A stretch of 54,926 bases of DNA from a virus: positions 1 through 54,926 of the IMG/VR virus record IMGVR_UViG_3300042691_018438; one strand, written 5' to 3'. A program made the translations under genes and the position numbers. Below are positions 1 to 54,926 of the stretch, one piece after another. The first letter of the stretch is position 1. The number at the start of each line of letters is the position of its first letter. The notes under the pieces are model-generated. The model was not told the DNA's origin. It searched no databases and saw only the letters and a program-made list of their open reading frames with translations.

Positions 1-1594
1 ACTCAGAAGACTCAAGAATCGACAAGAAGAATTCTCTTGGATACTTGTACTTCAAGTAAACTGTTTTCGCGGCTAGATTAGCATAAGCGAAACTGTGAGA
101 CTTATTGAAAGAGTAATCAGCAGATGCTTGAAGTGCGCCCCAATAGAAGTCACTGATCTTAGAGTCGAGACCAAGTGCCTCTCCTGCATCATAGATACGC
201 TGCTTCCATGCTGGCATTTCGTCAACCTTCTTCTTGCCTACAATACGACGAAGAATTTCTGCTTCTTCTAGACTGAGGCCAAATACCTTGTTTGCAATCT
301 GCATCAATTGCTCCTGATAAAGAATAACATTCTTTGACCAAGAAAGAATCTTATCTAGTTCTGGGTGCAGATTAAGTTCTGAAGGAGAATGCTTTTGATT
401 AATGTAATCTCCAACAAACTGTAGCGCACCGGGACGGGCAAGTGCAACAACGTCAGATAGTTCATCAAGACTTTGTGGTTTAACTTCTTGGCAAACCTTG
501 AAGTTAGTTTCAGCCGAAATCTGGAATAAACCCATTGGATGATTGAAGTCCTGTAGAACTTCATAGATGAATGGATCATTAGCATCAATGTCATCAATAT
601 TAATTCCAATCTTCTCACAGGTTTTGTGAGCAATGGTCAGAGTACGAAGACCAAGAATATCGAACTTAACCATAAGGTCAGCGACATCATTCATATCATA
701 GCCAGTCACCAAGTCTCCATCTTTTGTTTGTTGAAGAGGTACAACATTACTAATCTTCTGTGAACAAATTGCGATGCCCGAAGGATGAACACCAGTATTC
801 TTGGTGAGGTTCTCGATGCGACAAGCATTCTTAAAAGTAAACTCATGCATCTTTGCCCATTGATCAAACTTCTCATTTTCTTCACGGGCCTTCTTGAGAG
901 AGAAGACTTTACCGTGAAGCTTTGGAATCATATCACTGACTTGGTTAGCTTCGTCCTCCTTGACCTCATCAAAATACTTAGTTGCCTCGCGGATGCACAG
1001 CTTGGAGCTAAAAGTATTAAAGGTAAGAATCTTGGCGGTTTTGCCCAAATGCTTTTGCTCGATATACTCGATTACCTTCTGACGCTTCTCGTAACTGATG
1101 TCAGAGTCAACATCTGGTAGCAGACTACCAACTAGAAACTCTTTGTTACGAATATCATAAACCTTCTTGGCGCGACTCTTGGAAACGAATCGCTCAAAGA
1201 ATAGATCATGAGGAATAGGGTCAATATTTGTAACGCCCAAGAGATACAAAACTAGAGAACCAGCCGCAGATCCACGACCTGCGCCAGTTGGAATATTGTT
1301 CTCATGGCAGAAGTTAAGAATGTCCCAATTAAGCAGAATATAATCAGTGAATCCTAGTTCTTCAAATGTCTCAAGCTCTTGCTTGGTTCGCTCAAAGTAA
1401 ACGTCCTTGTTTGGATATTTTGTAATACCCTTGTCACGCAGTCCCTTTCGAGCAAGCTCAAACATAATCTCTCGATTAGATGCATTAGCCCCAAGGCCGA
1501 TGCTCTTCAAAATCTTTTCACTAACTGCTGTTTTCGGAAGCTCAACACCCGCTGGTTCGCAGTCATTATAACTTGTAAATTCTTGAAAGATCAT
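1..1594 (-). CDS. dnaE: DNA polymerase III alpha subunit, polymerase core (partial, runs off the window)
   Basis: Catalyses template-directed DNA synthesis in phage replication. The frame is open from the ATG at 1594 to base 1, so the 3' end is missing. It aligns by eye with the palm, thumb and fingers part of bacterial PolIII alpha. GAGRGSAAGSLV lies near residue 103, the catalytic PDVDSD (two aspartates, equivalent to PDFDVD) near residue 160, and KFDILGLRTL, which carries the third catalytic aspartate, near residue 311. The PHP domain that normally forms the N-terminus is absent. It is encoded as a separate gene at 2192-2893, with an exonuclease gene in between. The start codon overlaps the exonuclease stop (ATGA at 1591-1594), so translation is probably coupled. 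Family assignment is confident. Confidence 0.93.
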   Translation of the reverse strand, partial: MIFQEFTSYNDCEPAGVELPKTAVSEKILKSIGLGANASNREIMFELARKGLRDKGITKYPNKDVYFERTKQELETFEELGFTDYILLNWDILNFCHENNIPTGAGRGSAAGSLVLYLLGVTNIDPIPHDLFFERFVSKSRAKKVYDIRNKEFLVGSLLPDVDSDISYEKRQKVIEYIEQKHLGKTAKILTFNTFSSKLCIREATKYFDEVKEDEANQVSDMIPKLHGKVFSLKKAREENEKFDQWAKMHEFTFKNACRIENLTKNTGVHPSGIAICSQKISNVVPLQQTKDGDLVTGYDMNDVADLMVKFDILGLRTLTIAHKTCEKIGINIDDIDANDPFIYEVLQDFNHPMGLFQISAETNFKVCQEVKPQSLDELSDVVALARPGALQFVGDYINQKHSPSELNLHPELDKILSWSKNVILYQEQLMQIANKVFGLSLEEAEILRRIVGKKKVDEMPAWKQRIYDAGEALGLDSKISDFYWGALQASADYSFNKSHSFAYANLAAKTVYLKYKYPREFFLSILESSE

Positions 1595-2205
1595 AGTTCC
1601 ATGTTTTTCTTTAGTGCCAAGAAAACCTTGAAGCACATTTCGATATCGTACATAGCATTATGTAGCTTGTTCTCATCAAAGTCAATGCCGAAGTATTTCA
1701 ACAACTGGTTCTGAGAGACTTTTGCTTTGAGACTGCGATCATGAATGATCTTGTACTGCCAGCTTAAAAAGTCGCCCTTTGGTTTCTGTAATTCTTCTCG
1801 ATAAGCCTTTCCCAAGGCCCGTGTATCGTAGAGTCTAGTTAAATATGAGTAATCTGGCTTTTCGCCAAGGATACGCTGAAGTTCAGCAATCATATAAACA
1901 TCGAAACCCAATACATTCTGGCCAACAATTTTGTATTGAGGATCATACAAATACTTTTTAAAATCCTCCCAAACTTTTTTAGGATGCTGTTTTCTTTCAA
2001 AGTACTCTGACCAAGAAAATCCAGTTAGCTTCTGTACAACATCTGGTACATTCAAATCATGAAAGTGAATATACCTATCATGCTTTTCAATAATGCGATT
2101 GCCTTCACAAACAATCCATGCAAGTTGCCATGGACGAGAAGAGTGCAAATTCAATCCCTCTGTTTCTGTATCGAATACGATATACTTTTGATTATACGGT
2201 AGCAT
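1591..2205 (-). CDS. DEDDh 3'-5' exonuclease (DnaQ/epsilon-like proofreader)
   Basis: A 204-residue 3'-5' exonuclease of the RNase T/DnaQ fold, probably the proofreading activity of the phage polymerase. The DEDDh residues are visible: D12 and E14 in FDTETEGL, D102 in GQNVLGFD, and H182 with D187 in LHNAMYDIEM. It sits between the PHP-domain gene upstream (14-base overlap) and the polymerase-core gene downstream (4-base overlap). The order PHP, exonuclease, polymerase therefore resembles a dismantled PolC, in which an exonuclease domain is inserted in the PHP domain of one chain. Exonuclease identity is seen directly; its role in the same holoenzyme is inferred from the coupling. Confidence 0.9.
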   Translation of the reverse strand: MLPYNQKYIVFDTETEGLNLHSSRPWQLAWIVCEGNRIIEKHDRYIHFHDLNVPDVVQKLTGFSWSEYFERKQHPKKVWEDFKKYLYDPQYKIVGQNVLGFDVYMIAELQRILGEKPDYSYLTRLYDTRALGKAYREELQKPKGDFLSWQYKIIHDRSLKAKVSQNQLLKYFGIDFDENKLHNAMYDIEMCFKVFLALKKNMEL

Positions 2206-2893
2206 CTTTGTAAGACTCCCAGCAGAACTCGTCTGAGCAGAAGTGGTTTAGGTTAGGGTTAGAAAAACTAGGCGACTTGCCTTGAGAACGATTGCAAACT
2301 GCCTTGTACATTTGGAAAGCGTGAAATTCGTCCTTATTCTTGTAGTAAATACTCTTTGTGTCAACGGTTTTTACTCCTAGTTGCTCAATCGCATTCTTGA
2401 TCTGGAAGTCAAACGGATGAGAGTTATCTTCTATAAAATAAACATGATCTAATCCGTTTAGGTCGATATTAGACATGCCGAAATGGAAGAGGTTATTGTA
2501 GATATAAGAATCATAGAATGGCACTGCGATCTTAATATCCTTAAAATCTTCTTTCGAGTATCTATTCAGAATTACTGACTTTGATTTATCAGTATTCGCC
2601 GCAGTATAAAGATCTTTGATCTTTTGAACCCCTTCATTATTCTTTGCAAAGAAGATTAACTTACTTGGCTTCTCTTTATCGTCAGAATCATTTGATAGAA
2701 CTTCGATACGCAGTCCAAATACAAATTTAATGCCGCGCTCTGCTAAAGCTTTATTGAACGATCTGAATCCATAAAAAGAATCCTCTACAAGAACAATCTC
2801 TTGTAGAGAATTAATTTCGGCAATATCTAGAATATTCTCAAGAGTGAGAATAGATTTACCAACACTGAATTGACTCTTGAATAGTGGAATCAC
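2192..2893 (-). CDS. Detached PHP-like N-terminal domain of DNA polymerase III alpha
   Basis: A 233-residue protein matching the N-terminal PHP region of PolIII alpha. It opens with IPLFKSQFSVGKSILTL where alpha subunits have HLRVHSDYSMLDGL. It continues with IVLVEDSFYGF, GIKFVFGLRIEV and FFAKNNEGVQKIKDL (compare GIKPIVGADF and LLAMNNEGYQNL). The C-terminal FQMYKAVCN segment matches the linker just before the polymerase palm. The metal-binding histidines at the start are replaced (FKSQFS), so it is probably structural rather than catalytic. It ends where the polymerase-core gene at 1-1594 would begin, and the exonuclease gene lies between. It likely docks on the core to rebuild the alpha subunit (inference). 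Confidence 0.75.
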   Translation of the reverse strand: MIPLFKSQFSVGKSILTLENILDIAEINSLQEIVLVEDSFYGFRSFNKALAERGIKFVFGLRIEVLSNDSDDKEKPSKLIFFAKNNEGVQKIKDLYTAANTDKSKSVILNRYSKEDFKDIKIAVPFYDSYIYNNLFHFGMSNIDLNGLDHVYFIEDNSHPFDFQIKNAIEQLGVKTVDTKSIYYKNKDEFHAFQMYKAVCNRSQGKSPSFSNPNLNHFCSDEFCWESYKDATV

Positions 2894-2902
2894 GCAGCGA
2901 TC

Positions 2903-3961
2903 TTATAGTAGATCTTGCGGTCTGTCAATAGAAAAAGCTGGGCATCCAGAATACTGTTTTTCTTCTACTACGAATCCTTTTCCTTCTTTCCGTAGTTTAT
3001 CAAGTTCTGCTTTTTCATAGGACGACTTGAGGAATTCCATTTTGTCATCAAGCAGAACGTAATATTTAAATGGAAATTTAAATGGACAATGCCACATAAG
3101 ATTTCCATCTTTTTTAAGCTGACCTACATATTCAGCACGGCCACAAACCACGCGACCAGAAAATCCATCTTCTTTTTTAGGATACCCTTTATCCCAAGCA
3201 AGATTACTAGTAGCAGAACTTTCATTAAAGTTATTAATAATGGTTTGAATTTCACTAAGGAAATATTCAAACCCCTCAAGATCAACATCTTCAAGTGGCT
3301 GCATTTCCAGCAATCCTTCATTTTGGCAGTCAAACTTTAAGAAAAGAAACTCCATTTTACGCTGCAAATATTCTGGATATAAATATTTTACAGCAAGGCA
3401 ATACATGAAGTCCTGCATGTTATCAGTGTACTCCTTGCCCTCAAAAACACTTTTTGATGTTTTAAAGTCACGAATAATTGCTGCCTTCTTCTTTTTAAAC
3501 AAGAAGAGTTTATCAATGAACCCAAGGATACGATAGTTTTTACCGTCTTCCTTAATCTCAATATCGAAATCTTTTTCGCTGATAGCTTCTGAAGGTTTGC
3601 CATTCTTGTCTCCGAAGAAATCGTAATTTAATCCTTCGATTGTCATACGATTGATAAGATCAATATTTTCAAAATCTGCAATATTATATTTCCGCGCATA
3701 AGCCTCAACCATTCTCTTGATTGGAGGAGACACAAAAATATCTTGTGCTTTTATAATCTTATCGTAATGATGCTTGTGTTTTGGATTACCAAGATTCTCA
3801 AAAATAGCATGACAGATAGTTCCACGAAGAGACCCTTCGTTTGACCGATCTGGTAGCCTTAAATGATACTTGCACCAGTACTGCCAAGTGCAGGTCTGAA
3901 GCGTTTTAATCCTTGAAGCCGACAAGGGCTTGTTCTCTTGTTCATCCATAATAAAAATCAA
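2903..3961 (-). CDS. RecB/Cas4-like PD-(D/E)XK exonuclease
   Basis: A 352-residue nuclease of the RecB/AddB/Cas4 branch of the PD-(D/E)XK superfamily. The N-terminus shows the typical LSASRIKTLQTCTWQYWCKY motif and GTICHAIFENL (the H...E helix). The catalytic core follows as GFIDKLFLF (motif Asp) and IRDFKTSKSV (D-x-K), then a QDFMYCLAVKYL helix (RecB QxxxY-type). Two cysteines near the N-terminus and three near the C-terminus (VVCGRAEY, MWHCPFKF, SGCPAF) could bind an Fe-S cluster, but the spacing is not canonical. ATG at 3961 overlaps the primase end; a second Met (MDEQ) four codons on may be the real start. It probably processes DNA ends in recombination-dependent replication, together with the RecA-like protein at 7142-8251. 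Confidence 0.82.
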   Translation of the reverse strand: MIFIMDEQENKPLSASRIKTLQTCTWQYWCKYHLRLPDRSNEGSLRGTICHAIFENLGNPKHKHHYDKIIKAQDIFVSPPIKRMVEAYARKYNIADFENIDLINRMTIEGLNYDFFGDKNGKPSEAISEKDFDIEIKEDGKNYRILGFIDKLFLFKKKKAAIIRDFKTSKSVFEGKEYTDNMQDFMYCLAVKYLYPEYLQRKMEFLFLKFDCQNEGLLEMQPLEDVDLEGFEYFLSEIQTIINNFNESSATSNLAWDKGYPKKEDGFSGRVVCGRAEYVGQLKKDGNLMWHCPFKFPFKYYVLLDDKMEFLKSSYEKAELDKLRKEGKGFVVEEKQYSGCPAFSIDRPQDLL

Positions 3962-4985
3962 ATTTTTTCTCTAACTTTTTTAGATTAGCAGAAAAAGCTT
4001 TATTTACACCATTGTTATCCATCTGCTGTGCAAAGTCTATTACACGCATCATAGATTCTTCATGGGACATATTATTACAAAAAGCAATGTGTTTGTCAAT
4101 ATCTTCTTTTGACATATCTCCAAAGTCATTGCTTGCAGGAGGCGCAAAATAAATATTTTGAAAATCAATTACATCTGCGAGCTTGAATATAGATTTGATC
4201 GCGCCTTGAAATCCGCGATTAGATTCTGAGGTTGAGTCATTATTAAATGAGATGAACACCTTATTTATCGGTAGAGCGTTCAATCTTGAAATAAATTTTG
4301 GAGAGATATTCAAGCCGAAGGAAACAAGGACGTTCTTAATTCCAGCTTCATAAAGAGAAATGCAATCACCAATTGATTCAACAATATGCACTGAACCAGA
4401 ATCAGTAATCGCTTTCTGAACATCAGTAATAGAATTAAACGGAAAGAACCAGTCAGAACATTTGCCCATGTGTAGCCACTTTGGACGATCATCATCTGTT
4501 ACCTTGCGACCAGAGAATCCATGGATCTTACCATCACTTCTAAAGATTGGAAAAATAATACGCTGATACATCTTTCCTGACATCGCCAGTCCACAACGAA
4601 ATTTCTTTAACGTCGATTCGGAAATGCCACGGTCAAAATAAAAATCGTAATGAGGTAGCAAACGATTTAGTGCTGAAACTGGATATGTCTTTTCTTCACT
4701 CAAAAGATTTTTTTTGGGTAGTCTGTGATTAATATTTACACTATCCGCCTTAATATAAGAAGCGATAATGCCTTTATCGTTAGTATTCAGAGTCTTTTGC
4801 AGCAAAGCCTCAAAGGGCAAGAATAGAGAGTCTTCAACAAAGTCTTTCCATACTCCAGTATCCTTGTAGATCTGAAGAGCAGAGGAATTATCACCCGCAC
4901 GATAAACAGCATTTGTTCTCCAATAAGAGCCATGGTCTTTGAGGCGATAACCCAGATTTTCTAGAATATCTTTATAGTCAATCAT
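3942..4985 (-). CDS. DnaG-type DNA primase with degenerate zinc-binding domain
   Basis: Synthesises RNA primers for replication. The 347-residue chain has the DnaG RNA-polymerase core: YFDRGISESTLKKFRCG near residues 117-132, FPIFRSDGKIHGFSGR at 145-160, a TOPRIM glutamate E203 in VHIVESIGDC, and ISFNND near 250 in place of the usual D-x-D. The N-terminus (YRLKDHGSYWRTNAVYRAGD, then LQIYKDTGVWKDFVED) follows the CHC2 zinc-domain pattern but has none of the CxxH...CxxC ligands. It overlaps the helicase stop by 4 bases and the RecB-like nuclease start by 20 bases. No DnaB-interacting C-terminal domain is evident. It probably works with the adjacent DnaB helicase as a primosome. Confidence 0.85.
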   Translation of the reverse strand: MIDYKDILENLGYRLKDHGSYWRTNAVYRAGDNSSALQIYKDTGVWKDFVEDSLFLPFEALLQKTLNTNDKGIIASYIKADSVNINHRLPKKNLLSEEKTYPVSALNRLLPHYDFYFDRGISESTLKKFRCGLAMSGKMYQRIIFPIFRSDGKIHGFSGRKVTDDDRPKWLHMGKCSDWFFPFNSITDVQKAITDSGSVHIVESIGDCISLYEAGIKNVLVSFGLNISPKFISRLNALPINKVFISFNNDSTSESNRGFQGAIKSIFKLADVIDFQNIYFAPPASNDFGDMSKEDIDKHIAFCNNMSHEESMMRVIDFAQQMDNNGVNKAFSANLKKLEKKFDFYYG

Positions 4986-6523
4986 TGTGATAGAATCATT
5001 GGAATGTCGTCTGTCTCATCATCTGTCTCAACATTAATATCAGAATTATTCATTGAGTCAACGATATCTTGCAAGTCACCACGTTCAGTAATCTTAAAGT
5101 TCTCAATATGCAGGTTAATAAAATTACTCTTATTACTTCCATCTGGCATATTGACTGGATTAATTGCTCGTAGCGCATCTTTGCCAAGGTGACGGGCTTT
5201 AAGGTTCACCAGTTTATGCGTTCCGAAACGCTCTCCCTCTTCATGGATCTCTTCAGCAACTTTGCGCCGAAGTAGAAATAGGTGAGAACAGAACTGAGTG
5301 ATACCGTCTGACAGAGACACAACGCTTTCATCATCAACAATGGCATTTGCCTGACGATTGTTAGTAATGCCAAGACGGTTCGACTGAACCGAAGTAAGCA
5401 TTGAAACACATGGCTTTCCATCAAAGCAAAGATCACGATGAATTGTTTGCTTAAACTTATGAACCATATAGGCAACTTGTTGCCAACCATCACCCTTACC
5501 CATATTACCAAAATCACTTTTAATATAGTCAAAGCTAAAGATCAGTGGATTGCCTCGACCAATCTTTGAATAGTAAAACCGCTTGAGAAGAGAACACATT
5601 TCATCAGCAGACATGCCAGCTACGTTCTCATAGTAGAATCTCATGTTCTTGATCTTTGCCCACGCAGAACGAACCTTATCTACCACTTCTTCAGCAGACC
5701 AGTTCTTATAGCTAGATGTGCGCCACTTGCCTGTTTGCAACAACCATACTGGAATACCAGTCATAGCAGAGCATTGGCGGAAGATTAGCTCTTCCTCACT
5801 CATTTCTCCGTTATCAAAGTGAAGCACTGGAACATTATACTTGGCAGAAGTGCGAGTTGTGTAGTCCATGCAGAACTGGGTTTTACCAACACCAGATCGA
5901 GCAACAATAACTGTAATGTTGCCAGCAAGCAAAAGCGAGCCATACATTTCATTGACCCTTTTATGAGGGCCAAGCATTCCGAATTCAGTAATCGGATTAT
6001 TACCACGCTCCTCGACAACACCCTCCATCATCTCAAAAAGATTGACTGGACCAGATTCGGTCATTTCAAAATCTTTGATGTTTTTGTTATACATCTGATC
6101 CGCTTGCTCAACAAGCTCAGAGTACTTCAAACTTGGATCTGCCTTCTTAACAAACGAAGCTACCTCTTTGCAAGAGGCATAGATTTCACGGCGAGCAGTA
6201 AATTTCTTTAGCTCCTTCACAGAAGCAAGGAAGACTTCTTCTGAGATTTTATAGAAAGCGAGAGAGTAAATATACTCAGCGATGTCGATGCTATCTGGGA
6301 AACTAATCTTTAGTTGATTGATTCGCTGAATCAAGATAGTTTCATCAATTGTTTCAGCATTATCCAGAGCATTACGAATGAGCTTAAAGATAGAAATATT
6401 TACCTTTGAATCCTCATTATAAAAATCCTTTTCATTTAGGAAGATTGAAATCTCTTCCCATTTGTATGAGTGTTGCAAAAGGCCACTCAGAACCTTCTTT
6501 TCTAGATCGTATGAATAAATCAT
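4982..6523 (-). CDS. dnaB: Replicative DNA helicase, DnaB family
   Basis: Hexameric 5'-3' helicase that unwinds DNA at the phage fork. The 513 residues fit DnaB: an N-terminal helical domain (about 1-150) starting SYDLEKKVLSGLL, then a RecA-like ATPase domain. Walker A is ARSGVGKT at 208-215. VPVLHFDNGEMSEEEL carries the catalytic glutamate region, FSFDYIKSD is the Walker B strand, and a basic SDGITQF...LNLKARHLGKD stretch follows. The last 30 residues are acidic (INVETDDETDDIPM). The primase follows with a 4-base overlap, and the order helicase-primase-nuclease suggests one replication operon. Assignment is firm. Confidence 0.93.
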   Translation of the reverse strand: MIYSYDLEKKVLSGLLQHSYKWEEISIFLNEKDFYNEDSKVNISIFKLIRNALDNAETIDETILIQRINQLKISFPDSIDIAEYIYSLAFYKISEEVFLASVKELKKFTARREIYASCKEVASFVKKADPSLKYSELVEQADQMYNKNIKDFEMTESGPVNLFEMMEGVVEERGNNPITEFGMLGPHKRVNEMYGSLLLAGNITVIVARSGVGKTQFCMDYTTRTSAKYNVPVLHFDNGEMSEEELIFRQCSAMTGIPVWLLQTGKWRTSSYKNWSAEEVVDKVRSAWAKIKNMRFYYENVAGMSADEMCSLLKRFYYSKIGRGNPLIFSFDYIKSDFGNMGKGDGWQQVAYMVHKFKQTIHRDLCFDGKPCVSMLTSVQSNRLGITNNRQANAIVDDESVVSLSDGITQFCSHLFLLRRKVAEEIHEEGERFGTHKLVNLKARHLGKDALRAINPVNMPDGSNKSNFINLHIENFKITERGDLQDIVDSMNNSDINVETDDETDDIPMILSQ

Positions 6524-6525
6524 GT

Positions 6526-6741
6526 TTAAATTTCTTTTTCGAGAAATACTTCTACAAGTTTTGATAGCGCCATGTCAATACAAACATTCTGTGTTTTTGA
6601 CACAATGCTTGGTTGACCATGCTCATTTACATAAAACAACAAAAACCCTTTATTGCCACCATTCGGAGAACCAGTGCAATCGTAGAGTTTAGTTAGAACG
6701 GAGTCTGGTATTGAGATTTCTTGATTTTTAATAAAGCTCAT
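6526..6741 (-). CDS. Small conserved-looking hypothetical protein
   Basis: A 71-residue protein of unrecognised family, lying between the nuclease at 6738-7145 (4-base overlap with its stop) and dnaB, two bases before the dnaB start. It contains SPNGGNKGFLLFYVNEHGQP, which could be a beta-hairpin followed by a helix (CIDMALSKLVEVFLEKE). Tight coupling in the replication operon supports it being a real gene. No function is proposed. Confidence 0.6.
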   Translation of the reverse strand: MSFIKNQEISIPDSVLTKLYDCTGSPNGGNKGFLLFYVNEHGQPSIVSKTQNVCIDMALSKLVEVFLEKEI

Positions 6742-7145
6742 ATGATTTCTAATTGCCGCAGCAACTCTTCAGAGAGAGTATCAGATTCTAGGATTCTGAC
6801 AAGCTTTATCTGATTGATTTCGCAGAAATACTCCTTCTTGTCATCACGCTGTAATTGCGCCAAGAAATTTTGGCGAGAATTAGAGTGAAAAAATTTATTA
6901 AATTTATAATGCTGATTACCATCGACTTCTACAGCAATTTTTTTATTTGCGTTATAGAAGTCAAGAGTCATCCTTGTGCCAGCAACAGGCAGTTCTTCAA
7001 ACACGATATCTGCCCCCCAATGGGGGTAAAGCATATCTTTAATTCGTTTTTGGATCTTGCTTTTACAATCCTTTTTCCATTTGATCAGATAACGTGATGA
7101 ATTCTTAATCTTGTGCTGACGACCAGTTGTAGTTAAGAACATCAT
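6738..7145 (-). CDS. Vsr/DUF559-like PD-(D/E)XK endonuclease
   Basis: A 135-residue small nuclease. The pattern MTLDFYNANKKIAVEVDGNQH (D, then E-V-D-G-x-Q-H), followed by LQRDDKKEYFCEINQIKLVRI, is the hallmark of the DUF559/very-short-patch-repair-like branch of the PD-(D/E)XK fold. It has a basic N-terminus (KIKNSSRYLIKWKKDCKSK) that may bind DNA. It sits between recA and a small gene in the replication operon, with 4-base overlaps on both sides. A DNA repair or recombination-intermediate role is likely. A homing-type nuclease is possible but less likely, because the gene is fully integrated by overlaps. Start may be the first or second of two adjacent ATGs. Confidence 0.72.
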   Translation of the reverse strand: MMFLTTTGRQHKIKNSSRYLIKWKKDCKSKIQKRIKDMLYPHWGADIVFEELPVAGTRMTLDFYNANKKIAVEVDGNQHYKFNKFFHSNSRQNFLAQLQRDDKKEYFCEINQIKLVRILESDTLSEELLRQLEII

Positions 7146-8251
7146 TGTAGAATCTTTTCTTTTACAAATTCTTTGAGAGCAAGAGTTGCCGCCTCATCTT
7201 GTTCAAGATGTTCATAAACAGCGGCCATGCCTTGAAATCTTTCTTTCATTTCAATATTTCGTTCCTTCAGATAAGAAATAACTTCATCATCTACAGAGAA
7301 CCAAGATCCAGACTTTTCTAAGAAACCCCACATCATCAGCATCTCAACAATCTCACGTTCAATCCAAATTGACTTGCCACCAGTGCGACCGTGTTTAATT
7401 GGATATTTAACTGTTTGACCAGTTGTTTCATTTGTTGACTTGCAGATCAAAACTTTAGCCATGTGACCATAGATCTTATTCTCTGGAGTAATTTGTTGAT
7501 TTGGTTTTTCTAGAATCTTATCTGCCTTATTTTGTTTCTGGAATTCCAGAATCCAGTCAGGATAGTGAAGTGCTGCATTGCCACCGCTAGAATTAGTTTG
7601 GTTATTTGGATCACCCTTAGCGTAAGGGTTAACATCAATCCTTGACCGAACCTGTGAGATTAAGATGCACATATGTCCAAACTTAGCCATACCAATACTA
7701 ACTCGCTTTAAGAAATCCGAAGTCATCAAAGCACCTGCCGCTACCTTTGCTGCGTCACTGGTTGTTTTGTCTAATTCGGCTTTAGGAAGCAAGCCATCCA
7801 TACTGTCGATGACAATGCAAAATTTTTCCTTTTCTGGATTATTGCGAAGCAAGCCTCGCAGTAAATCAAAGACTACATCAAATACGTTACATTCAAAAAC
7901 AAGACAAGTGCCAGCAACCCATTCTTCTGGATTAAATACAAACTTCAATCCAGATCGTTCTTGTACATCTTTAGAAAGACGGCCTTCTGCCTTGATGAAT
8001 AGACCCTTTGAATTTTTGATAGTGTTAAACATGTTAAACATAACATGTAGAGCTTCATTAGTTTTGCCGCCTTCATTTGCTCCGACAAAACGATGTACTC
8101 CAGCAGAGAATCCTCCACTGAGGAATGAATCTAGGATCATAGATCCACTAGATACAATATAGTCTTCTGCTGATTCTTCTAGATTATAGTGATAATCTTT
8201 ATTTGATTTGAAGAATTGTGTCGTAAATTCTGTTGTGCTAATCTTACTCAT
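7142..8251 (-). CDS. recA: RecA/UvsX-family recombinase
   Basis: ATP-dependent strand-exchange protein for recombination and recombination-dependent replication. The 369-residue chain has Walker A GANEGGKT at 57-64, an unusual variant of GPESSGKT. The catalytic glutamate is in LFIKAEGRLS (about 89), Walker B is FCIVIDSMDGL (144-154), and ILISQVRSRIDVNPYAKGDP and SSGGNAALHYPDWILEF match loop L2 and the following strand. KVLICKSTNETTGQTVKYPI matches the RecA KVVKNK region. The C-terminus is a helical tail. Stop overlaps the downstream nuclease start, and the start overlaps the zinc-ribbon gene by 8 bases. Family assignment is firm; whether it is closer to RecA or UvsX is not settled by eye. Confidence 0.9.
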   Translation of the reverse strand: MSKISTTEFTTQFFKSNKDYHYNLEESAEDYIVSSGSMILDSFLSGGFSAGVHRFVGANEGGKTNEALHVMFNMFNTIKNSKGLFIKAEGRLSKDVQERSGLKFVFNPEEWVAGTCLVFECNVFDVVFDLLRGLLRNNPEKEKFCIVIDSMDGLLPKAELDKTTSDAAKVAAGALMTSDFLKRVSIGMAKFGHMCILISQVRSRIDVNPYAKGDPNNQTNSSGGNAALHYPDWILEFQKQNKADKILEKPNQQITPENKIYGHMAKVLICKSTNETTGQTVKYPIKHGRTGGKSIWIEREIVEMLMMWGFLEKSGSWFSVDDEVISYLKERNIEMKERFQGMAAVYEHLEQDEAATLALKEFVKEKILQ

Positions 8252-8696
8252 TGTTTAAAAAATCTCTTAAGGTTCGTGGTTTTGAGGTCACTATATCATC
8301 GCCAATTTTCTCCAAATGGTCAACAATTTTTTCAGTGTTCTTGGGTTTATAATCAAACTCAAGTTTCTTCTTGCGTAGATATTCTTTACCCTCGGCAGTA
8401 AGGAAATATCTGATGCTACCATCTAATTTAAATGGAGGTTTAACCTTACCAAGAAAGTCGATGTTGTTATCGAATGTTGCAAAAACCTTTGTTGCTGTAA
8501 TCATGTCTAGCGTCATATCTTTCGATCTTCCGCCATCTAACATTCTCTTGATAAACTCCTTCCTCTCTGCAAAGAAAGGCTTCTTTTCCTTTTTCTTGGT
8601 TTTACCCTTTTCAAAAGTGTGGCCACAAGTACATAGTAATGCCCGAACTGTAAGGAGAGAATTACAGGACGGGCATTGCTTTTTACCTTTCGGCAT
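8244..8696 (-). CDS. Zinc-ribbon protein, function unknown
   Basis: A 150-residue protein with an N-terminal zinc ribbon (CPSCNSLLTVRALLCTCGH, two C-x2-C/C-x-C knuckles at about residues 8-26), followed by a lysine-rich linker (GKTKKKEKKPFF) and a C-terminal region with SIRYFLTAEGKEYLRKK, which may be winged-helix-like. First gene of the recA-primase-polymerase block, directly behind a candidate promoter and inverted repeat at 8698-8730. It could be a transcription or replication factor (inference); no family was recognised with confidence. Confidence 0.75.
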   Translation of the reverse strand: MPKGKKQCPSCNSLLTVRALLCTCGHTFEKGKTKKKEKKPFFAERKEFIKRMLDGGRSKDMTLDMITATKVFATFDNNIDFLGKVKPPFKLDGSIRYFLTAEGKEYLRKKKLEFDYKPKNTEKIVDHLEKIGDDIVTSKPRTLRDFLNNE

Positions 8697-8697
8697 A

Positions 8698-8721
8698 TTT
8701 CAATCCTACTACAGATTGAAA
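8698..8721. promoter_or_regulatory. Inverted repeat overlapping the -10 region (operator-like)
   Basis: TTTCAATC (8698-8705) and GATTGAAA (8714-8721) are perfect 8-base inverted arms separated by 8 bases. They cover the putative -10 of the promoter ahead of the zinc-ribbon gene. The geometry suits a dimeric repressor site; a weak RNA hairpin is the alternative. No run of T follows, so it is not a terminator. Confidence 0.4.
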
Positions 8722-8730
8722 AATTGTCAA
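8703..8730 (-). promoter_or_regulatory. Candidate sigma70-type promoter for the replication block
   Basis: On the minus strand, TTGACA (8725-8730) is followed after 16 bases by TAGGAT (8703-8708), a partial -10 match. The predicted start of transcription falls at or next to the ATG at 8696, so the message would be nearly leaderless. The -35 is perfect and the -10 is four of six. The location is right for the first gene of the replication block. Confidence 0.4.
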
Positions 8731-8737
8731 GTGGATT

Positions 8738-9772
8738 TTATTTTATCCCTAAGTCGCTAAAAACCATTTTTCGAATCAGTTCTAGAAAAGGTGTTTTGGG
8801 TTCCCATTTTAATTCATTTCTAGCTTTTGATGAATCACCAAGCAAAAGTTCAACCTCTGCTGGACGATAAAAGTCTGGATTAATTTGTACAAGTATTTTT
8901 TTACCATGGTAATATTTTTCATTAATTCCCTCTCCCTCCCAATGACAAATCTCTTTTCCAAATCCAGCAAAATTAAAAGCCTCTTCTACAAACTCACGAA
9001 TTGTATGAGTTTCATTTGCAGATAAAACATAATCCAGTGGCTCTTCTTGGTTAAGCATTTTCCAAACTCCATCTACAAAATCCTCCGCATCGCTCCAATC
9101 TCTTTTTGCATCAAGATTACCAAGCTCAAGTGGGGTAATACTAGTAGATAAATGAGACTCGTTTAGAATTCTAGCAACAGCTTTAGTAATTTTGCGCGTC
9201 ACGAACTCTTCTCCACGACGAGTTCCTTCGTGATTAAACAACCAGCCTTGGACTGCATAAAGCCCATAAGACTCTCGCCAAACTTTAACCATATGTCTTG
9301 CTGATGCCTTGGACACGCCATATGGACTACGAGGACGAATAGGATGAGTCTCGTCTTGTGGAGCGCATACAACATCTCCAAACTCCTCTGATGATCCAGC
9401 ATTATAGTATCTGCATTGAGGACAATATTTACGAATTGCTTCAAGTTGATACATGACTGCCATAGCATTAGTCATCATATGGTTAACTGGTTGCTTCCAA
9501 CTAACGCCTACAAAAGAATTAGCAGCAAAGTTAATAAAATAATCTGGCTTCTCTTCTGCAATTACTTGTTCAGTATTTGCTTGATCAGATACATCTAGAT
9601 CAATAAGTTTAAATCTTGGATTGCCAATTAGATGCTGAATATTTTCATGATTTTTAACACTTAGACGGCGAACACCAGCGATAATAGTGTGTTCAGTATT
9701 TTTCAAAAGGTAGTCTGCCATAAAGCTACCATCTTGACCCGTTACGCCAGTTACAATTACCTTTTTCATCAT
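8738..9772 (-). CDS. gmd: GDP-mannose 4,6-dehydratase
   Basis: Converts GDP-D-mannose to GDP-4-keto-6-deoxy-D-mannose, the precursor of fucose, rhamnose and perosamine. The 344 residues match the short-chain dehydrogenase family of full-length Gmd. NADP-binding TGVTGQDGS lies at 8-16, the active-site segment NAGSSEEFGDV at about 124-134, and the Y151-x3-K155 pair in YGVSK. They are followed by WLFNHEGTRRGEEFVTRKI, GNLDAKRDWSDAEDFV and FYRPAEVELLLGD, all Gmd hallmarks. No 4-keto reductase/epimerase (fcl) partner lies in the window, so the product may feed host pathways or another phage enzyme. It starts the sugar cluster with methyltransferases and glycosyltransferases. Two adjacent ATGs are available at the start. 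Confidence 0.93.
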   Translation of the reverse strand: MMKKVIVTGVTGQDGSFMADYLLKNTEHTIIAGVRRLSVKNHENIQHLIGNPRFKLIDLDVSDQANTEQVIAEEKPDYFINFAANSFVGVSWKQPVNHMMTNAMAVMYQLEAIRKYCPQCRYYNAGSSEEFGDVVCAPQDETHPIRPRSPYGVSKASARHMVKVWRESYGLYAVQGWLFNHEGTRRGEEFVTRKITKAVARILNESHLSTSITPLELGNLDAKRDWSDAEDFVDGVWKMLNQEEPLDYVLSANETHTIREFVEEAFNFAGFGKEICHWEGEGINEKYYHGKKILVQINPDFYRPAEVELLLGDSSKARNELKWEPKTPFLELIRKMVFSDLGIK

Positions 9773-10341
9773 TGATTTAATTCTGCTATAATATTATATT
9801 GTCCATCGCTTTTATAATGATAACCATTATCATCTAAGATTTTCAATAATTTATTATTTTTTTCTCCTCCGTTACTAAATGTTCCATCAGAATGATAGCA
9901 TTCATATTCTATATATTTTGGTTTAAACCTATTGAAATCTAATGATAGCAAGATATCTACATCATAACCTTCAATATCAATATAGAATCTTTCTATTTCC
10001 ATATTCAATGTTGCAAACAAATAATTAATATTAATACATGGGACGACATTTGTTTCTAACTTTTGATGATTGTGTCTAAATACATGGTCCTTAGACATAG
10101 ATGCATGGCCACTTTTATCATCATCTGATGGAAAATAAAAATTAGTTAATCCATTGTAGTTAGATACAGCGACATTAATTGGAATCAACTTTTCAATAAA
10201 TGAATATACATTTTTAGCATCTTCAATGCATTTTGGAAGAGCATCAATTATAAAAAAGTAATTAATCTTATCTGCATTATTTGATACAAATTTAAATACA
10301 TGATCATTGCAGTCATTACAACCTATTTGAAGTATATTCAT
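9769..10341 (-). CDS. FkbM-like SAM-dependent methyltransferase
   Basis: A 190-residue methyltransferase-fold protein. It starts directly with the SAM-binding strand (MNILQIGCNDCNDHV). It continues with NYFFIIDALPKC (acidic ribose-binding strand end), INVAVSNYNG, and FYIDIEGYDVDILLSLDF, the last being the FkbM signature (D-x-E-G-x-D). The chain is short, lacking an N-terminal extension. FkbM proteins O-methylate sugars or polyketides, and the neighbours (Gmd, glycosyltransferases) point to a sugar substrate. It overlaps gmd by 4 bases. The family is clear; the substrate is unknown. Confidence 0.75.
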   Translation of the reverse strand: MNILQIGCNDCNDHVFKFVSNNADKINYFFIIDALPKCIEDAKNVYSFIEKLIPINVAVSNYNGLTNFYFPSDDDKSGHASMSKDHVFRHNHQKLETNVVPCININYLFATLNMEIERFYIDIEGYDVDILLSLDFNRFKPKYIEYECYHSDGTFSNGGEKNNKLLKILDDNGYHYKSDGQYNIIAELNQ

Positions 10342-10349
10342 GTAGTATC

Positions 10350-10691
10350 TTATGTTTTAAATTCATTTTGTCCACTATTTGGAAAAAATTTATTCCTAAA
10401 TTTTTGTTTAGCCTTAAATCTTTCCATATTACATAGATCTACTTCTTTTGCGCTAATTTCTCCATATCGAGCTTTTTCTACAGCATCAAATGTTTTTTTA
10501 TTAACATCAACAATCTGTTTATATTCTTCAGATGTAATTAATTGATTCCATAACTGTTCATCAAATTGTTTAGACAAGTAATTAAAACAATCTATCCATA
10601 ATTTTATTTGATTAGCATCATTATTTTTTTTGATTTCTAAAATAGCTAGATAATCAAAAGCATAACCCTCATCTACTAATAAATTAATCAT
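10350..10691 (-). CDS. Hypothetical protein in the sugar cluster
   Basis: A 113-residue protein that I do not recognise. It begins MINLLVDEGYAFDYLAILEI and appears mostly helical, with a basic C-terminal stretch (MERFKAKQKFRNKFFP). It overlaps the upstream methyltransferase stop by 4 bases, so it is part of the same transcriptional unit as the glycan genes. A link to sugar modification is only suggested by position. Confidence 0.6.
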   Translation of the reverse strand: MINLLVDEGYAFDYLAILEIKKNNDANQIKLWIDCFNYLSKQFDEQLWNQLITSEEYKQIVDVNKKTFDAVEKARYGEISAKEVDLCNMERFKAKQKFRNKFFPNSGQNEFKT

Positions 10692-11281
10692 ACTTTATTT
10701 TTATAAGTTTGCAGAATATCCTTATGATTTATATTTCGTGCAATACAATCATAATCAAAAAAATCTTTATTAATATACCAATCTTCAACAGCGCCACAAC
10801 CATCTAGGCATACATTTTCAAAAAGGACTTGATAGTTATTGTTTTTAAATAATTCCATAGACATATTTTTTAAATCATTTTTTCCAGCATATAAATCATG
10901 CTCAAACGTTATTAATTTAAATTTGAACTCATTGAATGGGAATCGTTGTAGTACATTTTCTGTTGCTGCATCAATATCAAAAGAAAAGTAATCTACGATT
11001 TTCGGACATTTTAAATTAATCAACGTTTCTCTTAAATTGACTTGAGTTAAGTCAATACAGTAAGCTTTTGTTTTTCTTGTATGATTGAAATTATCTATAT
11101 AGTTTTTATCAAAATCAATTGATATACCATCCCATCCGTTCTCTTCTAATAAAAGAGTGTTATTTGCACATGGTTGACTTCTGCCATCGCCACATCCAAA
11201 ATCTAAAAAGTAACCAGAGTTTTTAAAAAACTCAAGCACGAACGCATCTTGACTCATTTGTGAATAGCTCATATTTACCAA
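10688..11281 (-). CDS. FkbM-family methyltransferase
   Basis: A 197-residue SAM-dependent methyltransferase. The N-terminal SYSQMSQDAFVLEFF and FLDFGCGDGRSQPCANN form the typical FkbM entry and SAM motif I. GWDGISIDFDKNYID supplies the acidic residue of motif II, and VDYFSFDIDAATENVL corresponds to the D-x-D/E segment after strand 4. It shares the FkbM type with the gene at 9769-10341, but the two are not close copies. Overlaps the GT9-like gene by 7 bases. Likely O-methylates a sugar made or attached by the adjacent enzymes (inference). Confidence 0.75.
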   Translation of the reverse strand: MVNMSYSQMSQDAFVLEFFKNSGYFLDFGCGDGRSQPCANNTLLLEENGWDGISIDFDKNYIDNFNHTRKTKAYCIDLTQVNLRETLINLKCPKIVDYFSFDIDAATENVLQRFPFNEFKFKLITFEHDLYAGKNDLKNMSMELFKNNNYQVLFENVCLDGCGAVEDWYINKDFFDYDCIARNINHKDILQTYKNKV

Positions 11282-11964
11282 AAATAATTATTTATTGTTG
11301 AGTGATTATAACACCAATTATTTGAATTAAAACCACTAGCATTTCTAGGATTATAGCAATCAATTAAACATCCAAGTCCAGCAGCTAAATGCATATCGCC
11401 AGTATTACACCCAACATACATACCTGTAATCCTTAGTAAATGAATATATACTGATAAATCTAAATCATATACTATCTTATCTAATCCCTTTACTTCTTTT
11501 GAATTTTTAGAAGAAAAACATCCTATAATATTTACGCCCTTGCTTTTTAAATCAAGGATAATATTATGAATTAATTCATCTGGCAAATTTCTTAAATGCG
11601 CCCAACTCTTAGAACAAAATGGATTGAATACTACAGGCTTATTCATGCCGCCTACAATTTCTATGGCTTTTTTATGAGATTGTAAATTAAAATGTAAAAT
11701 ATGAGGCAAGACATTGCATGTATCTGCATCTGGTCCAAAAAAATTCCTCAATTTCTGAATAGAATAATGTGCATCTGAGCTACAAATATCTGGCAATACA
11801 TTAATATTATTAGTTATCTCTACGTTAGCTATACCATCGAAAATAATAGAGAATCTTTCAATCTCAGGCAATAGCTGCATTGTATGCTGCATTGGAAAAT
11901 GTTTTAGTATAGAAGTAAAGGTGATTATATCACCTAATCCTGTTGATAATGTTCCAAATTTCAT
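11275..11964 (-). CDS. GT9-like (heptosyltransferase-type) glycosyltransferase
   Basis: A 229-residue protein resembling the ADP-heptose:LPS transferase fold. The N-terminus KFGTLSTGLGDIITFTSILK matches the GT9 donor/acceptor loop (GxGDxxxTTP). The C-terminal YVGCNTGDMHLAAGLGC matches the GT9 signature with DTGxxHLAAALG (N replaces D). At about two thirds of normal GT9 length it is compact. Lies between a GT2 enzyme (4-base overlap) and an FkbM methyltransferase. It probably transfers a sugar onto a glycan of host envelope type; donor and acceptor are unknown. Confidence 0.7.
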   Translation of the reverse strand: MKFGTLSTGLGDIITFTSILKHFPMQHTMQLLPEIERFSIIFDGIANVEITNNINVLPDICSSDAHYSIQKLRNFFGPDADTCNVLPHILHFNLQSHKKAIEIVGGMNKPVVFNPFCSKSWAHLRNLPDELIHNIILDLKSKGVNIIGCFSSKNSKEVKGLDKIVYDLDLSVYIHLLRITGMYVGCNTGDMHLAAGLGCLIDCYNPRNASGFNSNNWCYNHSTINNYFW

Positions 11965-12728
11965 ATCTTTAAATTGTGTTTAAAAATTTCTTCTGTAAAC
12001 TCATCAATATCCATATGAACCTTGTGCAATGGAGCATCTCCTCCTGATTCAGTTCTCCAATGTTGATGCCAAAATTTCTTATTTCTTTCTAATCGAGAAT
12101 CAAAATCTAAATATCCAAAATGAACAACAAATGGAGTATTATTTGATTCAAGATCTTTTATGTTAATGGATGTTTGACGAGAAAATACTAAATTTCCATT
12201 GCAATCAATTAACTCACATGTATCGCTTTTAGATGTGTCAATTGTTCCATCTGGTTTTCTAGCATAAGTTGGTGGTCCTCTATGTAGACCTCTTTTATGC
12301 ATATACCATTTGGGAGTAATGTTTCTATATGACTTCCAATCTCCATAAAGATTAATTGAAGCAATCATGTAGCATGATACAGAATCATTCAATAAATGTT
12401 CTGCATATGCATACCAAATTGGCTTTTGCCATAAAGGTATATACTCATCCAAATCTAATTGAATTAAAATGTCCCCACTGCAATTTTGTAAAGCTATATT
12501 TTTTAGTTTGCCATCTAAAAGAGGATCTTCATATGATACATCGCATTCAATTATTTTTAGGTTTTGTAATTGAATTGATTTAATTGCATCTAGAGTATTA
12601 TCATTTGATTTATTTACAGCAATTATAACTTCATCTGCAAATTTAGATGCCATTACAATAGATTCATCCCAATATATAAACTTATTTTCAATAATATTGA
12701 ATGCTGATAAATAAATTGAAATTCTCAT
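11961..12728 (-). CDS. GT2-family glycosyltransferase
   Basis: A 255-residue inverting glycosyltransferase with GT-A fold. The nucleotide-binding start is SIYLSAFNIIENKFIYWDES. ADEVIIAVNKSNDNTLDAIK is typical of GT2, and the metal-binding DxD appears as ILIQLDLDEYIP at about residue 91-95. It starts directly behind a strong intrinsic terminator whose 3' stem arm (CTAGAGGG) doubles as its only visible Shine-Dalgarno sequence, six bases before the ATG. First gene of the sugar cluster in transcription order. Acceptor unknown. Confidence 0.82.
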   Translation of the reverse strand: MRISIYLSAFNIIENKFIYWDESIVMASKFADEVIIAVNKSNDNTLDAIKSIQLQNLKIIECDVSYEDPLLDGKLKNIALQNCSGDILIQLDLDEYIPLWQKPIWYAYAEHLLNDSVSCYMIASINLYGDWKSYRNITPKWYMHKRGLHRGPPTYARKPDGTIDTSKSDTCELIDCNGNLVFSRQTSINIKDLESNNTPFVVHFGYLDFDSRLERNKKFWHQHWRTESGGDAPLHKVHMDIDEFTEEIFKHNLKI

Positions 12729-12763
12729 AAAAAACCCTCTAGGTTAGCATGAACCTAGAGGGT
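12729..12763 (-). terminator. Intrinsic terminator after hsp20; its stem contains the GT2 ribosome-binding site
   Basis: On the minus strand ACCCTCTAGGTT, a 6-base loop (CATGCT), and AACCTAGAGGGT form a perfect 12-base-pair stem followed by a T run that runs straight into the ATG at 12728. It ends the hsp20 transcript. The GAGGG in the 3' arm is well placed as a Shine-Dalgarno sequence for the downstream GT2 gene. Confidence 0.88.
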
Positions 12764-12782
12764 GATATAAATCACTTTAAGG

Positions 12783-13217
12783 TCACTTAACCTTAATCAT
12801 TATATCTCGTTTAGCCTCTTTTTCAAGAGGAATTTTTACCTTGAGAAGACCATTTTTATATTCTGCTTCAATGGCTTCCTTGTCTACGCTCTGATGAAGT
12901 GTGAAATTCTTCTTCAAGGATCTTCGTGCTATTTTCTTATGGTAGAATTCAGTGTTTTCTTCTTCATCCTTTTTAGCGGATGCTTCTACTTTAAGAGTCT
13001 GTCCAGAGACAGATACAGAAATATCTTCTTGATCAAGTCCAACTAGAGCAAATTCAATAATGATATTACCATCTTTATCTTTATAAATATCATAAGGATC
13101 AGAGGTCCATACATCATTAATGTGATTTGCCTCAAGAATATTGAACATTTTCTTGAAGATATCCCCTTCAAAAATGAAGGGTGACGACAGGTTGTTATAT
13201 TTTAGTGTCATTGTCAT
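12783..13217 (-). CDS. Small heat-shock protein, Hsp20/alpha-crystallin family
   Basis: A 144-residue ATP-independent holdase chaperone that keeps unfolding proteins soluble. The alpha-crystallin domain spans about residues 40-144. DPYDIYKDKDGNIIIEFALV opens the domain, followed by LDQEDISVSVSGQTLKVEAS, the conserved FYHKKIARRSLKKNFTL strand, and EAEYKNGLLKVKIPLEKE, which carries the A-x-x-x-n-G-v-L motif. The short N-terminal arm (about 38 residues) is typical of phage Hsp20. It is followed by an intrinsic terminator and preceded by a hairpin and a 35-residue gene. Phage Hsp20 is common in aquatic phages and may support capsid or tail assembly (inference). Confidence 0.93.
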   Translation of the reverse strand: MTMTLKYNNLSSPFIFEGDIFKKMFNILEANHINDVWTSDPYDIYKDKDGNIIIEFALVGLDQEDISVSVSGQTLKVEASAKKDEEENTEFYHKKIARRSLKKNFTLHQSVDKEAIEAEYKNGLLKVKIPLEKEAKRDIMIKVK

Positions 13218-13244
13218 ACTTATTAGTTATGTTTTTTTGTTTTC

Positions 13245-13263
13245 TTGCCCCAATTGGGTGCAA
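13245..13263 (-). promoter_or_regulatory. Hairpin in the hsp20 5' leader
   Basis: On the minus strand TTGCACCC, loop AATT, GGGGCAA can form a 7-pair stem with one bulged A, about 28 bases ahead of the hsp20 ATG. An A-rich tract, not a T run, follows, so it is not an intrinsic terminator. It could be an RNA-stability or temperature-sensing element; function is unproven. Confidence 0.3.
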
Positions 13264-13284
13264 AAAGTTTTGGAATAATTGCAC

Positions 13285-13392
13285 TTAATCGTCTTGTTCA
13301 AGCATGGCTTGATCTATACGATCTAAAATAAATGCAATGGTTTCATCGAGTTCCACTTCGGCTGTTAATTGTGTATCTAGAGGTTCGGTCAT
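13285..13392 (-). CDS. Acidic 35-residue microprotein between nrdA and hsp20
   Basis: A short open frame starting ATG at 13392 and ending TAA at 13285. The peptide begins MTEPLDTQLTAEVELDETIA and ends FILDRIDQAMLEQDD. It is strongly acidic and predicted to form one amphipathic helix. It lies 38 bases after the nrdA stop, in an otherwise open gap before hsp20. A GTGTATAA motif (13403-13410), like the one before several other genes, stands 10 bases ahead of the ATG. No family recognised. The position and the upstream motif support a real gene. Confidence 0.5.
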   Translation of the reverse strand: MTEPLDTQLTAEVELDETIAFILDRIDQAMLEQDD

Positions 13393-13399
13393 AGTGGTA

Positions 13400-13410
13400 T
13401 ATTTATACAC
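13400..13410 (-). promoter_or_regulatory. GTGTATAAATA element before the 35-residue gene
   Basis: On the minus strand GTGTATAAATATACC lies 10 bases before the ATG at 13392. It contains TATAAATA, identical to the T4-type late promoter -10 consensus, and belongs to the GTGTA(TA)A motif group seen before many genes here. No -35 is seen. Promoter function is inferred. Confidence 0.4.
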
Positions 13411-13430
13411 ACTATAATCTTTTTGGGAAA

Positions 13431-15077
13431 TCATGCCTCACAAGAAGCACATATCATAATTGAACGGGCTAGTTCTTGAGCAGGATTTGAAGAACGCTGA
13501 TAGTAAAGACTCTTGATACCATTCTCCCAAGCAAAAATTAGAAGCTCATTTACTTCTTTTGGTTTGGCAGTAGGAGGAATCATCAAGTTAAGAGACTGTC
13601 CTTGGTCAATATACTTTTGACGTTGTGCCGCTTGAATAATAATCTCCTTCTGAGAGATTTCGCCAAATGTTTTGAATACATCTTTTTCTTGTTGAGTCAG
13701 GAAATCAAGGTGCTGGACACTTCCACCACGAACTAGAATACTCTTCCAAGTCTCATTATTATTCTGCCCTTTATCTACGAGAAGATTTTCGAGATATGGA
13801 TTTTTAAATGTAAATTTACCTTTCGCAAGATCTTTTGTAAAGTAATTGCTATTTAGAGGCTCAATTGATGGAGATACTTGACCAAGGATAAATGAACTTG
13901 AAGTGGTTGGCGCAATTGCAAGTGTAGTGGTATTGCGGCGACCGTAACCTTTCAATAGCTCTGGTTCTCCAAACATTTGTGCAAGTTCTTCTGATGCTTT
14001 ATCGGCACGTTTACGAATTTCGCTCCAGATTTCAATGTTAAGCATTTTAGCTTCCATGCTTTCAAAGCCAATCATTTTTGATTGAAGCAAGGAATGCCAA
14101 CCAAGAATACCAACGCCCAATGCTCGTTGGCGACAAGCGAATTTATTTGGAGCTTCCATATGTTTAACTCCATCAGTTTTGCTAATGAACTCACTCATTA
14201 CAGCATCAAGAAAATAAATCAAAGTCTCAACGGCATCAGTATCTTTAATTTCGTCCCAACGTTCAAGGTTGAGTGAAGATAAGTTACAAACAAAAGACTC
14301 GTCTTCCGAATTACTCAAAAAGATTTCTGAGCAAAGATTAGAATTGTGAATCTTGAGACCTTTATCTTTATAGACTTGTGGGGCTTGATTATTGGCAGTG
14401 TCGGAGAAAAATAGATATGGATATCCTGACTCAAATCTTTTCTTGATTACAAGACCCCAGATCCTGCGTTTCTCTTTGTCGCCATCAATCATGGATTTCA
14501 TCCATTCATCCGAAATACATACTCCAATAGAAAGATCTTGGATCTCATTACCTTCGCCACGAATCTTCAAGAATTCTTCAATATCAGCATGGTCAATTGG
14601 CAAATACGCTGCAAATGAACCACGCCGCACATTACCTTGAGAGACAACACTCATGAGCTTATCGTACATCTCCATGAAATGCACAGATCCAGTTGATTTG
14701 CCACCAGAAGAAATAACTGCTCCACGCCCACGAACATCTCCAAAGTATCCAGATGTTCCACCTCCAGCCTTGGTCATCATTCCAACTTCAGCAAGCTTCT
14801 CAAGAATACCTTCCATTTTATCTGGAATATAAGATCCAAAGCAGGAGATTGGCAACCCACGTTCACGACCAAAGTTTGACCAAATTGGCGAAGACAGAGA
14901 ATAGAATCCTGCGTGAACATAACGCTCAAACTTATCAGCAAACCCCATAATACCGCACAATTTTTCTGCGGTATCAGCGATATCTCTGATTCTTGATTCT
15001 GGTTTCTCTCCCTCTAAAAGATATCCACGCTCTAAAAATTTGCGCGAATCTTCGTTCAACCAATAAATGTCACTCAT
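13431..15077 (-). CDS. nrdA: Class I ribonucleoside-diphosphate reductase, alpha subunit
   Basis: Reduces ribonucleotides to deoxyribonucleotides for phage DNA synthesis. The 548 residues carry the catalytic set: C79 in LPISCFGSY, N247, C249 and E251 in NSNLCSEI, C264 in SFVCNLSSLN, PTTSSS near residue 390, and a C-terminal redox pair C543-x2-C546 (ICASCEA). It is much shorter than typical NrdA (about 750 residues). The first 30 residues run straight into the helical domain, so there is no N-terminal ATP-cone and dATP feedback inhibition is probably absent. Encoded after nrdB in the same transcriptional unit. Start context AATAAGTATGA is shared with hsp20. Family assignment is firm. Confidence 0.94.
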   Translation of the reverse strand: MSDIYWLNEDSRKFLERGYLLEGEKPESRIRDIADTAEKLCGIMGFADKFERYVHAGFYSLSSPIWSNFGRERGLPISCFGSYIPDKMEGILEKLAEVGMMTKAGGGTSGYFGDVRGRGAVISSGGKSTGSVHFMEMYDKLMSVVSQGNVRRGSFAAYLPIDHADIEEFLKIRGEGNEIQDLSIGVCISDEWMKSMIDGDKEKRRIWGLVIKKRFESGYPYLFFSDTANNQAPQVYKDKGLKIHNSNLCSEIFLSNSEDESFVCNLSSLNLERWDEIKDTDAVETLIYFLDAVMSEFISKTDGVKHMEAPNKFACRQRALGVGILGWHSLLQSKMIGFESMEAKMLNIEIWSEIRKRADKASEELAQMFGEPELLKGYGRRNTTTLAIAPTTSSSFILGQVSPSIEPLNSNYFTKDLAKGKFTFKNPYLENLLVDKGQNNNETWKSILVRGGSVQHLDFLTQQEKDVFKTFGEISQKEIIIQAAQRQKYIDQGQSLNLMIPPTAKPKEVNELLIFAWENGIKSLYYQRSSNPAQELARSIMICASCEA

Positions 15078-15124
15078 ACTTATTTTTGCTATTTTGATAA
15101 TAAAGATTTAACTCAATTTTTCAA

Positions 15125-16096
15125 TTAGAAAAGATCATCTTCACTAAATGATTGGTTCTTCTTTGAATATTCAGTTGGTCTGCTGTGGAAGAAGTCTGTC
15201 ATGTTGTTGCCAAGCAGTTCTTCGTCAAACCAAGTTGTAGCAGAAATAAGGTCTTCGTCAACTTCAAATACCTTGGGGAATTGAATTTGAACAAGTGATT
15301 CGTTAATGCGATTTTTAATAAATTCTTTTAGGATATCTGCGCTCAATCCTTGTTCTTGAGTGCCATTAACCATCCAGTCAACAATTTTACTTTCTGATTT
15401 AAAAGCTTCTTGAGCTTCATGCAGAATACGCTGCTCAAGTTCCTCATCAAAAAGTTCTGGGTATTCTTCACGAATAGTGTTGATAATCTTAATACCAACA
15501 AGAGCGTGAATATTTTCTTCGTTCCTTGTGTACTTAACTTGTTGATCAGTGTCCTTCAAGACGTTCTTGAAGCGAGCAAACCAGTTAATAACGTAGAACT
15601 GGGAAAACAGAGAAACGTTCTCAACAAAAAGAGTGAATAGGATTAAAGCATAAAGATATTGCTTCTTTGAATCTTTGTAAAACTTGTGGGTATACTTACG
15701 CAAGTATTTTACACGACCTTGAATCCAGTCGAGCTTCATATTCTCTTCAAAGACATCCTCTAAATCAAGGACTGTAAGAAGTCTCTCATAAGCATTATTA
15801 TGGATCACTTCAACATTAGCCATAACGTAGCCAAGATCTTGCAAACTAGGATGAGGAAGGTTTTCCCCAAGCTTCGCCCAAAATGTTTTTACTGCGACTT
15901 CAATTTGTCCAATAGCAGAGAGAGTGCGAACGATAACCTCGCGTTCTTTATCAGATAATTGAGTCTTAAATTGTTGAACATCGCTTTTAAAGCTGAACTC
16001 TTTATCTGTCCAAAAACCATTGTGCATAGCCTCAGTAAATTGCTCTGCCCAAGGGTAGTGGTTCGGTTTGCGGGAGATTTGTTCTTCGAATATCAT
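15125..16096 (-). CDS. nrdB: Class I ribonucleoside-diphosphate reductase, beta subunit
   Basis: Provides the tyrosyl radical and di-iron centre used by NrdA. The 323-residue ferritin-like helical protein has E96-x2-H99 followed by Y103 in VEVIHNNAYERLL, the same spacing as the E. coli E115, H118, Y122 set. The second half-site is E159 (FVENVSLF) and E194-x2-H197 (EENIHAL). The presence of the tyrosine points to the class Ia/Ib type rather than a tyrosine-free subclass. The acidic C-terminal tail (SFSEDDLF) resembles the tail that docks on NrdA. It has a perfect sigma70-like promoter about 170 bases upstream, a structured leader, and a GTGTAA motif 10 bases before the ATG. Confidence 0.94.
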   Translation of the reverse strand: MIFEEQISRKPNHYPWAEQFTEAMHNGFWTDKEFSFKSDVQQFKTQLSDKEREVIVRTLSAIGQIEVAVKTFWAKLGENLPHPSLQDLGYVMANVEVIHNNAYERLLTVLDLEDVFEENMKLDWIQGRVKYLRKYTHKFYKDSKKQYLYALILFTLFVENVSLFSQFYVINWFARFKNVLKDTDQQVKYTRNEENIHALVGIKIINTIREEYPELFDEELEQRILHEAQEAFKSESKIVDWMVNGTQEQGLSADILKEFIKNRINESLVQIQFPKVFEVDEDLISATTWFDEELLGNNMTDFFHSRPTEYSKKNQSFSEDDLF

Positions 16097-16106
16097 TGCT
16101 GATTAG

Positions 16107-16112
16107 TTACAC
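16107..16112 (-). promoter_or_regulatory. GTGTAA motif before nrdB
   Basis: GTGTAA on the minus strand, 10 bases before the nrdB ATG. One of about ten matching motifs at minus-strand gene starts (see findings). No Shine-Dalgarno sequence is seen here. Confidence 0.4.
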
Positions 16113-16172
16113 TAAGGTTAGTGGATTTTTTGATCTTTTCAAGAAAAATATGTAGAAATTTTTGGCGTAGCC

Positions 16173-16259
16173 ATTATATTAAATACGAACGTAGTGAGAA
16201 TTTAATATAATTCGTAACCTTTAGAAAAAGCGGAACCTTCAGAAGCGGAACGGTTACGA
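16173..16259 (-). promoter_or_regulatory. Structured leader between the RNR promoter and nrdB
   Basis: Two inverted repeats lie in the untranslated leader. ATTATATTAAAT (16173-16184) pairs perfectly with ATTTAATATAAT (16200-16211) around a 15-base loop. TCGTAACC (16212-16219) pairs with GGTTACGA (16252-16259). Inside the second, the 9-base direct repeat AAGCGGAAC occurs at 16228-16236 and 16243-16251. Neither stem is followed by a T run. It may be a cis-regulatory RNA or a protein site; no known riboswitch or NrdR box was recognised. Confidence 0.5.
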
Positions 16260-16266
16260 TATCTTC

Positions 16267-16294
16267 ATTATATGGGAATTTTTTTTAGTGTCAA
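16267..16294 (-). promoter_or_regulatory. Consensus sigma70-type promoter for the nrdB-nrdA unit
   Basis: On the minus strand TTGACA (16289-16294) and TATAAT (16267-16272), both perfect, are separated by 16 bases that include an A8 tract. Transcription would start near 16260 and read through the structured leader into nrdB at 16096. This is the strongest host-type promoter in the window. Confidence 0.8.
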
Positions 16295-16352
16295 GAACAA
16301 AATTTCTAAACTTTTTAGTTGACAAACAGTCTATAACAAATAACTTGAAAAT

Positions 16353-16946
16353 ATGATTTCAGAAGAAGATCCAGAATTAACAAGAATGGTTAAGGAAGAT
16401 CAGAATCAAGAAGCTTTAGTCGAACTAATCTCCAGACACTCTGGGATTTACATCCATATGGTGAAATGTTTTGGCTCAAAAAGCCTTACTCAAGATCAGG
16501 TTAATGATCTGCTTGATGAAAAGGACTACAACATTTATAAAGCTGCGATTGATTTTGACGAATCCAAATCAAAGTTTTCAACATTTCTAGCAAATAAAAC
16601 AAAATACATCTGTTTGACCCAGAAGACAATTAACAAGTCGAAGTCTAACTTCACTTCTTATGATGATATTGATTTTGCTCAAATATCAACAAGTCTTGAG
16701 CCAGATGCAGAATGCTCTCTTAACGAGAGCTACGAGAGAATTATTAATATGATCTTGAAACATCAAGACGAAAGAGTTAAAACTATTTTCTACGAGCGAT
16801 ACTTTTGCGGCGAAAGAGGCAAGTTGAAACCTTGGAAACAGATAGCCCAAAAAGTAAACTTGTCAACGCAGGGATGTATAAATGTCCATAATAAAACACT
16901 AAAAGAATTTAAAAATAAAGTTAAAAATGAAAAAATTAAATTTTGA
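16353..16946 (+). CDS. Sigma factor-like transcription protein
   Basis: A 197-residue protein with the layout of a minimal sigma70-family factor. Residues 20-95 resemble region 2: ELISRHSGIYIHMVKCF, then IYKAAIDFDESKSKFSTFLA, where the FDxxKxxFxTFL pattern is typical. Residues 135-190 resemble region 4: DERVKTIFYERYF, then WKQIAQKVNLSTQGCINVHN, a helix-turn-helix. It probably directs RNA polymerase to phage promoters. It heads a short plus-strand unit, divergent from nrdB, with the GT4 gene overlapping its end by 20 bases. A TTGACA lies at 16319-16324, but its -10 is weak. Confidence 0.75.
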   Translation: MISEEDPELTRMVKEDQNQEALVELISRHSGIYIHMVKCFGSKSLTQDQVNDLLDEKDYNIYKAAIDFDESKSKFSTFLANKTKYICLTQKTINKSKSNFTSYDDIDFAQISTSLEPDAECSLNESYERIINMILKHQDERVKTIFYERYFCGERGKLKPWKQIAQKVNLSTQGCINVHNKTLKEFKNKVKNEKIKF

Positions 16947-18018
16947 TGCCCCGATCAATTCTCTGAGTCTTGGCAATGTTTCAGTTAATTTTCTAAAAGA
17001 AATTTATAAATATGAAGATATTGATGTCAGTATTTATCCAGTAGGTGATCAAGCTGATTTTAGCGCATATGACAAAATCAGTGATGAATTTAAAAATTGG
17101 GTAAAGACAAATGGATTTAATAGATTTAAGAAACTTTCTAGATCAACACCTACTCTTAAAGTTTGGCATATAAATGGGTCAGAAAGAAAGATTGGAGATA
17201 ATCAATTTCTTTATACATTTTACGAAGTTGATTCTCCAACTGAAGAGGAGGTTAATATTGTAAAAGCGCAAAATCATGTATTCTTTTCTTCGTCTGAATC
17301 GGCTGAAATTTTTAAATCTGTTGGGTGCGAAAATGTATCTTATGTGCCTCTTGGATTTGATAATGATTTCTCTATTACCAAAAAAGATTACAAAATGAAT
17401 GATACAATTCATTTTGGATTGATCGGGAAATTTGAGCGCAGAAAAAATACGCAAGCTCTTATTCAGCTATGGTTGCAAAAATTTGGCAATAACCCAAATT
17501 ATCATCTCTCATGTCTAGTCAACAATAGCTTTTTTAAAGAGGATCACATGCAAGGGGTGTTAAATGCTGCGACAATGGGTAAAAATTGGAATAATATTAG
17601 CTTCATTCCGCACCTTAAAACAAATAGTGAAGTCAATGAATTAATGAATGCCATAGATATTGACCTATCTGGTCTTTCAAATGGAGAGGGCTGGAATTTG
17701 CCAGCATTCAATGCAACCGCTCTTGGGAAATGGTCTATCGTAAGTAATTGTTCATCTCATAAAGATTGGGCAAATGAATCAAATGCAATCTTAATTGATC
17801 CCGATGGCAAGCAACCATGCTATGATAACATGTTCTTTAAAGAAGGATCTCCATTCAATCAAGGCAACTACTATCTACTAAACGCAGAAAAAATTTCCCA
17901 AGCTATGGACAAAGCAATTACTTTGGCCAAGCAGGAAAACAAAGAAGGACTCAAACTTCAAGAAAAGTTTACATATAAAAAATCAATTGAAGAAATTTTT
18001 AATGTAATCTATGGGTAA
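16927..18018 (+). CDS. GT4-type glycosyltransferase
   Basis: A 363-residue retaining glycosyltransferase of GT-B fold. The C-terminal domain shows HFGLIGKFERRKNTQALI (GT4 linker and donor-binding start), WNNISFIPHLKTNSEVNELM, and LSGLSNGEGWNLPAFNATAL, the EGxxLPxxEA-type donor loop with N in place of the second E. The N-terminal acceptor domain contains VWHINGSERKIG and FLYTFYEVDSPTEEE. It overlaps the sigma-like gene by 20 bases and is followed by a strong terminator. Sugar and acceptor are unknown; modification of virion protein, DNA or host surface are all possible. Confidence 0.78.
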   Translation: MKKLNFDAPINSLSLGNVSVNFLKEIYKYEDIDVSIYPVGDQADFSAYDKISDEFKNWVKTNGFNRFKKLSRSTPTLKVWHINGSERKIGDNQFLYTFYEVDSPTEEEVNIVKAQNHVFFSSSESAEIFKSVGCENVSYVPLGFDNDFSITKKDYKMNDTIHFGLIGKFERRKNTQALIQLWLQKFGNNPNYHLSCLVNNSFFKEDHMQGVLNAATMGKNWNNISFIPHLKTNSEVNELMNAIDIDLSGLSNGEGWNLPAFNATALGKWSIVSNCSSHKDWANESNAILIDPDGKQPCYDNMFFKEGSPFNQGNYYLLNAEKISQAMDKAITLAKQENKEGLKLQEKFTYKKSIEEIFNVIYG

Positions 18019-18022
18019 AATT

Positions 18023-18056
18023 AAAGGGCGGTAGAAATACCGCCCTTTATTATTTA
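18023..18056 (+). terminator. Intrinsic terminator after the GT4 gene
   Basis: AAAGGGCGGTA, a GAAA tetraloop, and TACCGCCCTTT form a perfect 11-base-pair stem at 18023-18048, followed by a T-rich stretch (ATTATTTAT). It ends the sigma-GT4 transcript before the next plus-strand gene. Confidence 0.88.
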
Positions 18057-18065
18057 TAATCAATC

Positions 18066-18449
18066 ATGCCAATCTACATTTATAAACATCCAGATAAAGA
18101 AGAATACAGAGAAGTTGTCCAGACTATGACTGAGATTCATGCGTATTCTGAAGATGGTATTGAATGGAAGCGTGTATTCACAAAACCAAATGCATCAATT
18201 GATACAAAGGTAGACGCATTTGATAAAAATAAATTTATCGCAAAAACAGGAAATATGAAAGGTACAGTTGGCGACATGCTTGATTATTCAGCAGATCTAT
18301 CTCGTAAAAGGGCGGAAATACATTCAAGTGGAGAAGATCCAGTAAAGAGAGCGCACTTTAACGAATACGAGAAAAAGATTGGCAAAAAGCATTTGGAAGA
18401 TAAGAAGAAGGTAATCGAAACTGCTAAAGTAAAGATTGAATTAGACTAA
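18066..18449 (+). CDS. FmdB-like small protein without zinc ligands
   Basis: A 127-residue protein whose N-terminus (MPIYIYKHPDKEEYREVVQT) follows the start of FmdB-type zinc-ribbon proteins (MPxYEYxCxxCxxxFE), but all cysteines are missing. The rest is charged and helical (DPVKRAHFNEYEKKIGKKHL), suggesting a nucleic-acid or protein-binding tail. It stands alone behind a terminator and ends where the convergent fibre gene ends, with no gap. Function unknown; similar proteins are frequent in large phages (from memory of the family, not verified). Confidence 0.6.
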   Translation: MPIYIYKHPDKEEYREVVQTMTEIHAYSEDGIEWKRVFTKPNASIDTKVDAFDKNKFIAKTGNMKGTVGDMLDYSADLSRKRAEIHSSGEDPVKRAHFNEYEKKIGKKHLEDKKKVIETAKVKIELD

Positions 18450-19814
18450 TTATCTTAAGTGCCAGATTGTTGCAGTTGCATCAGTTGCACTAGATTTGCA
18501 TTTTAAAATTAAAGTATTGCCTCCAGTAATATAACAATTGACAAGTAATGTGTCTGATATTGATGAAGTTCTATCTTGAACAAATGCCAATAACGCATCT
18601 CCTTGTTGATAATTAGTAATTGAAAATTGGCTTTCAGTACCAAATACATATTCTGTGCGGCATTCAAAAAGACTTACTGGCTTGAAGCCACTGGCTGATC
18701 CACTTCCACTAATTGATCCGACATTAACAGATCCTGTGGTTCCAGTAATTGAAAAATTATTATTAATAAAAAATCTTTGAAAGGCCGCTTCTCCCAAAGA
18801 CGCTCCGTAGCTTGAATAAAAATCTCCAGTCAAATTGCTAATATAAGCGATTCCTCCACCAGTTATATTATTAGTAATTGTTAGGCCAGTGAGATTGCTA
18901 ATCTGTGCAAAATATCCAGAGTCATTTATACTCGATTGAGTAGCTATTTTACTACCAGTGTAAACTCCACTTTGATTAACCTGCACTCCATCGAATAATC
19001 CACTATCAGATATATTTAAATTAAGTCCGCTAAAATTTTCAGCATATATTGATCCAGTAACATAAACATTTCCAGTTACAAATAGATTATCATTAATATT
19101 TATATTACCAATAATATTTGTTGAAGTATTATTAATATAAACGCCACTAGTTGCAGAAAATCCAGAATTAAAAAATACGGTATTAGAGCATCGCATACTA
19201 TCTATATACAATTGATTATTAAAATTAACTGTATCTAAGCAGTTTAAATTGCCATTGAAATAGATATCCGAATATGGCTCAGTTCTGAATTCTGTGAAAA
19301 AATTACTATTATTGCCTACTATAGTATAACCACTTGTAAAATTAAGATCTAATGCGTTGCTTTTACTTATAGAGTTAGTTGATAATCTATCTCCAATAAA
19401 AGATGATCCCTGCACACTTGGATCAAACATAAATTGATAACCAGCAAGTGCTGTATTAAATGACGAGCCAGAATAAGTTTCTCCATTATAGCCATTTAAT
19501 ATTTGGTTATAAGAACCAGTCACATAATTCTCTGATCCAGCTAGTATAGAATTATACTGTGATCCAGTTGCATAATTATTATTACCACCAAGAATTCTGT
19601 TTCCATTAATTAAGTCATATTGATTACTCGTATTAATATATAGTGGAGACTTCCCACTTACAACAAGCGACCCATTAATATTAAAATCTCCAGTTAAATT
19701 GCGATTTAAGTTAATGATAAATCCAGTGGTCAGATCGCTAAATGCTAAATCCACATATTCGCTACTAAAAACTGGCAGTTGAATCTGCGATGGATGTATT
19801 TTATGCAAAGACAT
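18450..19814 (-). CDS. Tail fibre/adhesin-like protein (paralogue 1)
   Basis: A 454-residue beta-rich virion protein rich in Gly, Ser, Asn and Thr. Its N-terminus (HPSQIQLPVF, LTTGFIINLNRNLTGDFNIN) matches that of the next gene, suggesting a common attachment domain. The middle has repeats such as ILGGNNNYATGSQYNSILAG, like the head repeats of trimeric autotransporters (GxNNxAxG), followed by VTGNVYVTGSIYAENFSG stretches typical of fibre beta-helices. The C-terminal globular part (about 370-454) differs from the paralogue and may be the receptor-binding tip. It lies four bases after the paralogue. A host-recognition role is inferred. Confidence 0.7.
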   Translation of the reverse strand: MSLHKIHPSQIQLPVFSSEYVDLAFSDLTTGFIINLNRNLTGDFNINGSLVVSGKSPLYINTSNQYDLINGNRILGGNNNYATGSQYNSILAGSENYVTGSYNQILNGYNGETYSGSSFNTALAGYQFMFDPSVQGSSFIGDRLSTNSISKSNALDLNFTSGYTIVGNNSNFFTEFRTEPYSDIYFNGNLNCLDTVNFNNQLYIDSMRCSNTVFFNSGFSATSGVYINNTSTNIIGNININDNLFVTGNVYVTGSIYAENFSGLNLNISDSGLFDGVQVNQSGVYTGSKIATQSSINDSGYFAQISNLTGLTITNNITGGGIAYISNLTGDFYSSYGASLGEAAFQRFFINNNFSITGTTGSVNVGSISGSGSASGFKPVSLFECRTEYVFGTESQFSITNYQQGDALLAFVQDRTSSISDTLLVNCYITGGNTLILKCKSSATDATATIWHLR

Positions 19815-19818
19815 TGAA

Positions 19819-21186
19819 TTATTTAATCAGAACTACAGAACCAGTAATTACCCCATTTGGATTCAATGCTAAATCCGAAATTTGACTTTCAACAACTATC
19901 CTATTCGCCTGAGCATAAGCTCTACTTAATGCGAATCCTGTTTGGTTAGGAATATTGTTTGCTGTAAAAAAGACAGTATCATTCAACTCTGCGCCACTGA
20001 AATAACCACTATATACATAACCATTGCCAACTCCAGTGATTCTAAACCCACCACTATGCATGAACTTATTGATAGCAGTGCCTCCTTGCAATTGACCAAT
20101 TGTTAATGTAGAATTGAAACTTAACGCTCCATTGACAGATAATGATTGAGAGCTTATGGTATCAGCATATCCAGTAGAAAAATTTCCATAATCTGCATAA
20201 ACTTGTGAAAATGTTCCTGTTCCGCCAACATTTATATCATTCTGTACATTAAGTTCTAAAACTCCTGTTAAAGAAGATACATAATTTTGGTTAGATACCC
20301 AAGATTCAGTTGCAATAGTACTGCCAGTTAAATTGCCAGTTACTAAAATATTTAAATTATTGGTTTGTACAGAATCAACGCTAAATTGAGTACCTGTTAT
20401 TAATCCTCCACTAATTGTAGAATTAACGATAAGATTGCCATTTACTGTTGTATTTCCAGTTTGAAAAACATTAGAATCAATACTTGTAACATTGCCAGTA
20501 ATTACCGCATTGCCTAAGATATTTAATGCTCCGCTAGTTGTAAGAACATCATTGATAGTTACAACTTGACTAGCAATTGCATCAGATAAATAAGAAATGC
20601 CATTAGCATTTATCTCCCCATTAAAAACTCCAGAATATGGCGAATCGACAACTATATTTGAATTGAATACAGTTGGCCCTCCCTTGAATGTTGTACCACT
20701 TGCGAAATCAATCAGTAATGAATTACTTGTAGTATTAGAATGTGCTGTTTTAACATCTGCTAAAATTACTGCTCCAGTTATATTAGCTCCAAACGAACAA
20801 CCCGATCCAGCCAAGATTGTGTTCCAAGCGGACCCACTCGTAATACTTGAATTGATAGCATTTAAAATTACATTATTAGATTGAGCCAAGGAAGTTATAG
20901 AATTTCCAGATCCAGCTAAAATTGTGTTAAATGAGCCACTAGCAGAGTTATTTGAGCCTCCAAATACAATACTTCCAGAAGATGCGTCATAAGAATGCGA
21001 GGAATCTGGCGTAAAAAAGATGCCACTATTAATTCGTAAAGACCCATCAATATTAAAATTTCCGCTCAAATTACGACTTAAATTTACATCTACTCCAGTT
21101 GTAAGGTCATTGAAATTCAAATCACCACTAGGACTGAAAAAAATTGGAAGTTGAATTTGTTTTGCTTGAATTTTTGTATAGGCCAT
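19819..21186 (-). CDS. Tail fibre/adhesin-like protein (paralogue 2)
   Basis: A 455-residue partner of the fibre gene downstream. It shares the N-terminal IQAKQIQLPIFFS and LTTGVDVNLSRNLSGNFNID, and the autotransporter-head-like repeats (IVFGGSNNSASGSFNTILAG). The middle is a run of G-N-V/I-T-G repeats. The C-terminal 90 residues diverge. Tandem duplication followed by tip divergence is likely, giving two receptor-binding specificities or a hetero-fibre. It starts in the 38-base divergent gap shared with the plus-strand ssDNA-binding-like gene, where GTGTAATCC stands about 25 bases before its ATG. Confidence 0.7.
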   Translation of the reverse strand: MAYTKIQAKQIQLPIFFSPSGDLNFNDLTTGVDVNLSRNLSGNFNIDGSLRINSGIFFTPDSSHSYDASSGSIVFGGSNNSASGSFNTILAGSGNSITSLAQSNNVILNAINSSITSGSAWNTILAGSGCSFGANITGAVILADVKTAHSNTTSNSLLIDFASGTTFKGGPTVFNSNIVVDSPYSGVFNGEINANGISYLSDAIASQVVTINDVLTTSGALNILGNAVITGNVTSIDSNVFQTGNTTVNGNLIVNSTISGGLITGTQFSVDSVQTNNLNILVTGNLTGSTIATESWVSNQNYVSSLTGVLELNVQNDINVGGTGTFSQVYADYGNFSTGYADTISSQSLSVNGALSFNSTLTIGQLQGGTAINKFMHSGGFRITGVGNGYVYSGYFSGAELNDTVFFTANNIPNQTGFALSRAYAQANRIVVESQISDLALNPNGVITGSVVLIK

Positions 21187-21206
21187 CTTACAATAGATTA
21201 TCTTTT

Positions 21207-21217
21207 AAGGATTACAC
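21207..21217. promoter_or_regulatory. Shared divergent gap: GTGTAA for the fibre gene, AAGG for the SSB-like gene
   Basis: The 38-base gap 21187-21224 has TTACAC (21212-21217), which reads GTGTAA on the minus strand about 25 bases ahead of the fibre gene ATG, and AAGG (21207-21210) on the plus strand 14 bases before the SSB-like ATG, rather far for a ribosome-binding site. Both genes must be controlled from this short region or from readthrough. Confidence 0.35.
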
Positions 21218-21224
21218 AATTTCT

Positions 21225-21812
21225 ATGAAATATACACTCTACAAGCCAAATTCAAAAAATACTGGCGCAGCTTTTAGCTTCGATTTGGTTAATGATCGCA
21301 ATAACAAGCCAGTCCTGTTCATTTCAATGATTCAACAATATAGTTGGAATGATTCGACAAAAAACGGCTCCTTTAAGGAGAATGCAAAAAATCCAGAAAA
21401 GTCAGCAACAATCAAGCTTACCGAAACAGAAGCTGGAGAATTCTTGTCATCATTCAAAACTCGTATTCCTTATGTAGCTTTCCATAAGAAGGATGATTCT
21501 ACTACGATCATCAAACTGTCCCCTTGGGATAAGCAGCGCAAGGTGAAGGATCAAGGTGGCGAACAATCATTTGATAGCCCAGCTTGGGGTCTGAGTGTCA
21601 GCAAGGACTCTTCTAGGGTATTTAAACTGCCAATTGAAGCGGGTGAAGCCGAAGTGCTTGCAGAACTATTCAAAGCTTATATTGCCAAGGTTCTCTTGTG
21701 CAGCGGTCAAGAATATAAACGTGAAGATCGACCTCAGCAGGAGTATCAGAAGAAAACTCCATCTTATCAAAAGAAGGCCGCAGAAGTTGTCGAAGAAGAT
21801 GTCCCATTCTAA
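21225..21812 (+). CDS. Candidate single-stranded DNA-binding protein
   Basis: A 195-residue protein (start chosen at MKYTLYKPNSKNTG; an upstream in-frame ATG at 21144 lies inside the fibre gene and adds non-conserved residues). The C-terminus AAEVVEEDVPF copies the acidic, hydrophobic-ended tip of bacterial SSB (DDDIPF), which recruits replication partners. The tip is preceded by a low-complexity linker (RPQQEYQKKTPSYQKK). The N-terminal part is beta-rich (FSFDLVNDRNNKPVLFISMI, then IKLSPWDK) with GEAEVLAELFKAYIAK as a helix, compatible with a PC4/Whirly-like fold rather than a clear OB fold. The call rests mainly on the tail and composition. Confidence 0.5.
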   Translation: MKYTLYKPNSKNTGAAFSFDLVNDRNNKPVLFISMIQQYSWNDSTKNGSFKENAKNPEKSATIKLTETEAGEFLSSFKTRIPYVAFHKKDDSTTIIKLSPWDKQRKVKDQGGEQSFDSPAWGLSVSKDSSRVFKLPIEAGEAEVLAELFKAYIAKVLLCSGQEYKREDRPQQEYQKKTPSYQKKAAEVVEEDVPF

Positions 21813-23514
21813 GGTAAAAGTTCTAGTTCATTCGAACTATTCTAGATTAGTTACAGGATTCGGGAAGAATATGAAAAATATTCTTCTCGCACTCCATAAT
21901 GATCCAGATATTGAGGTATTCGAAGCTGCAAATGGAGTTGTATATGGAACAGATATGCTAACTCCTTGGAAAAGCTTTGGCACTCTTCCAAATGATCAAA
22001 ATTTAATGAATCAATTAAAAAATGATCCAATGAAGAGTAGGGCTGCTCAGTACGGACTGTATACTATTGACAAAATCGTTGAAGAAGTTAAACCAGATGT
22101 TTATCTTGGCATTGAAGATATTTGGGCATTCTCAGAATTTGATAAAAAGCCTTGGTGGAATAAAACTAAAAAAATTCTATGGACTACTTTAGATAGTTTG
22201 CCAATTCTGGATCAAGCTATTGAAATGGAACCAAAATGCGATAAAATGCTTGTTTGGGCATCTTTTGCAGAAAAAGCTATGTATGAATTAGGTCATACAA
22301 CTGTTGAAACAGTTCATGGTGCTGTTGATTATAGTCATTTCAAACCATTAGATAATAGAAATGAATTAAGACAGAAGCATAATCTTCAAGATGACTATGT
22401 AATTGGTTTTGTATTTAAAAATCAACTTAGGAAATCAGTACCAAATTTACTTCAAGGATTTAAGCAATTCAAGCAGGAGAATCCAACGATAAAAGCAAAG
22501 CTTCTTCTTCATACTGATTGGGCCGAGAAGGGGCATGGCTGGGATATTCCAAGATATATTAAGGAAAAGGGGTTAGATCCAAAAGACATATTAGCCACCT
22601 ATGTTTGCCATAAATGCGATAATTATTTTCTGAGCGGATATCATGGAGAAGATAAAAACTGCCCATGTTGCAAATCAGAGAAGTCAGTAAAGACAAAGAA
22701 TAGTGGCAGGGGGGTTCGTGAAAAAGAACTAAATGAAATCTACAATATGATGGATGTTTATTGTCATCCATTTACAAGTGGAGGGCAAGAGCTTCCAATT
22801 CAAGAAGCAAAGGCGACAGGGTTAATCACGCTAGTTACTGACTATTCCTGCGGCACTGATTCAGCTTATCCATATCAAGGTGGACTTCCTCTTGAATGGA
22901 ATGAATATAGAGAACCCCATACACAATTTATCAAAGCAACCACATGTCCAAATAGTATTTGTGCAATGTTGAAGCATGTTTACGAAATGCCAGTAATAGA
23001 GAAACAAAAACTTACTGAAGCTGGCAAAAAATATGTGCAAGAAAAATTCTCTGTACAAACAACTGTTAAAAAATTAAAAAATATTATACTTAATTTAAAA
23101 TTAAGGAGCGAAGCAATTAACGAAGAGAAAGAACAATCTACTGAAACAAATCAATTAAATCTAGAAGAAATTTTAAAAGATGTAGAGATGCACAATAGGA
23201 TTGCTGTTATTATTCCAGAATCTGGTGGAGATATCTTAATGGTAAATTCTTTAATTGAAAATCTTCAAAATTTATATCCAGAAAAGAAAATATTTTTCTT
23301 TACTAAACCTCAATTTTTTGATCTAATTAATGATAATCCATTTATATATAAGTTGCTGCCATTTTCTATAGATTTGGAAAGACCTTCTTTCCTAGAAGGG
23401 AAAGAACTGCACAAAGGATTTTTTGAATTAGCATTTTTTCCATATGTAGGAACTCAGAGAATTGCTTGTTACATGCACAATGGAAAAGATAAAATACAAT
23501 TTGAATTAAGATGA
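21799..23514 (+). CDS. GT4 glycosyltransferase with zinc-ribbon insertion and a GT9-like N-half fused at its C-terminus
   Basis: A 571-residue protein starting at MSHSKVKVLVHSNYSRLVTG, 14 bases before the previous stop and behind GAAGAAG. Residues up to about 440 form a GT4-type GT-B fold: VIGFVFKNQLRKSVPNLLQG begins the donor domain, and SGGQELPIQEAKATGLITLV is the donor loop. Inserted in the donor domain is a zinc ribbon (CHKCDNYF, then NCPCC). Residues from about 460 to 571 (RIAVIIPESGGDILMVNSLI, then KIFFFTKPQFFDLI) look like the first half of a GT9 transferase; the second half is encoded by the next gene. Possibly a bifunctional enzyme; the substrate is unknown. Confidence 0.7.
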   Translation: MSHSKVKVLVHSNYSRLVTGFGKNMKNILLALHNDPDIEVFEAANGVVYGTDMLTPWKSFGTLPNDQNLMNQLKNDPMKSRAAQYGLYTIDKIVEEVKPDVYLGIEDIWAFSEFDKKPWWNKTKKILWTTLDSLPILDQAIEMEPKCDKMLVWASFAEKAMYELGHTTVETVHGAVDYSHFKPLDNRNELRQKHNLQDDYVIGFVFKNQLRKSVPNLLQGFKQFKQENPTIKAKLLLHTDWAEKGHGWDIPRYIKEKGLDPKDILATYVCHKCDNYFLSGYHGEDKNCPCCKSEKSVKTKNSGRGVREKELNEIYNMMDVYCHPFTSGGQELPIQEAKATGLITLVTDYSCGTDSAYPYQGGLPLEWNEYREPHTQFIKATTCPNSICAMLKHVYEMPVIEKQKLTEAGKKYVQEKFSVQTTVKKLKNIILNLKLRSEAINEEKEQSTETNQLNLEEILKDVEMHNRIAVIIPESGGDILMVNSLIENLQNLYPEKKIFFFTKPQFFDLINDNPFIYKLLPFSIDLERPSFLEGKELHKGFFELAFFPYVGTQRIACYMHNGKDKIQFELR

Positions 23515-24623
23515 GTCATTTAGCTGAAGTATATGCCAAAGATCTTGGAGTAAAAATTGGTAAACCATTTTTTAAGCCTCATTTTTTTCCAATCATAGAT
23601 ACTAACTACATAACAATTCACCATGATAATAAATCTCAATCAAGAGAGTATGATTATTGGGATGAGGTAATTAAAATTGTTAAATATAAAAAAAATATTA
23701 AATTTATTCAAATTGGATCTGGCAAGGAACCAAAACTTGGCAATGCTGATAAATTTATTGCTACAAATTCAATTAAACAATGTGCATACATAATTCAAAA
23801 CTCATTAATGCACGTTGGAATAGATAGTTTGCCAGCACATATTGCATCATTATTAGATAAGCCAATAGTCGCTCTATATTCAAGTTGTTATGCAAATAAT
23901 AGCAAGCCACTCTGGGGCAATCAAAGCAAACATATCTTGATCGAATCTTTTGGAGATAATAAGCCATCTTTTTCGCATCAAGAACTAAATAAAACTATAA
24001 ATAGCATAAAACCAGAAAAAATTGCTAATTCAATTTTAAATCTTTTGGGTGAAGATGCTATTGATTTCCATACTCTTTATATTGGCAAAAGTTACAAGCA
24101 CTCGTCATTAGATGTTGTGCCTGATCAACCATATGATATTGTGGCGCATAATCTCTCTATCAGAATGGATTTATATTTTAACGAACAAAATATTATTCCA
24201 ATTGTTAATAAAAATCAATGTATTGTTGTAACAGACAGAGCAATTACGAAAGATATACTTGCACATAAAAATATTAAGCAGGTCAACTATATCAATGACT
24301 CCTTCGATGAAGACTTTGTATCAACCTTGAAATCTTTTGGTAAAAATTTTATTTTACTATGCACTTCAAAAGATAATTTAAATTTGCAGAGGGCCAAATT
24401 CTTTGATGAGAAAATTATTTATTACAACGAATCAGAAAAAATTGCAGAAAATAAAAACGAAATTACATTAGATAAATTTCAATATTCAAGTTTTAAAAGG
24501 GTTTTAAAAAATGCAAAAATTTTCAATAGTTATTTCGACGCAAATGGATCAGAAAATCTTGATGATTTTTACCTTGACTTAGATCATATGTTTGTCTATA
24601 CTGTAAATCATGAGCAAAAATAA
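23511..24623 (+). CDS. GT9-like C-terminal half plus extra domain
   Basis: A 370-residue protein whose first about 180 residues resemble the donor-binding half of GT9 heptosyltransferases. YITIHHDNKSQSREYDYWDE and IKFIQIGSGKEPKLG precede LMHVGIDSLPAHIASLLDKP, which is the DSxxxHxAxxxxxP motif, followed by IVALYSSCY. The missing first half of the GT9 fold sits at the end of the upstream protein, and the genes overlap as ATGA (23511-23514). The remaining about 190 residues (from HTLYIGKSYKHSSLDVVPDQ) are unrecognised. The pair probably acts as one complex; an ancestral split by frameshift is plausible. Confidence 0.6.
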   Translation: MSHLAEVYAKDLGVKIGKPFFKPHFFPIIDTNYITIHHDNKSQSREYDYWDEVIKIVKYKKNIKFIQIGSGKEPKLGNADKFIATNSIKQCAYIIQNSLMHVGIDSLPAHIASLLDKPIVALYSSCYANNSKPLWGNQSKHILIESFGDNKPSFSHQELNKTINSIKPEKIANSILNLLGEDAIDFHTLYIGKSYKHSSLDVVPDQPYDIVAHNLSIRMDLYFNEQNIIPIVNKNQCIVVTDRAITKDILAHKNIKQVNYINDSFDEDFVSTLKSFGKNFILLCTSKDNLNLQRAKFFDEKIIYYNESEKIAENKNEITLDKFQYSSFKRVLKNAKIFNSYFDANGSENLDDFYLDLDHMFVYTVNHEQK

Positions 24624-25377
24624 AATTTATGGCCCAGATATTTATAAACGCAATGATGATGGTCTATTTGATAATGTAGATTATGCATTTAATGAAGATG
24701 GGTCGATTGATTGGCGATCAATGATCAAGCCAGAATTCCTCTACCCAAATAAAGATTGGTTTACTAGTCGTGGCAAAGAAGTGCCAACTTCTCCAGAAGG
24801 CTTGAGTGACAAGCAGCTTTTGATTATGCTTGGTGGCATTAAAGAACTTGCTCGTCTTCGTGGATTCGAATCAGTTTCGTTTGAAACAAATAATGAACAA
24901 GATGGTTATGTAACTGCTAAGTGCATCATTCGTTGGATGGCGAATTATTGCGATCCATATGGATGCGTATATGAAGATGTAGCTAATGCAACTCTAGCTA
25001 ATACCGATTCATTTTGTGCCAAGTTCCTTGAAACAATTGCTTGTAACCGTGCATTTGTACGTTGCGTTCGGAACTTTCTCAATATTCATATCGTTGGCGC
25101 TGATGAGATTGATAAATCAAAAGGAGCAAATAATGCCACCTCTGTAGAGTATGATTCAGCAGAATCCACTAATGTCACTCTGACGCCCTCTGCGATGCTT
25201 GAGAAGGCCGTTAAGGAAAAAACTGGATCAGACTCCTTCGATCAATTCAAGACGCTGCTACGGGAGTTCTGGAAGCAAGAACAGTATCGAAATGAAGACG
25301 CAAAAGAATGGTCATCATTTAATGATATTCCAGCAAAAGAATCACGCAAACTTCTAGTTCTAGTTAAGAAACTATAA
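24610..25377 (+). CDS. Possible Rad52-like single-strand annealing protein
   Basis: A 255-residue protein. The central part has beta strands (FESVSFETNNEQDGYVTAKC), then a long helix FCAKFLETIACNRAFVRCVR followed by NFLNIHIVGADEI. The helix resembles the aa-x-x-RAx-RAxRxxL segment of phage Rad52-type annealing proteins. The C-terminal 60 residues are helical and charged. It overlaps the glycosyltransferase gene by 14 bases and follows the SSB-like gene in the same strand block. Together with RecA and RecB-like nuclease genes, a recombination role is plausible. The identification is tentative and could be wrong. Confidence 0.35.
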   Translation: MSKNKIYGPDIYKRNDDGLFDNVDYAFNEDGSIDWRSMIKPEFLYPNKDWFTSRGKEVPTSPEGLSDKQLLIMLGGIKELARLRGFESVSFETNNEQDGYVTAKCIIRWMANYCDPYGCVYEDVANATLANTDSFCAKFLETIACNRAFVRCVRNFLNIHIVGADEIDKSKGANNATSVEYDSAESTNVTLTPSAMLEKAVKEKTGSDSFDQFKTLLREFWKQEQYRNEDAKEWSSFNDIPAKESRKLLVLVKKL

Positions 25378-27690
25378 GCGCATAGCATTCCTTTGTCGTG
25401 CAGAAAGTCTATCACTAAGGGCTTTCTGCACGATTGCTTTTTGCCCATCTGATTTAATAACTTCTTGATCCATATCTAAGAGTTTTACAGTAGACTCACT
25501 AATTGTTGTGGTAATGCCTTCTGCTCCTACCTTAAATGAAAGACTAGTCAATGTAATTTTAAAAGATGGAATTTCAATACCTACCACTGTTCTAGAGGAT
25601 GCTTTATATTTTTGTTGCGAAGAATATGAGCTACTAAATGAACTACGTTTTAATGCCTCAATTTCTAGAGGTTTTCCTGTCTTTACCTCAAGTTGGACAG
25701 GTTGGGTAGGATGCCCAGTAGATCCATTTAATTGTAAGTTTGATTTAATAAAATCAACCTTATCAAGCAGTTCGAATACTTTTTGATCATCTTCAGTTCT
25801 TTCTGCCTCTCTGTCATCAGAGGCTTCTTGCGAGTCTCTATCTTTATATTCATTAACAGGTCTTTTTAAACGAGTATAAACTTGTTTAAGACTTTTGGTT
25901 GGCTTATCATCCTCCCTATCTTTATAAGCTTTTTTAGAAGATTCGATTGCCTTATCTATTGCGCTCCATAATTCTGGACTAAATGCAGCATAAGTTGTTT
26001 TAAATGGAGTTTCATATATAATAAAATTCTTTTCGCTAAAAAGAGTATATTGATTAGTAATATCTGATTTTCCAGATGTAGAATTTCCTAATGGTTTAAC
26101 GGCCACGAAACCATGAGTTAAATCGCCCGTAGATTTTGACTGATTAAATACATCTTCAAGAGTGTCAAAATTTTCATCTCCTACAGCTTGAAAAAAATTA
26201 TGTATTGATTGAAGTCCATCACATTCTTCAAGGCTTGTATCCATGCTGTACGGACCAGATACATTACCATCTCCAGATGTGAACTGCATTCTTAATGCCT
26301 TCCATTCACTATATTTATTCGAAACATAAACAGTGTTATCAAGAATTTCGAATAAACTTGCTATAATTTTAAATGCTTGGCTATCACTTGGATTTTCTAT
26401 CTTTTTAGATCCTTGGTTAATTTTTAAAAATTTTCCAGTCTCTAAGTTGAATGGTCCTTTGTAAGCTTTGAGTGCATTTGTTCTAGCCAAAGCAACTGGA
26501 TACACCTTACTCCAAGTTTTCAATTCTGGCTCATCAATTTCTGATGTATAATAATTTCCAAAATCTATTTTTTCACCCTTGCTTAATTTATAATAAACAA
26601 TCGCATTAAAAGTTGATTCATTTAATGCTTTAGATACATGCGCTCCATAAAATAATTCTAATGTTTCTGTTTTTATTGGAGATTTTTCTAAAAAATCAAC
26701 CCTTTTAAATCTTGCAATTCTTTCTTTATTTGGATATTCAACTGTGACAGGAGTAGCTTGTAATTTAGACAAGAATGAACTAATAATAATTGGCTGCATT
26801 GCGCTTTCAGTAAACGAGCAGGATGTCGAATTTGCTAATATAGAATTATTTAAAGTTGGATTTATAATTGTCTGACTTGCTGCTTGTGCAGAATCAATAA
26901 AATTAACTTGTCCAGTAAATGGATTTACGAATACATAGTAACCAAGAGTATTAGCAATAGAAGTTAATACAGACTCAAGTGTTCCAGAAGTTTCAAATAA
27001 AATGTCAGATCTATTTGGAAGGCCAACAATTGAAACGCCAGCTAATAGACAAGCTTGCCGTAACTCTGATAATGTATAACCATACTTAGGAACAGCAGCA
27101 GCAAGATCGACATTAGCTAAATAGTATGGCGTAGCTAATTGATAATTATAAGATAAACTGGGGATTAGTCTTCTGTTTTGATATATGAGTGATACACTAA
27201 CATTTGTAATTTCGTCTGTTTCAGAAATTTCGCTATAAATATTACCAAGAATTAATGCGCCACCATTTCTTACTGGACCTTGTAGTGGGAAGTTTTTTAT
27301 ATTTTTTGGACAGCTATCAATTTCTCCATAGTAAGCTAAGTATCCATCATAAGAGCTTTTTCCATCTGGACTGATATCTTTTCCACGAACAAGCACGCAA
27401 AATGATTGAAGTAGTAATGATGTTTTATCAATATATTTTCTTTGGATTTCGGTCTTGACTGTGCTTGCTGTTTTAGTAGATTCAACCATTACAAACTGAT
27501 CAAATAATTTTTGAAGTTGAGAGTTTGTAAAATTTACTCTTGATCCAATTGATCCTATAATAGTGCCTAATCCACTGCCATACTTGACAGAAGCATTGTC
27601 TACGCTAATAGTTGTGGCAGAATGCCCAATATTATTCCCAAAGCTCATATCTATGGAAACCAATGTTTCTGGCAATGATGATAAATTCAT
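25372..27690 (-). CDS. Tail tip / baseplate hub-like protein
   Basis: A 772-residue structural protein at the end of the tail module. The middle (TLESVLTSIANTLGYYVFVN, then TGQVNFIDSAQAASQ) resembles hub or tail-associated proteins that process a peptide plane by plane. The last 150 residues include a charged helical stretch (KDREDDKPTKSLKQVYTRLK). No lysozyme or peptidase active site was recognised. Stop overlaps the convergent plus-strand gene by 6 bases; start overlaps the upstream tail gene by 4 bases. A hub assignment is by position and size. Confidence 0.5.
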   Translation of the reverse strand: MNLSSLPETLVSIDMSFGNNIGHSATTISVDNASVKYGSGLGTIIGSIGSRVNFTNSQLQKLFDQFVMVESTKTASTVKTEIQRKYIDKTSLLLQSFCVLVRGKDISPDGKSSYDGYLAYYGEIDSCPKNIKNFPLQGPVRNGGALILGNIYSEISETDEITNVSVSLIYQNRRLIPSLSYNYQLATPYYLANVDLAAAVPKYGYTLSELRQACLLAGVSIVGLPNRSDILFETSGTLESVLTSIANTLGYYVFVNPFTGQVNFIDSAQAASQTIINPTLNNSILANSTSCSFTESAMQPIIISSFLSKLQATPVTVEYPNKERIARFKRVDFLEKSPIKTETLELFYGAHVSKALNESTFNAIVYYKLSKGEKIDFGNYYTSEIDEPELKTWSKVYPVALARTNALKAYKGPFNLETGKFLKINQGSKKIENPSDSQAFKIIASLFEILDNTVYVSNKYSEWKALRMQFTSGDGNVSGPYSMDTSLEECDGLQSIHNFFQAVGDENFDTLEDVFNQSKSTGDLTHGFVAVKPLGNSTSGKSDITNQYTLFSEKNFIIYETPFKTTYAAFSPELWSAIDKAIESSKKAYKDREDDKPTKSLKQVYTRLKRPVNEYKDRDSQEASDDREAERTEDDQKVFELLDKVDFIKSNLQLNGSTGHPTQPVQLEVKTGKPLEIEALKRSSFSSSYSSQQKYKASSRTVVGIEIPSFKITLTSLSFKVGAEGITTTISESTVKLLDMDQEVIKSDGQKAIVQKALSDRLSARQRNAMRL

Positions 27691-28463
27691 AAACTATATA
27701 ACGTTTCTTCAGCCAGCAGTAAATCTACACTGTCTATCAAACAATTTACACCTGTTTTAATTAAAATTACCCCAGTATATAATTGCAAATATTCTGATTC
27801 TAATTGCTCCATGCCATTTATGTAGTAATCTACTTGGTCCTCCACAAACGGAACTCCATAAATATCTGCCGTAGTATTCCAGCTATCTAAGATATTATTT
27901 TTCTTCTTAATTGCAAATAATTTGCCAGTTGCTTCGATAGATGGATATTCGGCTTGCTTTAATTTTTGACCATTAAAGAAAATATCATATTTATCAAATA
28001 ACTGAGTATCATTTGCTGCATCTCCATAAATAGTATTAACTTTTGATCTTAAACCAGTGATAGAGTAAATTCCTGTAGTCCAACTAGATTGGATCGGTCT
28101 GATAATTGCAACGCCAGTAGAAAAACTCCTTTGGTCATAAGATAAGATATCCGTATTTTCTAATGGATATCCTATATCGACATTGAATAATGCCGAATAC
28201 AATGAGTCTTCTGGAAGCAAATAGTAATCTCCAGTATTGATATAATTGTAGTCTCTGTTGTTGCCTACAAAATTTATTGGGGTTTCTTCTAAAAGAGTTT
28301 GAGAATTTAATGAAAGCAATGATGCATGTCTTCCTGTGATTACAGAAGAGTCGAAAAAGAAATTTTGATTGCTATATGTAGCCAATGTATTTCTATTGAG
28401 ATTATTTAATAAACTCCCAGAAATAGTTGGATCGCCAGTTGATAAAACAAAATTATAATTCAT
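27687..28463 (-). CDS. Tail structural protein, unrecognised
   Basis: A 258-residue, Asn/Tyr/Ser-rich, beta-rich protein between a LamG-like tail protein (11-base overlap) and the hub candidate (4-base overlap). Segments such as YDIFFNGQKLKQAEYPSIEA and VDYYINGMEQLESEYLQLYT look like hairpin-rich tail tip proteins (FFNGQKL and INGMEQL repeat the same strand-turn motif). No family was recognised; the role is inferred from the operon. Confidence 0.5.
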   Translation of the reverse strand: MNYNFVLSTGDPTISGSLLNNLNRNTLATYSNQNFFFDSSVITGRHASLLSLNSQTLLEETPINFVGNNRDYNYINTGDYYLLPEDSLYSALFNVDIGYPLENTDILSYDQRSFSTGVAIIRPIQSSWTTGIYSITGLRSKVNTIYGDAANDTQLFDKYDIFFNGQKLKQAEYPSIEATGKLFAIKKKNNILDSWNTTADIYGVPFVEDQVDYYINGMEQLESEYLQLYTGVILIKTGVNCLIDSVDLLLAEETLYSL

Positions 28464-29823
28464 CGTCTCTATCTCCTAAATAATAAATATAGTTTTTCTT
28501 AAGATCATTTGAATTTCCGCTGAAAGAAATTCCAGTCGATCCTCCGCTAATAGTGATATAATTTTCAGTTAACGGTGTTTGTATAACACCACTTATTTCA
28601 TTTAATAATCCTGTCTTAGCTACTTGTCCATATAAATTAATTGTTGTTGTAGGTTGCCCAGTTACTTCTGTTTCAATATAAGTAATTATAGATGAGGATA
28701 TATTTTGCAAGCCTAATGTAGCAAATGCATTTTCACCAGTTGGATAATAAACATATCCTGAGTTTGGATGAAGATAACCAAGCTCTTCTTTATAATTAGT
28801 AATTATACTACCATTGCTTAATTGATAATATTTATAATATCTATCTCCTTCATAAACGCCGCTAGAAGAAGCAGATCCAGTTTGCATAGTGATCACTTCT
28901 CTTCCTGTTTGAAGAGTTAGAGTTCCAGTAACTTCGTAATCATAACCAGTGATACCTGTTTTATAAACAGTAGTTGTCGAGTATCCAGTTACAATAGTCC
29001 CCGTTGCTTGTGTGCCAGTAGTACTATAATAATCGCCAAGCATACCATAGCCAATATACTTGAGATAAGTATCAGAAACTGCTCCGCTAAAAATAGCTAA
29101 TTCATTAATTGATCCAGAGAAAGTTAAATCAGATGGAGTGCTTGAAGAATAATATTTCGATGATCCGCCGAAATAAAAATAATCAGGATTTGTTAAGTAA
29201 TTTGATTCCGTAGTAATTTCTACACTTTCAATTTCGTCATTTAAATAATCGAATCGACTAACAATTACTGAATCTCCATAAGATGTTAGTCCAATGATAT
29301 TTCGTTTAGATAATTCTATATCAGTAAGAGTTTCGATCTGATCGCCACTTGAACTATAGCATTGAAAAAATAAATGACCTCTGGAATTTACTCCTAAGTT
29401 AAATCCATTTGCTCCAGTATAGTTTACGCTATTGACAGTTTCTTGAAATTTCTCAAATGATCCAAAAATAACTCCATCATTAATAGCTCCTTTAAATTCA
29501 AAATCTAAAAGTAAAGAAAAATCATTGAGATTAATATCTGTAATAGGAATCTTGGCATTAGTTTTAGTTAAATCTAAATTATTTGTAGAAAATAAATTTG
29601 ATAATTGATTTTCAACCCCTGTAACAGTTGAACCAGTTATATTTAATAATAGAGCAGAGTATGCACCTTCATCAAAAGAAGGAAAACTATTAAATAGAAG
29701 TCCTGTATGCGGCCCAGCACCTTCTGCTGCTGTACTGGGATTAGTAAAGTCATAATATACAGCAAGCCTTTCATTAGATCCTAATGAATTAAAGAGTAAA
29801 TAATTTATTCCACTGGCGCTCAT
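28453..29823 (-). CDS. Tail protein with LamG/concanavalin-like domain
   Basis: A 456-residue protein. Residues of about 90-265 form a likely LamG (concanavalin A-like) sugar-binding sandwich. DFSLLLDFEFKGAINDGVIF is followed by GFNLGVNSRGHLFFQCYSSS, NIIGLTSYGDSVIVSRFDY, and the closing TFSGSINELAIFSGAVSDTY, which has the typical GxIDELxIYxxALS shape. The C-terminal part is Thr/Gly/Tyr-rich (YSTTTVYKTGITGYDYEVTG). It could bind host-surface glycans at the tail tip. Overlaps neighbours on both sides. Confidence 0.6.
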   Translation of the reverse strand: MSASGINYLLFNSLGSNERLAVYYDFTNPSTAAEGAGPHTGLLFNSFPSFDEGAYSALLLNITGSTVTGVENQLSNLFSTNNLDLTKTNAKIPITDINLNDFSLLLDFEFKGAINDGVIFGSFEKFQETVNSVNYTGANGFNLGVNSRGHLFFQCYSSSGDQIETLTDIELSKRNIIGLTSYGDSVIVSRFDYLNDEIESVEITTESNYLTNPDYFYFGGSSKYYSSSTPSDLTFSGSINELAIFSGAVSDTYLKYIGYGMLGDYYSTTGTQATGTIVTGYSTTTVYKTGITGYDYEVTGTLTLQTGREVITMQTGSASSSGVYEGDRYYKYYQLSNGSIITNYKEELGYLHPNSGYVYYPTGENAFATLGLQNISSSIITYIETEVTGQPTTTINLYGQVAKTGLLNEISGVIQTPLTENYITISGGSTGISFSGNSNDLKKNYIYYLGDRDDEL

Positions 29824-31433
29824 TAATAATATTTGGATATGTTATATGATATATTATTTTTACCAACAGTTTGTTGGCTAGATATTGATATTCCTTCTGA
29901 TTTATCTCCCAATAATCCTTCTGCCACTTCCTTTAGAGTTGCAAGCTGACTTTCAGAGTCGTTACAAGATGCATCTATAGAGTATTCTCCCATAGTTCTA
30001 TCGACAATCTGAATAGCTTTTTCTCCTTTAATTGTTGAATAAACTTTTGTTAGATTTAGTGGAACTATGTCTATAATACTTGCTTTGAAATCAGTTAATT
30101 GACCACTAGAATAATCTATGCTATTATTATAAGAAAAATTATAAGTAATTTCATTAGATATTGGATTTTTTTGTATTGAATAATCAATTGGTTCTGAATT
30201 TAAATAAGAGCTATTGATTTTGTATCCAGTGGCTACAGAGCGAAAATCTTCAACTGCCTTAGTGGCTAAAGCGAACTGATTAACACCTGATAATGCAGAT
30301 TGTACGGCTAAGAATCGTGGGTTATTTGCTCCAGTTAAATTAACTCCAGTGATTACTGCGTCTGCTGCATTGTATTTTAAACTGCCATTTACACTGACAT
30401 TAAATACAGATTGATCCTTGCTTGCACTAACACTTGTCGTATAAGAATGTAAAACCTTTTGATTAATTAAATCTAAATTATCTGCATTTTCAAATACAAA
30501 AGAAAAATCTAATTTATTAGAACCTTCATTTAAACTGTAATCAAATGAAGTTGGACCATTTGATAAAAATGAATATACACCTGCTTCAAAATTTGAAATA
30601 GAGTTACTGACGGCATTGACTGCAACGCTTTTTGCTTGTTCTGGTGTGAAATCTCCAGTTGTTAAAAGACCTCCATTAACACTTGCATCTATTGCACCTT
30701 GGATACTACCATTAATAGTAACAGATAAATTTTGATTTTTATTATAGCTTATGCTGGTTGAGACAGTGCATATCCCTCTATCAGAAAATAAATTTCTAGA
30801 AGAAGAAAAGTTATAAACTTCTGTTACTGAATATTTGTCAGCTTTTCTGTCAATATTCTCTGTGCGAGAGCTAAGAAACCCACTTGTTGTTCCAGTATTA
30901 AATACGCCAATATGTTCAAACCCATTTTGTAATTTTTGAGTTACAAAATTTTTAGCATTATCAAATGGATCAGATGCATTAACTTTAAGTCCTTTAGCAG
31001 AAACAGTATGTGTGGCTTGAATAATTTTATTATCCTGCTCTGAATATGACCAAGTATTTACTGGATCAGCAACTCCAAAATAATTAGAAAAACTTTCTTG
31101 TTGATAAGATAGTAAATCAACTGTATATGGTAAAACTGTAGTGAGGTCGCCTTCTGCAAACTGTATCGAATTAACTAAGCAACCACTGTATGTTTTACTC
31201 GCTGATCCGACTACAATATTTAAATTTTGATATTCATTTAGAAAGCCGCTAATCATCTGCATTTTTTGCAAATGCAGGCCGCTTAAATTAGCACCAGTTA
31301 AAAAACCTATAATACTGATGCTGGTAGCTTTATGGTCATATTGTCCAGCGTATTTGATTAAATTATCACTCTCAGCAATAGCTGGAAGAGGATTTGGAAA
31401 ATAATACGTTCCATATTGAATTGATTCGGACAT
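29823..31433 (-). CDS. Tail structural protein with internal repeats (paralogue A)
   Basis: A 536-residue beta-rich protein with two similar blocks of about 130-150 residues. Each begins with an NxVxxNGS strand pair (NQNLSVTINGSIQGAID and DQSVFNVSVNGSLKYNA) and ends in a D-Y-S-x-N...F-x-F/Y segment (FDYSLNEGSNKLDFSFVFEN and IDYSIQKNPISNEITYNFSY). The start (NIVVGSASKTYSGCLVNSIQ) may be a tail-tip/Dit-like barrel. It resembles the upstream gene at 31438-32979. Located directly after the tape measure region, so a distal-tail role is likely. Confidence 0.5.
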   Translation of the reverse strand: MSESIQYGTYYFPNPLPAIAESDNLIKYAGQYDHKATSISIIGFLTGANLSGLHLQKMQMISGFLNEYQNLNIVVGSASKTYSGCLVNSIQFAEGDLTTVLPYTVDLLSYQQESFSNYFGVADPVNTWSYSEQDNKIIQATHTVSAKGLKVNASDPFDNAKNFVTQKLQNGFEHIGVFNTGTTSGFLSSRTENIDRKADKYSVTEVYNFSSSRNLFSDRGICTVSTSISYNKNQNLSVTINGSIQGAIDASVNGGLLTTGDFTPEQAKSVAVNAVSNSISNFEAGVYSFLSNGPTSFDYSLNEGSNKLDFSFVFENADNLDLINQKVLHSYTTSVSASKDQSVFNVSVNGSLKYNAADAVITGVNLTGANNPRFLAVQSALSGVNQFALATKAVEDFRSVATGYKINSSYLNSEPIDYSIQKNPISNEITYNFSYNNSIDYSSGQLTDFKASIIDIVPLNLTKVYSTIKGEKAIQIVDRTMGEYSIDASCNDSESQLATLKEVAEGLLGDKSEGISISSQQTVGKNNISYNISKYY

Positions 31434-31437
31434 TAAT

Positions 31438-32979
31438 TTAAGTATAGACGTAACTTATTACACGGGTAGTTGTGCCATTGGACAAATCAATTGTATATTG
31501 ATCTTTCATGCCATATACTTGACTTCCATCTACAGCACTATTCATTTCGCTTGTTTTCCCTGATAAGAAATCTCTGCCAGCATTTCTATTAGCAGATTGT
31601 GTAGCAACAGCTACAGCAGTAACAGTTGCTTCACCCAAGGTGTATTCTTCAGATACTGCAATTTTTTCTTCTAAGGATAATACGTCAAAAATCTTCTCAT
31701 TTCTTTTAATACGATTCGTTTTATTCACAGTAATATCGTATTTTATAATATTTTCTGGCAAGGCAGAATTATCATAAGCATCGTTGGTAGTAAATGTTAC
31801 ATTATCAGTAATTTCAGATCTTGCTCTATCTACAGAGAAATTTCTGGAAAGCTCATATATTTGTGAAGGAGGAGTGAATAAAGCAAGGACTTTAGAAGCA
31901 GGATTTCCACTGGATTGCCATAATTGATATGTTTTTGTATTTCTATCTGCAACATTTTTACCAGTTGAAGAATATGTAGAAGATAATGTATATTTTAAAT
32001 AGGCTCCTTCTTTTTCTTCTGAGCAATTGTATAATATCGTATTATCGTCCGCTAGAGTTGGATCTGTAGAAAAAGATAAAGTAATAGACGCTTTATTAGA
32101 ATCTGCGGTAATGCCTTTTTGTATACTATGGGGCTTGATAAATTGAGGATTCTGTTGTGCTATAACTTCATCTATAATATCAGAGATAGCTGATTCCAAA
32201 GTACTTTGAGCATTATAATTTAAAGAAGTTAATTCTATGGTAATATCTTTATTCAAATAGCCGCTAGAATTTAAAGAAACTTTTTCTGAAATATTCTTAG
32301 ATACTTTTTTAGCTATATCTATATAAGAAGAATCAAAAGACTCCTCTAATGAAACGCTTAATTGTATTAAGTCGATATTCTCTGTCAACTTACCATAAAA
32401 CTTTTCGTCAAATCTTGCATTTTCTGATATCCCATCTTCATAATAACCAAGATTAGGTCTATTAGCATGATAATAAGAGATTAAAAATGCTCTAGCATTA
32501 TCTAAAAATTGATCGCCAGCATCTTGCGCGTATTTGATTGATATGCTTCTTGTATAGGAGTAATTAGCATCCTGACGAGAAAAATTATATGTTTCCTCAA
32601 AACTATCAATAAACTGTGGGCTTGGAATATATTTAGCAAAAGTTTTTGAACTATAATCGTTTAATCTTTTTCGTTCCTCAATGGTAACTGATGCAACTTC
32701 AGAACCTACCAAAGATCCGCCCTCAAAAGATAAAGCAGTAATTAATCCATTAACAAATTCATCGCCACCAATTCTGGCAGTAATGTTCCTTCTTTCATAT
32801 GCTGCTCTAATTGCAGATCTTCCAGAAAGAAAAATTCCATTGCCAATTTCAAACTGAATATCTGATATATTTATTTTATAATTAGCGGTAACAATATAGC
32901 CAAACAATTCATCAGTATCCAAGTAAGAATAATTGACTTGTATATTTGAAGAAACTATATTATTTACTAATAATGCCAT
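31438..32979 (-). CDS. Tail structural protein (paralogue B, next to the tape measure)
   Basis: A 513-residue protein starting three bases after the tape measure stop. It shares a layout with the next gene: ETYNFSRQDANYSYTRSISI against ATHTVSAKG segments, DQFLDNARAFLISYY against DPFDNAKNFVTQKL, and NFSVDRARSEITDNVTFTTN against YSIQKNPISNEITYNFSYNN. This suggests an old duplication. The N-terminus (IQFEIGNGIFLSGRSAIRAA, then LITALSFEGGSLVGSEVASV) could be the Dit-like attachment domain. Function is assigned by position only. Confidence 0.5.
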   Translation of the reverse strand: MALLVNNIVSSNIQVNYSYLDTDELFGYIVTANYKINISDIQFEIGNGIFLSGRSAIRAAYERRNITARIGGDEFVNGLITALSFEGGSLVGSEVASVTIEERKRLNDYSSKTFAKYIPSPQFIDSFEETYNFSRQDANYSYTRSISIKYAQDAGDQFLDNARAFLISYYHANRPNLGYYEDGISENARFDEKFYGKLTENIDLIQLSVSLEESFDSSYIDIAKKVSKNISEKVSLNSSGYLNKDITIELTSLNYNAQSTLESAISDIIDEVIAQQNPQFIKPHSIQKGITADSNKASITLSFSTDPTLADDNTILYNCSEEKEGAYLKYTLSSTYSSTGKNVADRNTKTYQLWQSSGNPASKVLALFTPPSQIYELSRNFSVDRARSEITDNVTFTTNDAYDNSALPENIIKYDITVNKTNRIKRNEKIFDVLSLEEKIAVSEEYTLGEATVTAVAVATQSANRNAGRDFLSGKTSEMNSAVDGSQVYGMKDQYTIDLSNGTTTRVISYVYT

Positions 32980-32982
32980 ATA

Positions 32983-35900
32983 TTATTCGTTAGTTAATGC
33001 TTTTATCTTTTCTTTTAAAATCATAATTTCATTATTCATGGCATCTATATATTTTATTGAATTACCAATGAGAGAGTTAGTATTCACAGTAAGAGTTGTA
33101 ACTTGTGAAGATACATTACCTAACTGCTTAGATGCCGCTGCAAATGATTTCATATCCGTTCCTGCTTGCTCCATTATTGTAGCAATTTGTTTAATTGGTC
33201 CTGTTATTTCTCCCTTAGCATCGAATGCTGTTCCAAAATCTTTTATTTTGGTTTGCAAGTCACTCATTTCTTGTGTAAGAGCATTTTTTTCAGTAGTTAA
33301 ATCAACTAAGCCTTTCTCATCTTTTGCTGTTTGACCAGCGCCCATTAATTGTTCTCGTTCTGCCTTGGAAGTACCTGCAAATGTAGTGCGACCTTCTAAT
33401 GCAGTTATATCCTCTTTTTTAATACCAGCTATTTCAAGTAGCATGGCTTTTTGAGCTTCTGTAGTTGCCTTGGCAAGCTCTGGTCCAATCATAGCAAGGA
33501 TTTCGCTCTTCTGTGCATCTGTTGTACCAGCAGCATTAAATTGCTTTCCAGCCTCTTTAATACCTGCTACATCAATTGGGCCTTCTGTAAAGTTTCTAAC
33601 AACTCTATCAAATGATCCATTAATAATTGTTGCCGCCTGTTCAGCACTTCTTATTTGAATTTCTTTTAGTTTATTAGCAATTTCTATTCTTTTTGCTTGA
33701 AGAATAGATTCAGATTGAGCAACTTGATTTTTAAATGCTTGACCAGCTTCAAATGCAGCTTTTGTTAATTCTTCAGTTTTGGCTGGATCTTTATTTGTAC
33801 TAAGAGCTTGTTCTGCCGCTAATTTTTCGGCATAGGTTTTTGCTGTTGTATCAAATTCTGTATTAACTGCATTTCTTCTAGACAAGCTTTCACTCATTGG
33901 GCCTTGTACAGCACCAAGAATATTACCTGTAGCTTGATTAATAATTTCCGCTTGCTGAAGTCCAGTAGCATACTTGTCGATAGCTCTTTGCAGGCTTGCA
34001 TAGGTTTTGGCAATTGAATTTTCAATATTGCTTAATCTTGCTGTTTCTTGTGTTTTAGTTGCAAGTGCTTTTGCATATTTATCACTTTCAGCTTTTATCT
34101 TTTCAAGAGTCTTCCTATAATCATCTTCTAGTTTTTGTCTTTGTGTAGGATCTGAGGTCATACCAATCAGATTTTTAATATCTGATTGTCGTTGATACAA
34201 CTCTGCTCTTTTTGCTGACCCACCACCTTGGCTTATATTATTAAGTGCAGCTTGAAAATTAGCGCCATTTCCAAAAACATCTTTTAAAGCTTGTTGAGAA
34301 CCAATAATTCTTCTTTGTTTCTCTATTGCTTGATCCAGATCTTTTTGTGTATTTTGTGCTTTATCAATACTAAGTATATAATCACCAATCTCTTTTCCAG
34401 CTTCTATCATAGCGCCAGTTAAAAAGCCTAATGCTGCTCCAACTGGTCCAAATTGAGCGCCAATAGAACCAAACTCAGTAGCTGTAGATAACATCTGTGC
34501 ATTAAATGATACAAAATTATTGCCAGTTTGTTTTGCACGGTTTGCTAAGGAACCAAAAGCACTTGATAAAGTAGCTCCTCCAATCGCAAAAGCAAGTGTG
34601 TTCATTGATCTACCAAGTTTATCTGCTGATTGATTAACTTGATTTATAGATTGCGCTGTTTGTGCTAAAGGAACAGCAGCGCCAGCCCTTGCTGTAGAAG
34701 CAGAAAGAGCGCCTAATTGCGGAAGAGCTATTCCTTTTCTATTAAATCCTGATGCAAAATTAGGAATGTGTCCTCTGGCTTTTCTTCTAAATGATGGAAT
34801 GGTAGTTTTTTTTATGACTTTAGATTTAGCGCCTTGATTTTCATTATATATTTTTTTAGCAAAACTATCAATATTGCCTTTACTTCTGGATACTTTAAAA
34901 TCCATGGTAGATGATTTTGTACCAAATAAAGTTTGAGCTTTTTTAGTAATATCAGCACTTTGGCCTTTGATATCAAAGTCTCCACCTTCCATATTTTTCA
35001 ATGGACTAATATTAAGAGCAGTTGCAACAGCACCCTCAAAGGCAGTACCAATAGCAGCTTGAATTGCTCCCTTTGCACCGCCTAGATCATTCATTTTTTT
35101 GGCCACTTGACCCGCACTTACTGTTCCTCCCAGTGGGTTAAGTGTATTTGCAAATGCTGCCGAATTTTCATATATTGACCTTCTGATATTTCTGCCAATA
35201 TTTTGATCTTTATTGCTTTGTTCTACTAATGATTTCGGTCCATTTGGTATCCTTGGTCCATAAATATTTAAATTGGACATCCTGTAAGGTATTCTTTCCT
35301 TACCTTTTTTTAATATTCCAGAAACAGATGGCATTGTTTCTCGATGATTAATATTAGGAACTAAATAAGCATATGGGCCTGCGTTTAAATCAAGTATATT
35401 TGATTGTTTAGTTTGGTCTTGTTTACTTAATTCTCTTTGTCTCCTCAAAGCTGCGGCTTTTCTAGATCTATCTGCCTTCGAAGATCCTTTTCCAACATTT
35501 TTAAACATGGCAGTGCCAGTGAATTGAGACAATTGAGATTGATTCATTTTTCTTATGACATCAACATCTTTGCCTAAAGCATAACGAGGAATAACGGCAT
35601 CTTTACCACCTATATTAATAATATCTTCTTGATTATTGACAATTGCTTCTCCAAATCCTTTTAGATATGTTTTATATGCCATAACACTTGAAGTTGCGCC
35701 AAGTGACATGGCTTCTTTTTCTTCAGCGGCATATGGATCATATCCACCAGCAAAACTTCTACCTTTTTTACCTGTAAATGCTCCAGAGTTTGGGTTATAA
35801 CCACTCACACCACCTCTTGCAGCAACATTTGCTATATTTGTAACAATTTGTTGTTGAGTGCTTAATAAAGCATTTTGAGCTTTAATAGCTGTGATAATCG

Positions 35901-37335
35901 CTTGCTCTTTTTGAGCTTGAGATACAGTCTGATTTGCAAGTATTGCTCGCAAATTAGCGTCCTTAGTTAACAAATCAACAATACCTGACTCAAGATTTTT
36001 GATTTTCTCAGAAGCAGTGCCAATTTGCATAACGGTTTTAAATCCTTCTCCTGCGAATTTAACAACCATTGAAAATATTTTTAAGAATGCCCCCGTAATC
36101 AATACGAGACCGGGGCCACTAATAAATTTGCCAATTACATCAAAAAGACCTTGAATAAACTTATTGCCTTTTTCTGGATCAAGAGCTTTATCTAAAAATT
36201 CTGATAATGTAGTTGCGATCCCAACTAGATTTTCAAGCAAAGGTGCGAATGTAACACTGCCAATTTTTTCAGCAAAACTTGTTATTGATACGGTAAGACT
36301 ATTAATCTGTGAAGCTAAAGATTTATTGAGTGCGCTATTTCTTTCAAATGCATCATTACCAGCATTACCAGCGGCCTTTGTTGCATCTGCAAAAATTGAT
36401 GTATCTGATGCTAAATCTTTTAATGTAGAGCTTACCACGTTGATCTGATAAACACCACCAGCAAGTTCTTTAATTTGGCTAACGATTGTTGGATCACCAA
36501 TGTTTTCAATAGCATTTGATAATGCTTGCAATTTTTGAACACCAGTTTGCGAAGAATCAATCTGAACGCCAAGTGCTTTTAAGTCATCAATAGTAGATCC
36601 ACGACTTAATCTTGTAAAAATTGATTTAAATGCGTTACCAATAACAGCTCCACCACGGGCAGTTCTTTGTTCAACTGCTGTAATAAGACCAAGCAGTTGG
36701 TCAAAACTTACTCCAGCATCTTCTGCTGTAGATCCAGCACGACTAAAACCTGCCGCAAGGTCATCTGCCGAAACAGCAAAACGAGTATCAACTGCAATAA
36801 TTTTATTAGTAATATCAACAGCAGATAAACCAGCAGATTGGAATCCATTAATTGCAGAAGTAAGAGCTTTTACAGAAGCTTCGGCACTCATACCCGATAC
36901 TCTTGTTAAGATCATTGCTGCTTCAAGTCTTTTAGCAGTTTCTGCTGCACTGAGACCTTGACGAGCTAATTCTGCTGCACCATCTGCAACTGTATTAAAG
37001 GCTTGCCCAGTATTCTTAGCTACACTAAATATAGCATCTCTAAATGCGCCAAATTCTTTTTTCGAAGCTCCAAGAATTGCATTAACTTCTATCAACTTAG
37101 CTTGCACATCAATAGTTGTAGTCACAAGCTTCTTAAATGACTGAGTAATCCCTTGAATAACTGTAGTTGTAGCTCCGAATGCAAATACACGCGCAGTAGA
37201 AGCGTCCAAAGATTTTTGGAACTCAGAAGCTTGTCCAGTAATTCTTCCTAAAGCTTGTTGAACCTGTTTAGCAGATGCATTAATGCTTGAAGGATTTAAA
37301 TTAAGATTAGCGTTTAATGTAATCGGTGCAGCCAT
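32983..37335 (-). CDS. Tape measure protein, TP901 type, with embedded nuclease-like domain
   Basis: A 1450-residue protein that sets tail length and probably passes through the host envelope. The N-terminal 370 residues are a classic TP901 tape-measure core (AFGATTTVIQGITQSFKKLV, SVAKNTGQAFNTVADGAAEL, LLGLITAVEQRTARGGAVIG). Hydrophobic stretches occur near residues 425-445 (GPGLVLITGAFLKIFSMVVK) and 920-985 (AFAIGGATLSSAFGSL, VGAALGFLTGAMIEAG). Residues of about 755-830 resemble a PD-(D/E)XK nuclease (GTAFEGAVATAL, GGDFDIKG, STMDFKVSRS), followed by HIPNFASGF near 857. The C-terminal 400 residues are coiled-coil-like. GTGTAA lies 9 bases before the ATG. Confidence 0.88.
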   Translation of the reverse strand: MAAPITLNANLNLNPSSINASAKQVQQALGRITGQASEFQKSLDASTARVFAFGATTTVIQGITQSFKKLVTTTIDVQAKLIEVNAILGASKKEFGAFRDAIFSVAKNTGQAFNTVADGAAELARQGLSAAETAKRLEAAMILTRVSGMSAEASVKALTSAINGFQSAGLSAVDITNKIIAVDTRFAVSADDLAAGFSRAGSTAEDAGVSFDQLLGLITAVEQRTARGGAVIGNAFKSIFTRLSRGSTIDDLKALGVQIDSSQTGVQKLQALSNAIENIGDPTIVSQIKELAGGVYQINVVSSTLKDLASDTSIFADATKAAGNAGNDAFERNSALNKSLASQINSLTVSITSFAEKIGSVTFAPLLENLVGIATTLSEFLDKALDPEKGNKFIQGLFDVIGKFISGPGLVLITGAFLKIFSMVVKFAGEGFKTVMQIGTASEKIKNLESGIVDLLTKDANLRAILANQTVSQAQKEQAIITAIKAQNALLSTQQQIVTNIANVAARGGVSGYNPNSGAFTGKKGRSFAGGYDPYAAEEKEAMSLGATSSVMAYKTYLKGFGEAIVNNQEDIINIGGKDAVIPRYALGKDVDVIRKMNQSQLSQFTGTAMFKNVGKGSSKADRSRKAAALRRQRELSKQDQTKQSNILDLNAGPYAYLVPNINHRETMPSVSGILKKGKERIPYRMSNLNIYGPRIPNGPKSLVEQSNKDQNIGRNIRRSIYENSAAFANTLNPLGGTVSAGQVAKKMNDLGGAKGAIQAAIGTAFEGAVATALNISPLKNMEGGDFDIKGQSADITKKAQTLFGTKSSTMDFKVSRSKGNIDSFAKKIYNENQGAKSKVIKKTTIPSFRRKARGHIPNFASGFNRKGIALPQLGALSASTARAGAAVPLAQTAQSINQVNQSADKLGRSMNTLAFAIGGATLSSAFGSLANRAKQTGNNFVSFNAQMLSTATEFGSIGAQFGPVGAALGFLTGAMIEAGKEIGDYILSIDKAQNTQKDLDQAIEKQRRIIGSQQALKDVFGNGANFQAALNNISQGGGSAKRAELYQRQSDIKNLIGMTSDPTQRQKLEDDYRKTLEKIKAESDKYAKALATKTQETARLSNIENSIAKTYASLQRAIDKYATGLQQAEIINQATGNILGAVQGPMSESLSRRNAVNTEFDTTAKTYAEKLAAEQALSTNKDPAKTEELTKAAFEAGQAFKNQVAQSESILQAKRIEIANKLKEIQIRSAEQAATIINGSFDRVVRNFTEGPIDVAGIKEAGKQFNAAGTTDAQKSEILAMIGPELAKATTEAQKAMLLEIAGIKKEDITALEGRTTFAGTSKAEREQLMGAGQTAKDEKGLVDLTTEKNALTQEMSDLQTKIKDFGTAFDAKGEITGPIKQIATIMEQAGTDMKSFAAASKQLGNVSSQVTTLTVNTNSLIGNSIKYIDAMNNEIMILKEKIKALTNE

Positions 37336-37344
37336 TTAGACTAA

Positions 37345-37350
37345 TTACAC
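37345..37350 (-). promoter_or_regulatory. GTGTAA motif before the tape measure gene
   Basis: GTGTAA on the minus strand, 9 bases before the ATG at 37335, within an 18-base gap. No Shine-Dalgarno sequence is present. Member of the recurrent motif set. Confidence 0.4.
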
Positions 37351-37353
37351 AAA

Positions 37354-38226
37354 TTAACTTAAAAGGTCTTCTGCTTTTAATTGCCCATTATTTCTAGACA
37401 TTTTTTCTCTTAAATCCTCAATTCCCTCTGATTTTTTGGCTCCAGAAGAATCATCAGATTTTTGATACTTGATAATTTTGATAGGATCATTTTTAATATC
37501 TTCTGGCATATCAACATTTTTTAATCTATTGAGTATGATAGACGCATACATCAATAAATTTTTCTGTAATACAGTAACAGTAAATAAATCTTTTTTAATT
37601 AAGGCTAATGGATCTCTGTATGAGAGTGAATATAATTCGAAAAAAGAATTAATATATGCTGCCTTAATAAGATTATGCTCATTCGATAAATCGGCTAATT
37701 TTTTATTTAAATCAGACATTATTAAATAAGCCTCATCTAAATTAGCTGCAATCGTTAGTTCTTTATCTAGAAAAACAGAAGTCTCAATCAGTCGAATATT
37801 CTTTTTATGAGAGGCGCAATTCTCTGCGCTATATCTAATAATATTAGATCGCCTTAATTCTAAATCAGATAGTTCGTCTCTTTGCTTTTGAATAGAGGAA
37901 TTAAAAGCTTGTTTTTGAATATTATCATTGATTTTTGAGGCAGCTATTTCGGCCTTATTTATAGTCCATTTTAAGCTCTCAATTTTATCTTCAAAAGTTT
38001 TGCTCCAGTACTTTTTTTCGATAGCGTCTTTAATTAAATCTTTTTCAGATTTAATTCCATCTCTCTGCGCCTGTTCGAATTCCTCTTGCTCAAATTCATC
38101 AAGAGCAAGATTTTCTGAAACAAGAAAGTGTTTAAAATAAAACTTCTTACCCTTTGCAGAAAATACACTATAACCTCTTAGCACTTCTAGAAGAACTAAG
38201 GAAAGATTTAAGCCATCATCTTTCAT
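37354..38226 (-). CDS. Possible tail assembly chaperone, second gene
   Basis: A 290-residue, mostly helical and charged protein just before the tape measure gene. Residues 85-135 are strongly coiled-coil-like (KWTINKAEIAASKINDNIQK, then SIQKQRDELSDLELRRSNI). Its position between the tail tube and tape measure matches the G/GT chaperones of other siphoviruses, but it is larger. It is a separate gene with ATGA overlap (38223-38226) rather than a frameshift extension. No sequence match was recognised. Confidence 0.4.
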   Translation of the reverse strand: MKDDGLNLSLVLLEVLRGYSVFSAKGKKFYFKHFLVSENLALDEFEQEEFEQAQRDGIKSEKDLIKDAIEKKYWSKTFEDKIESLKWTINKAEIAASKINDNIQKQAFNSSIQKQRDELSDLELRRSNIIRYSAENCASHKKNIRLIETSVFLDKELTIAANLDEAYLIMSDLNKKLADLSNEHNLIKAAYINSFFELYSLSYRDPLALIKKDLFTVTVLQKNLLMYASIILNRLKNVDMPEDIKNDPIKIIKYQKSDDSSGAKKSEGIEDLREKMSRNNGQLKAEDLLS

Positions 38227-39008
38227 TCATTACTGAAAATTTCCTTTATTTTAGCGTCAATTTCTTCTTGATTTGAGCCAAGCTTATTGTACCAAATATT
38301 AACTACCATAGCCAATTTATTAAAGGAATTATCAAAAATTGTTTTATTTTTCAAGATAGCCTTATCTTCAATCTCTTCTACTTCTTCGCATAATGCGAGA
38401 TAATGAAGTCTCTTTTCTTCATAGTTATCTCCAATGAATAATGGAAAGATTTCTTTTTTTCCAGAAGAAGATTCTTCTTCAAAAAATGAGAAATTAAAAA
38501 TGAACCATTCGATGATTTTTTGTTCTGCTTTTGCTTCAGCAGTCTGTTTATATTGATCCCTAAAAGAAGATTCAAAATTTTCAATTATTTTGCGGCTCGA
38601 AACAAATATTTCTTTTGCGTCTTCTAACTTAGCTGTTTGTTCTTCGTCTAAATCATTAACTCCATCGTAGAATTCAATCATTTTAGCGGCTTCTAAATGA
38701 TCTACAAATGCCTTATTTACCATATCTTCCATCAATTTAGAAGATGTGCCGCCAATATCACCCAGCTTTTTATTTAACATTGCCTTGGTTAAAAAGCCAG
38801 CATTAATTAATTCATTATACTTTTGTCCATAAAAGAACTCGGCATTTTCAATATCTGAGAAATTAGGTTTAGCAAAAATAACTCTATTGTTTACCTTTGA
38901 TTTAACTGTCTTGGTTGATTCAACTGTTTCGCCTTTTTTATTAGTCTTTAAATGCGGAATAGTTTTTTCAATTTCTCTTGTGACAGTAAATGAATATAGT
39001 TCTTTCAT
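38223..39008 (-). CDS. Possible tail assembly chaperone, first gene
   Basis: A 261-residue, charged, helical protein. It starts with a beta-containing segment (ELYSFTVTREIEKTIPHLKT) and a KTVKSKVNNRVIFAKPNFSD stretch, then becomes mostly helical with acidic clusters (NDLDEEQTAKLEDAKEIFVS). It lies three bases after the previous gene. Position between tube and tape measure suggests the gpG-like role; family unrecognised. It is longer than usual for gpG. Confidence 0.4.
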   Translation of the reverse strand: MKELYSFTVTREIEKTIPHLKTNKKGETVESTKTVKSKVNNRVIFAKPNFSDIENAEFFYGQKYNELINAGFLTKAMLNKKLGDIGGTSSKLMEDMVNKAFVDHLEAAKMIEFYDGVNDLDEEQTAKLEDAKEIFVSSRKIIENFESSFRDQYKQTAEAKAEQKIIEWFIFNFSFFEEESSSGKKEIFPLFIGDNYEEKRLHYLALCEEVEEIEDKAILKNKTIFDNSFNKLAMVVNIWYNKLGSNQEEIDAKIKEIFSNE

Positions 39009-39011
39009 GTA

Positions 39012-39455
39012 TTAGTACGTTAATACTATATTATCAGAACTAATTAAAATAATTCCATTAGAATCTTTTAGGAAGTTGACAGTATCCAAGCCTTTATGCG
39101 AGAAACTGATAGAAGATTCGCCGTTTTTGTCGAATTCCACGCAGTTAATTAAATCTCCCTGTATGTCATTATTAATTAACTTATTATTAATATAGGAAGA
39201 AAAATGCTGATCCTTATGCTGTACTATTTTAAATTGGAAGGGCGTATTTGATTTATACCCACCAATAAAAGATCCAGAGTTATCAAAAATATATCCTTCG
39301 TATCCAGATAATGAAAATCTTGTAAGATCTAAATTACCATATTGCTCGCTACCAATGCCAAGGCTAATTGAAAATGGATTATCGGTAGATTCTATTATGA
39401 CATTAAAATCAATAATAGATTGTTGATATCCAGTAATATCCTTGTAAACTTTCAT
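39012..39455 (-). CDS. Small beta-rich tail protein, unrecognised
   Basis: A 147-residue protein located between the tail tube gene and the chaperone candidates. Strand-rich sequence (FSISLGIGSEQYGNLDLTRF, SGYEGYIFDNSGSFIGGYKS, VEFDKNGESSISFSHKGLD) suggests a small sandwich, possibly a tail decoration or LamG-like lectin domain. It starts right behind the tube-gene terminator with a GTGTAA motif 9 bases before its ATG, so it may have its own transcript. No function assigned. Confidence 0.5.
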   Translation of the reverse strand: MKVYKDITGYQQSIIDFNVIIESTDNPFSISLGIGSEQYGNLDLTRFSLSGYEGYIFDNSGSFIGGYKSNTPFQFKIVQHKDQHFSSYINNKLINNDIQGDLINCVEFDKNGESSISFSHKGLDTVNFLKDSNGIILISSDNIVLTY

Positions 39456-39464
39456 TGAAGTATA

Positions 39465-39470
39465 TTACAC
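39465..39470 (-). promoter_or_regulatory. GTGTAA motif after the tube-gene terminator
   Basis: GTGTAATATACTTCAATG on the minus strand: GTGTAA is 9 bases before the ATG at 39455 and directly behind the T run of the terminator at 39471-39506. It is well placed to restart transcription. Confidence 0.45.
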
Positions 39471-39506
39471 AAAAAATAAGCCCCATCTTTCGATGAGGCT
39501 TATTTT
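39471..39506 (-). terminator. Intrinsic terminator after the tail tube gene
   Basis: On the minus strand AATAAGCC-T-CATC, loop GAAA, GATG-G-GGCTTATT forms a long stem with one mismatch, followed by TTTTTT. It ends the tail tube transcript, which fits the need for high expression of the tube. Confidence 0.85.
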
Positions 39507-39528
39507 AAATTTATAACGATTTGTGTTA

Positions 39529-40719
39529 TTAGATTGGTTGATTAGCAGCAGCAGCAGCAGTACCACTCCATATTGTAGGAGCAGTATATGATCCAGCGCC
39601 AGTCCAGAATAGACCATCAGTTGTAGTACTAACACCTCCGATTTGAGCAGAGAATGTAAGATCTACTGTTTCATTATCTTCAAGACCTTGTGAGAAGTTT
39701 TGAGAATCAAGAACAGCATTCTTTAATTGATAGTATTGTTGAACTACACCAGCATCATTTTTTACATTAAGAGTAATATTAGTTGTATTATTACCAGCAG
39801 TTCCAGTAAGCACATATTCTAGAGCGCCTGCTGCAAAATTCTTTACAAGACTGCTCATTGACATAGTAACATTGATTGGGAACTCAAGAGGTTTTGCGTA
39901 TGCTCTTTCTTTACCTAAGCACTCAATATTGCCACGGGAAAGTGGAATTTCAATTGAGCAGCTTTGCAAGCAAACATCGCCAAAGTGAACACCACCAACT
40001 TTACCAACACCATTAGCAGTATCGGTAGAAATATTATTTGAATCAAAGCTAACAATAACATCGTCTGGACGAAGAACAAGAACATTCATGCTGCCAGTAC
40101 TTGGTGGGCCAAGTGCAAAGATGCCAGAATCTGCTCTTTGACCCTCTTCATTAATGGCTGGATTCTTAAATCCAGAATGTCCACCAGTATAGAAAACAAT
40201 ATTAGAGGCTTCAAATTCAACATCTGCTCTTGGAATTTCGCCAACAGAGAAGTTTGCGGTATAAGAGGTCATTGTGCAATTTCCAAAACCAATAACATCA
40301 TGATTGGCAGCTTGGGTTTCAAATACTGAAGAATTAAATGCGTCTTCACCTTCTTTTACTGTCAATACATAAATATTTTTTTGACGATGAGTTGGAGATT
40401 CTGTAAGAATACCAGAAATAACTTGTGCGTCTGTTGAGCTAACAAACCCTAATGCTAATTCATTTTCGCCATCGCCAAGGTAATAACCAAGTGAAAGAGA
40501 AGGATTGATTTCTGACATTGTTAATGTACCGATACGAGCAAGTTGACCGAATTCGCGGATATCTTGCCTAGCACCAGCTAAGTCAATGTCAAAAGATAAT
40601 GTATCAACACGGTGTAATTGGTGGCCGCTAATAGCATTAGTACTAGCACCCGAATACCACCCCGTATTAGAAACATAAACAGCTTTATTTTGTGAGATTA
40701 CTCTTGTTCTTGTAGCCAT
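39529..40719 (-). CDS. Major tail tube protein
   Basis: A 396-residue structural protein, probably the repeating tail tube subunit. It begins TRTRVISQNKAVYVSNTGWY. Predicted strands include LHRVDTLSFDIDLAGARQDI, CTMTSYTANFSVGEIPRADV, LQSCSIEIPLSRGNIECLGK and VDLTFSAQIGGVSTTTDGLF. The ending TVDLTFSAQIGG is typical of tube proteins. It is followed by its own strong terminator and placed upstream of chaperone candidates and the tape measure. Only one such gene is seen and no sheath, hence siphovirus-like. GTGTAA lies 24 bases before its ATG. Confidence 0.72.
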   Translation of the reverse strand: MATRTRVISQNKAVYVSNTGWYSGASTNAISGHQLHRVDTLSFDIDLAGARQDIREFGQLARIGTLTMSEINPSLSLGYYLGDGENELALGFVSSTDAQVISGILTESPTHRQKNIYVLTVKEGEDAFNSSVFETQAANHDVIGFGNCTMTSYTANFSVGEIPRADVEFEASNIVFYTGGHSGFKNPAINEEGQRADSGIFALGPPSTGSMNVLVLRPDDVIVSFDSNNISTDTANGVGKVGGVHFGDVCLQSCSIEIPLSRGNIECLGKERAYAKPLEFPINVTMSMSSLVKNFAAGALEYVLTGTAGNNTTNITLNVKNDAGVVQQYYQLKNAVLDSQNFSQGLEDNETVDLTFSAQIGGVSTTTDGLFWTGAGSYTAPTIWSGTAAAAANQPI

Positions 40720-40743
40720 ATTCTATAGAAATGTTTATTCTTA

Positions 40744-40749
40744 TTACAC
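40744..40749 (-). promoter_or_regulatory. GTGTAA motif before the tail tube gene
   Basis: GTGTAATAAG on the minus strand in the 34-base gap before the tube gene, 24 bases ahead of the ATG. Part of the recurrent motif set; a promoter for this highly expressed gene is plausible. Confidence 0.4.
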
Positions 40750-40753
40750 GAAT

Positions 40754-41632
40754 TTAAACTCTAGGGAATCTATAAGTAGATAAATCAAAATCTACAAAAG
40801 CAATTAAAAAATTCTTATTCAATTGTTCCCGAACACTTTCTGAGACAACCTTCGAAACAGAAACCTTTTCGACAAATGATGTCGGAGCATTTGCACCCTG
40901 ACTTGACTTTAATGAATCATAAGAATAAGGAAAATTTTTGATAGAGTAAGAGTATCCATACGGAAAATCTTCATATGGAATATGTGTAATTTGCTCTCTA
41001 GCAGTATCCCTTAATCTTGAAATAACGCTATCTAAAATATAAGAATCTTTTGTTAGAACCATGATCCTAACTCTGGTTTTAGTATCTTCTTCGCCACCAA
41101 AACAAAATTCCTCATTTGAAGATGAAGCAATAGAAACAAAACAAGCAGGAAGAAAGTAAGTATTCTCATCCAATTTGCTATTCTTTGTATATAAATAGGG
41201 GGTGCTTTGACCATCTTCTATAAAGTCAGAATGCATAATAAAGTCTAGATCATTATCATGCGAAATATAAGTATTAACTTCTTTGACAGAAAATACTCCA
41301 CTAACATTTAAGTTAGTTCCAGAAGCAGATGGAAATAGAATTCTACCATTTTGGTAATCAATATAAACACCACCATTACTTGCGGGATTACCAGTAATAA
41401 ATGAACCTCCGACAAAGAATCCAGAATTAACGACATCTATATTACTCTCAGCAACAAGTTGACGATACTCTCCTTGATATCCGACCATATCGCTTGGGAT
41501 ATCGTTAAAATCTACATACTTAAAAGAGTTTGTTAAATTAGTCAAATAAGCTTTAGTATCATCTTTGAGTAAGCGATTTTCTAACCAAAGATAAAAACTG
41601 GATAAAAGATTTTGATCAAATTGCGCTTTCAT
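40754..41632 (-). CDS. Neck/tail terminator-like protein
   Basis: A 292-residue protein between the neck genes and the tail tube. It begins MKAQFDQNLLSSFYLWLENR, has a beta-rich insert (NDLDFIMHSDFIEDGQSTPY), and ends FLIAFVDFDLSTYRFPRV. Position (last before the tube gene) fits a tail terminator or a tail-completion protein, but it is longer than lambda gpU-type proteins. No family match made by eye. Overlaps the upstream gene by 4 bases. Confidence 0.45.
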   Translation of the reverse strand: MKAQFDQNLLSSFYLWLENRLLKDDTKAYLTNLTNSFKYVDFNDIPSDMVGYQGEYRQLVAESNIDVVNSGFFVGGSFITGNPASNGGVYIDYQNGRILFPSASGTNLNVSGVFSVKEVNTYISHDNDLDFIMHSDFIEDGQSTPYLYTKNSKLDENTYFLPACFVSIASSSNEEFCFGGEEDTKTRVRIMVLTKDSYILDSVISRLRDTAREQITHIPYEDFPYGYSYSIKNFPYSYDSLKSSQGANAPTSFVEKVSVSKVVSESVREQLNKNFLIAFVDFDLSTYRFPRV

Positions 41633-42249
41633 TTATCTAAATTTTCCAAACTCTTTTGAAATTTCTTAAATATACCAGAAATGTAAGGAGTTGTTTTAAA
41701 TGTTACACTCTTTTTGCTATTTTTAATCTGTATAGCGGTTCCAGAAATAGATTCTTTAAATCCAGAAGCACTATACAAATAGCTCCCTAAATTACTGATA
41801 CCTTTTTCTACGCCTTCTGCCCAACTTGTTCCAGAAGCCCAAGGCAATGGAGTTACAGAAAATATTTCATCTTTTGATGGAACAAGGATAGTGATTTTGA
41901 ATCGCCCAGATGATACAGCACGAACTTTAAATGTCATTTTCTGCGATAATATTTCTTCAATCACAGAAGTTGGATCTTCTCCAGAATCAAAACCAATAAA
42001 TGAGAAAAGATTGCCGTAACCTCCAAGTGTACCACTAATATTCGATGCACTTGGCCCACCTTTAAGCTCTAATGTAACAGCATGATTATTAAAATCTTTA
42101 ATTAATTTTTCTTGAATTTGATCAATTCTTGGTTCTAATTCCTTTCGAATCTCAATAGCTGTAGCCTCTTGATAAGTAATATCTTTCAATAATTGAGCGT
42201 AGTTTATATCAACTACGAATTTTGTAGAAGATAAAAAAGCTCTTGACAT
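41629..42249 (-). CDS. Neck / tail completion-like protein
   Basis: A 206-residue protein with an N-terminal helix pair (EIRKELEPRIDQIQEKLIKD) and a beta-rich middle (MTFKVRAVSSGRFKITILV). The segment PLPWASGTSWAEGVEKGISN recalls the HK97 gp10-type tail-completion family. It lies third in the neck gene series after the capsid genes. Overlaps neighbours by 1-4 bases. The family assignment is tentative. Confidence 0.45.
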   Translation of the reverse strand: MSRAFLSSTKFVVDINYAQLLKDITYQEATAIEIRKELEPRIDQIQEKLIKDFNNHAVTLELKGGPSASNISGTLGGYGNLFSFIGFDSGEDPTSVIEEILSQKMTFKVRAVSSGRFKITILVPSKDEIFSVTPLPWASGTSWAEGVEKGISNLGSYLYSASGFKESISGTAIQIKNSKKSVTFKTTPYISGIFKKFQKSLENLDK

Positions 42250-42698
42250 TAGTTCTCACGCTTTAGGTAAACCATATAATACTGAGTAGAAAATGGGCCA
42301 ATGTTTTTAGCATCAGAATCTAAAATATATAAATTATCATCTATCTCTATTCTAGAACAGATTTTAATTTTTTCATAAGCATCTGAATTAACTTTAATTC
42401 TAACTCTTCCCTCTGAAGACTTGAGATTTAGTTGAGCGTTAGCGTCAACAATACTCTCTGGTTGATTATTTTCAAAGAAGATTCTAGCTTTAAATGTATG
42501 CTTTGTAAGCTTGGTTTGCCCTGCTACATTGGCAGTATCTTTAACCTTTCCATACAAAGGATTATAACTAGAACTAGATGGCTTATTAGCTATTTTGGTT
42601 TCGACATATACATAAATATCCCTAGAGAATGTATCATGCAAATCTGCAAGTGCGGACTGAATCGAAGCCTTTTGCGTTGATGTAAGTAATGATGCCAT
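42249..42698 (-). CDS. Head closure (stopper)-like protein
   Basis: A 149-residue protein. After an N-terminal helix (QKASIQSALADLHDTFSRDI) it is beta-rich (KHTFKARIFFEN, EGRVRIKVNSDAYEKIKICS, RIEIDDNLYILDSDAKNIGP), as expected for a head-closure or stopper barrel. The order adaptor, stopper, tail completion matches siphovirus necks. One-base overlaps on both sides. Position-based assignment. Confidence 0.5.
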   Translation of the reverse strand: MASLLTSTQKASIQSALADLHDTFSRDIYVYVETKIANKPSSSSYNPLYGKVKDTANVAGQTKLTKHTFKARIFFENNQPESIVDANAQLNLKSSEGRVRIKVNSDAYEKIKICSRIEIDDNLYILDSDAKNIGPFSTQYYMVYLKREN

Positions 42699-43210
42699 TA
42701 AATTGATCTATAATAACTACTATATCCAAGATCTACAACATACTGTTCGCCATCTTCTCCAGCTACTTGGAGTGGGCCTGATTTATACATATTATATTTG
42801 CCAACCAAATCATTGAGTCTTTCTGTAGCATCTATTTTCAAGTCTCTAAATGTCTTAGCAACAGAGTTTTTATTCTGTCTTTGAATTGTTGTATCACCTT
42901 CTTTAAGAGTTATCCAATCAGCATCATTGCCATAAATAAAGCCACGCAGAGAATCTCTGGCGGCTTTTTCATAATAATGAATTTCGTATAAAGTAGAAAA
43001 GATATTCTCTTCAACTGGCAATAAACCAGAACCAGATACAAATTCAATTGCCCCAGTATCATTGACGTAAAACTCCTCATTTAGAAGACCATTCAACTCC
43101 CCGATATTAGCATCGAGCCATCCAGAGATATAAGAAACAGGAAATCTCTGTCTATCTTCAGAGAATTCGTAATTTAAAATTTTAGTTGCAAGTCTCCCTA
43201 GATCATTCAT
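42698..43210 (-). CDS. Head-tail adaptor-like protein
   Basis: A 170-residue, mainly helical protein (RLATKILNYEFSEDRQRFPV, then NIFSTLYEIHYYEKAARDSL and VAKTFRDLKIDATERLNDLV). This fits the helical head-tail connector ring that sits below the portal. First of the neck genes after a SAP-like gene. It starts three bases after the upstream stop. Position and helical nature support the call. Confidence 0.5.
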   Translation of the reverse strand: MNDLGRLATKILNYEFSEDRQRFPVSYISGWLDANIGELNGLLNEEFYVNDTGAIEFVSGSGLLPVEENIFSTLYEIHYYEKAARDSLRGFIYGNDADWITLKEGDTTIQRQNKNSVAKTFRDLKIDATERLNDLVGKYNMYKSGPLQVAGEDGEQYVVDLGYSSYYRSI

Positions 43211-43213
43211 AGA

Positions 43214-43645
43214 TTAGTCTGTGAATAATCTTACAACTGAATCATAGTTTGGGGAATTTTTATCAATGATTGGTTTCGATGGCGATGGTACAGTTACGTT
43301 ATGTTTTTGAGCGTACATATCAAAAGCCTCTGAAAGAGCTTTACGCATTTGATTTTGAGACCTTGGAGGATTGATGCCTACTCGATTACATAACGAAGTC
43401 ATATCAGCAATAGACATAGACGAAAGATTTTCTGCAAAGATATTTTTATTTAATGTCCTAAATGGATTCATATCTTTAATCCCCAAAAGATCTTCTAGTT
43501 CTCTAGCTTTTTTAATCTGTTCTGCTTTTTCATCACGGGTTTTGCCATCAGTGACATCAAATTCTTCTAGAGATTTCTTTTGTTTTTCTAGGTCAGTTGT
43601 TTTTTTAGATGCTTTCATAGTTGCAATTTTTATGGATTTCACCAT
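43214..43645 (-). CDS. Small helical protein with SAP-like segment
   Basis: A 143-residue protein, basic and helical at the N-terminus (KKTTDLEKQKKSLEEFDVTD), with a SAP-like helix-extension-helix in the middle (LSSMSIADMTSLCNRVGINP, then QMRKALSEAFDMYAQ). It follows the capsid gene terminator and precedes the neck genes. SAP modules bind DNA, so a head-interior or DNA-end role is possible. Start may be the first ATG or MKASKK, nine codons on. TTGTATAA lies 16 bases before the ATG. Confidence 0.5.
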   Translation of the reverse strand: MVKSIKIATMKASKKTTDLEKQKKSLEEFDVTDGKTRDEKAEQIKKARELEDLLGIKDMNPFRTLNKNIFAENLSSMSIADMTSLCNRVGINPPRSQNQMRKALSEAFDMYAQKHNVTVPSPSKPIIDKNSPNYDSVVRLFTD

Positions 43646-43661
43646 AACTTATTATAAATGA

Positions 43662-43669
43662 TTATACAA
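43662..43669 (-). promoter_or_regulatory. TTGTATAA element between the capsid terminator and next gene
   Basis: On the minus strand TTGTATAATC lies directly after the terminator T run and 16 bases before the ATG at 43645. It contains TATAAT and resembles the GTGTATAA motif. Likely reinitiates transcription. Confidence 0.4.
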
Positions 43670-43676
43670 AAAAATC

Positions 43677-43708
43677 AAAAAAAAGAGCCGCCCCCTTGCG
43701 AGGGCGAC
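43677..43708 (-). terminator. Intrinsic terminator after the major capsid gene
   Basis: On the minus strand GTCGCCC, loop TCGCAAGG, GGGCGGC gives a 7-pair stem (one T-G pair) followed by CTC and T8. It limits transcription after the capsid gene. Confidence 0.85.
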
Positions 43709-43732
43709 CCAATTGAGTTGTTTTGTATCGTA

Positions 43733-44878
43733 TTAGGCGACGATGCCAACGAGGGCGCGGTCATCAATACATACACGGCCTTCTTCGATCTTACCGTAGT
43801 AACCAATCTTGTTCTGACGAACTGAGAATTGGTCATCGACAAGAACGGTGAGTGCGCCAGTGGAACCTTCGTCAAGAACAACTGGACGAAGAAGAACGTC
43901 ACGGGAACGGTCAACACCGATGAGGATTTCATCATCAGCAGTTACCCAAGTACTGCCACCACCACCCGCGACAGTAGCGCTTTCAGCAGCAACAACTGCG
44001 CCGAAGATACTATTGAAACGTTGGTTAACGCCCATTTCAAGGATTTCAATGATATTGATACCATAGAAGCTTGGAAGACCAGCGGCACTATAGAGTTGCT
44101 CACGAAGAGTTTCTGGAGCAGCAAGACCATTATCATTTCCATTGGTTCCACCAGTTGCGGAGCCTTTGGTGTTGATTGGGTTATAAGCCATTGAGCGAAG
44201 TTGCTGAACCATTTCTGGTGAAACAATAAGATCTGTTACACCAATCTTTGTGCCACCAACAGGAGTACCCTTAACAAATGAGCTATTGATACGCTTGCCA
44301 AGTGTGAGGAGTCTATTCAAGTCATCAAGTAGCAAACGGTTTTCGGTATTTGAGCCAATGATATGGCTACCAGCAGCACCACTTGTACCACTATTACCCT
44401 TGACTAGAGCGGTAGCAAGCACATTGAATGCTGTACGCTCTTGCTTGAGCATGATTTCTTGGGCCATGCGGGTAAATGTCTTGGATACAACATCAAGACG
44501 GGACTTACGAGCATACTTACGGTCGAAAGCGAGGGCGCTATCGAGGGTGTAGGTGCTGAACTTAAGTTCGTTGTGTGCTGGGAAGACTTGGCTATATGGA
44601 AGGCCACCTGCAACTTGTTGTGAGTAGACTTGGATATAATCTTCGTCTGTGATATCGTGGAAGAGATCCAGAGGAAGAGATGGATTATCATCAGCTTGAT
44701 AGGTGAGAGTAGTGAAGAGATTACCAACAGTGACAGCATTGTTGATGACTTCATCTACTACTGGACCTAAAAGCTCTGCAACAGCAGCTTGTGCCTCATA
44801 AGCCTCCTCACGATTATTTGAACCCATAGCACGAACTAGGGCCAATTGATCTTCAGTTCTTTTGATTGTGATTTTCAT
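43733..44878 (-). CDS. Major capsid protein
   Basis: A 381-residue protein, the likely shell subunit. It has a long N-terminal helix (REEAYEAQAAVAELLGPVVD) and a spine-helix-like region (LDVVSKTFTRMAQEIMLKQE). DLIVSPEMVQQLRSM is typical of HK97-fold P-domain strands and helices, GINIIEILEMGVNQRFNSIF follows, and the C-terminus is VLVDDQFSVRQNKIGYYGKI. It sits after protease/scaffold and decoration-like genes and has its own terminator. Codon use appears more GC-rich than neighbours, in line with high expression. Confidence 0.82.
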   Translation of the reverse strand: MKITIKRTEDQLALVRAMGSNNREEAYEAQAAVAELLGPVVDEVINNAVTVGNLFTTLTYQADDNPSLPLDLFHDITDEDYIQVYSQQVAGGLPYSQVFPAHNELKFSTYTLDSALAFDRKYARKSRLDVVSKTFTRMAQEIMLKQERTAFNVLATALVKGNSGTSGAAGSHIIGSNTENRLLLDDLNRLLTLGKRINSSFVKGTPVGGTKIGVTDLIVSPEMVQQLRSMAYNPINTKGSATGGTNGNDNGLAAPETLREQLYSAAGLPSFYGINIIEILEMGVNQRFNSIFGAVVAAESATVAGGGGSTWVTADDEILIGVDRSRDVLLRPVVLDEGSTGALTVLVDDQFSVRQNKIGYYGKIEEGRVCIDDRALVGIVA

Positions 44879-44899
44879 AAAATAATTGTGAGTTAAAAA

Positions 44900-45478
44900 T
44901 TATACGTCGATTTTGACGATAGCGTAGTTACCAGCAAATGCATCGCCAGCAATACGGGAACCAGTTGCAAGAACTGTACCGACTTTAACAGCAGAACCAC
45001 CAGTGAGACCAAGCTTACCGTTAGCGTGAGCGAAAACGGCGGTGTTTGGAGCAGGAACTGCGCTACCAGTGAAAGCATCGTCAGTAAATGTGAAGATACC
45101 TCTTGAAGCTACTGGAACTGTTTGACCAGAAAGAACGCACTGAAGCTCTTCTCTCTTTTGTGGGTAGAAGCGAAGATTCTCACCATTTTCATCTGTGGCA
45201 CGAATGTCACGAAGAAGAATGCCGAGAGGAGTATCACCAGAAGTAGCAACAGCTAGTTTAAGTGGATTGACAAATAGTGGAGAATAAGCATCGCCAAGAG
45301 TATTGGAGAAACCACCATTCACAAGATCAACGGAATCTTCGTTGAGATTGGCATTGGAGGCATCAACTTTGACGAGCAGACCTGCACCAGTAGGAACGCC
45401 ATGATAAGCGAACATGTTGACCACATCTTGGTCATCATATTGGCGAAATGGCAATAGTGTTGTAATATCGTTAGCCAT
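44900..45478 (-). CDS. Capsid decoration-like protein
   Basis: A 192-residue beta-rich protein just upstream of the capsid gene (21-base gap). Strand-forming segments (GAGLLVKVDASNANLNEDSV, then TPLGILLRDIRATDENGENL and RGIFTFTDDAF) and its Gly/Ala-rich composition resemble head decoration or head-fibre base proteins. As for the capsid gene, its codon use looks richer in G and C. Assigned by position and composition. Confidence 0.5.
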   Translation of the reverse strand: MANDITTLLPFRQYDDQDVVNMFAYHGVPTGAGLLVKVDASNANLNEDSVDLVNGGFSNTLGDAYSPLFVNPLKLAVATSGDTPLGILLRDIRATDENGENLRFYPQKREELQCVLSGQTVPVASRGIFTFTDDAFTGSAVPAPNTAVFAHANGKLGLTGGSAVKVGTVLATGSRIAGDAFAGNYAIVKIDV

Positions 45479-45507
45479 AATATATTAGTTAGTTAGATTG
45501 TTATTTT

Positions 45508-47031
45508 TTATTTTGTTACTTCAACAGAGAAGTTCTTCTTTAATTTTTCGATTAAAGAAACTTTTTGGGAAGCTTCGGCATTGTTGTTAGGAATGAGAGA
45601 AGCTTCAGCTACTTCTTCGACCTCAAGTTCTTCTTCAGTTTCTTCCTCTGGATCTTGTTTTGAAGCAGTGGATTCTTGAAGCTTGGAGGCGATTGCTTCT
45701 TCGATGCGAGACTTAATCTCTTCTTCTTTAGCAGCAATTGCTTCTTTTGACTTGTGGGCGAAAAGAACGGAAAGTTTGCCTTTAAAGGTTTCGAAGGCTT
45801 CGTCAGAAGCTTCTACTGACTTTAGTTCAGCTACAACGTACTCAAGTTCTGCTTGCGAGAACTCGTAAGTAGAGTCGAGGAAATTCATTCTGGAATTGAA
45901 TAATTCAACAGCAGCTTGCGCTTCGACTTCGGCTTTAATAGAGACTAACTCAGACTGAATAGCTTCGAAAGAAGCTTTTAATTCAGCAAGGTCAGCTTCT
46001 GCCTTTGTACGAGCTTCTGCTTCAAGTTGAACCTTAGATTTCCATGTTTCGGAATGCTCTGCAAGAGCATCACGCATAATCTCGCCAATAGAACTGGCTT
46101 GATCGTCCTTCTTGACTACAGAGGCAACGCTTTCGGCTACCTTGGTCATTAGTTGTTCGAATTGTTCTGTATCCATATCAAATATATCGAATTTATCGGT
46201 TTTTACATTATTTTCCGAGTTTAGGGAAATTTTTTGTGAATTTTTAATATCTTGATTATCTTCTTCAGCATTAGAATTATCAATATTATTTTCCATTAAA
46301 TATACGCCTTTGACTCTAGCGGCTGGATTATATGTCAAAGCAGCACCTAATGGATAAGTTTCTCCATAGATCAAACGATGCACTGGGTTGCCTTCTTTAT
46401 CCTTACCCTTGCCCCCAAAACCCTTGACATATTGCTTCTTCTCTGCTTCGACTTCGCCTTCTGCAACTGTGCATTGATCTAATCTATCAGATCCATAAAC
46501 GACCTTGTAGTTTTTGAATGCTAGTTCCCAGCTAGTAGAAATACTTTGATATTCTTCACCATCTTCTTCAGCAGCATTTTCAATAGCTTGAGCAAGTTCT
46601 GGAAATATATTTCTATAAATTAAACCTGCGGCATTAATGTAAAAAGGTTCTGTCTTGCCAGCATATGAATTGACATCATAATCTTTAAAATCGAATTCTG
46701 ATTCAGAAAAAGATGCGTTGATCATGTGGCCGACAATCTTGTGTTTCTTATGTTCAATATTAATTGGCTTATTGATGAAACGCTTAACAGCGGCGATAGC
46801 TGTATCAGTATCAATGCCATCGCCATTCTTGTTAAACTCATTTACAATAGCGAGATTAAACACGACAGGAAGCACATCAATATTTGCAGATGGATCGAAT
46901 CCCTCTGGCATTAATGATTTAGCTGCTTCTGAAATAGAACCTTCAGATACGCCGAACTTATCAAAATCTTTTGGTTGAAGCGCCTTGATCTTACAAGCAA
47001 AGCTTGTTACTTCAAAATCTTTAATATCCAT
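45508..47031 (-). CDS. Prohead protease fused to scaffold protein
   Basis: A 507-residue two-part protein. The N-terminal about 240 residues look like a capsid maturation serine protease: a conserved histidine, H94, in PINIEHKKHKIVGHM and a serine at S163/S165 in EYQSISTSWEL. The strand order recalls HK97/T4-type prohead proteases. From about residue 285 the chain is acidic, helical and coiled-coil-like (EQFEQLMTKVAESVASVVKK, then DLAELKASFEAIQSELVSIK), typical of scaffold. An internal ATG at 46296 with AAAGG 10 bases upstream could yield scaffold alone. A good Shine-Dalgarno (AAGGAG) and GTGTAA precede the ATG. Confidence 0.78.
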   Translation of the reverse strand: MDIKDFEVTSFACKIKALQPKDFDKFGVSEGSISEAAKSLMPEGFDPSANIDVLPVVFNLAIVNEFNKNGDGIDTDTAIAAVKRFINKPINIEHKKHKIVGHMINASFSESEFDFKDYDVNSYAGKTEPFYINAAGLIYRNIFPELAQAIENAAEEDGEEYQSISTSWELAFKNYKVVYGSDRLDQCTVAEGEVEAEKKQYVKGFGGKGKDKEGNPVHRLIYGETYPLGAALTYNPAARVKGVYLMENNIDNSNAEEDNQDIKNSQKISLNSENNVKTDKFDIFDMDTEQFEQLMTKVAESVASVVKKDDQASSIGEIMRDALAEHSETWKSKVQLEAEARTKAEADLAELKASFEAIQSELVSIKAEVEAQAAVELFNSRMNFLDSTYEFSQAELEYVVAELKSVEASDEAFETFKGKLSVLFAHKSKEAIAAKEEEIKSRIEEAIASKLQESTASKQDPEEETEEELEVEEVAEASLIPNNNAEASQKVSLIEKLKKNFSVEVTK

Positions 47032-47037
47032 ATTGTC

Positions 47038-47046
47038 TCCTTACAC
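47038..47046 (-). promoter_or_regulatory. Overlapping GTGTAA motif and Shine-Dalgarno before the protease gene
   Basis: The minus strand reads GTGTAAGGAGACAATATG. GTGTAA (47041-47046) runs directly into AAGGAG, which is five bases before the ATG at 47031. It is the clearest ribosome-binding site of the virion module. Confidence 0.6.
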
Positions 47047-49014
47047 TTAAATTTTGGTTGAGTGATATAAAATTGCAGCAGATAGATCATCTAATTGATG
47101 CTTTGCTCCCATCTCTAGAACATTGTCACTGATATTAAGCTCAGAAATGGCTTCTATATCCTCTACAATCGACGCTAACGAGCTATCCCACTCATTTGCC
47201 TCTCTAGATACTACAATCGACTCACAAGCCTTAGAAACGAGTTCCTTGCGATTCTCATCAAGTTCGTCTAAACCGTATTTGAGCGCAAACTCGCGGAATG
47301 CGCGAAGCTCAAACTCATTGATCATCTTTGTTGCATCAACTATATGCTTTTTGGAAAAGGTTGAGTTGGAAACGCCCATTGGTCTTCCACCAGAAGGAGC
47401 AATTGCTGTTGGTGGTTTGGGGGCAGCTTCTGGAGTGTCTCCCATTTCCTCCGCTTGATAAAGATTGATGCTATTAACGAGAGGCATATAATAACCTTCG
47501 CCACGCTGTTCTTTGAATTTGTTCTGAGCTTCTTGAAGTTCTTCTGCTTTTGGGAAGACACCAGTGTGAACAACATTCATGCCTTGCTCTGGAGTTAGAA
47601 CGCCAAGTTCCATCATGCGAGTAGCAAGCTTAGTCATATCAGAATTATCAAGAGTATCTGTCTTAACTAGTTTCGCTTCTGGCCAAGCTCTCATGCCAGC
47701 GGCTTTACAGATTCTGCGAATTTCTGGCTGAAGAAAGTCTCTGATAAACAGTTGACGAGATTCTTCTAGGCGTTGAATAAAGATTTTCATCTTGAGTTGT
47801 CCATCTGCATACTTATTGTCGCCAATAAGAACATTTTGGAGACCTTCTTGAATATCTCTGTTTAAAATTTCATATTTTTCTGGACCAACTACCTTGCGAA
47901 GATCTGGGATAATGAAATCAGCCTTTGTTGTATAGTCAGAAACTAATACGCGACCAACGCTTTGGTTTTTAAAGATGCCTTGCATCGCCTGTAAAGCTTT
48001 TTGGTTGATGCCACCCTTATCTGGTTCTGCACCCATGGTAACAAGAAGAACCACATTCTCGATAGAACGGGAAATTGCTTGGTCAATCTTTTTAAGCTCA
48101 AGCTTTTTATTGATGTCGTCAAGAACAGTGAAACCATAGGGGATTGCCAATGGTTCGTAGTCTTGCTTTTTGGCAAATACTACATGTAGCTGATCTGAAG
48201 CAAGCTTAATATACAAACGCTCAGATGATGTAACATTATTAGTCTTGATTCTCAATCTTACATCTTCTGGTAAAGAATTAAACATTTCTTGCTCATGCTC
48301 TGTCTTAGGATCTCTAAGGCGAGCAATCTCATATGGAGTAAGAACTTTAAAGTATTGATAATCGCTAAAAGAAATAGATCCCTTTGTGGCAACATCAGTT
48401 GGATTGATGACCATATATTTGATAGGAATCGCGGCATTCTTCTTTGTTGCACCGTATGTCTCCAAAATTTGATTAGTATCCTGTGCTTTAAGGCGACCAT
48501 CAATGCGATATAAGAAAACATTACCTGAGCGGTAATATTCTCTAAAGAATTGTGCCTTTAGATCATGAATTTTAATGCGTTTAAACCATGCGTTAATAAA
48601 ATTGCGAGCTTTTTCAGTACCACCTTCTAAATAAACATCAGAATCAGCAAAGTCCGAAAGCATATCAATTGTGCTACGAAATGCTGGGATATTGAAATAA
48701 GCCTTCTGGCAAAGTTGAATAGCATCCTTTGCATCTACAGAGTCACGCGAATAATCAAAAGGAAGCAAACCATCATCAATATTCCTAAAACGATCTTTGA
48801 CAACATTCTTAGATGCGCCATTAGTTCTTAGGGAAGTATTATTTGTAGATTGTAATCTAGAAGCAACACTTTCATATAAAGATTGACCAACTAGTTCTGG
48901 TTGAAATGTATCTGCCCGTGATTGTTGAGCAAATAGTTCACTTAAATTATTATTCGAACTTTCCTTATTAAACTTACCCCAATATTCTGATCGTTTTGTA
49001 TACTTCCTTGCCAT
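47047..49014 (-). CDS. Portal protein
   Basis: A 655-residue protein forming the dodecameric DNA-entry ring. After a disordered N-terminus it shows portal-like features: LCQKAYFNIPAFRSTIDMLS, then KRIKIHDLKAQFFREYYRSG and VFLYRIDGRLKAQD (the crown-to-stem type helix and hairpin). The segment IDQAISRSIENVVLLVTMGA and a long helical C-terminal part follow. Located between terminase and the protease/scaffold gene, the standard order. GTGTAA lies 11 bases before its ATG. Confidence 0.8.
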   Translation of the reverse strand: MARKYTKRSEYWGKFNKESSNNNLSELFAQQSRADTFQPELVGQSLYESVASRLQSTNNTSLRTNGASKNVVKDRFRNIDDGLLPFDYSRDSVDAKDAIQLCQKAYFNIPAFRSTIDMLSDFADSDVYLEGGTEKARNFINAWFKRIKIHDLKAQFFREYYRSGNVFLYRIDGRLKAQDTNQILETYGATKKNAAIPIKYMVINPTDVATKGSISFSDYQYFKVLTPYEIARLRDPKTEHEQEMFNSLPEDVRLRIKTNNVTSSERLYIKLASDQLHVVFAKKQDYEPLAIPYGFTVLDDINKKLELKKIDQAISRSIENVVLLVTMGAEPDKGGINQKALQAMQGIFKNQSVGRVLVSDYTTKADFIIPDLRKVVGPEKYEILNRDIQEGLQNVLIGDNKYADGQLKMKIFIQRLEESRQLFIRDFLQPEIRRICKAAGMRAWPEAKLVKTDTLDNSDMTKLATRMMELGVLTPEQGMNVVHTGVFPKAEELQEAQNKFKEQRGEGYYMPLVNSINLYQAEEMGDTPEAAPKPPTAIAPSGGRPMGVSNSTFSKKHIVDATKMINEFELRAFREFALKYGLDELDENRKELVSKACESIVVSREANEWDSSLASIVEDIEAISELNISDNVLEMGAKHQLDDLSAAILYHSTKI

Positions 49015-49025
49015 GGTATTAATTG

Positions 49026-49031
49026 TTACAC
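49026..49031 (-). promoter_or_regulatory. GTGTAA motif before the portal gene
   Basis: GTGTAACAATTAATACC precedes the ATG at 49014 on the minus strand, with 11 bases between GTGTAA and ATG. The gap also contains CAAAGT and ACTTTG inverted arms just upstream. Confidence 0.4.
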
Positions 49032-49060
49032 CAAAGTTATAAAAGTTACTTTGAAACTTT

Positions 49061-50953
49061 TCAAATAGTAAACGGAATAAATGTATTCATTACTGGTTTC
49101 TCAGCTTTTGCGTTTTGAGCGTCAAAATAAACCTTGGCAAACCAGTTCCCAAGAACCAAAGCAGAATAGGAGTCTTTTCTTGCTCTGTTTGGACCTTTTT
49201 GGCGTTTAAAATTCTGGGGCAAATTAAATGACTGTGATCCTTGCGGATTAGAAACGACCTCGATATTAGCGCATTCTGACTTGGTTAGCTCAATAATTGT
49301 CTTTTGATGGTCAATGAAGTCGATCATTTTAGCGGCAGAAGAAGTAGCACTGATTTTATTGTCCCACTTCAAGTCATCAATAGGTATATTCTTGTTTCTC
49401 TGTTCATCAAAATGATCATCTACCGCTCTAGCCCCGAATAAAATACGTTTATGATCAATGGATGCTTGTAATAGCTCATTGGCCATTCGAATCCAATTGG
49501 ATGTTGGTTTACGCAGGATGCAGTATTTTCGTTCTTTTCGATTATATTGATTCTTGAAGGAAAGGATATCGTCATGCCATTGTTCTGGCTTTTCCAGTTC
49601 TACTTCAATCACTCCGATATTAACATTAGCTTTTTTAAACAGTTCACTCTCATTACAAGAGTTAATAAACTGCACACCACCGTTATAGTCCCCGCAGATC
49701 CCTACGATATTGAAGTGTTGAATCAGGTATAAGAAGTATCTCATATGCTCTTTTAAAGAAACGCCAGCAATAGCGTAACTATGAACAAGACACGCCTTCT
49801 GATCTTCCTTTAATATCTTAAAAACATGCATGGCAAAATGGTCAGCACTTGTGTTTCCAGCCCAGTTAGGGTCAAATGCCAATAAGTATTCTTCACTTGG
49901 GTTTCCAACCACTTCCACAGCAGGGAAATCTCCATCTGGAATGGTACAAGCCGCCATCTTAGATAATCTAAAGTATCCATCACTTTCATCTACAAATTGT
50001 GCGCCGAACTCTCTCTTGAACTGCATTTCGCTCATTGTCGCCTTTGCTTGTTTAAGCAGGTTCTGGTCATAAAGCCTTGTGGGAGCGCAATCATAACTTA
50101 ATTGCATTACGAGTCTATAAGCATCATCTGCCGCTTGTTCTTCATCCTCTTCTTCACTTTTGAACTCACCAAAGATCAAGCCTTCGTATTTCTTGTAAAG
50201 CTTGTACATGTATTCGAATTTGAATGAAGGAGATGAAAGGATGATGAGTTTATTGTTAGGCCATACATATCTCTCATCTTCCCGCATCTCGCCCTTTTCG
50301 ATGAGGCGGCTTTCTAGCTTGTGTAATTCTTCTCGTTGAATTGGGTTTTCTACCACACCAAGGAATGGTATGATAACCTCATTAAAGATCTTCTCAGGTA
50401 TCGTTAAGAATTCATCCAGTACTATTCTATTAAATCGAAAACCACGAAGACGTTCGCCGTTTGCTAGTGGTAGGGCTATCGCCCTACTATTACCAATTTT
50501 TAGGGTCCATTGGTCAGTTCCTTTGGTTATCTTTACGCCGCATTCCTTGGCAAGTTTAGCTTCTGGCTTGCCAAGTATGTCCTCCATCTTTTGGAAGATT
50601 TGTTTTGATTGTCTAAAGCTACCAGCAATAACGCCAATATTAGCATTAGGATTAAGCAAGCATTCTAGAAGTACATAAATCGCAGTAGAGAATGTCTTCG
50701 ACATACCACGCGAGAATACAAACATAGAGTAATCAGAGACCATCATTCCTTTGATTGCCATCGCTTGGAATGGGAATAGCTTTACTCCTAAGAATAGCTC
50801 CGAAGTAAATGCTATATTTGCCCTAAGAAACTTATACAATAAATACTTAGCCTCCTCATCTGGAAGATCGCCCTCAAAGGTTTTTAAATAATCATTAAAC
50901 TCTTGCGCCGAATACTCAGTGCGATATCGTTGTTTTCCTTTGTGCCATGCCAT
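49061..50953 (-). CDS. terL: Terminase large subunit
   Basis: DNA-packaging motor with ATPase and nuclease domains. In the 630 residues the Walker A variant is SRGMSKTF (81-88), of the (S/T/A)RGxSK(T/S) type, and Walker B is RIVLDEF (176-182). The RNase H-like nuclease has LLAFDPNWAGN (first Asp), ICGDYNGGVQ (second acid) and a C-terminal DDLKWDNKISATSS segment. The start overlaps the ERCC4-type nuclease by 38 bases. The next in-frame Met lies far inside, so the overlap is real. Firm assignment. Confidence 0.92.
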   Translation of the reverse strand: MAWHKGKQRYRTEYSAQEFNDYLKTFEGDLPDEEAKYLLYKFLRANIAFTSELFLGVKLFPFQAMAIKGMMVSDYSMFVFSRGMSKTFSTAIYVLLECLLNPNANIGVIAGSFRQSKQIFQKMEDILGKPEAKLAKECGVKITKGTDQWTLKIGNSRAIALPLANGERLRGFRFNRIVLDEFLTIPEKIFNEVIIPFLGVVENPIQREELHKLESRLIEKGEMREDERYVWPNNKLIILSSPSFKFEYMYKLYKKYEGLIFGEFKSEEEDEEQAADDAYRLVMQLSYDCAPTRLYDQNLLKQAKATMSEMQFKREFGAQFVDESDGYFRLSKMAACTIPDGDFPAVEVVGNPSEEYLLAFDPNWAGNTSADHFAMHVFKILKEDQKACLVHSYAIAGVSLKEHMRYFLYLIQHFNIVGICGDYNGGVQFINSCNESELFKKANVNIGVIEVELEKPEQWHDDILSFKNQYNRKERKYCILRKPTSNWIRMANELLQASIDHKRILFGARAVDDHFDEQRNKNIPIDDLKWDNKISATSSAAKMIDFIDHQKTIIELTKSECANIEVVSNPQGSQSFNLPQNFKRQKGPNRARKDSYSALVLGNWFAKVYFDAQNAKAEKPVMNTFIPFTI

Positions 50954-51869
50954 GAATTTTAGTATCTATGTGATATTGCAAGTCTACGTTCCATAGTGCT
51001 TGCCCGAAATAAAGAATCTTTGGGATAATCTTCTTAGCCCCGCTTCTTGAGTGAGCAAAGATGAATTGTATATTCTCTGGATAGTCTGTAATTAAACCCC
51101 TGAGATTGTGCCAAACATAACCTAGATTCGATTTGAACTTCGATATTTTATTGTCCTCCTCGATTTGGTCAATAGAAGACTCGACAACAACGAACATGTA
51201 AGAATTAAACCTGACGCAACGATCCATTTCGCGTCTAAATCTTTGAATATCCTTGCCGAAAGTTTGCCTAAAGTCATCTTGTGATTTTCTATCTACGAAT
51301 GTTTTTGAATAGTATTCTCCTCCAGCGGTATAATCCCCGAAGTCTAATTTATTGACGAAACTATTGGGAAAAGTAAATGGTAGCTTTTCTCTAGTATCTA
51401 CAAATATTTTAATATGTTCGCAATCTTTTGTCCAAAAATCTTCTGGTAATTTAGTATTAAATTGATTTTTTAATCCCATCTCTTCAGCAAAAGACGCATA
51501 AGACCCCCATAGTCTACGATAAGTAGTAATATCCGCCATCTCTGATAGTTGATAAAACAGATTGGGGGGCGTTATTTGAATTTTTTTGTGTTCAAATTTG
51601 GACCTTGCTTGATTCAAGACATATTCTTTGGCTTTTTTTTCTGGTGTGATAGTTAACCAGCTTAGATAGTTTTCAAAACAGGAAAAATCTTCGCCAAAAT
51701 ACTGATCGTATTTTTTAAATGGAAGCAAGTTAGCTGTGTATAAGTCTCTACGCTTATAGTGCTTTACATAGTAGTCGCCAATTGTAACAGCATGAGCCTT
51801 CAAGTGCATATGAAAGCTCTTGCGGTTTTCAAACTCCTTACCACATTCCCGACATACGAAATCGTTCAT
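50916..51869 (-). CDS. ERCC4-type nuclease with N-terminal C2H2 zinc finger
   Basis: A 317-residue endonuclease. The N-terminal zinc finger is C6-x2-C9-x12-H22-x3-H26 (CRECGKEFENRKSFHMHLKA). The ERCC4/XPF nuclease core covers about residues 152-290: FVDTREKLPF (158-161 DTRE), DFGDY (178-180) and FVDRK (193-195), then FRREMDRC and MFVVVES. Its acidic and lysine residues match the GDxnERKxxxD pattern, with D replacing the usual E. It lies between the putative small terminase (4-base overlap) and large terminase (38-base overlap). A role in cutting structured DNA during packaging or in resolving branches is inferred. Confidence 0.82.
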   Translation of the reverse strand: MNDFVCRECGKEFENRKSFHMHLKAHAVTIGDYYVKHYKRRDLYTANLLPFKKYDQYFGEDFSCFENYLSWLTITPEKKAKEYVLNQARSKFEHKKIQITPPNLFYQLSEMADITTYRRLWGSYASFAEEMGLKNQFNTKLPEDFWTKDCEHIKIFVDTREKLPFTFPNSFVNKLDFGDYTAGGEYYSKTFVDRKSQDDFRQTFGKDIQRFRREMDRCVRFNSYMFVVVESSIDQIEEDNKISKFKSNLGYVWHNLRGLITDYPENIQFIFAHSRSGAKKIIPKILYFGQALWNVDLQYHIDTKIHGMAQRKTTISH

Positions 51870-52927
51870 AACAACTCTTTCTTAGAAATACCAAGGATTC
51901 TTGCCTTGTAGTCATCCATGGTTTCCAACCTATCTGCTTCTTCTTCAATTAACCTGTTCTGAAGTTCTGCCATTCTGATCATGCGGTCGCGCTCTTCACG
52001 TTCTTGGAACGCTTCAACCAAAGCAAAGATAGATCCGTTCTCTTCGCCCTTGGCTTTGAGGCGGTTAGTTCTACTGCCGTTCAAATCTTTAGTCAGCGAT
52101 TCAATACGCTTTTCGCATTGGTTAAGCTCTTCGCTAGTAGCTTTGATAATCTCCGTAAGACGCATCGTAATGTCTCTTTCGTTATCTTGGTCATCGAGTA
52201 GTGCGTTAAGCTTGTCAATGCGCTGCTGAATGTGTTTCTGGCGAACGTAGTTGGTACACACGGTGACATATAGATTCAATTCGTCATTAGTGAGGTCTGG
52301 CTTGTCCCAAATAGCACGAACAAACTCGCTTTCAAACAAGTCTCTATCGGCAAGGGTAGAATATTGGTTAATGAAGTGGTTGAAACGAGGACTACGCAGA
52401 TAGATCATCAATTGCTCCATCATCTTTTTATGCTTAGTCTGAATCGTTAGTTCATCAAATGTTGTGCCGCAAAATGTATTGACTTTCGAAATAACCCGTG
52501 ATAAAGCTCTTGGAGCAGCCCACTTTTCTTTTGTGACAATCTCATTGTCATCAACAATTTCGGGTCTATAAACTTTTAAGAAATCCACCACCGTCCTATG
52601 CTTCATGCTAAGACTAGCTACACTGCGATCTTTGAAAGCAAGTCGAGCAATCTCTAGGGCGTTCATTCCAAATTCAATGTTATCACTCATCAAGAACTCC
52701 TTCTGTTCTTTGGTGAGGTCAACAACTTCTACTTTTGGGACAAGAGATGTATTATATTCTTTATTTTGATTAGCTAGGAATGTTCTTACAGCACGACCCT
52801 CTTTTGAGCGGCCATCAATTTCTTCGTTTTGGAAAACGGTACGGGTGATGTGCATCAAATCGGGGTTTTTCTTAAACTCTTTTAGGATTTGCTGCTTTTG
52901 TTCATCTGTTAGTTCATAATGGTTCAT
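51866..52927 (-). CDS. Putative terminase small subunit or packaging-associated protein
   Basis: A 353-residue, highly charged helical protein upstream of the ERCC4 nuclease and terL. Two repeated segments look alike: YELTDEQKQQILKEFKKNPD...RTVF, and VVDLTKEQKEFLMSDNIEFG...ARLAF. Both could be helix-turn-helix-like DNA-recognition units, as in large phage small terminases. The C-terminal 150 residues are coiled-coil-like (KHIQQRIDKLNALLDDQDNE, then EELNQCEKRIESLTKDL). Identification is by position and architecture. Overlaps neighbours by 4 bases each. Confidence 0.5.
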   Translation of the reverse strand: MNHYELTDEQKQQILKEFKKNPDLMHITRTVFQNEEIDGRSKEGRAVRTFLANQNKEYNTSLVPKVEVVDLTKEQKEFLMSDNIEFGMNALEIARLAFKDRSVASLSMKHRTVVDFLKVYRPEIVDDNEIVTKEKWAAPRALSRVISKVNTFCGTTFDELTIQTKHKKMMEQLMIYLRSPRFNHFINQYSTLADRDLFESEFVRAIWDKPDLTNDELNLYVTVCTNYVRQKHIQQRIDKLNALLDDQDNERDITMRLTEIIKATSEELNQCEKRIESLTKDLNGSRTNRLKAKGEENGSIFALVEAFQEREERDRMIRMAELQNRLIEEEADRLETMDDYKARILGISKKELL

Positions 52928-53601
52928 AGTAGGTCATCCTCTCTGATTATTTTTTGGGCTATAAGATAAAACTTCTTCTTGAGGTTATTGATTTGCTTAT
53001 AGCGGGGCGTTTTTCTTTTGCTAGTATCTTTCTTAAAGCCGAATTGCTTGGCGACTTCTGTTTCAGATGCATGGTTAATATATAGCATGGTATAAATTAA
53101 CTTGTGCTTATCATTTAATTGTTCGATCACTAATTTGTGTATTTTATTGATCTTGTCATCATATTCGAAATAATCATCTAGCAACGAATCATGAACAAAG
53201 ATACTTGTGTCTAATGATAGAGGTAGTTTAAGATTATATGCGGACTCTTTCTTCTTCTGCCAGTTAGCATACATTGAACATGTAGTATCGTGTTCGCCGC
53301 TTTTGGTGATTTCGCATTCTGTGCCGCCCAAGTAATGTGGGCATCTTAAGCAAGGTTTAGCAAAGTTCGTATAATTGTTTCTAACTAGATTTTTAATCTG
53401 ATTAGAAATCAATATACTTGCCCAAGGCCCAAAAGCCCGTTGTTGATCCCACAAATGCCACTTGTTATAAATATGCAATCTTATAATCTGGCAGACATCA
53501 TCATAGTCTAACCAAGACAAAGCATTGAGTTGCCATTTGGCGCGATATTTATTTAAGATTTCTTCAATTTGGGGGACAAGATCTTCGTATTTCTTATCCA
53601 T
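52924..53601 (-). CDS. Sigma factor-like protein with internal cysteine cluster
   Basis: A 225-residue protein resembling sigma70 regions 2 and 4. Region 2-like: LSWLDYDDVCQIIRLHIYNK, then FGPWASILISNQIKNLVRNN. Region 4-like: QLNDKHKLIYTMLYINHASE, then TEVAKQFGFKK. Between them lies a four-cysteine cluster (C84-x2-C87-x8-C96-x11-C108; CLRCPHY, GGTECEI, DTTCSMY), probably a zinc or Fe-S site, which is unusual for sigma factors. It lies in the packaging operon, so a late-transcription role comparable to T4 gp55 is plausible. Confidence 0.65.
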   Translation of the reverse strand: MDKKYEDLVPQIEEILNKYRAKWQLNALSWLDYDDVCQIIRLHIYNKWHLWDQQRAFGPWASILISNQIKNLVRNNYTNFAKPCLRCPHYLGGTECEITKSGEHDTTCSMYANWQKKKESAYNLKLPLSLDTSIFVHDSLLDDYFEYDDKINKIHKLVIEQLNDKHKLIYTMLYINHASETEVAKQFGFKKDTSKRKTPRYKQINNLKKKFYLIAQKIIREDDLL

Positions 53602-53986
53602 CTATATCAATTGGTTTTGAAGAAGCGCATTCTGCTTGAGTAAGTCTAATCAAGTCTTGACCATTTGGAAGGTTGGGAGATGGACGCCTAAATCCATCAA
53701 TATTTTCGGCATCCTGTGGACTCGCAGATTTCCATAGGTCAGTGAGGTTTGTTTTGCTGGTGTTTGCTTCAGCGATAATATCTCTTCGTAGACGACGAAC
53801 ATCAATCGAGCGCACACTTGGCTCTTCGTATTCTTCTTCTTCGATTTCGATTTCGACACTAGCCTTTATTGGAGCTTTTGGTGCAAGAGCGCCCATAACA
53901 GCACTTCCACAACTCGCGCAAAACTTTGGCTTCGTGACCTCGTATACATTCTTAAATCCGCAGGATACACAAAAAACTTTGTTCAT
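53594..53986 (-). CDS. Zinc-ribbon protein, function unknown
   Basis: A 130-residue protein with an N-terminal zinc ribbon (FCVSCGFKN, then KFCASCGSAV; C-x2-C at about 6-9 and 23-26), an acidic middle (EIEIEEEEYEEPS) and a C-terminal SVRSIDVRRLRRDII stretch. It sits between phoH and the sigma-like gene (8-base overlap) in the same transcriptional unit. It may act as a transcription or replication accessory factor; no family recognised. Confidence 0.7.
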   Translation of the reverse strand: MNKVFCVSCGFKNVYEVTKPKFCASCGSAVMGALAPKAPIKASVEIEIEEEEYEEPSVRSIDVRRLRRDIIAEANTSKTNLTDLWKSASPQDAENIDGFRRPSPNLPNGQDLIRLTQAECASSKPIDIDG

Positions 53987-53994
53987 GGTAAATT

Positions 53995-54675
53995 CTAGGT
54001 GATATTTTCGATTTTTTCTACTAAATAAGTAATAATTTTATCTCTTATAATATCTTCCCTTCCGAACCTTATACTATAAATACCATGTTTGGCGCTCTGT
54101 GGATCAGAGAACAGATCTGCCATCTTATCAAAGCCACTGTTCCTAATATCACTTTGCAATCCATCGCCGCAAATAAATAGCTTACTGCCACGACCAATTC
54201 GGGTCACAATAGTAGTTAGTTCTTTGATGCTCATATTTTGGGCCTCATCTACAATCACAACCTTGTCGCGCCATGTACAACCACGAAGAAAGTTAATAGG
54301 TTCTGCCGCCAATACCCCCTTTGTTTTAAGCTGATCCTTTTCGGGTTTATTCAATAGCTCATCAACCTTATCTAAAAGCGGGGCCATATAAGGACCAAAC
54401 TTGTCCTCAATGTCTCCTTTCAAGAAACCCAACCCTCTCTCAGCACTCTCAACTACGCTTCTCAAATAGAGAATGCCTAAGTCTCTGTTCTGGTTATATA
54501 AATCAAGGGCAGTATAGACTGATAAAAATGTTTTGGCCGTTCCTGCGGGACCACCGATAAAGACGATTCGGGTATTCGGGGCTGAAAGTATATTATAGAA
54601 TTCTTTTTGTTTTGGGGTTAATTCAATATGACCTAGTAGGAGGCTGTTGTCTTTTGGTTTGTTTGTTTTGGCCAT
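53995..54675 (-). CDS. phoH: PhoH-like ATPase
   Basis: A 226-residue P-loop ATPase of the PhoH family, common in phages of nutrient-poor waters. Walker A is GGPAGTAKTF at 41-50 and Walker B VVIVDEAQN near 138-146. ELTTIVTRIGRGSKLFICGD follows, then the SIRFGREDIIRD region, all typical of PhoH and the related helicase-like fold. The precise role in phages is not known; RNA handling or a link to phosphate stress has been proposed for the family. It heads the minus-strand packaging unit, with GTGTATAA in its upstream region. Confidence 0.9.
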   Translation of the reverse strand: MAKTNKPKDNSLLLGHIELTPKQKEFYNILSAPNTRIVFIGGPAGTAKTFLSVYTALDLYNQNRDLGILYLRSVVESAERGLGFLKGDIEDKFGPYMAPLLDKVDELLNKPEKDQLKTKGVLAAEPINFLRGCTWRDKVVIVDEAQNMSIKELTTIVTRIGRGSKLFICGDGLQSDIRNSGFDKMADLFSDPQSAKHGIYSIRFGREDIIRDKIITYLVEKIENIT

Positions 54676-54899
54676 CTTAGATAAAGGCTGTTTATATATT
54701 ATACACGTTTTATGTTTTTCGTAACCCTCGCGTTTTAAAAAACGGTTTGGGATATGGGATTTTGATAGTGTTCACCACCCCCCCGCTCTTTTGCCGTCAA
54801 GCGAAATCTGCAATCGTTTGAAAAAACCCCTCCCCTTTTTTTTTCTGTAATAATGATTTTTTTTCTTGCGGTTTCACGGTCTGCTGCTATCTTTCTCTC
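54676..54899. other. Divergent intergenic region with homopolymer tracts
   Basis: This 224-base stretch separates phoH (minus) from a possible plus-strand gene. It contains C7 at about 54778, two runs of T (nine and eight) near 54836 and 54857, and CCCCTCCCC, giving strand-biased pyrimidine-rich sequence on the plus strand. It also has an A+T-rich part with the phoH promoter candidate. It may hold replication or packaging signals; nothing specific was recognised. Confidence 0.5.
54699..54706 (-). promoter_or_regulatory. GTGTATAA element upstream of phoH
   Basis: The minus strand reads CGTGTATAATATATAAACAG, containing a perfect TATAAT -10-like hexamer, about 23 bases before the phoH ATG. No good -35 is seen. 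It belongs to the GTGTA(TA)A motif set and is the likely promoter of the packaging unit. Confidence 0.5.
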
Positions 54900-54926
54900 A
54901 TGACTGAGACGCAATGGATTGAGGAG
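54900..54926 (+). CDS. Possible start of a plus-strand gene, cut by the window end
   Basis: An open frame starts ATG at 54900 (MTETQWIEE) and runs to the last base. It is too short to identify. There is no clear Shine-Dalgarno sequence. It is supported only by its position divergent from phoH across a spacious intergenic region. Confidence 0.3.

Follow-up and report, generated by a model that had tools for sequence, protein, structure and literature searches.

A GTGTA[A/T] motif as a putative −10-only late promoter, near-leaderless in many units, in a lineage of uncultivated phages

In a 54,926-nt stretch of DNA from an uncultivated phage (IMG/VR record IMGVR_UViG_3300042691_018438; hereafter, the window), the word GTGTAA or a close variant recurs on the minus strand a short distance ahead of a series of genes. 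The initial annotation listed ten such sites and proposed that a TGTAAT/TATAAT −10 element, used by a phage sigma-like factor, drives leaderless messages from them. Is the word a promoter, which sigma factor would read it, and how close to the start codon would transcription begin? The analysis described here uses sequence only and yields a regulatory map of putative early and late units and terminator–promoter junctions for a lineage with hardly any representatives among the phages sequenced so far.

A search of IMG/VR with the portal protein returned 21 loci with 46–84% identity. Seven longer relative contigs, up to 85 kb in length, are collinear with the window. Genes were called in all eight contigs (the window and the seven relatives), giving 384 genes with upstream zones. 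Because the eight contigs share ancestry, pooled counts and orthologs are not independent samples, and the gene-by-gene comparison of orthologs is therefore the better evidence. Ortholog starts were anchored through protein alignments for the measurement of motif-to-start gaps.

Placement and conservation of the motif

All ten of the quoted sites are present at the positions given for them. Their words are not over-represented across the window as a whole (22 occurrences of TTACAC versus 18.8 expected; 7 of TTATACAM versus 5.7 expected); the signal is one of placement, not of abundance. On the minus strand, GTGTAA occurs 17 times, and 7 of these copies fall within 1,685 noncoding bases, which make up 3% of the window; none of the five plus-strand copies is noncoding. 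Eight of the 17 lie 5–30 nt upstream of the start of a gene in the sense orientation, where 0.38 would be expected (binomial P = 1.2 × 10−9), so the motif is not equally frequent within same-strand coding sequence, the finding that would have spoken against the original proposal. None of the five antisense copies falls in these zones. Within the window by itself, no 6-mer ranks above GTGTAA in the upstream zones. When the gene map was shifted circularly 2,000 times, at most 5 GTGTA[AT] sites landed in these zones, compared with 9 observed. A MEME-like EM search of all upstream 45-mers found coding patterns instead, because most upstream regions are coding, and it was replaced by k-mer enrichment against a coding sense-strand background. 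Upstream of the 384 genes in eight contigs, GTGTAA is the top 6-mer (56 versus 2.1 expected; 5 copies antisense); among 8-mers, GTGTAATA comes first (23 versus 0.22 expected).

The proposed spacing of 9–11 nt to the ATG was confirmed at six of the ten sites (9, 9, 9, 10, 10 and 11 nt, with the gap of the microprotein taken from its sequence); the remaining four have gaps of 16, 23, 24 and 25 nt. Orthologs headed by the motif keep a near-constant motif-to-start distance. The most widely sampled case is the portal gene (47047–49014; PHROG 2739, E = 4 × 10−7), which the motif at 49026–49031 precedes by 11 nt; the motif is found at 21 of 21 portal loci, down to 46% protein identity, with a gap of 11 nt or, at some loci, 8, 9 or 14 nt. 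At 47041–47046, the motif lies 9 nt before gene 45508–47031 and is kept at 16 of 17 loci; this gene, annotated initially as a protease, has no family match and no match among 50,697 phage records. The tape measure gene (32983–37335; PHROG 4211, E = 5 × 10−36) is preceded at 9 nt by the motif at 37345–37350, with the same gap in 6 of 6 contigs, and gene 39012–39455 is preceded at 9 nt by the motif at 39465–39470 (8 of 8 loci, gap 9–10 nt). Upstream of nrdB (15125–16096), the motif at 16107–16112 lies at 10 nt (5 of 5 contigs, gap 10–11 nt), and GTGTAA is invariant in a leader whose surrounding noncoding DNA has diverged. The variant GTGTATAA at 13403–13410 stands before a 35-residue microprotein ORF (13285–13392, MTEP...), and both the microprotein and the GTGTAT word preceding it are kept in contigs G1, G3, G5 and G7.

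Longer gaps are kept too. The motif at 21212–21217 lies 25 nt before a fibre-like gene (19819–21186) in 5 of 5 contigs, and that at 40744–40749 lies 24 nt before gene 39529–40719 (7 of 9 loci, gap 22–25 nt), which was initially called tail tube and has no family match. A second copy of GTGTATAA, at 54699–54706, precedes phoH (53995–54675, assigned by Pfam) by 23 nt, with gaps of 13 or 23–24 nt at 8 of 8 loci. At 43662–43667, the window has the variant GTATAA 16 nt before gene 43214–43645 (9 of 10 loci, gap 16 nt), where most relatives have GTGTAA; a TTGATT-N16-TATAAT site overlaps this motif. An eleventh site, overlooked initially, is GTGTAA at 31458–31463, located within the end of the preceding gene and 24 nt before gene 29823–31433; it is kept in 6 of 6 contigs with a gap of 21–24 nt. 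A GTATAA before 43733–44878, probably the major capsid gene, was rejected as a motif site, as it is not conserved (1 of 16).

Two of the sites adjoin transcription terminators. Upstream of the 43662 motif, an intrinsic terminator with an 11-pair stem and a T8 tail occupies 43685–43710 on the minus strand. Next to the 39465 motif, an intrinsic-terminator-like hairpin (GCCTCATC-GAAA-GATGGGGC, followed by a T-run; 39471–39499, minus strand) was read from the sequence and was not flagged by the terminator scan; a hairpin and T-run stand just upstream of the motif at each of 8 loci. In nearly all orthologs of both sites, the motif starts immediately after the T-run, a junction that would be hard to explain unless a new transcript starts at the motif. 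The motif is also borne by the distant loci L017, L018 and L019 and by another nrdB-bearing phage-like contig, L047, and among these four one copy again lies right after a terminator. Contig L047 is also among eight genome-contig matches to a sugar-epimerase gene, four of which (L043, L045, L047 and L050) contain additional genes from this phage or from ones related to it. Because those contigs bear phage genes, MAG labels (Flavobacteriaceae, Lokiarchaeota) were dropped as evidence of the host.

Alignment of 39 non-redundant sites gave the consensus GTGTA[A/T]nA, in which G, T, G, T and A are nearly invariant, with an A/T-rich stretch just upstream. A −35 element was found neither by column nor by k-mer (39 and 33 non-redundant sites), apart from one stray column at −28. 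The motif heads 12 of 31 minus-strand late or nrd ortholog groups and none of the 14 replication-block and 7 plus-strand groups (0/21; Fisher P = 7 × 10−4 versus late/nrd), with late-type judged from gene content and not from measured timing. The motif is mostly missing from genes that follow closely on another gene, which fits a promoter and not a ribosome-binding element. A single conserved element without a −35 partner, at the heads of late-type units, is the hallmark of −10-only late promoters, and the motif shows these features. The proposed −10 element thus stands as promoter-like, strand-specific and associated with late-type genes, but its core is GTGTA[A/T] rather than a TATAAT hexamer.

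Host-type promoters and sigma-like proteins

A second promoter class, missed in the initial annotation, appears to be present in the same DNA, with the host-type form TTGAC-N16–18-TAnnnT. On the plus strand, TTGACA-16-TAACTT (16319–16346) ends 6 nt before the gene for sigma-like protein A, clear in the window and looser in G3, G5 and G7, and TTGACT-17-TATACT (24574–24602) ends 7 nt before gene 24610–25377. On the minus strand, TTGACA-16-TAGGAT (8703–8730) lies 6 nt before gene 8244–8696, the head of a run with uvsX, helicase and primase, and TTGACA-17-TAAGAT (2900–2928) lies 6 nt before gene 2192–2893, which encodes part of the DNA polymerase. The promoters of 24610–25377 and 2192–2893 are both kept in G1, G3 and G7. 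Upstream of the nrd genes, TTGACA-16-TATAAT (16267–16294, minus strand) matches the consensus at 12 of 12 positions, and 10–12 of 12 positions match across all five contigs compared. Left-arm genes of G7 and G2 have TATACT exactly 6 nt before the ATG. Loose sigma-70 consensus scans gave no over-representation (58 versus 61 expected; 82 versus 78); what is informative is solely where the matches lie with respect to starts. Across seven contigs, 26 matches to TTG...N16–18...TANN[AC]T end 5–8 nt before a start and none at 0–4 nt, and the reversed pattern gave no matches at 5–8 nt.

As had been noted for most motif-bearing starts, Shine–Dalgarno (SD) sequences are scarce there. Of 11 window genes counted that bear the motif, one has an SD-like 4-mer; for a set of 51 motif genes, the figure is also one. 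SD-like 4-mers are not enriched at starts in general either (25 of 241, versus 14, 17 and 26 in control windows).

Two sigma-like factors had been proposed for this phage, and both proteins are conserved; the assignment is firmer for protein B than for protein A, which stays below curated cut-offs. Protein B (225 residues; 52924–53601, minus strand) is encoded third in the run that starts with phoH. It scores 26.7 bits against Pfam Sigma70_r2 (cut-off 24), which places it in the sigma-70 family, and its G7 ortholog scores 46.6 bits against TIGR02937 (cut-off 42.9). Protein A (197 residues; 16353–16946, plus strand), encoded opposite to the motif-bearing genes behind its host-type promoter, matches PHROG 36 (E = 2.6 × 10−6) and has no sigma match in Pfam. 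Below cut-off, the window copy matches RpoD_Cterm (E = 5 × 10−4) and the G7 ortholog matches TIGR02937 sigma70-ECF over residues 21–190 (E = 7 × 10−6); orthologs are kept in G1, G3, G5 and G7 at 54–79%. The sigma-like proteins were also modelled structurally, but with mean pLDDT values of 41 and 55 the models are too weak for a subfamily assignment, which was abandoned. The modelled C-terminal part of protein B resembles sigma region 4, and a fold search returned mostly sigma factors, none with E below 0.1. PDB sequence searches gave nothing informative. In both A and B, a C-terminus resembling region 4 seems to have been retained.

Which factor reads the motif

The sequence itself shows the motif with its placement, strand and conservation, the missing −35, the class of genes it heads, the junctions with terminators and the likeness of two proteins to sigma-70 factors. 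We infer that the motif initiates transcription, and likewise the start position, the sigma factor that reads it and the timing. We consider it highly probable that GTGTA[A/T] serves this lineage as a −10-only late promoter, read by a phage sigma factor and near-leaderless in many units. The host's own sigma factor, sigma-70 or an alternative one, might instead read the element as a −10 box without any phage sigma. TGTAAT is one base away from TATAAT, the GTGTATAA variants at 13403 and 54699 contain TATAA-type runs, and TTGACA host-type promoters occur in these same genomes. However, sigma-70 needs an A at the second position of the −10 hexamer. If TGTAAT is taken as the hexamer, a G replaces this A, which would suit a sigma factor of the phage better than one of the host. 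GTGTA is also nearly invariant at 39 sites. The motif lacks a −35 partner, whereas in the clear host-type promoters TAnnnT is paired with TTGAC, and most of these stand before other genes. Reading by the host sigma therefore appears improbable.

A signal that acts on the message, either a non-SD ribosome-binding element or an mRNA processing site, would account for the closeness to start codons (9–11 nt at six window sites) in genes among which SD sequences are not enriched. We regard it as very unlikely: the gaps vary from 6 to 26 nt; the motif is absent from most late genes and from all replication and plus-strand groups; it adjoins terminators, at which transcription has to start afresh; and at 29823 it sits within the coding sequence ahead of the gene, at an almost unchanged gap. 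Short conserved noncoding words at many loci could also be operators for a phage regulator, or replication or packaging signals unrelated to initiation. The strict orientation with respect to the gene (no antisense copy in the upstream zones of the window), the spacing to the start, the lack of a palindrome and the restriction to unit heads make such a role the most improbable of all.

Under the phage-sigma reading, host-type sigma-70 promoters would switch on the early genes, including that for sigma-like protein A and the recombination and replication run. Host RNA polymerase would then be redirected by a phage sigma factor to GTGTAW, ahead of the units for virion proteins, phoH, nrd and the microprotein. 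Most likely A would act first, joined later by B once the phoH run is expressed. Either protein could read the motif; a late programme begun by A, with B expressed as part of it, is our guess.

Relation to known promoters and predicted leader length

T4 late promoters have the consensus TATAAATA. A T4-like late promoter of this form was sought and rejected: the word occurs 6 times on the minus and 8 times on the plus strand of the window, 2 of these noncoding, and is not concentrated at gene heads. In T4, late promoters are read by gp55 together with gp33 and the sliding clamp gp45 (PMC2988020). The likeness lies in a late promoter without −35 conservation and a sigma-family phage protein; by contrast, neither gp33 nor clamp-dependent activation was identified in this phage, and none of its head or packaging genes closely matches T4. 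Late promoters of Kayvirus (Twort-like) phages, TGTTATATTA, also counted among those that phage sigma factors read, were deduced from RNA sequencing, with the start about 6 bp past the −10 box (PMC7698491). They too form a late class with a −10 box only beside host sigma-70-type early promoters, but with another consensus and in another phage group.

A known analogue is phiEco32 (Kuravirus), whose middle and late promoters have the consensus tAATGTAtA and are read by the sigma factor phi32_gp36 (PMC8948821). Both systems have one highly conserved element with no −35 and a TGTA core, host-type early promoters, a phage sigma factor (here, predicted sigma-like proteins) and promoters that head middle or late genes. 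However, the phiEco32 consensus is not matched here beyond the TGTA core (GTGTA[A/T]nA, 39 sites), many elements lie 8–11 nt from the start codon, SD sequences are not used, and there are two sigma-like proteins, seemingly with a region-4-like part. Region 4 is missing from phi32_gp36, whose promoters have no −35 (PMC8948821); a −35 preference might therefore have been expected of A and B, which counts against the late-promoter reading proposed here. The consensus here differs from those of each of these three −10-only systems, and none of the phage promoter papers retrieved describes it; it would add a new consensus to a small set.

In phiEco32, transcription starts 6–8 bp downstream of the element (PMC8948821). 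With GTGTAW placed on ATGTAt and this distance assumed, gaps of 8–11 nt would give leaders of 0–5 nt, and gaps of 13–26 nt leaders of about 5–20 nt; the latter are predicted for the fibre, 39529, phoH, 43214 and 29823 genes. The original proposal of leaderless messages therefore fits the 8–11-nt sites but not those 13–26 nt from the ATG, and the near-leaderless late class would comprise about half of its units. Neither leader class would rely on an SD sequence. In bacterial leaderless genes, TANNNT lies about 12 nt before the start, a geometry used for leaderless prediction (PMC3160421). The host-type promoters here, with TAnnnT ending 5–8 nt before the start codon, share that geometry. The strictest leaderless arrangement is theirs and not that of the GTGTAW set; the differences are that this is a phage lineage and that its late class is GTGTAW, not TANNNT.

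The unusual part is the near-leaderless placement combined with leaderless-type early promoters. Our broader proposal, to which we give slightly less than an even chance, is a lineage of AT-rich uncultivated phages in which both temporal classes are leaderless or near-leaderless, with the start codon at about +1 of host-type early promoters, a new phage-sigma GTGTAW late promoter whose transcription start lies 0–5 nt from the AUG (portal, tape measure, nrdB and others) and SD initiation essentially unused. If true, near-leaderless promoters of structural genes would be relevant to the question of how translation initiation in phages is adapted to SD-independent hosts.

Hairpin region upstream of nrdB

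Sequence comparison of the region upstream of nrdB (16097-16294, minus strand) revealed a conserved hairpin region lying between the gene and a σ70 promoter, TTGACA-16-TATAAT, that matches the consensus at 12 of 12 positions. The hairpin stem contains two covarying pairs, with a loop of about ACTCWCTWCGTTCGT followed by GGCTTCGCC. In G3, G5 and G7, three longer IMG/VR contigs collinear with the window, the region carries repeated GGATACGTATCC-like palindromes. A search of Rfam returned no match for the hairpin region, which may correspond to either a small RNA or a regulatory leader of the nrd genes.

Upstream regions of other minus-strand genes

Comparison with relatives showed that a host-type site (TTGATT-N16/17-TATNAT-like), 5 nt upstream of the ATG of gene 43214 and present in most of them, overlaps a GTGTAA late element (43646-43732, minus strand). 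This overlap suggests dual early/late control of the gene. An acidic 35-residue microprotein (13285-13392, minus strand; MTEP...DETIAFILDRIDQAMLEQDD), conserved in five contigs, is headed by its own late motif. At gene 11961-12728, the T-run of a strong terminator (12734-12763, minus strand) adjoins the ATG, thereby leaving no space for a separate promoter.

Related contigs in MAG bins

L043, L045 and L050, matched through a sugar-epimerase gene, are genome contigs of the window phage lineage or a related one, and their MAG bins are assigned to Flavobacteriaceae and Lokiarchaeota. Protein identity between L050 and G3 reaches 99.7%.
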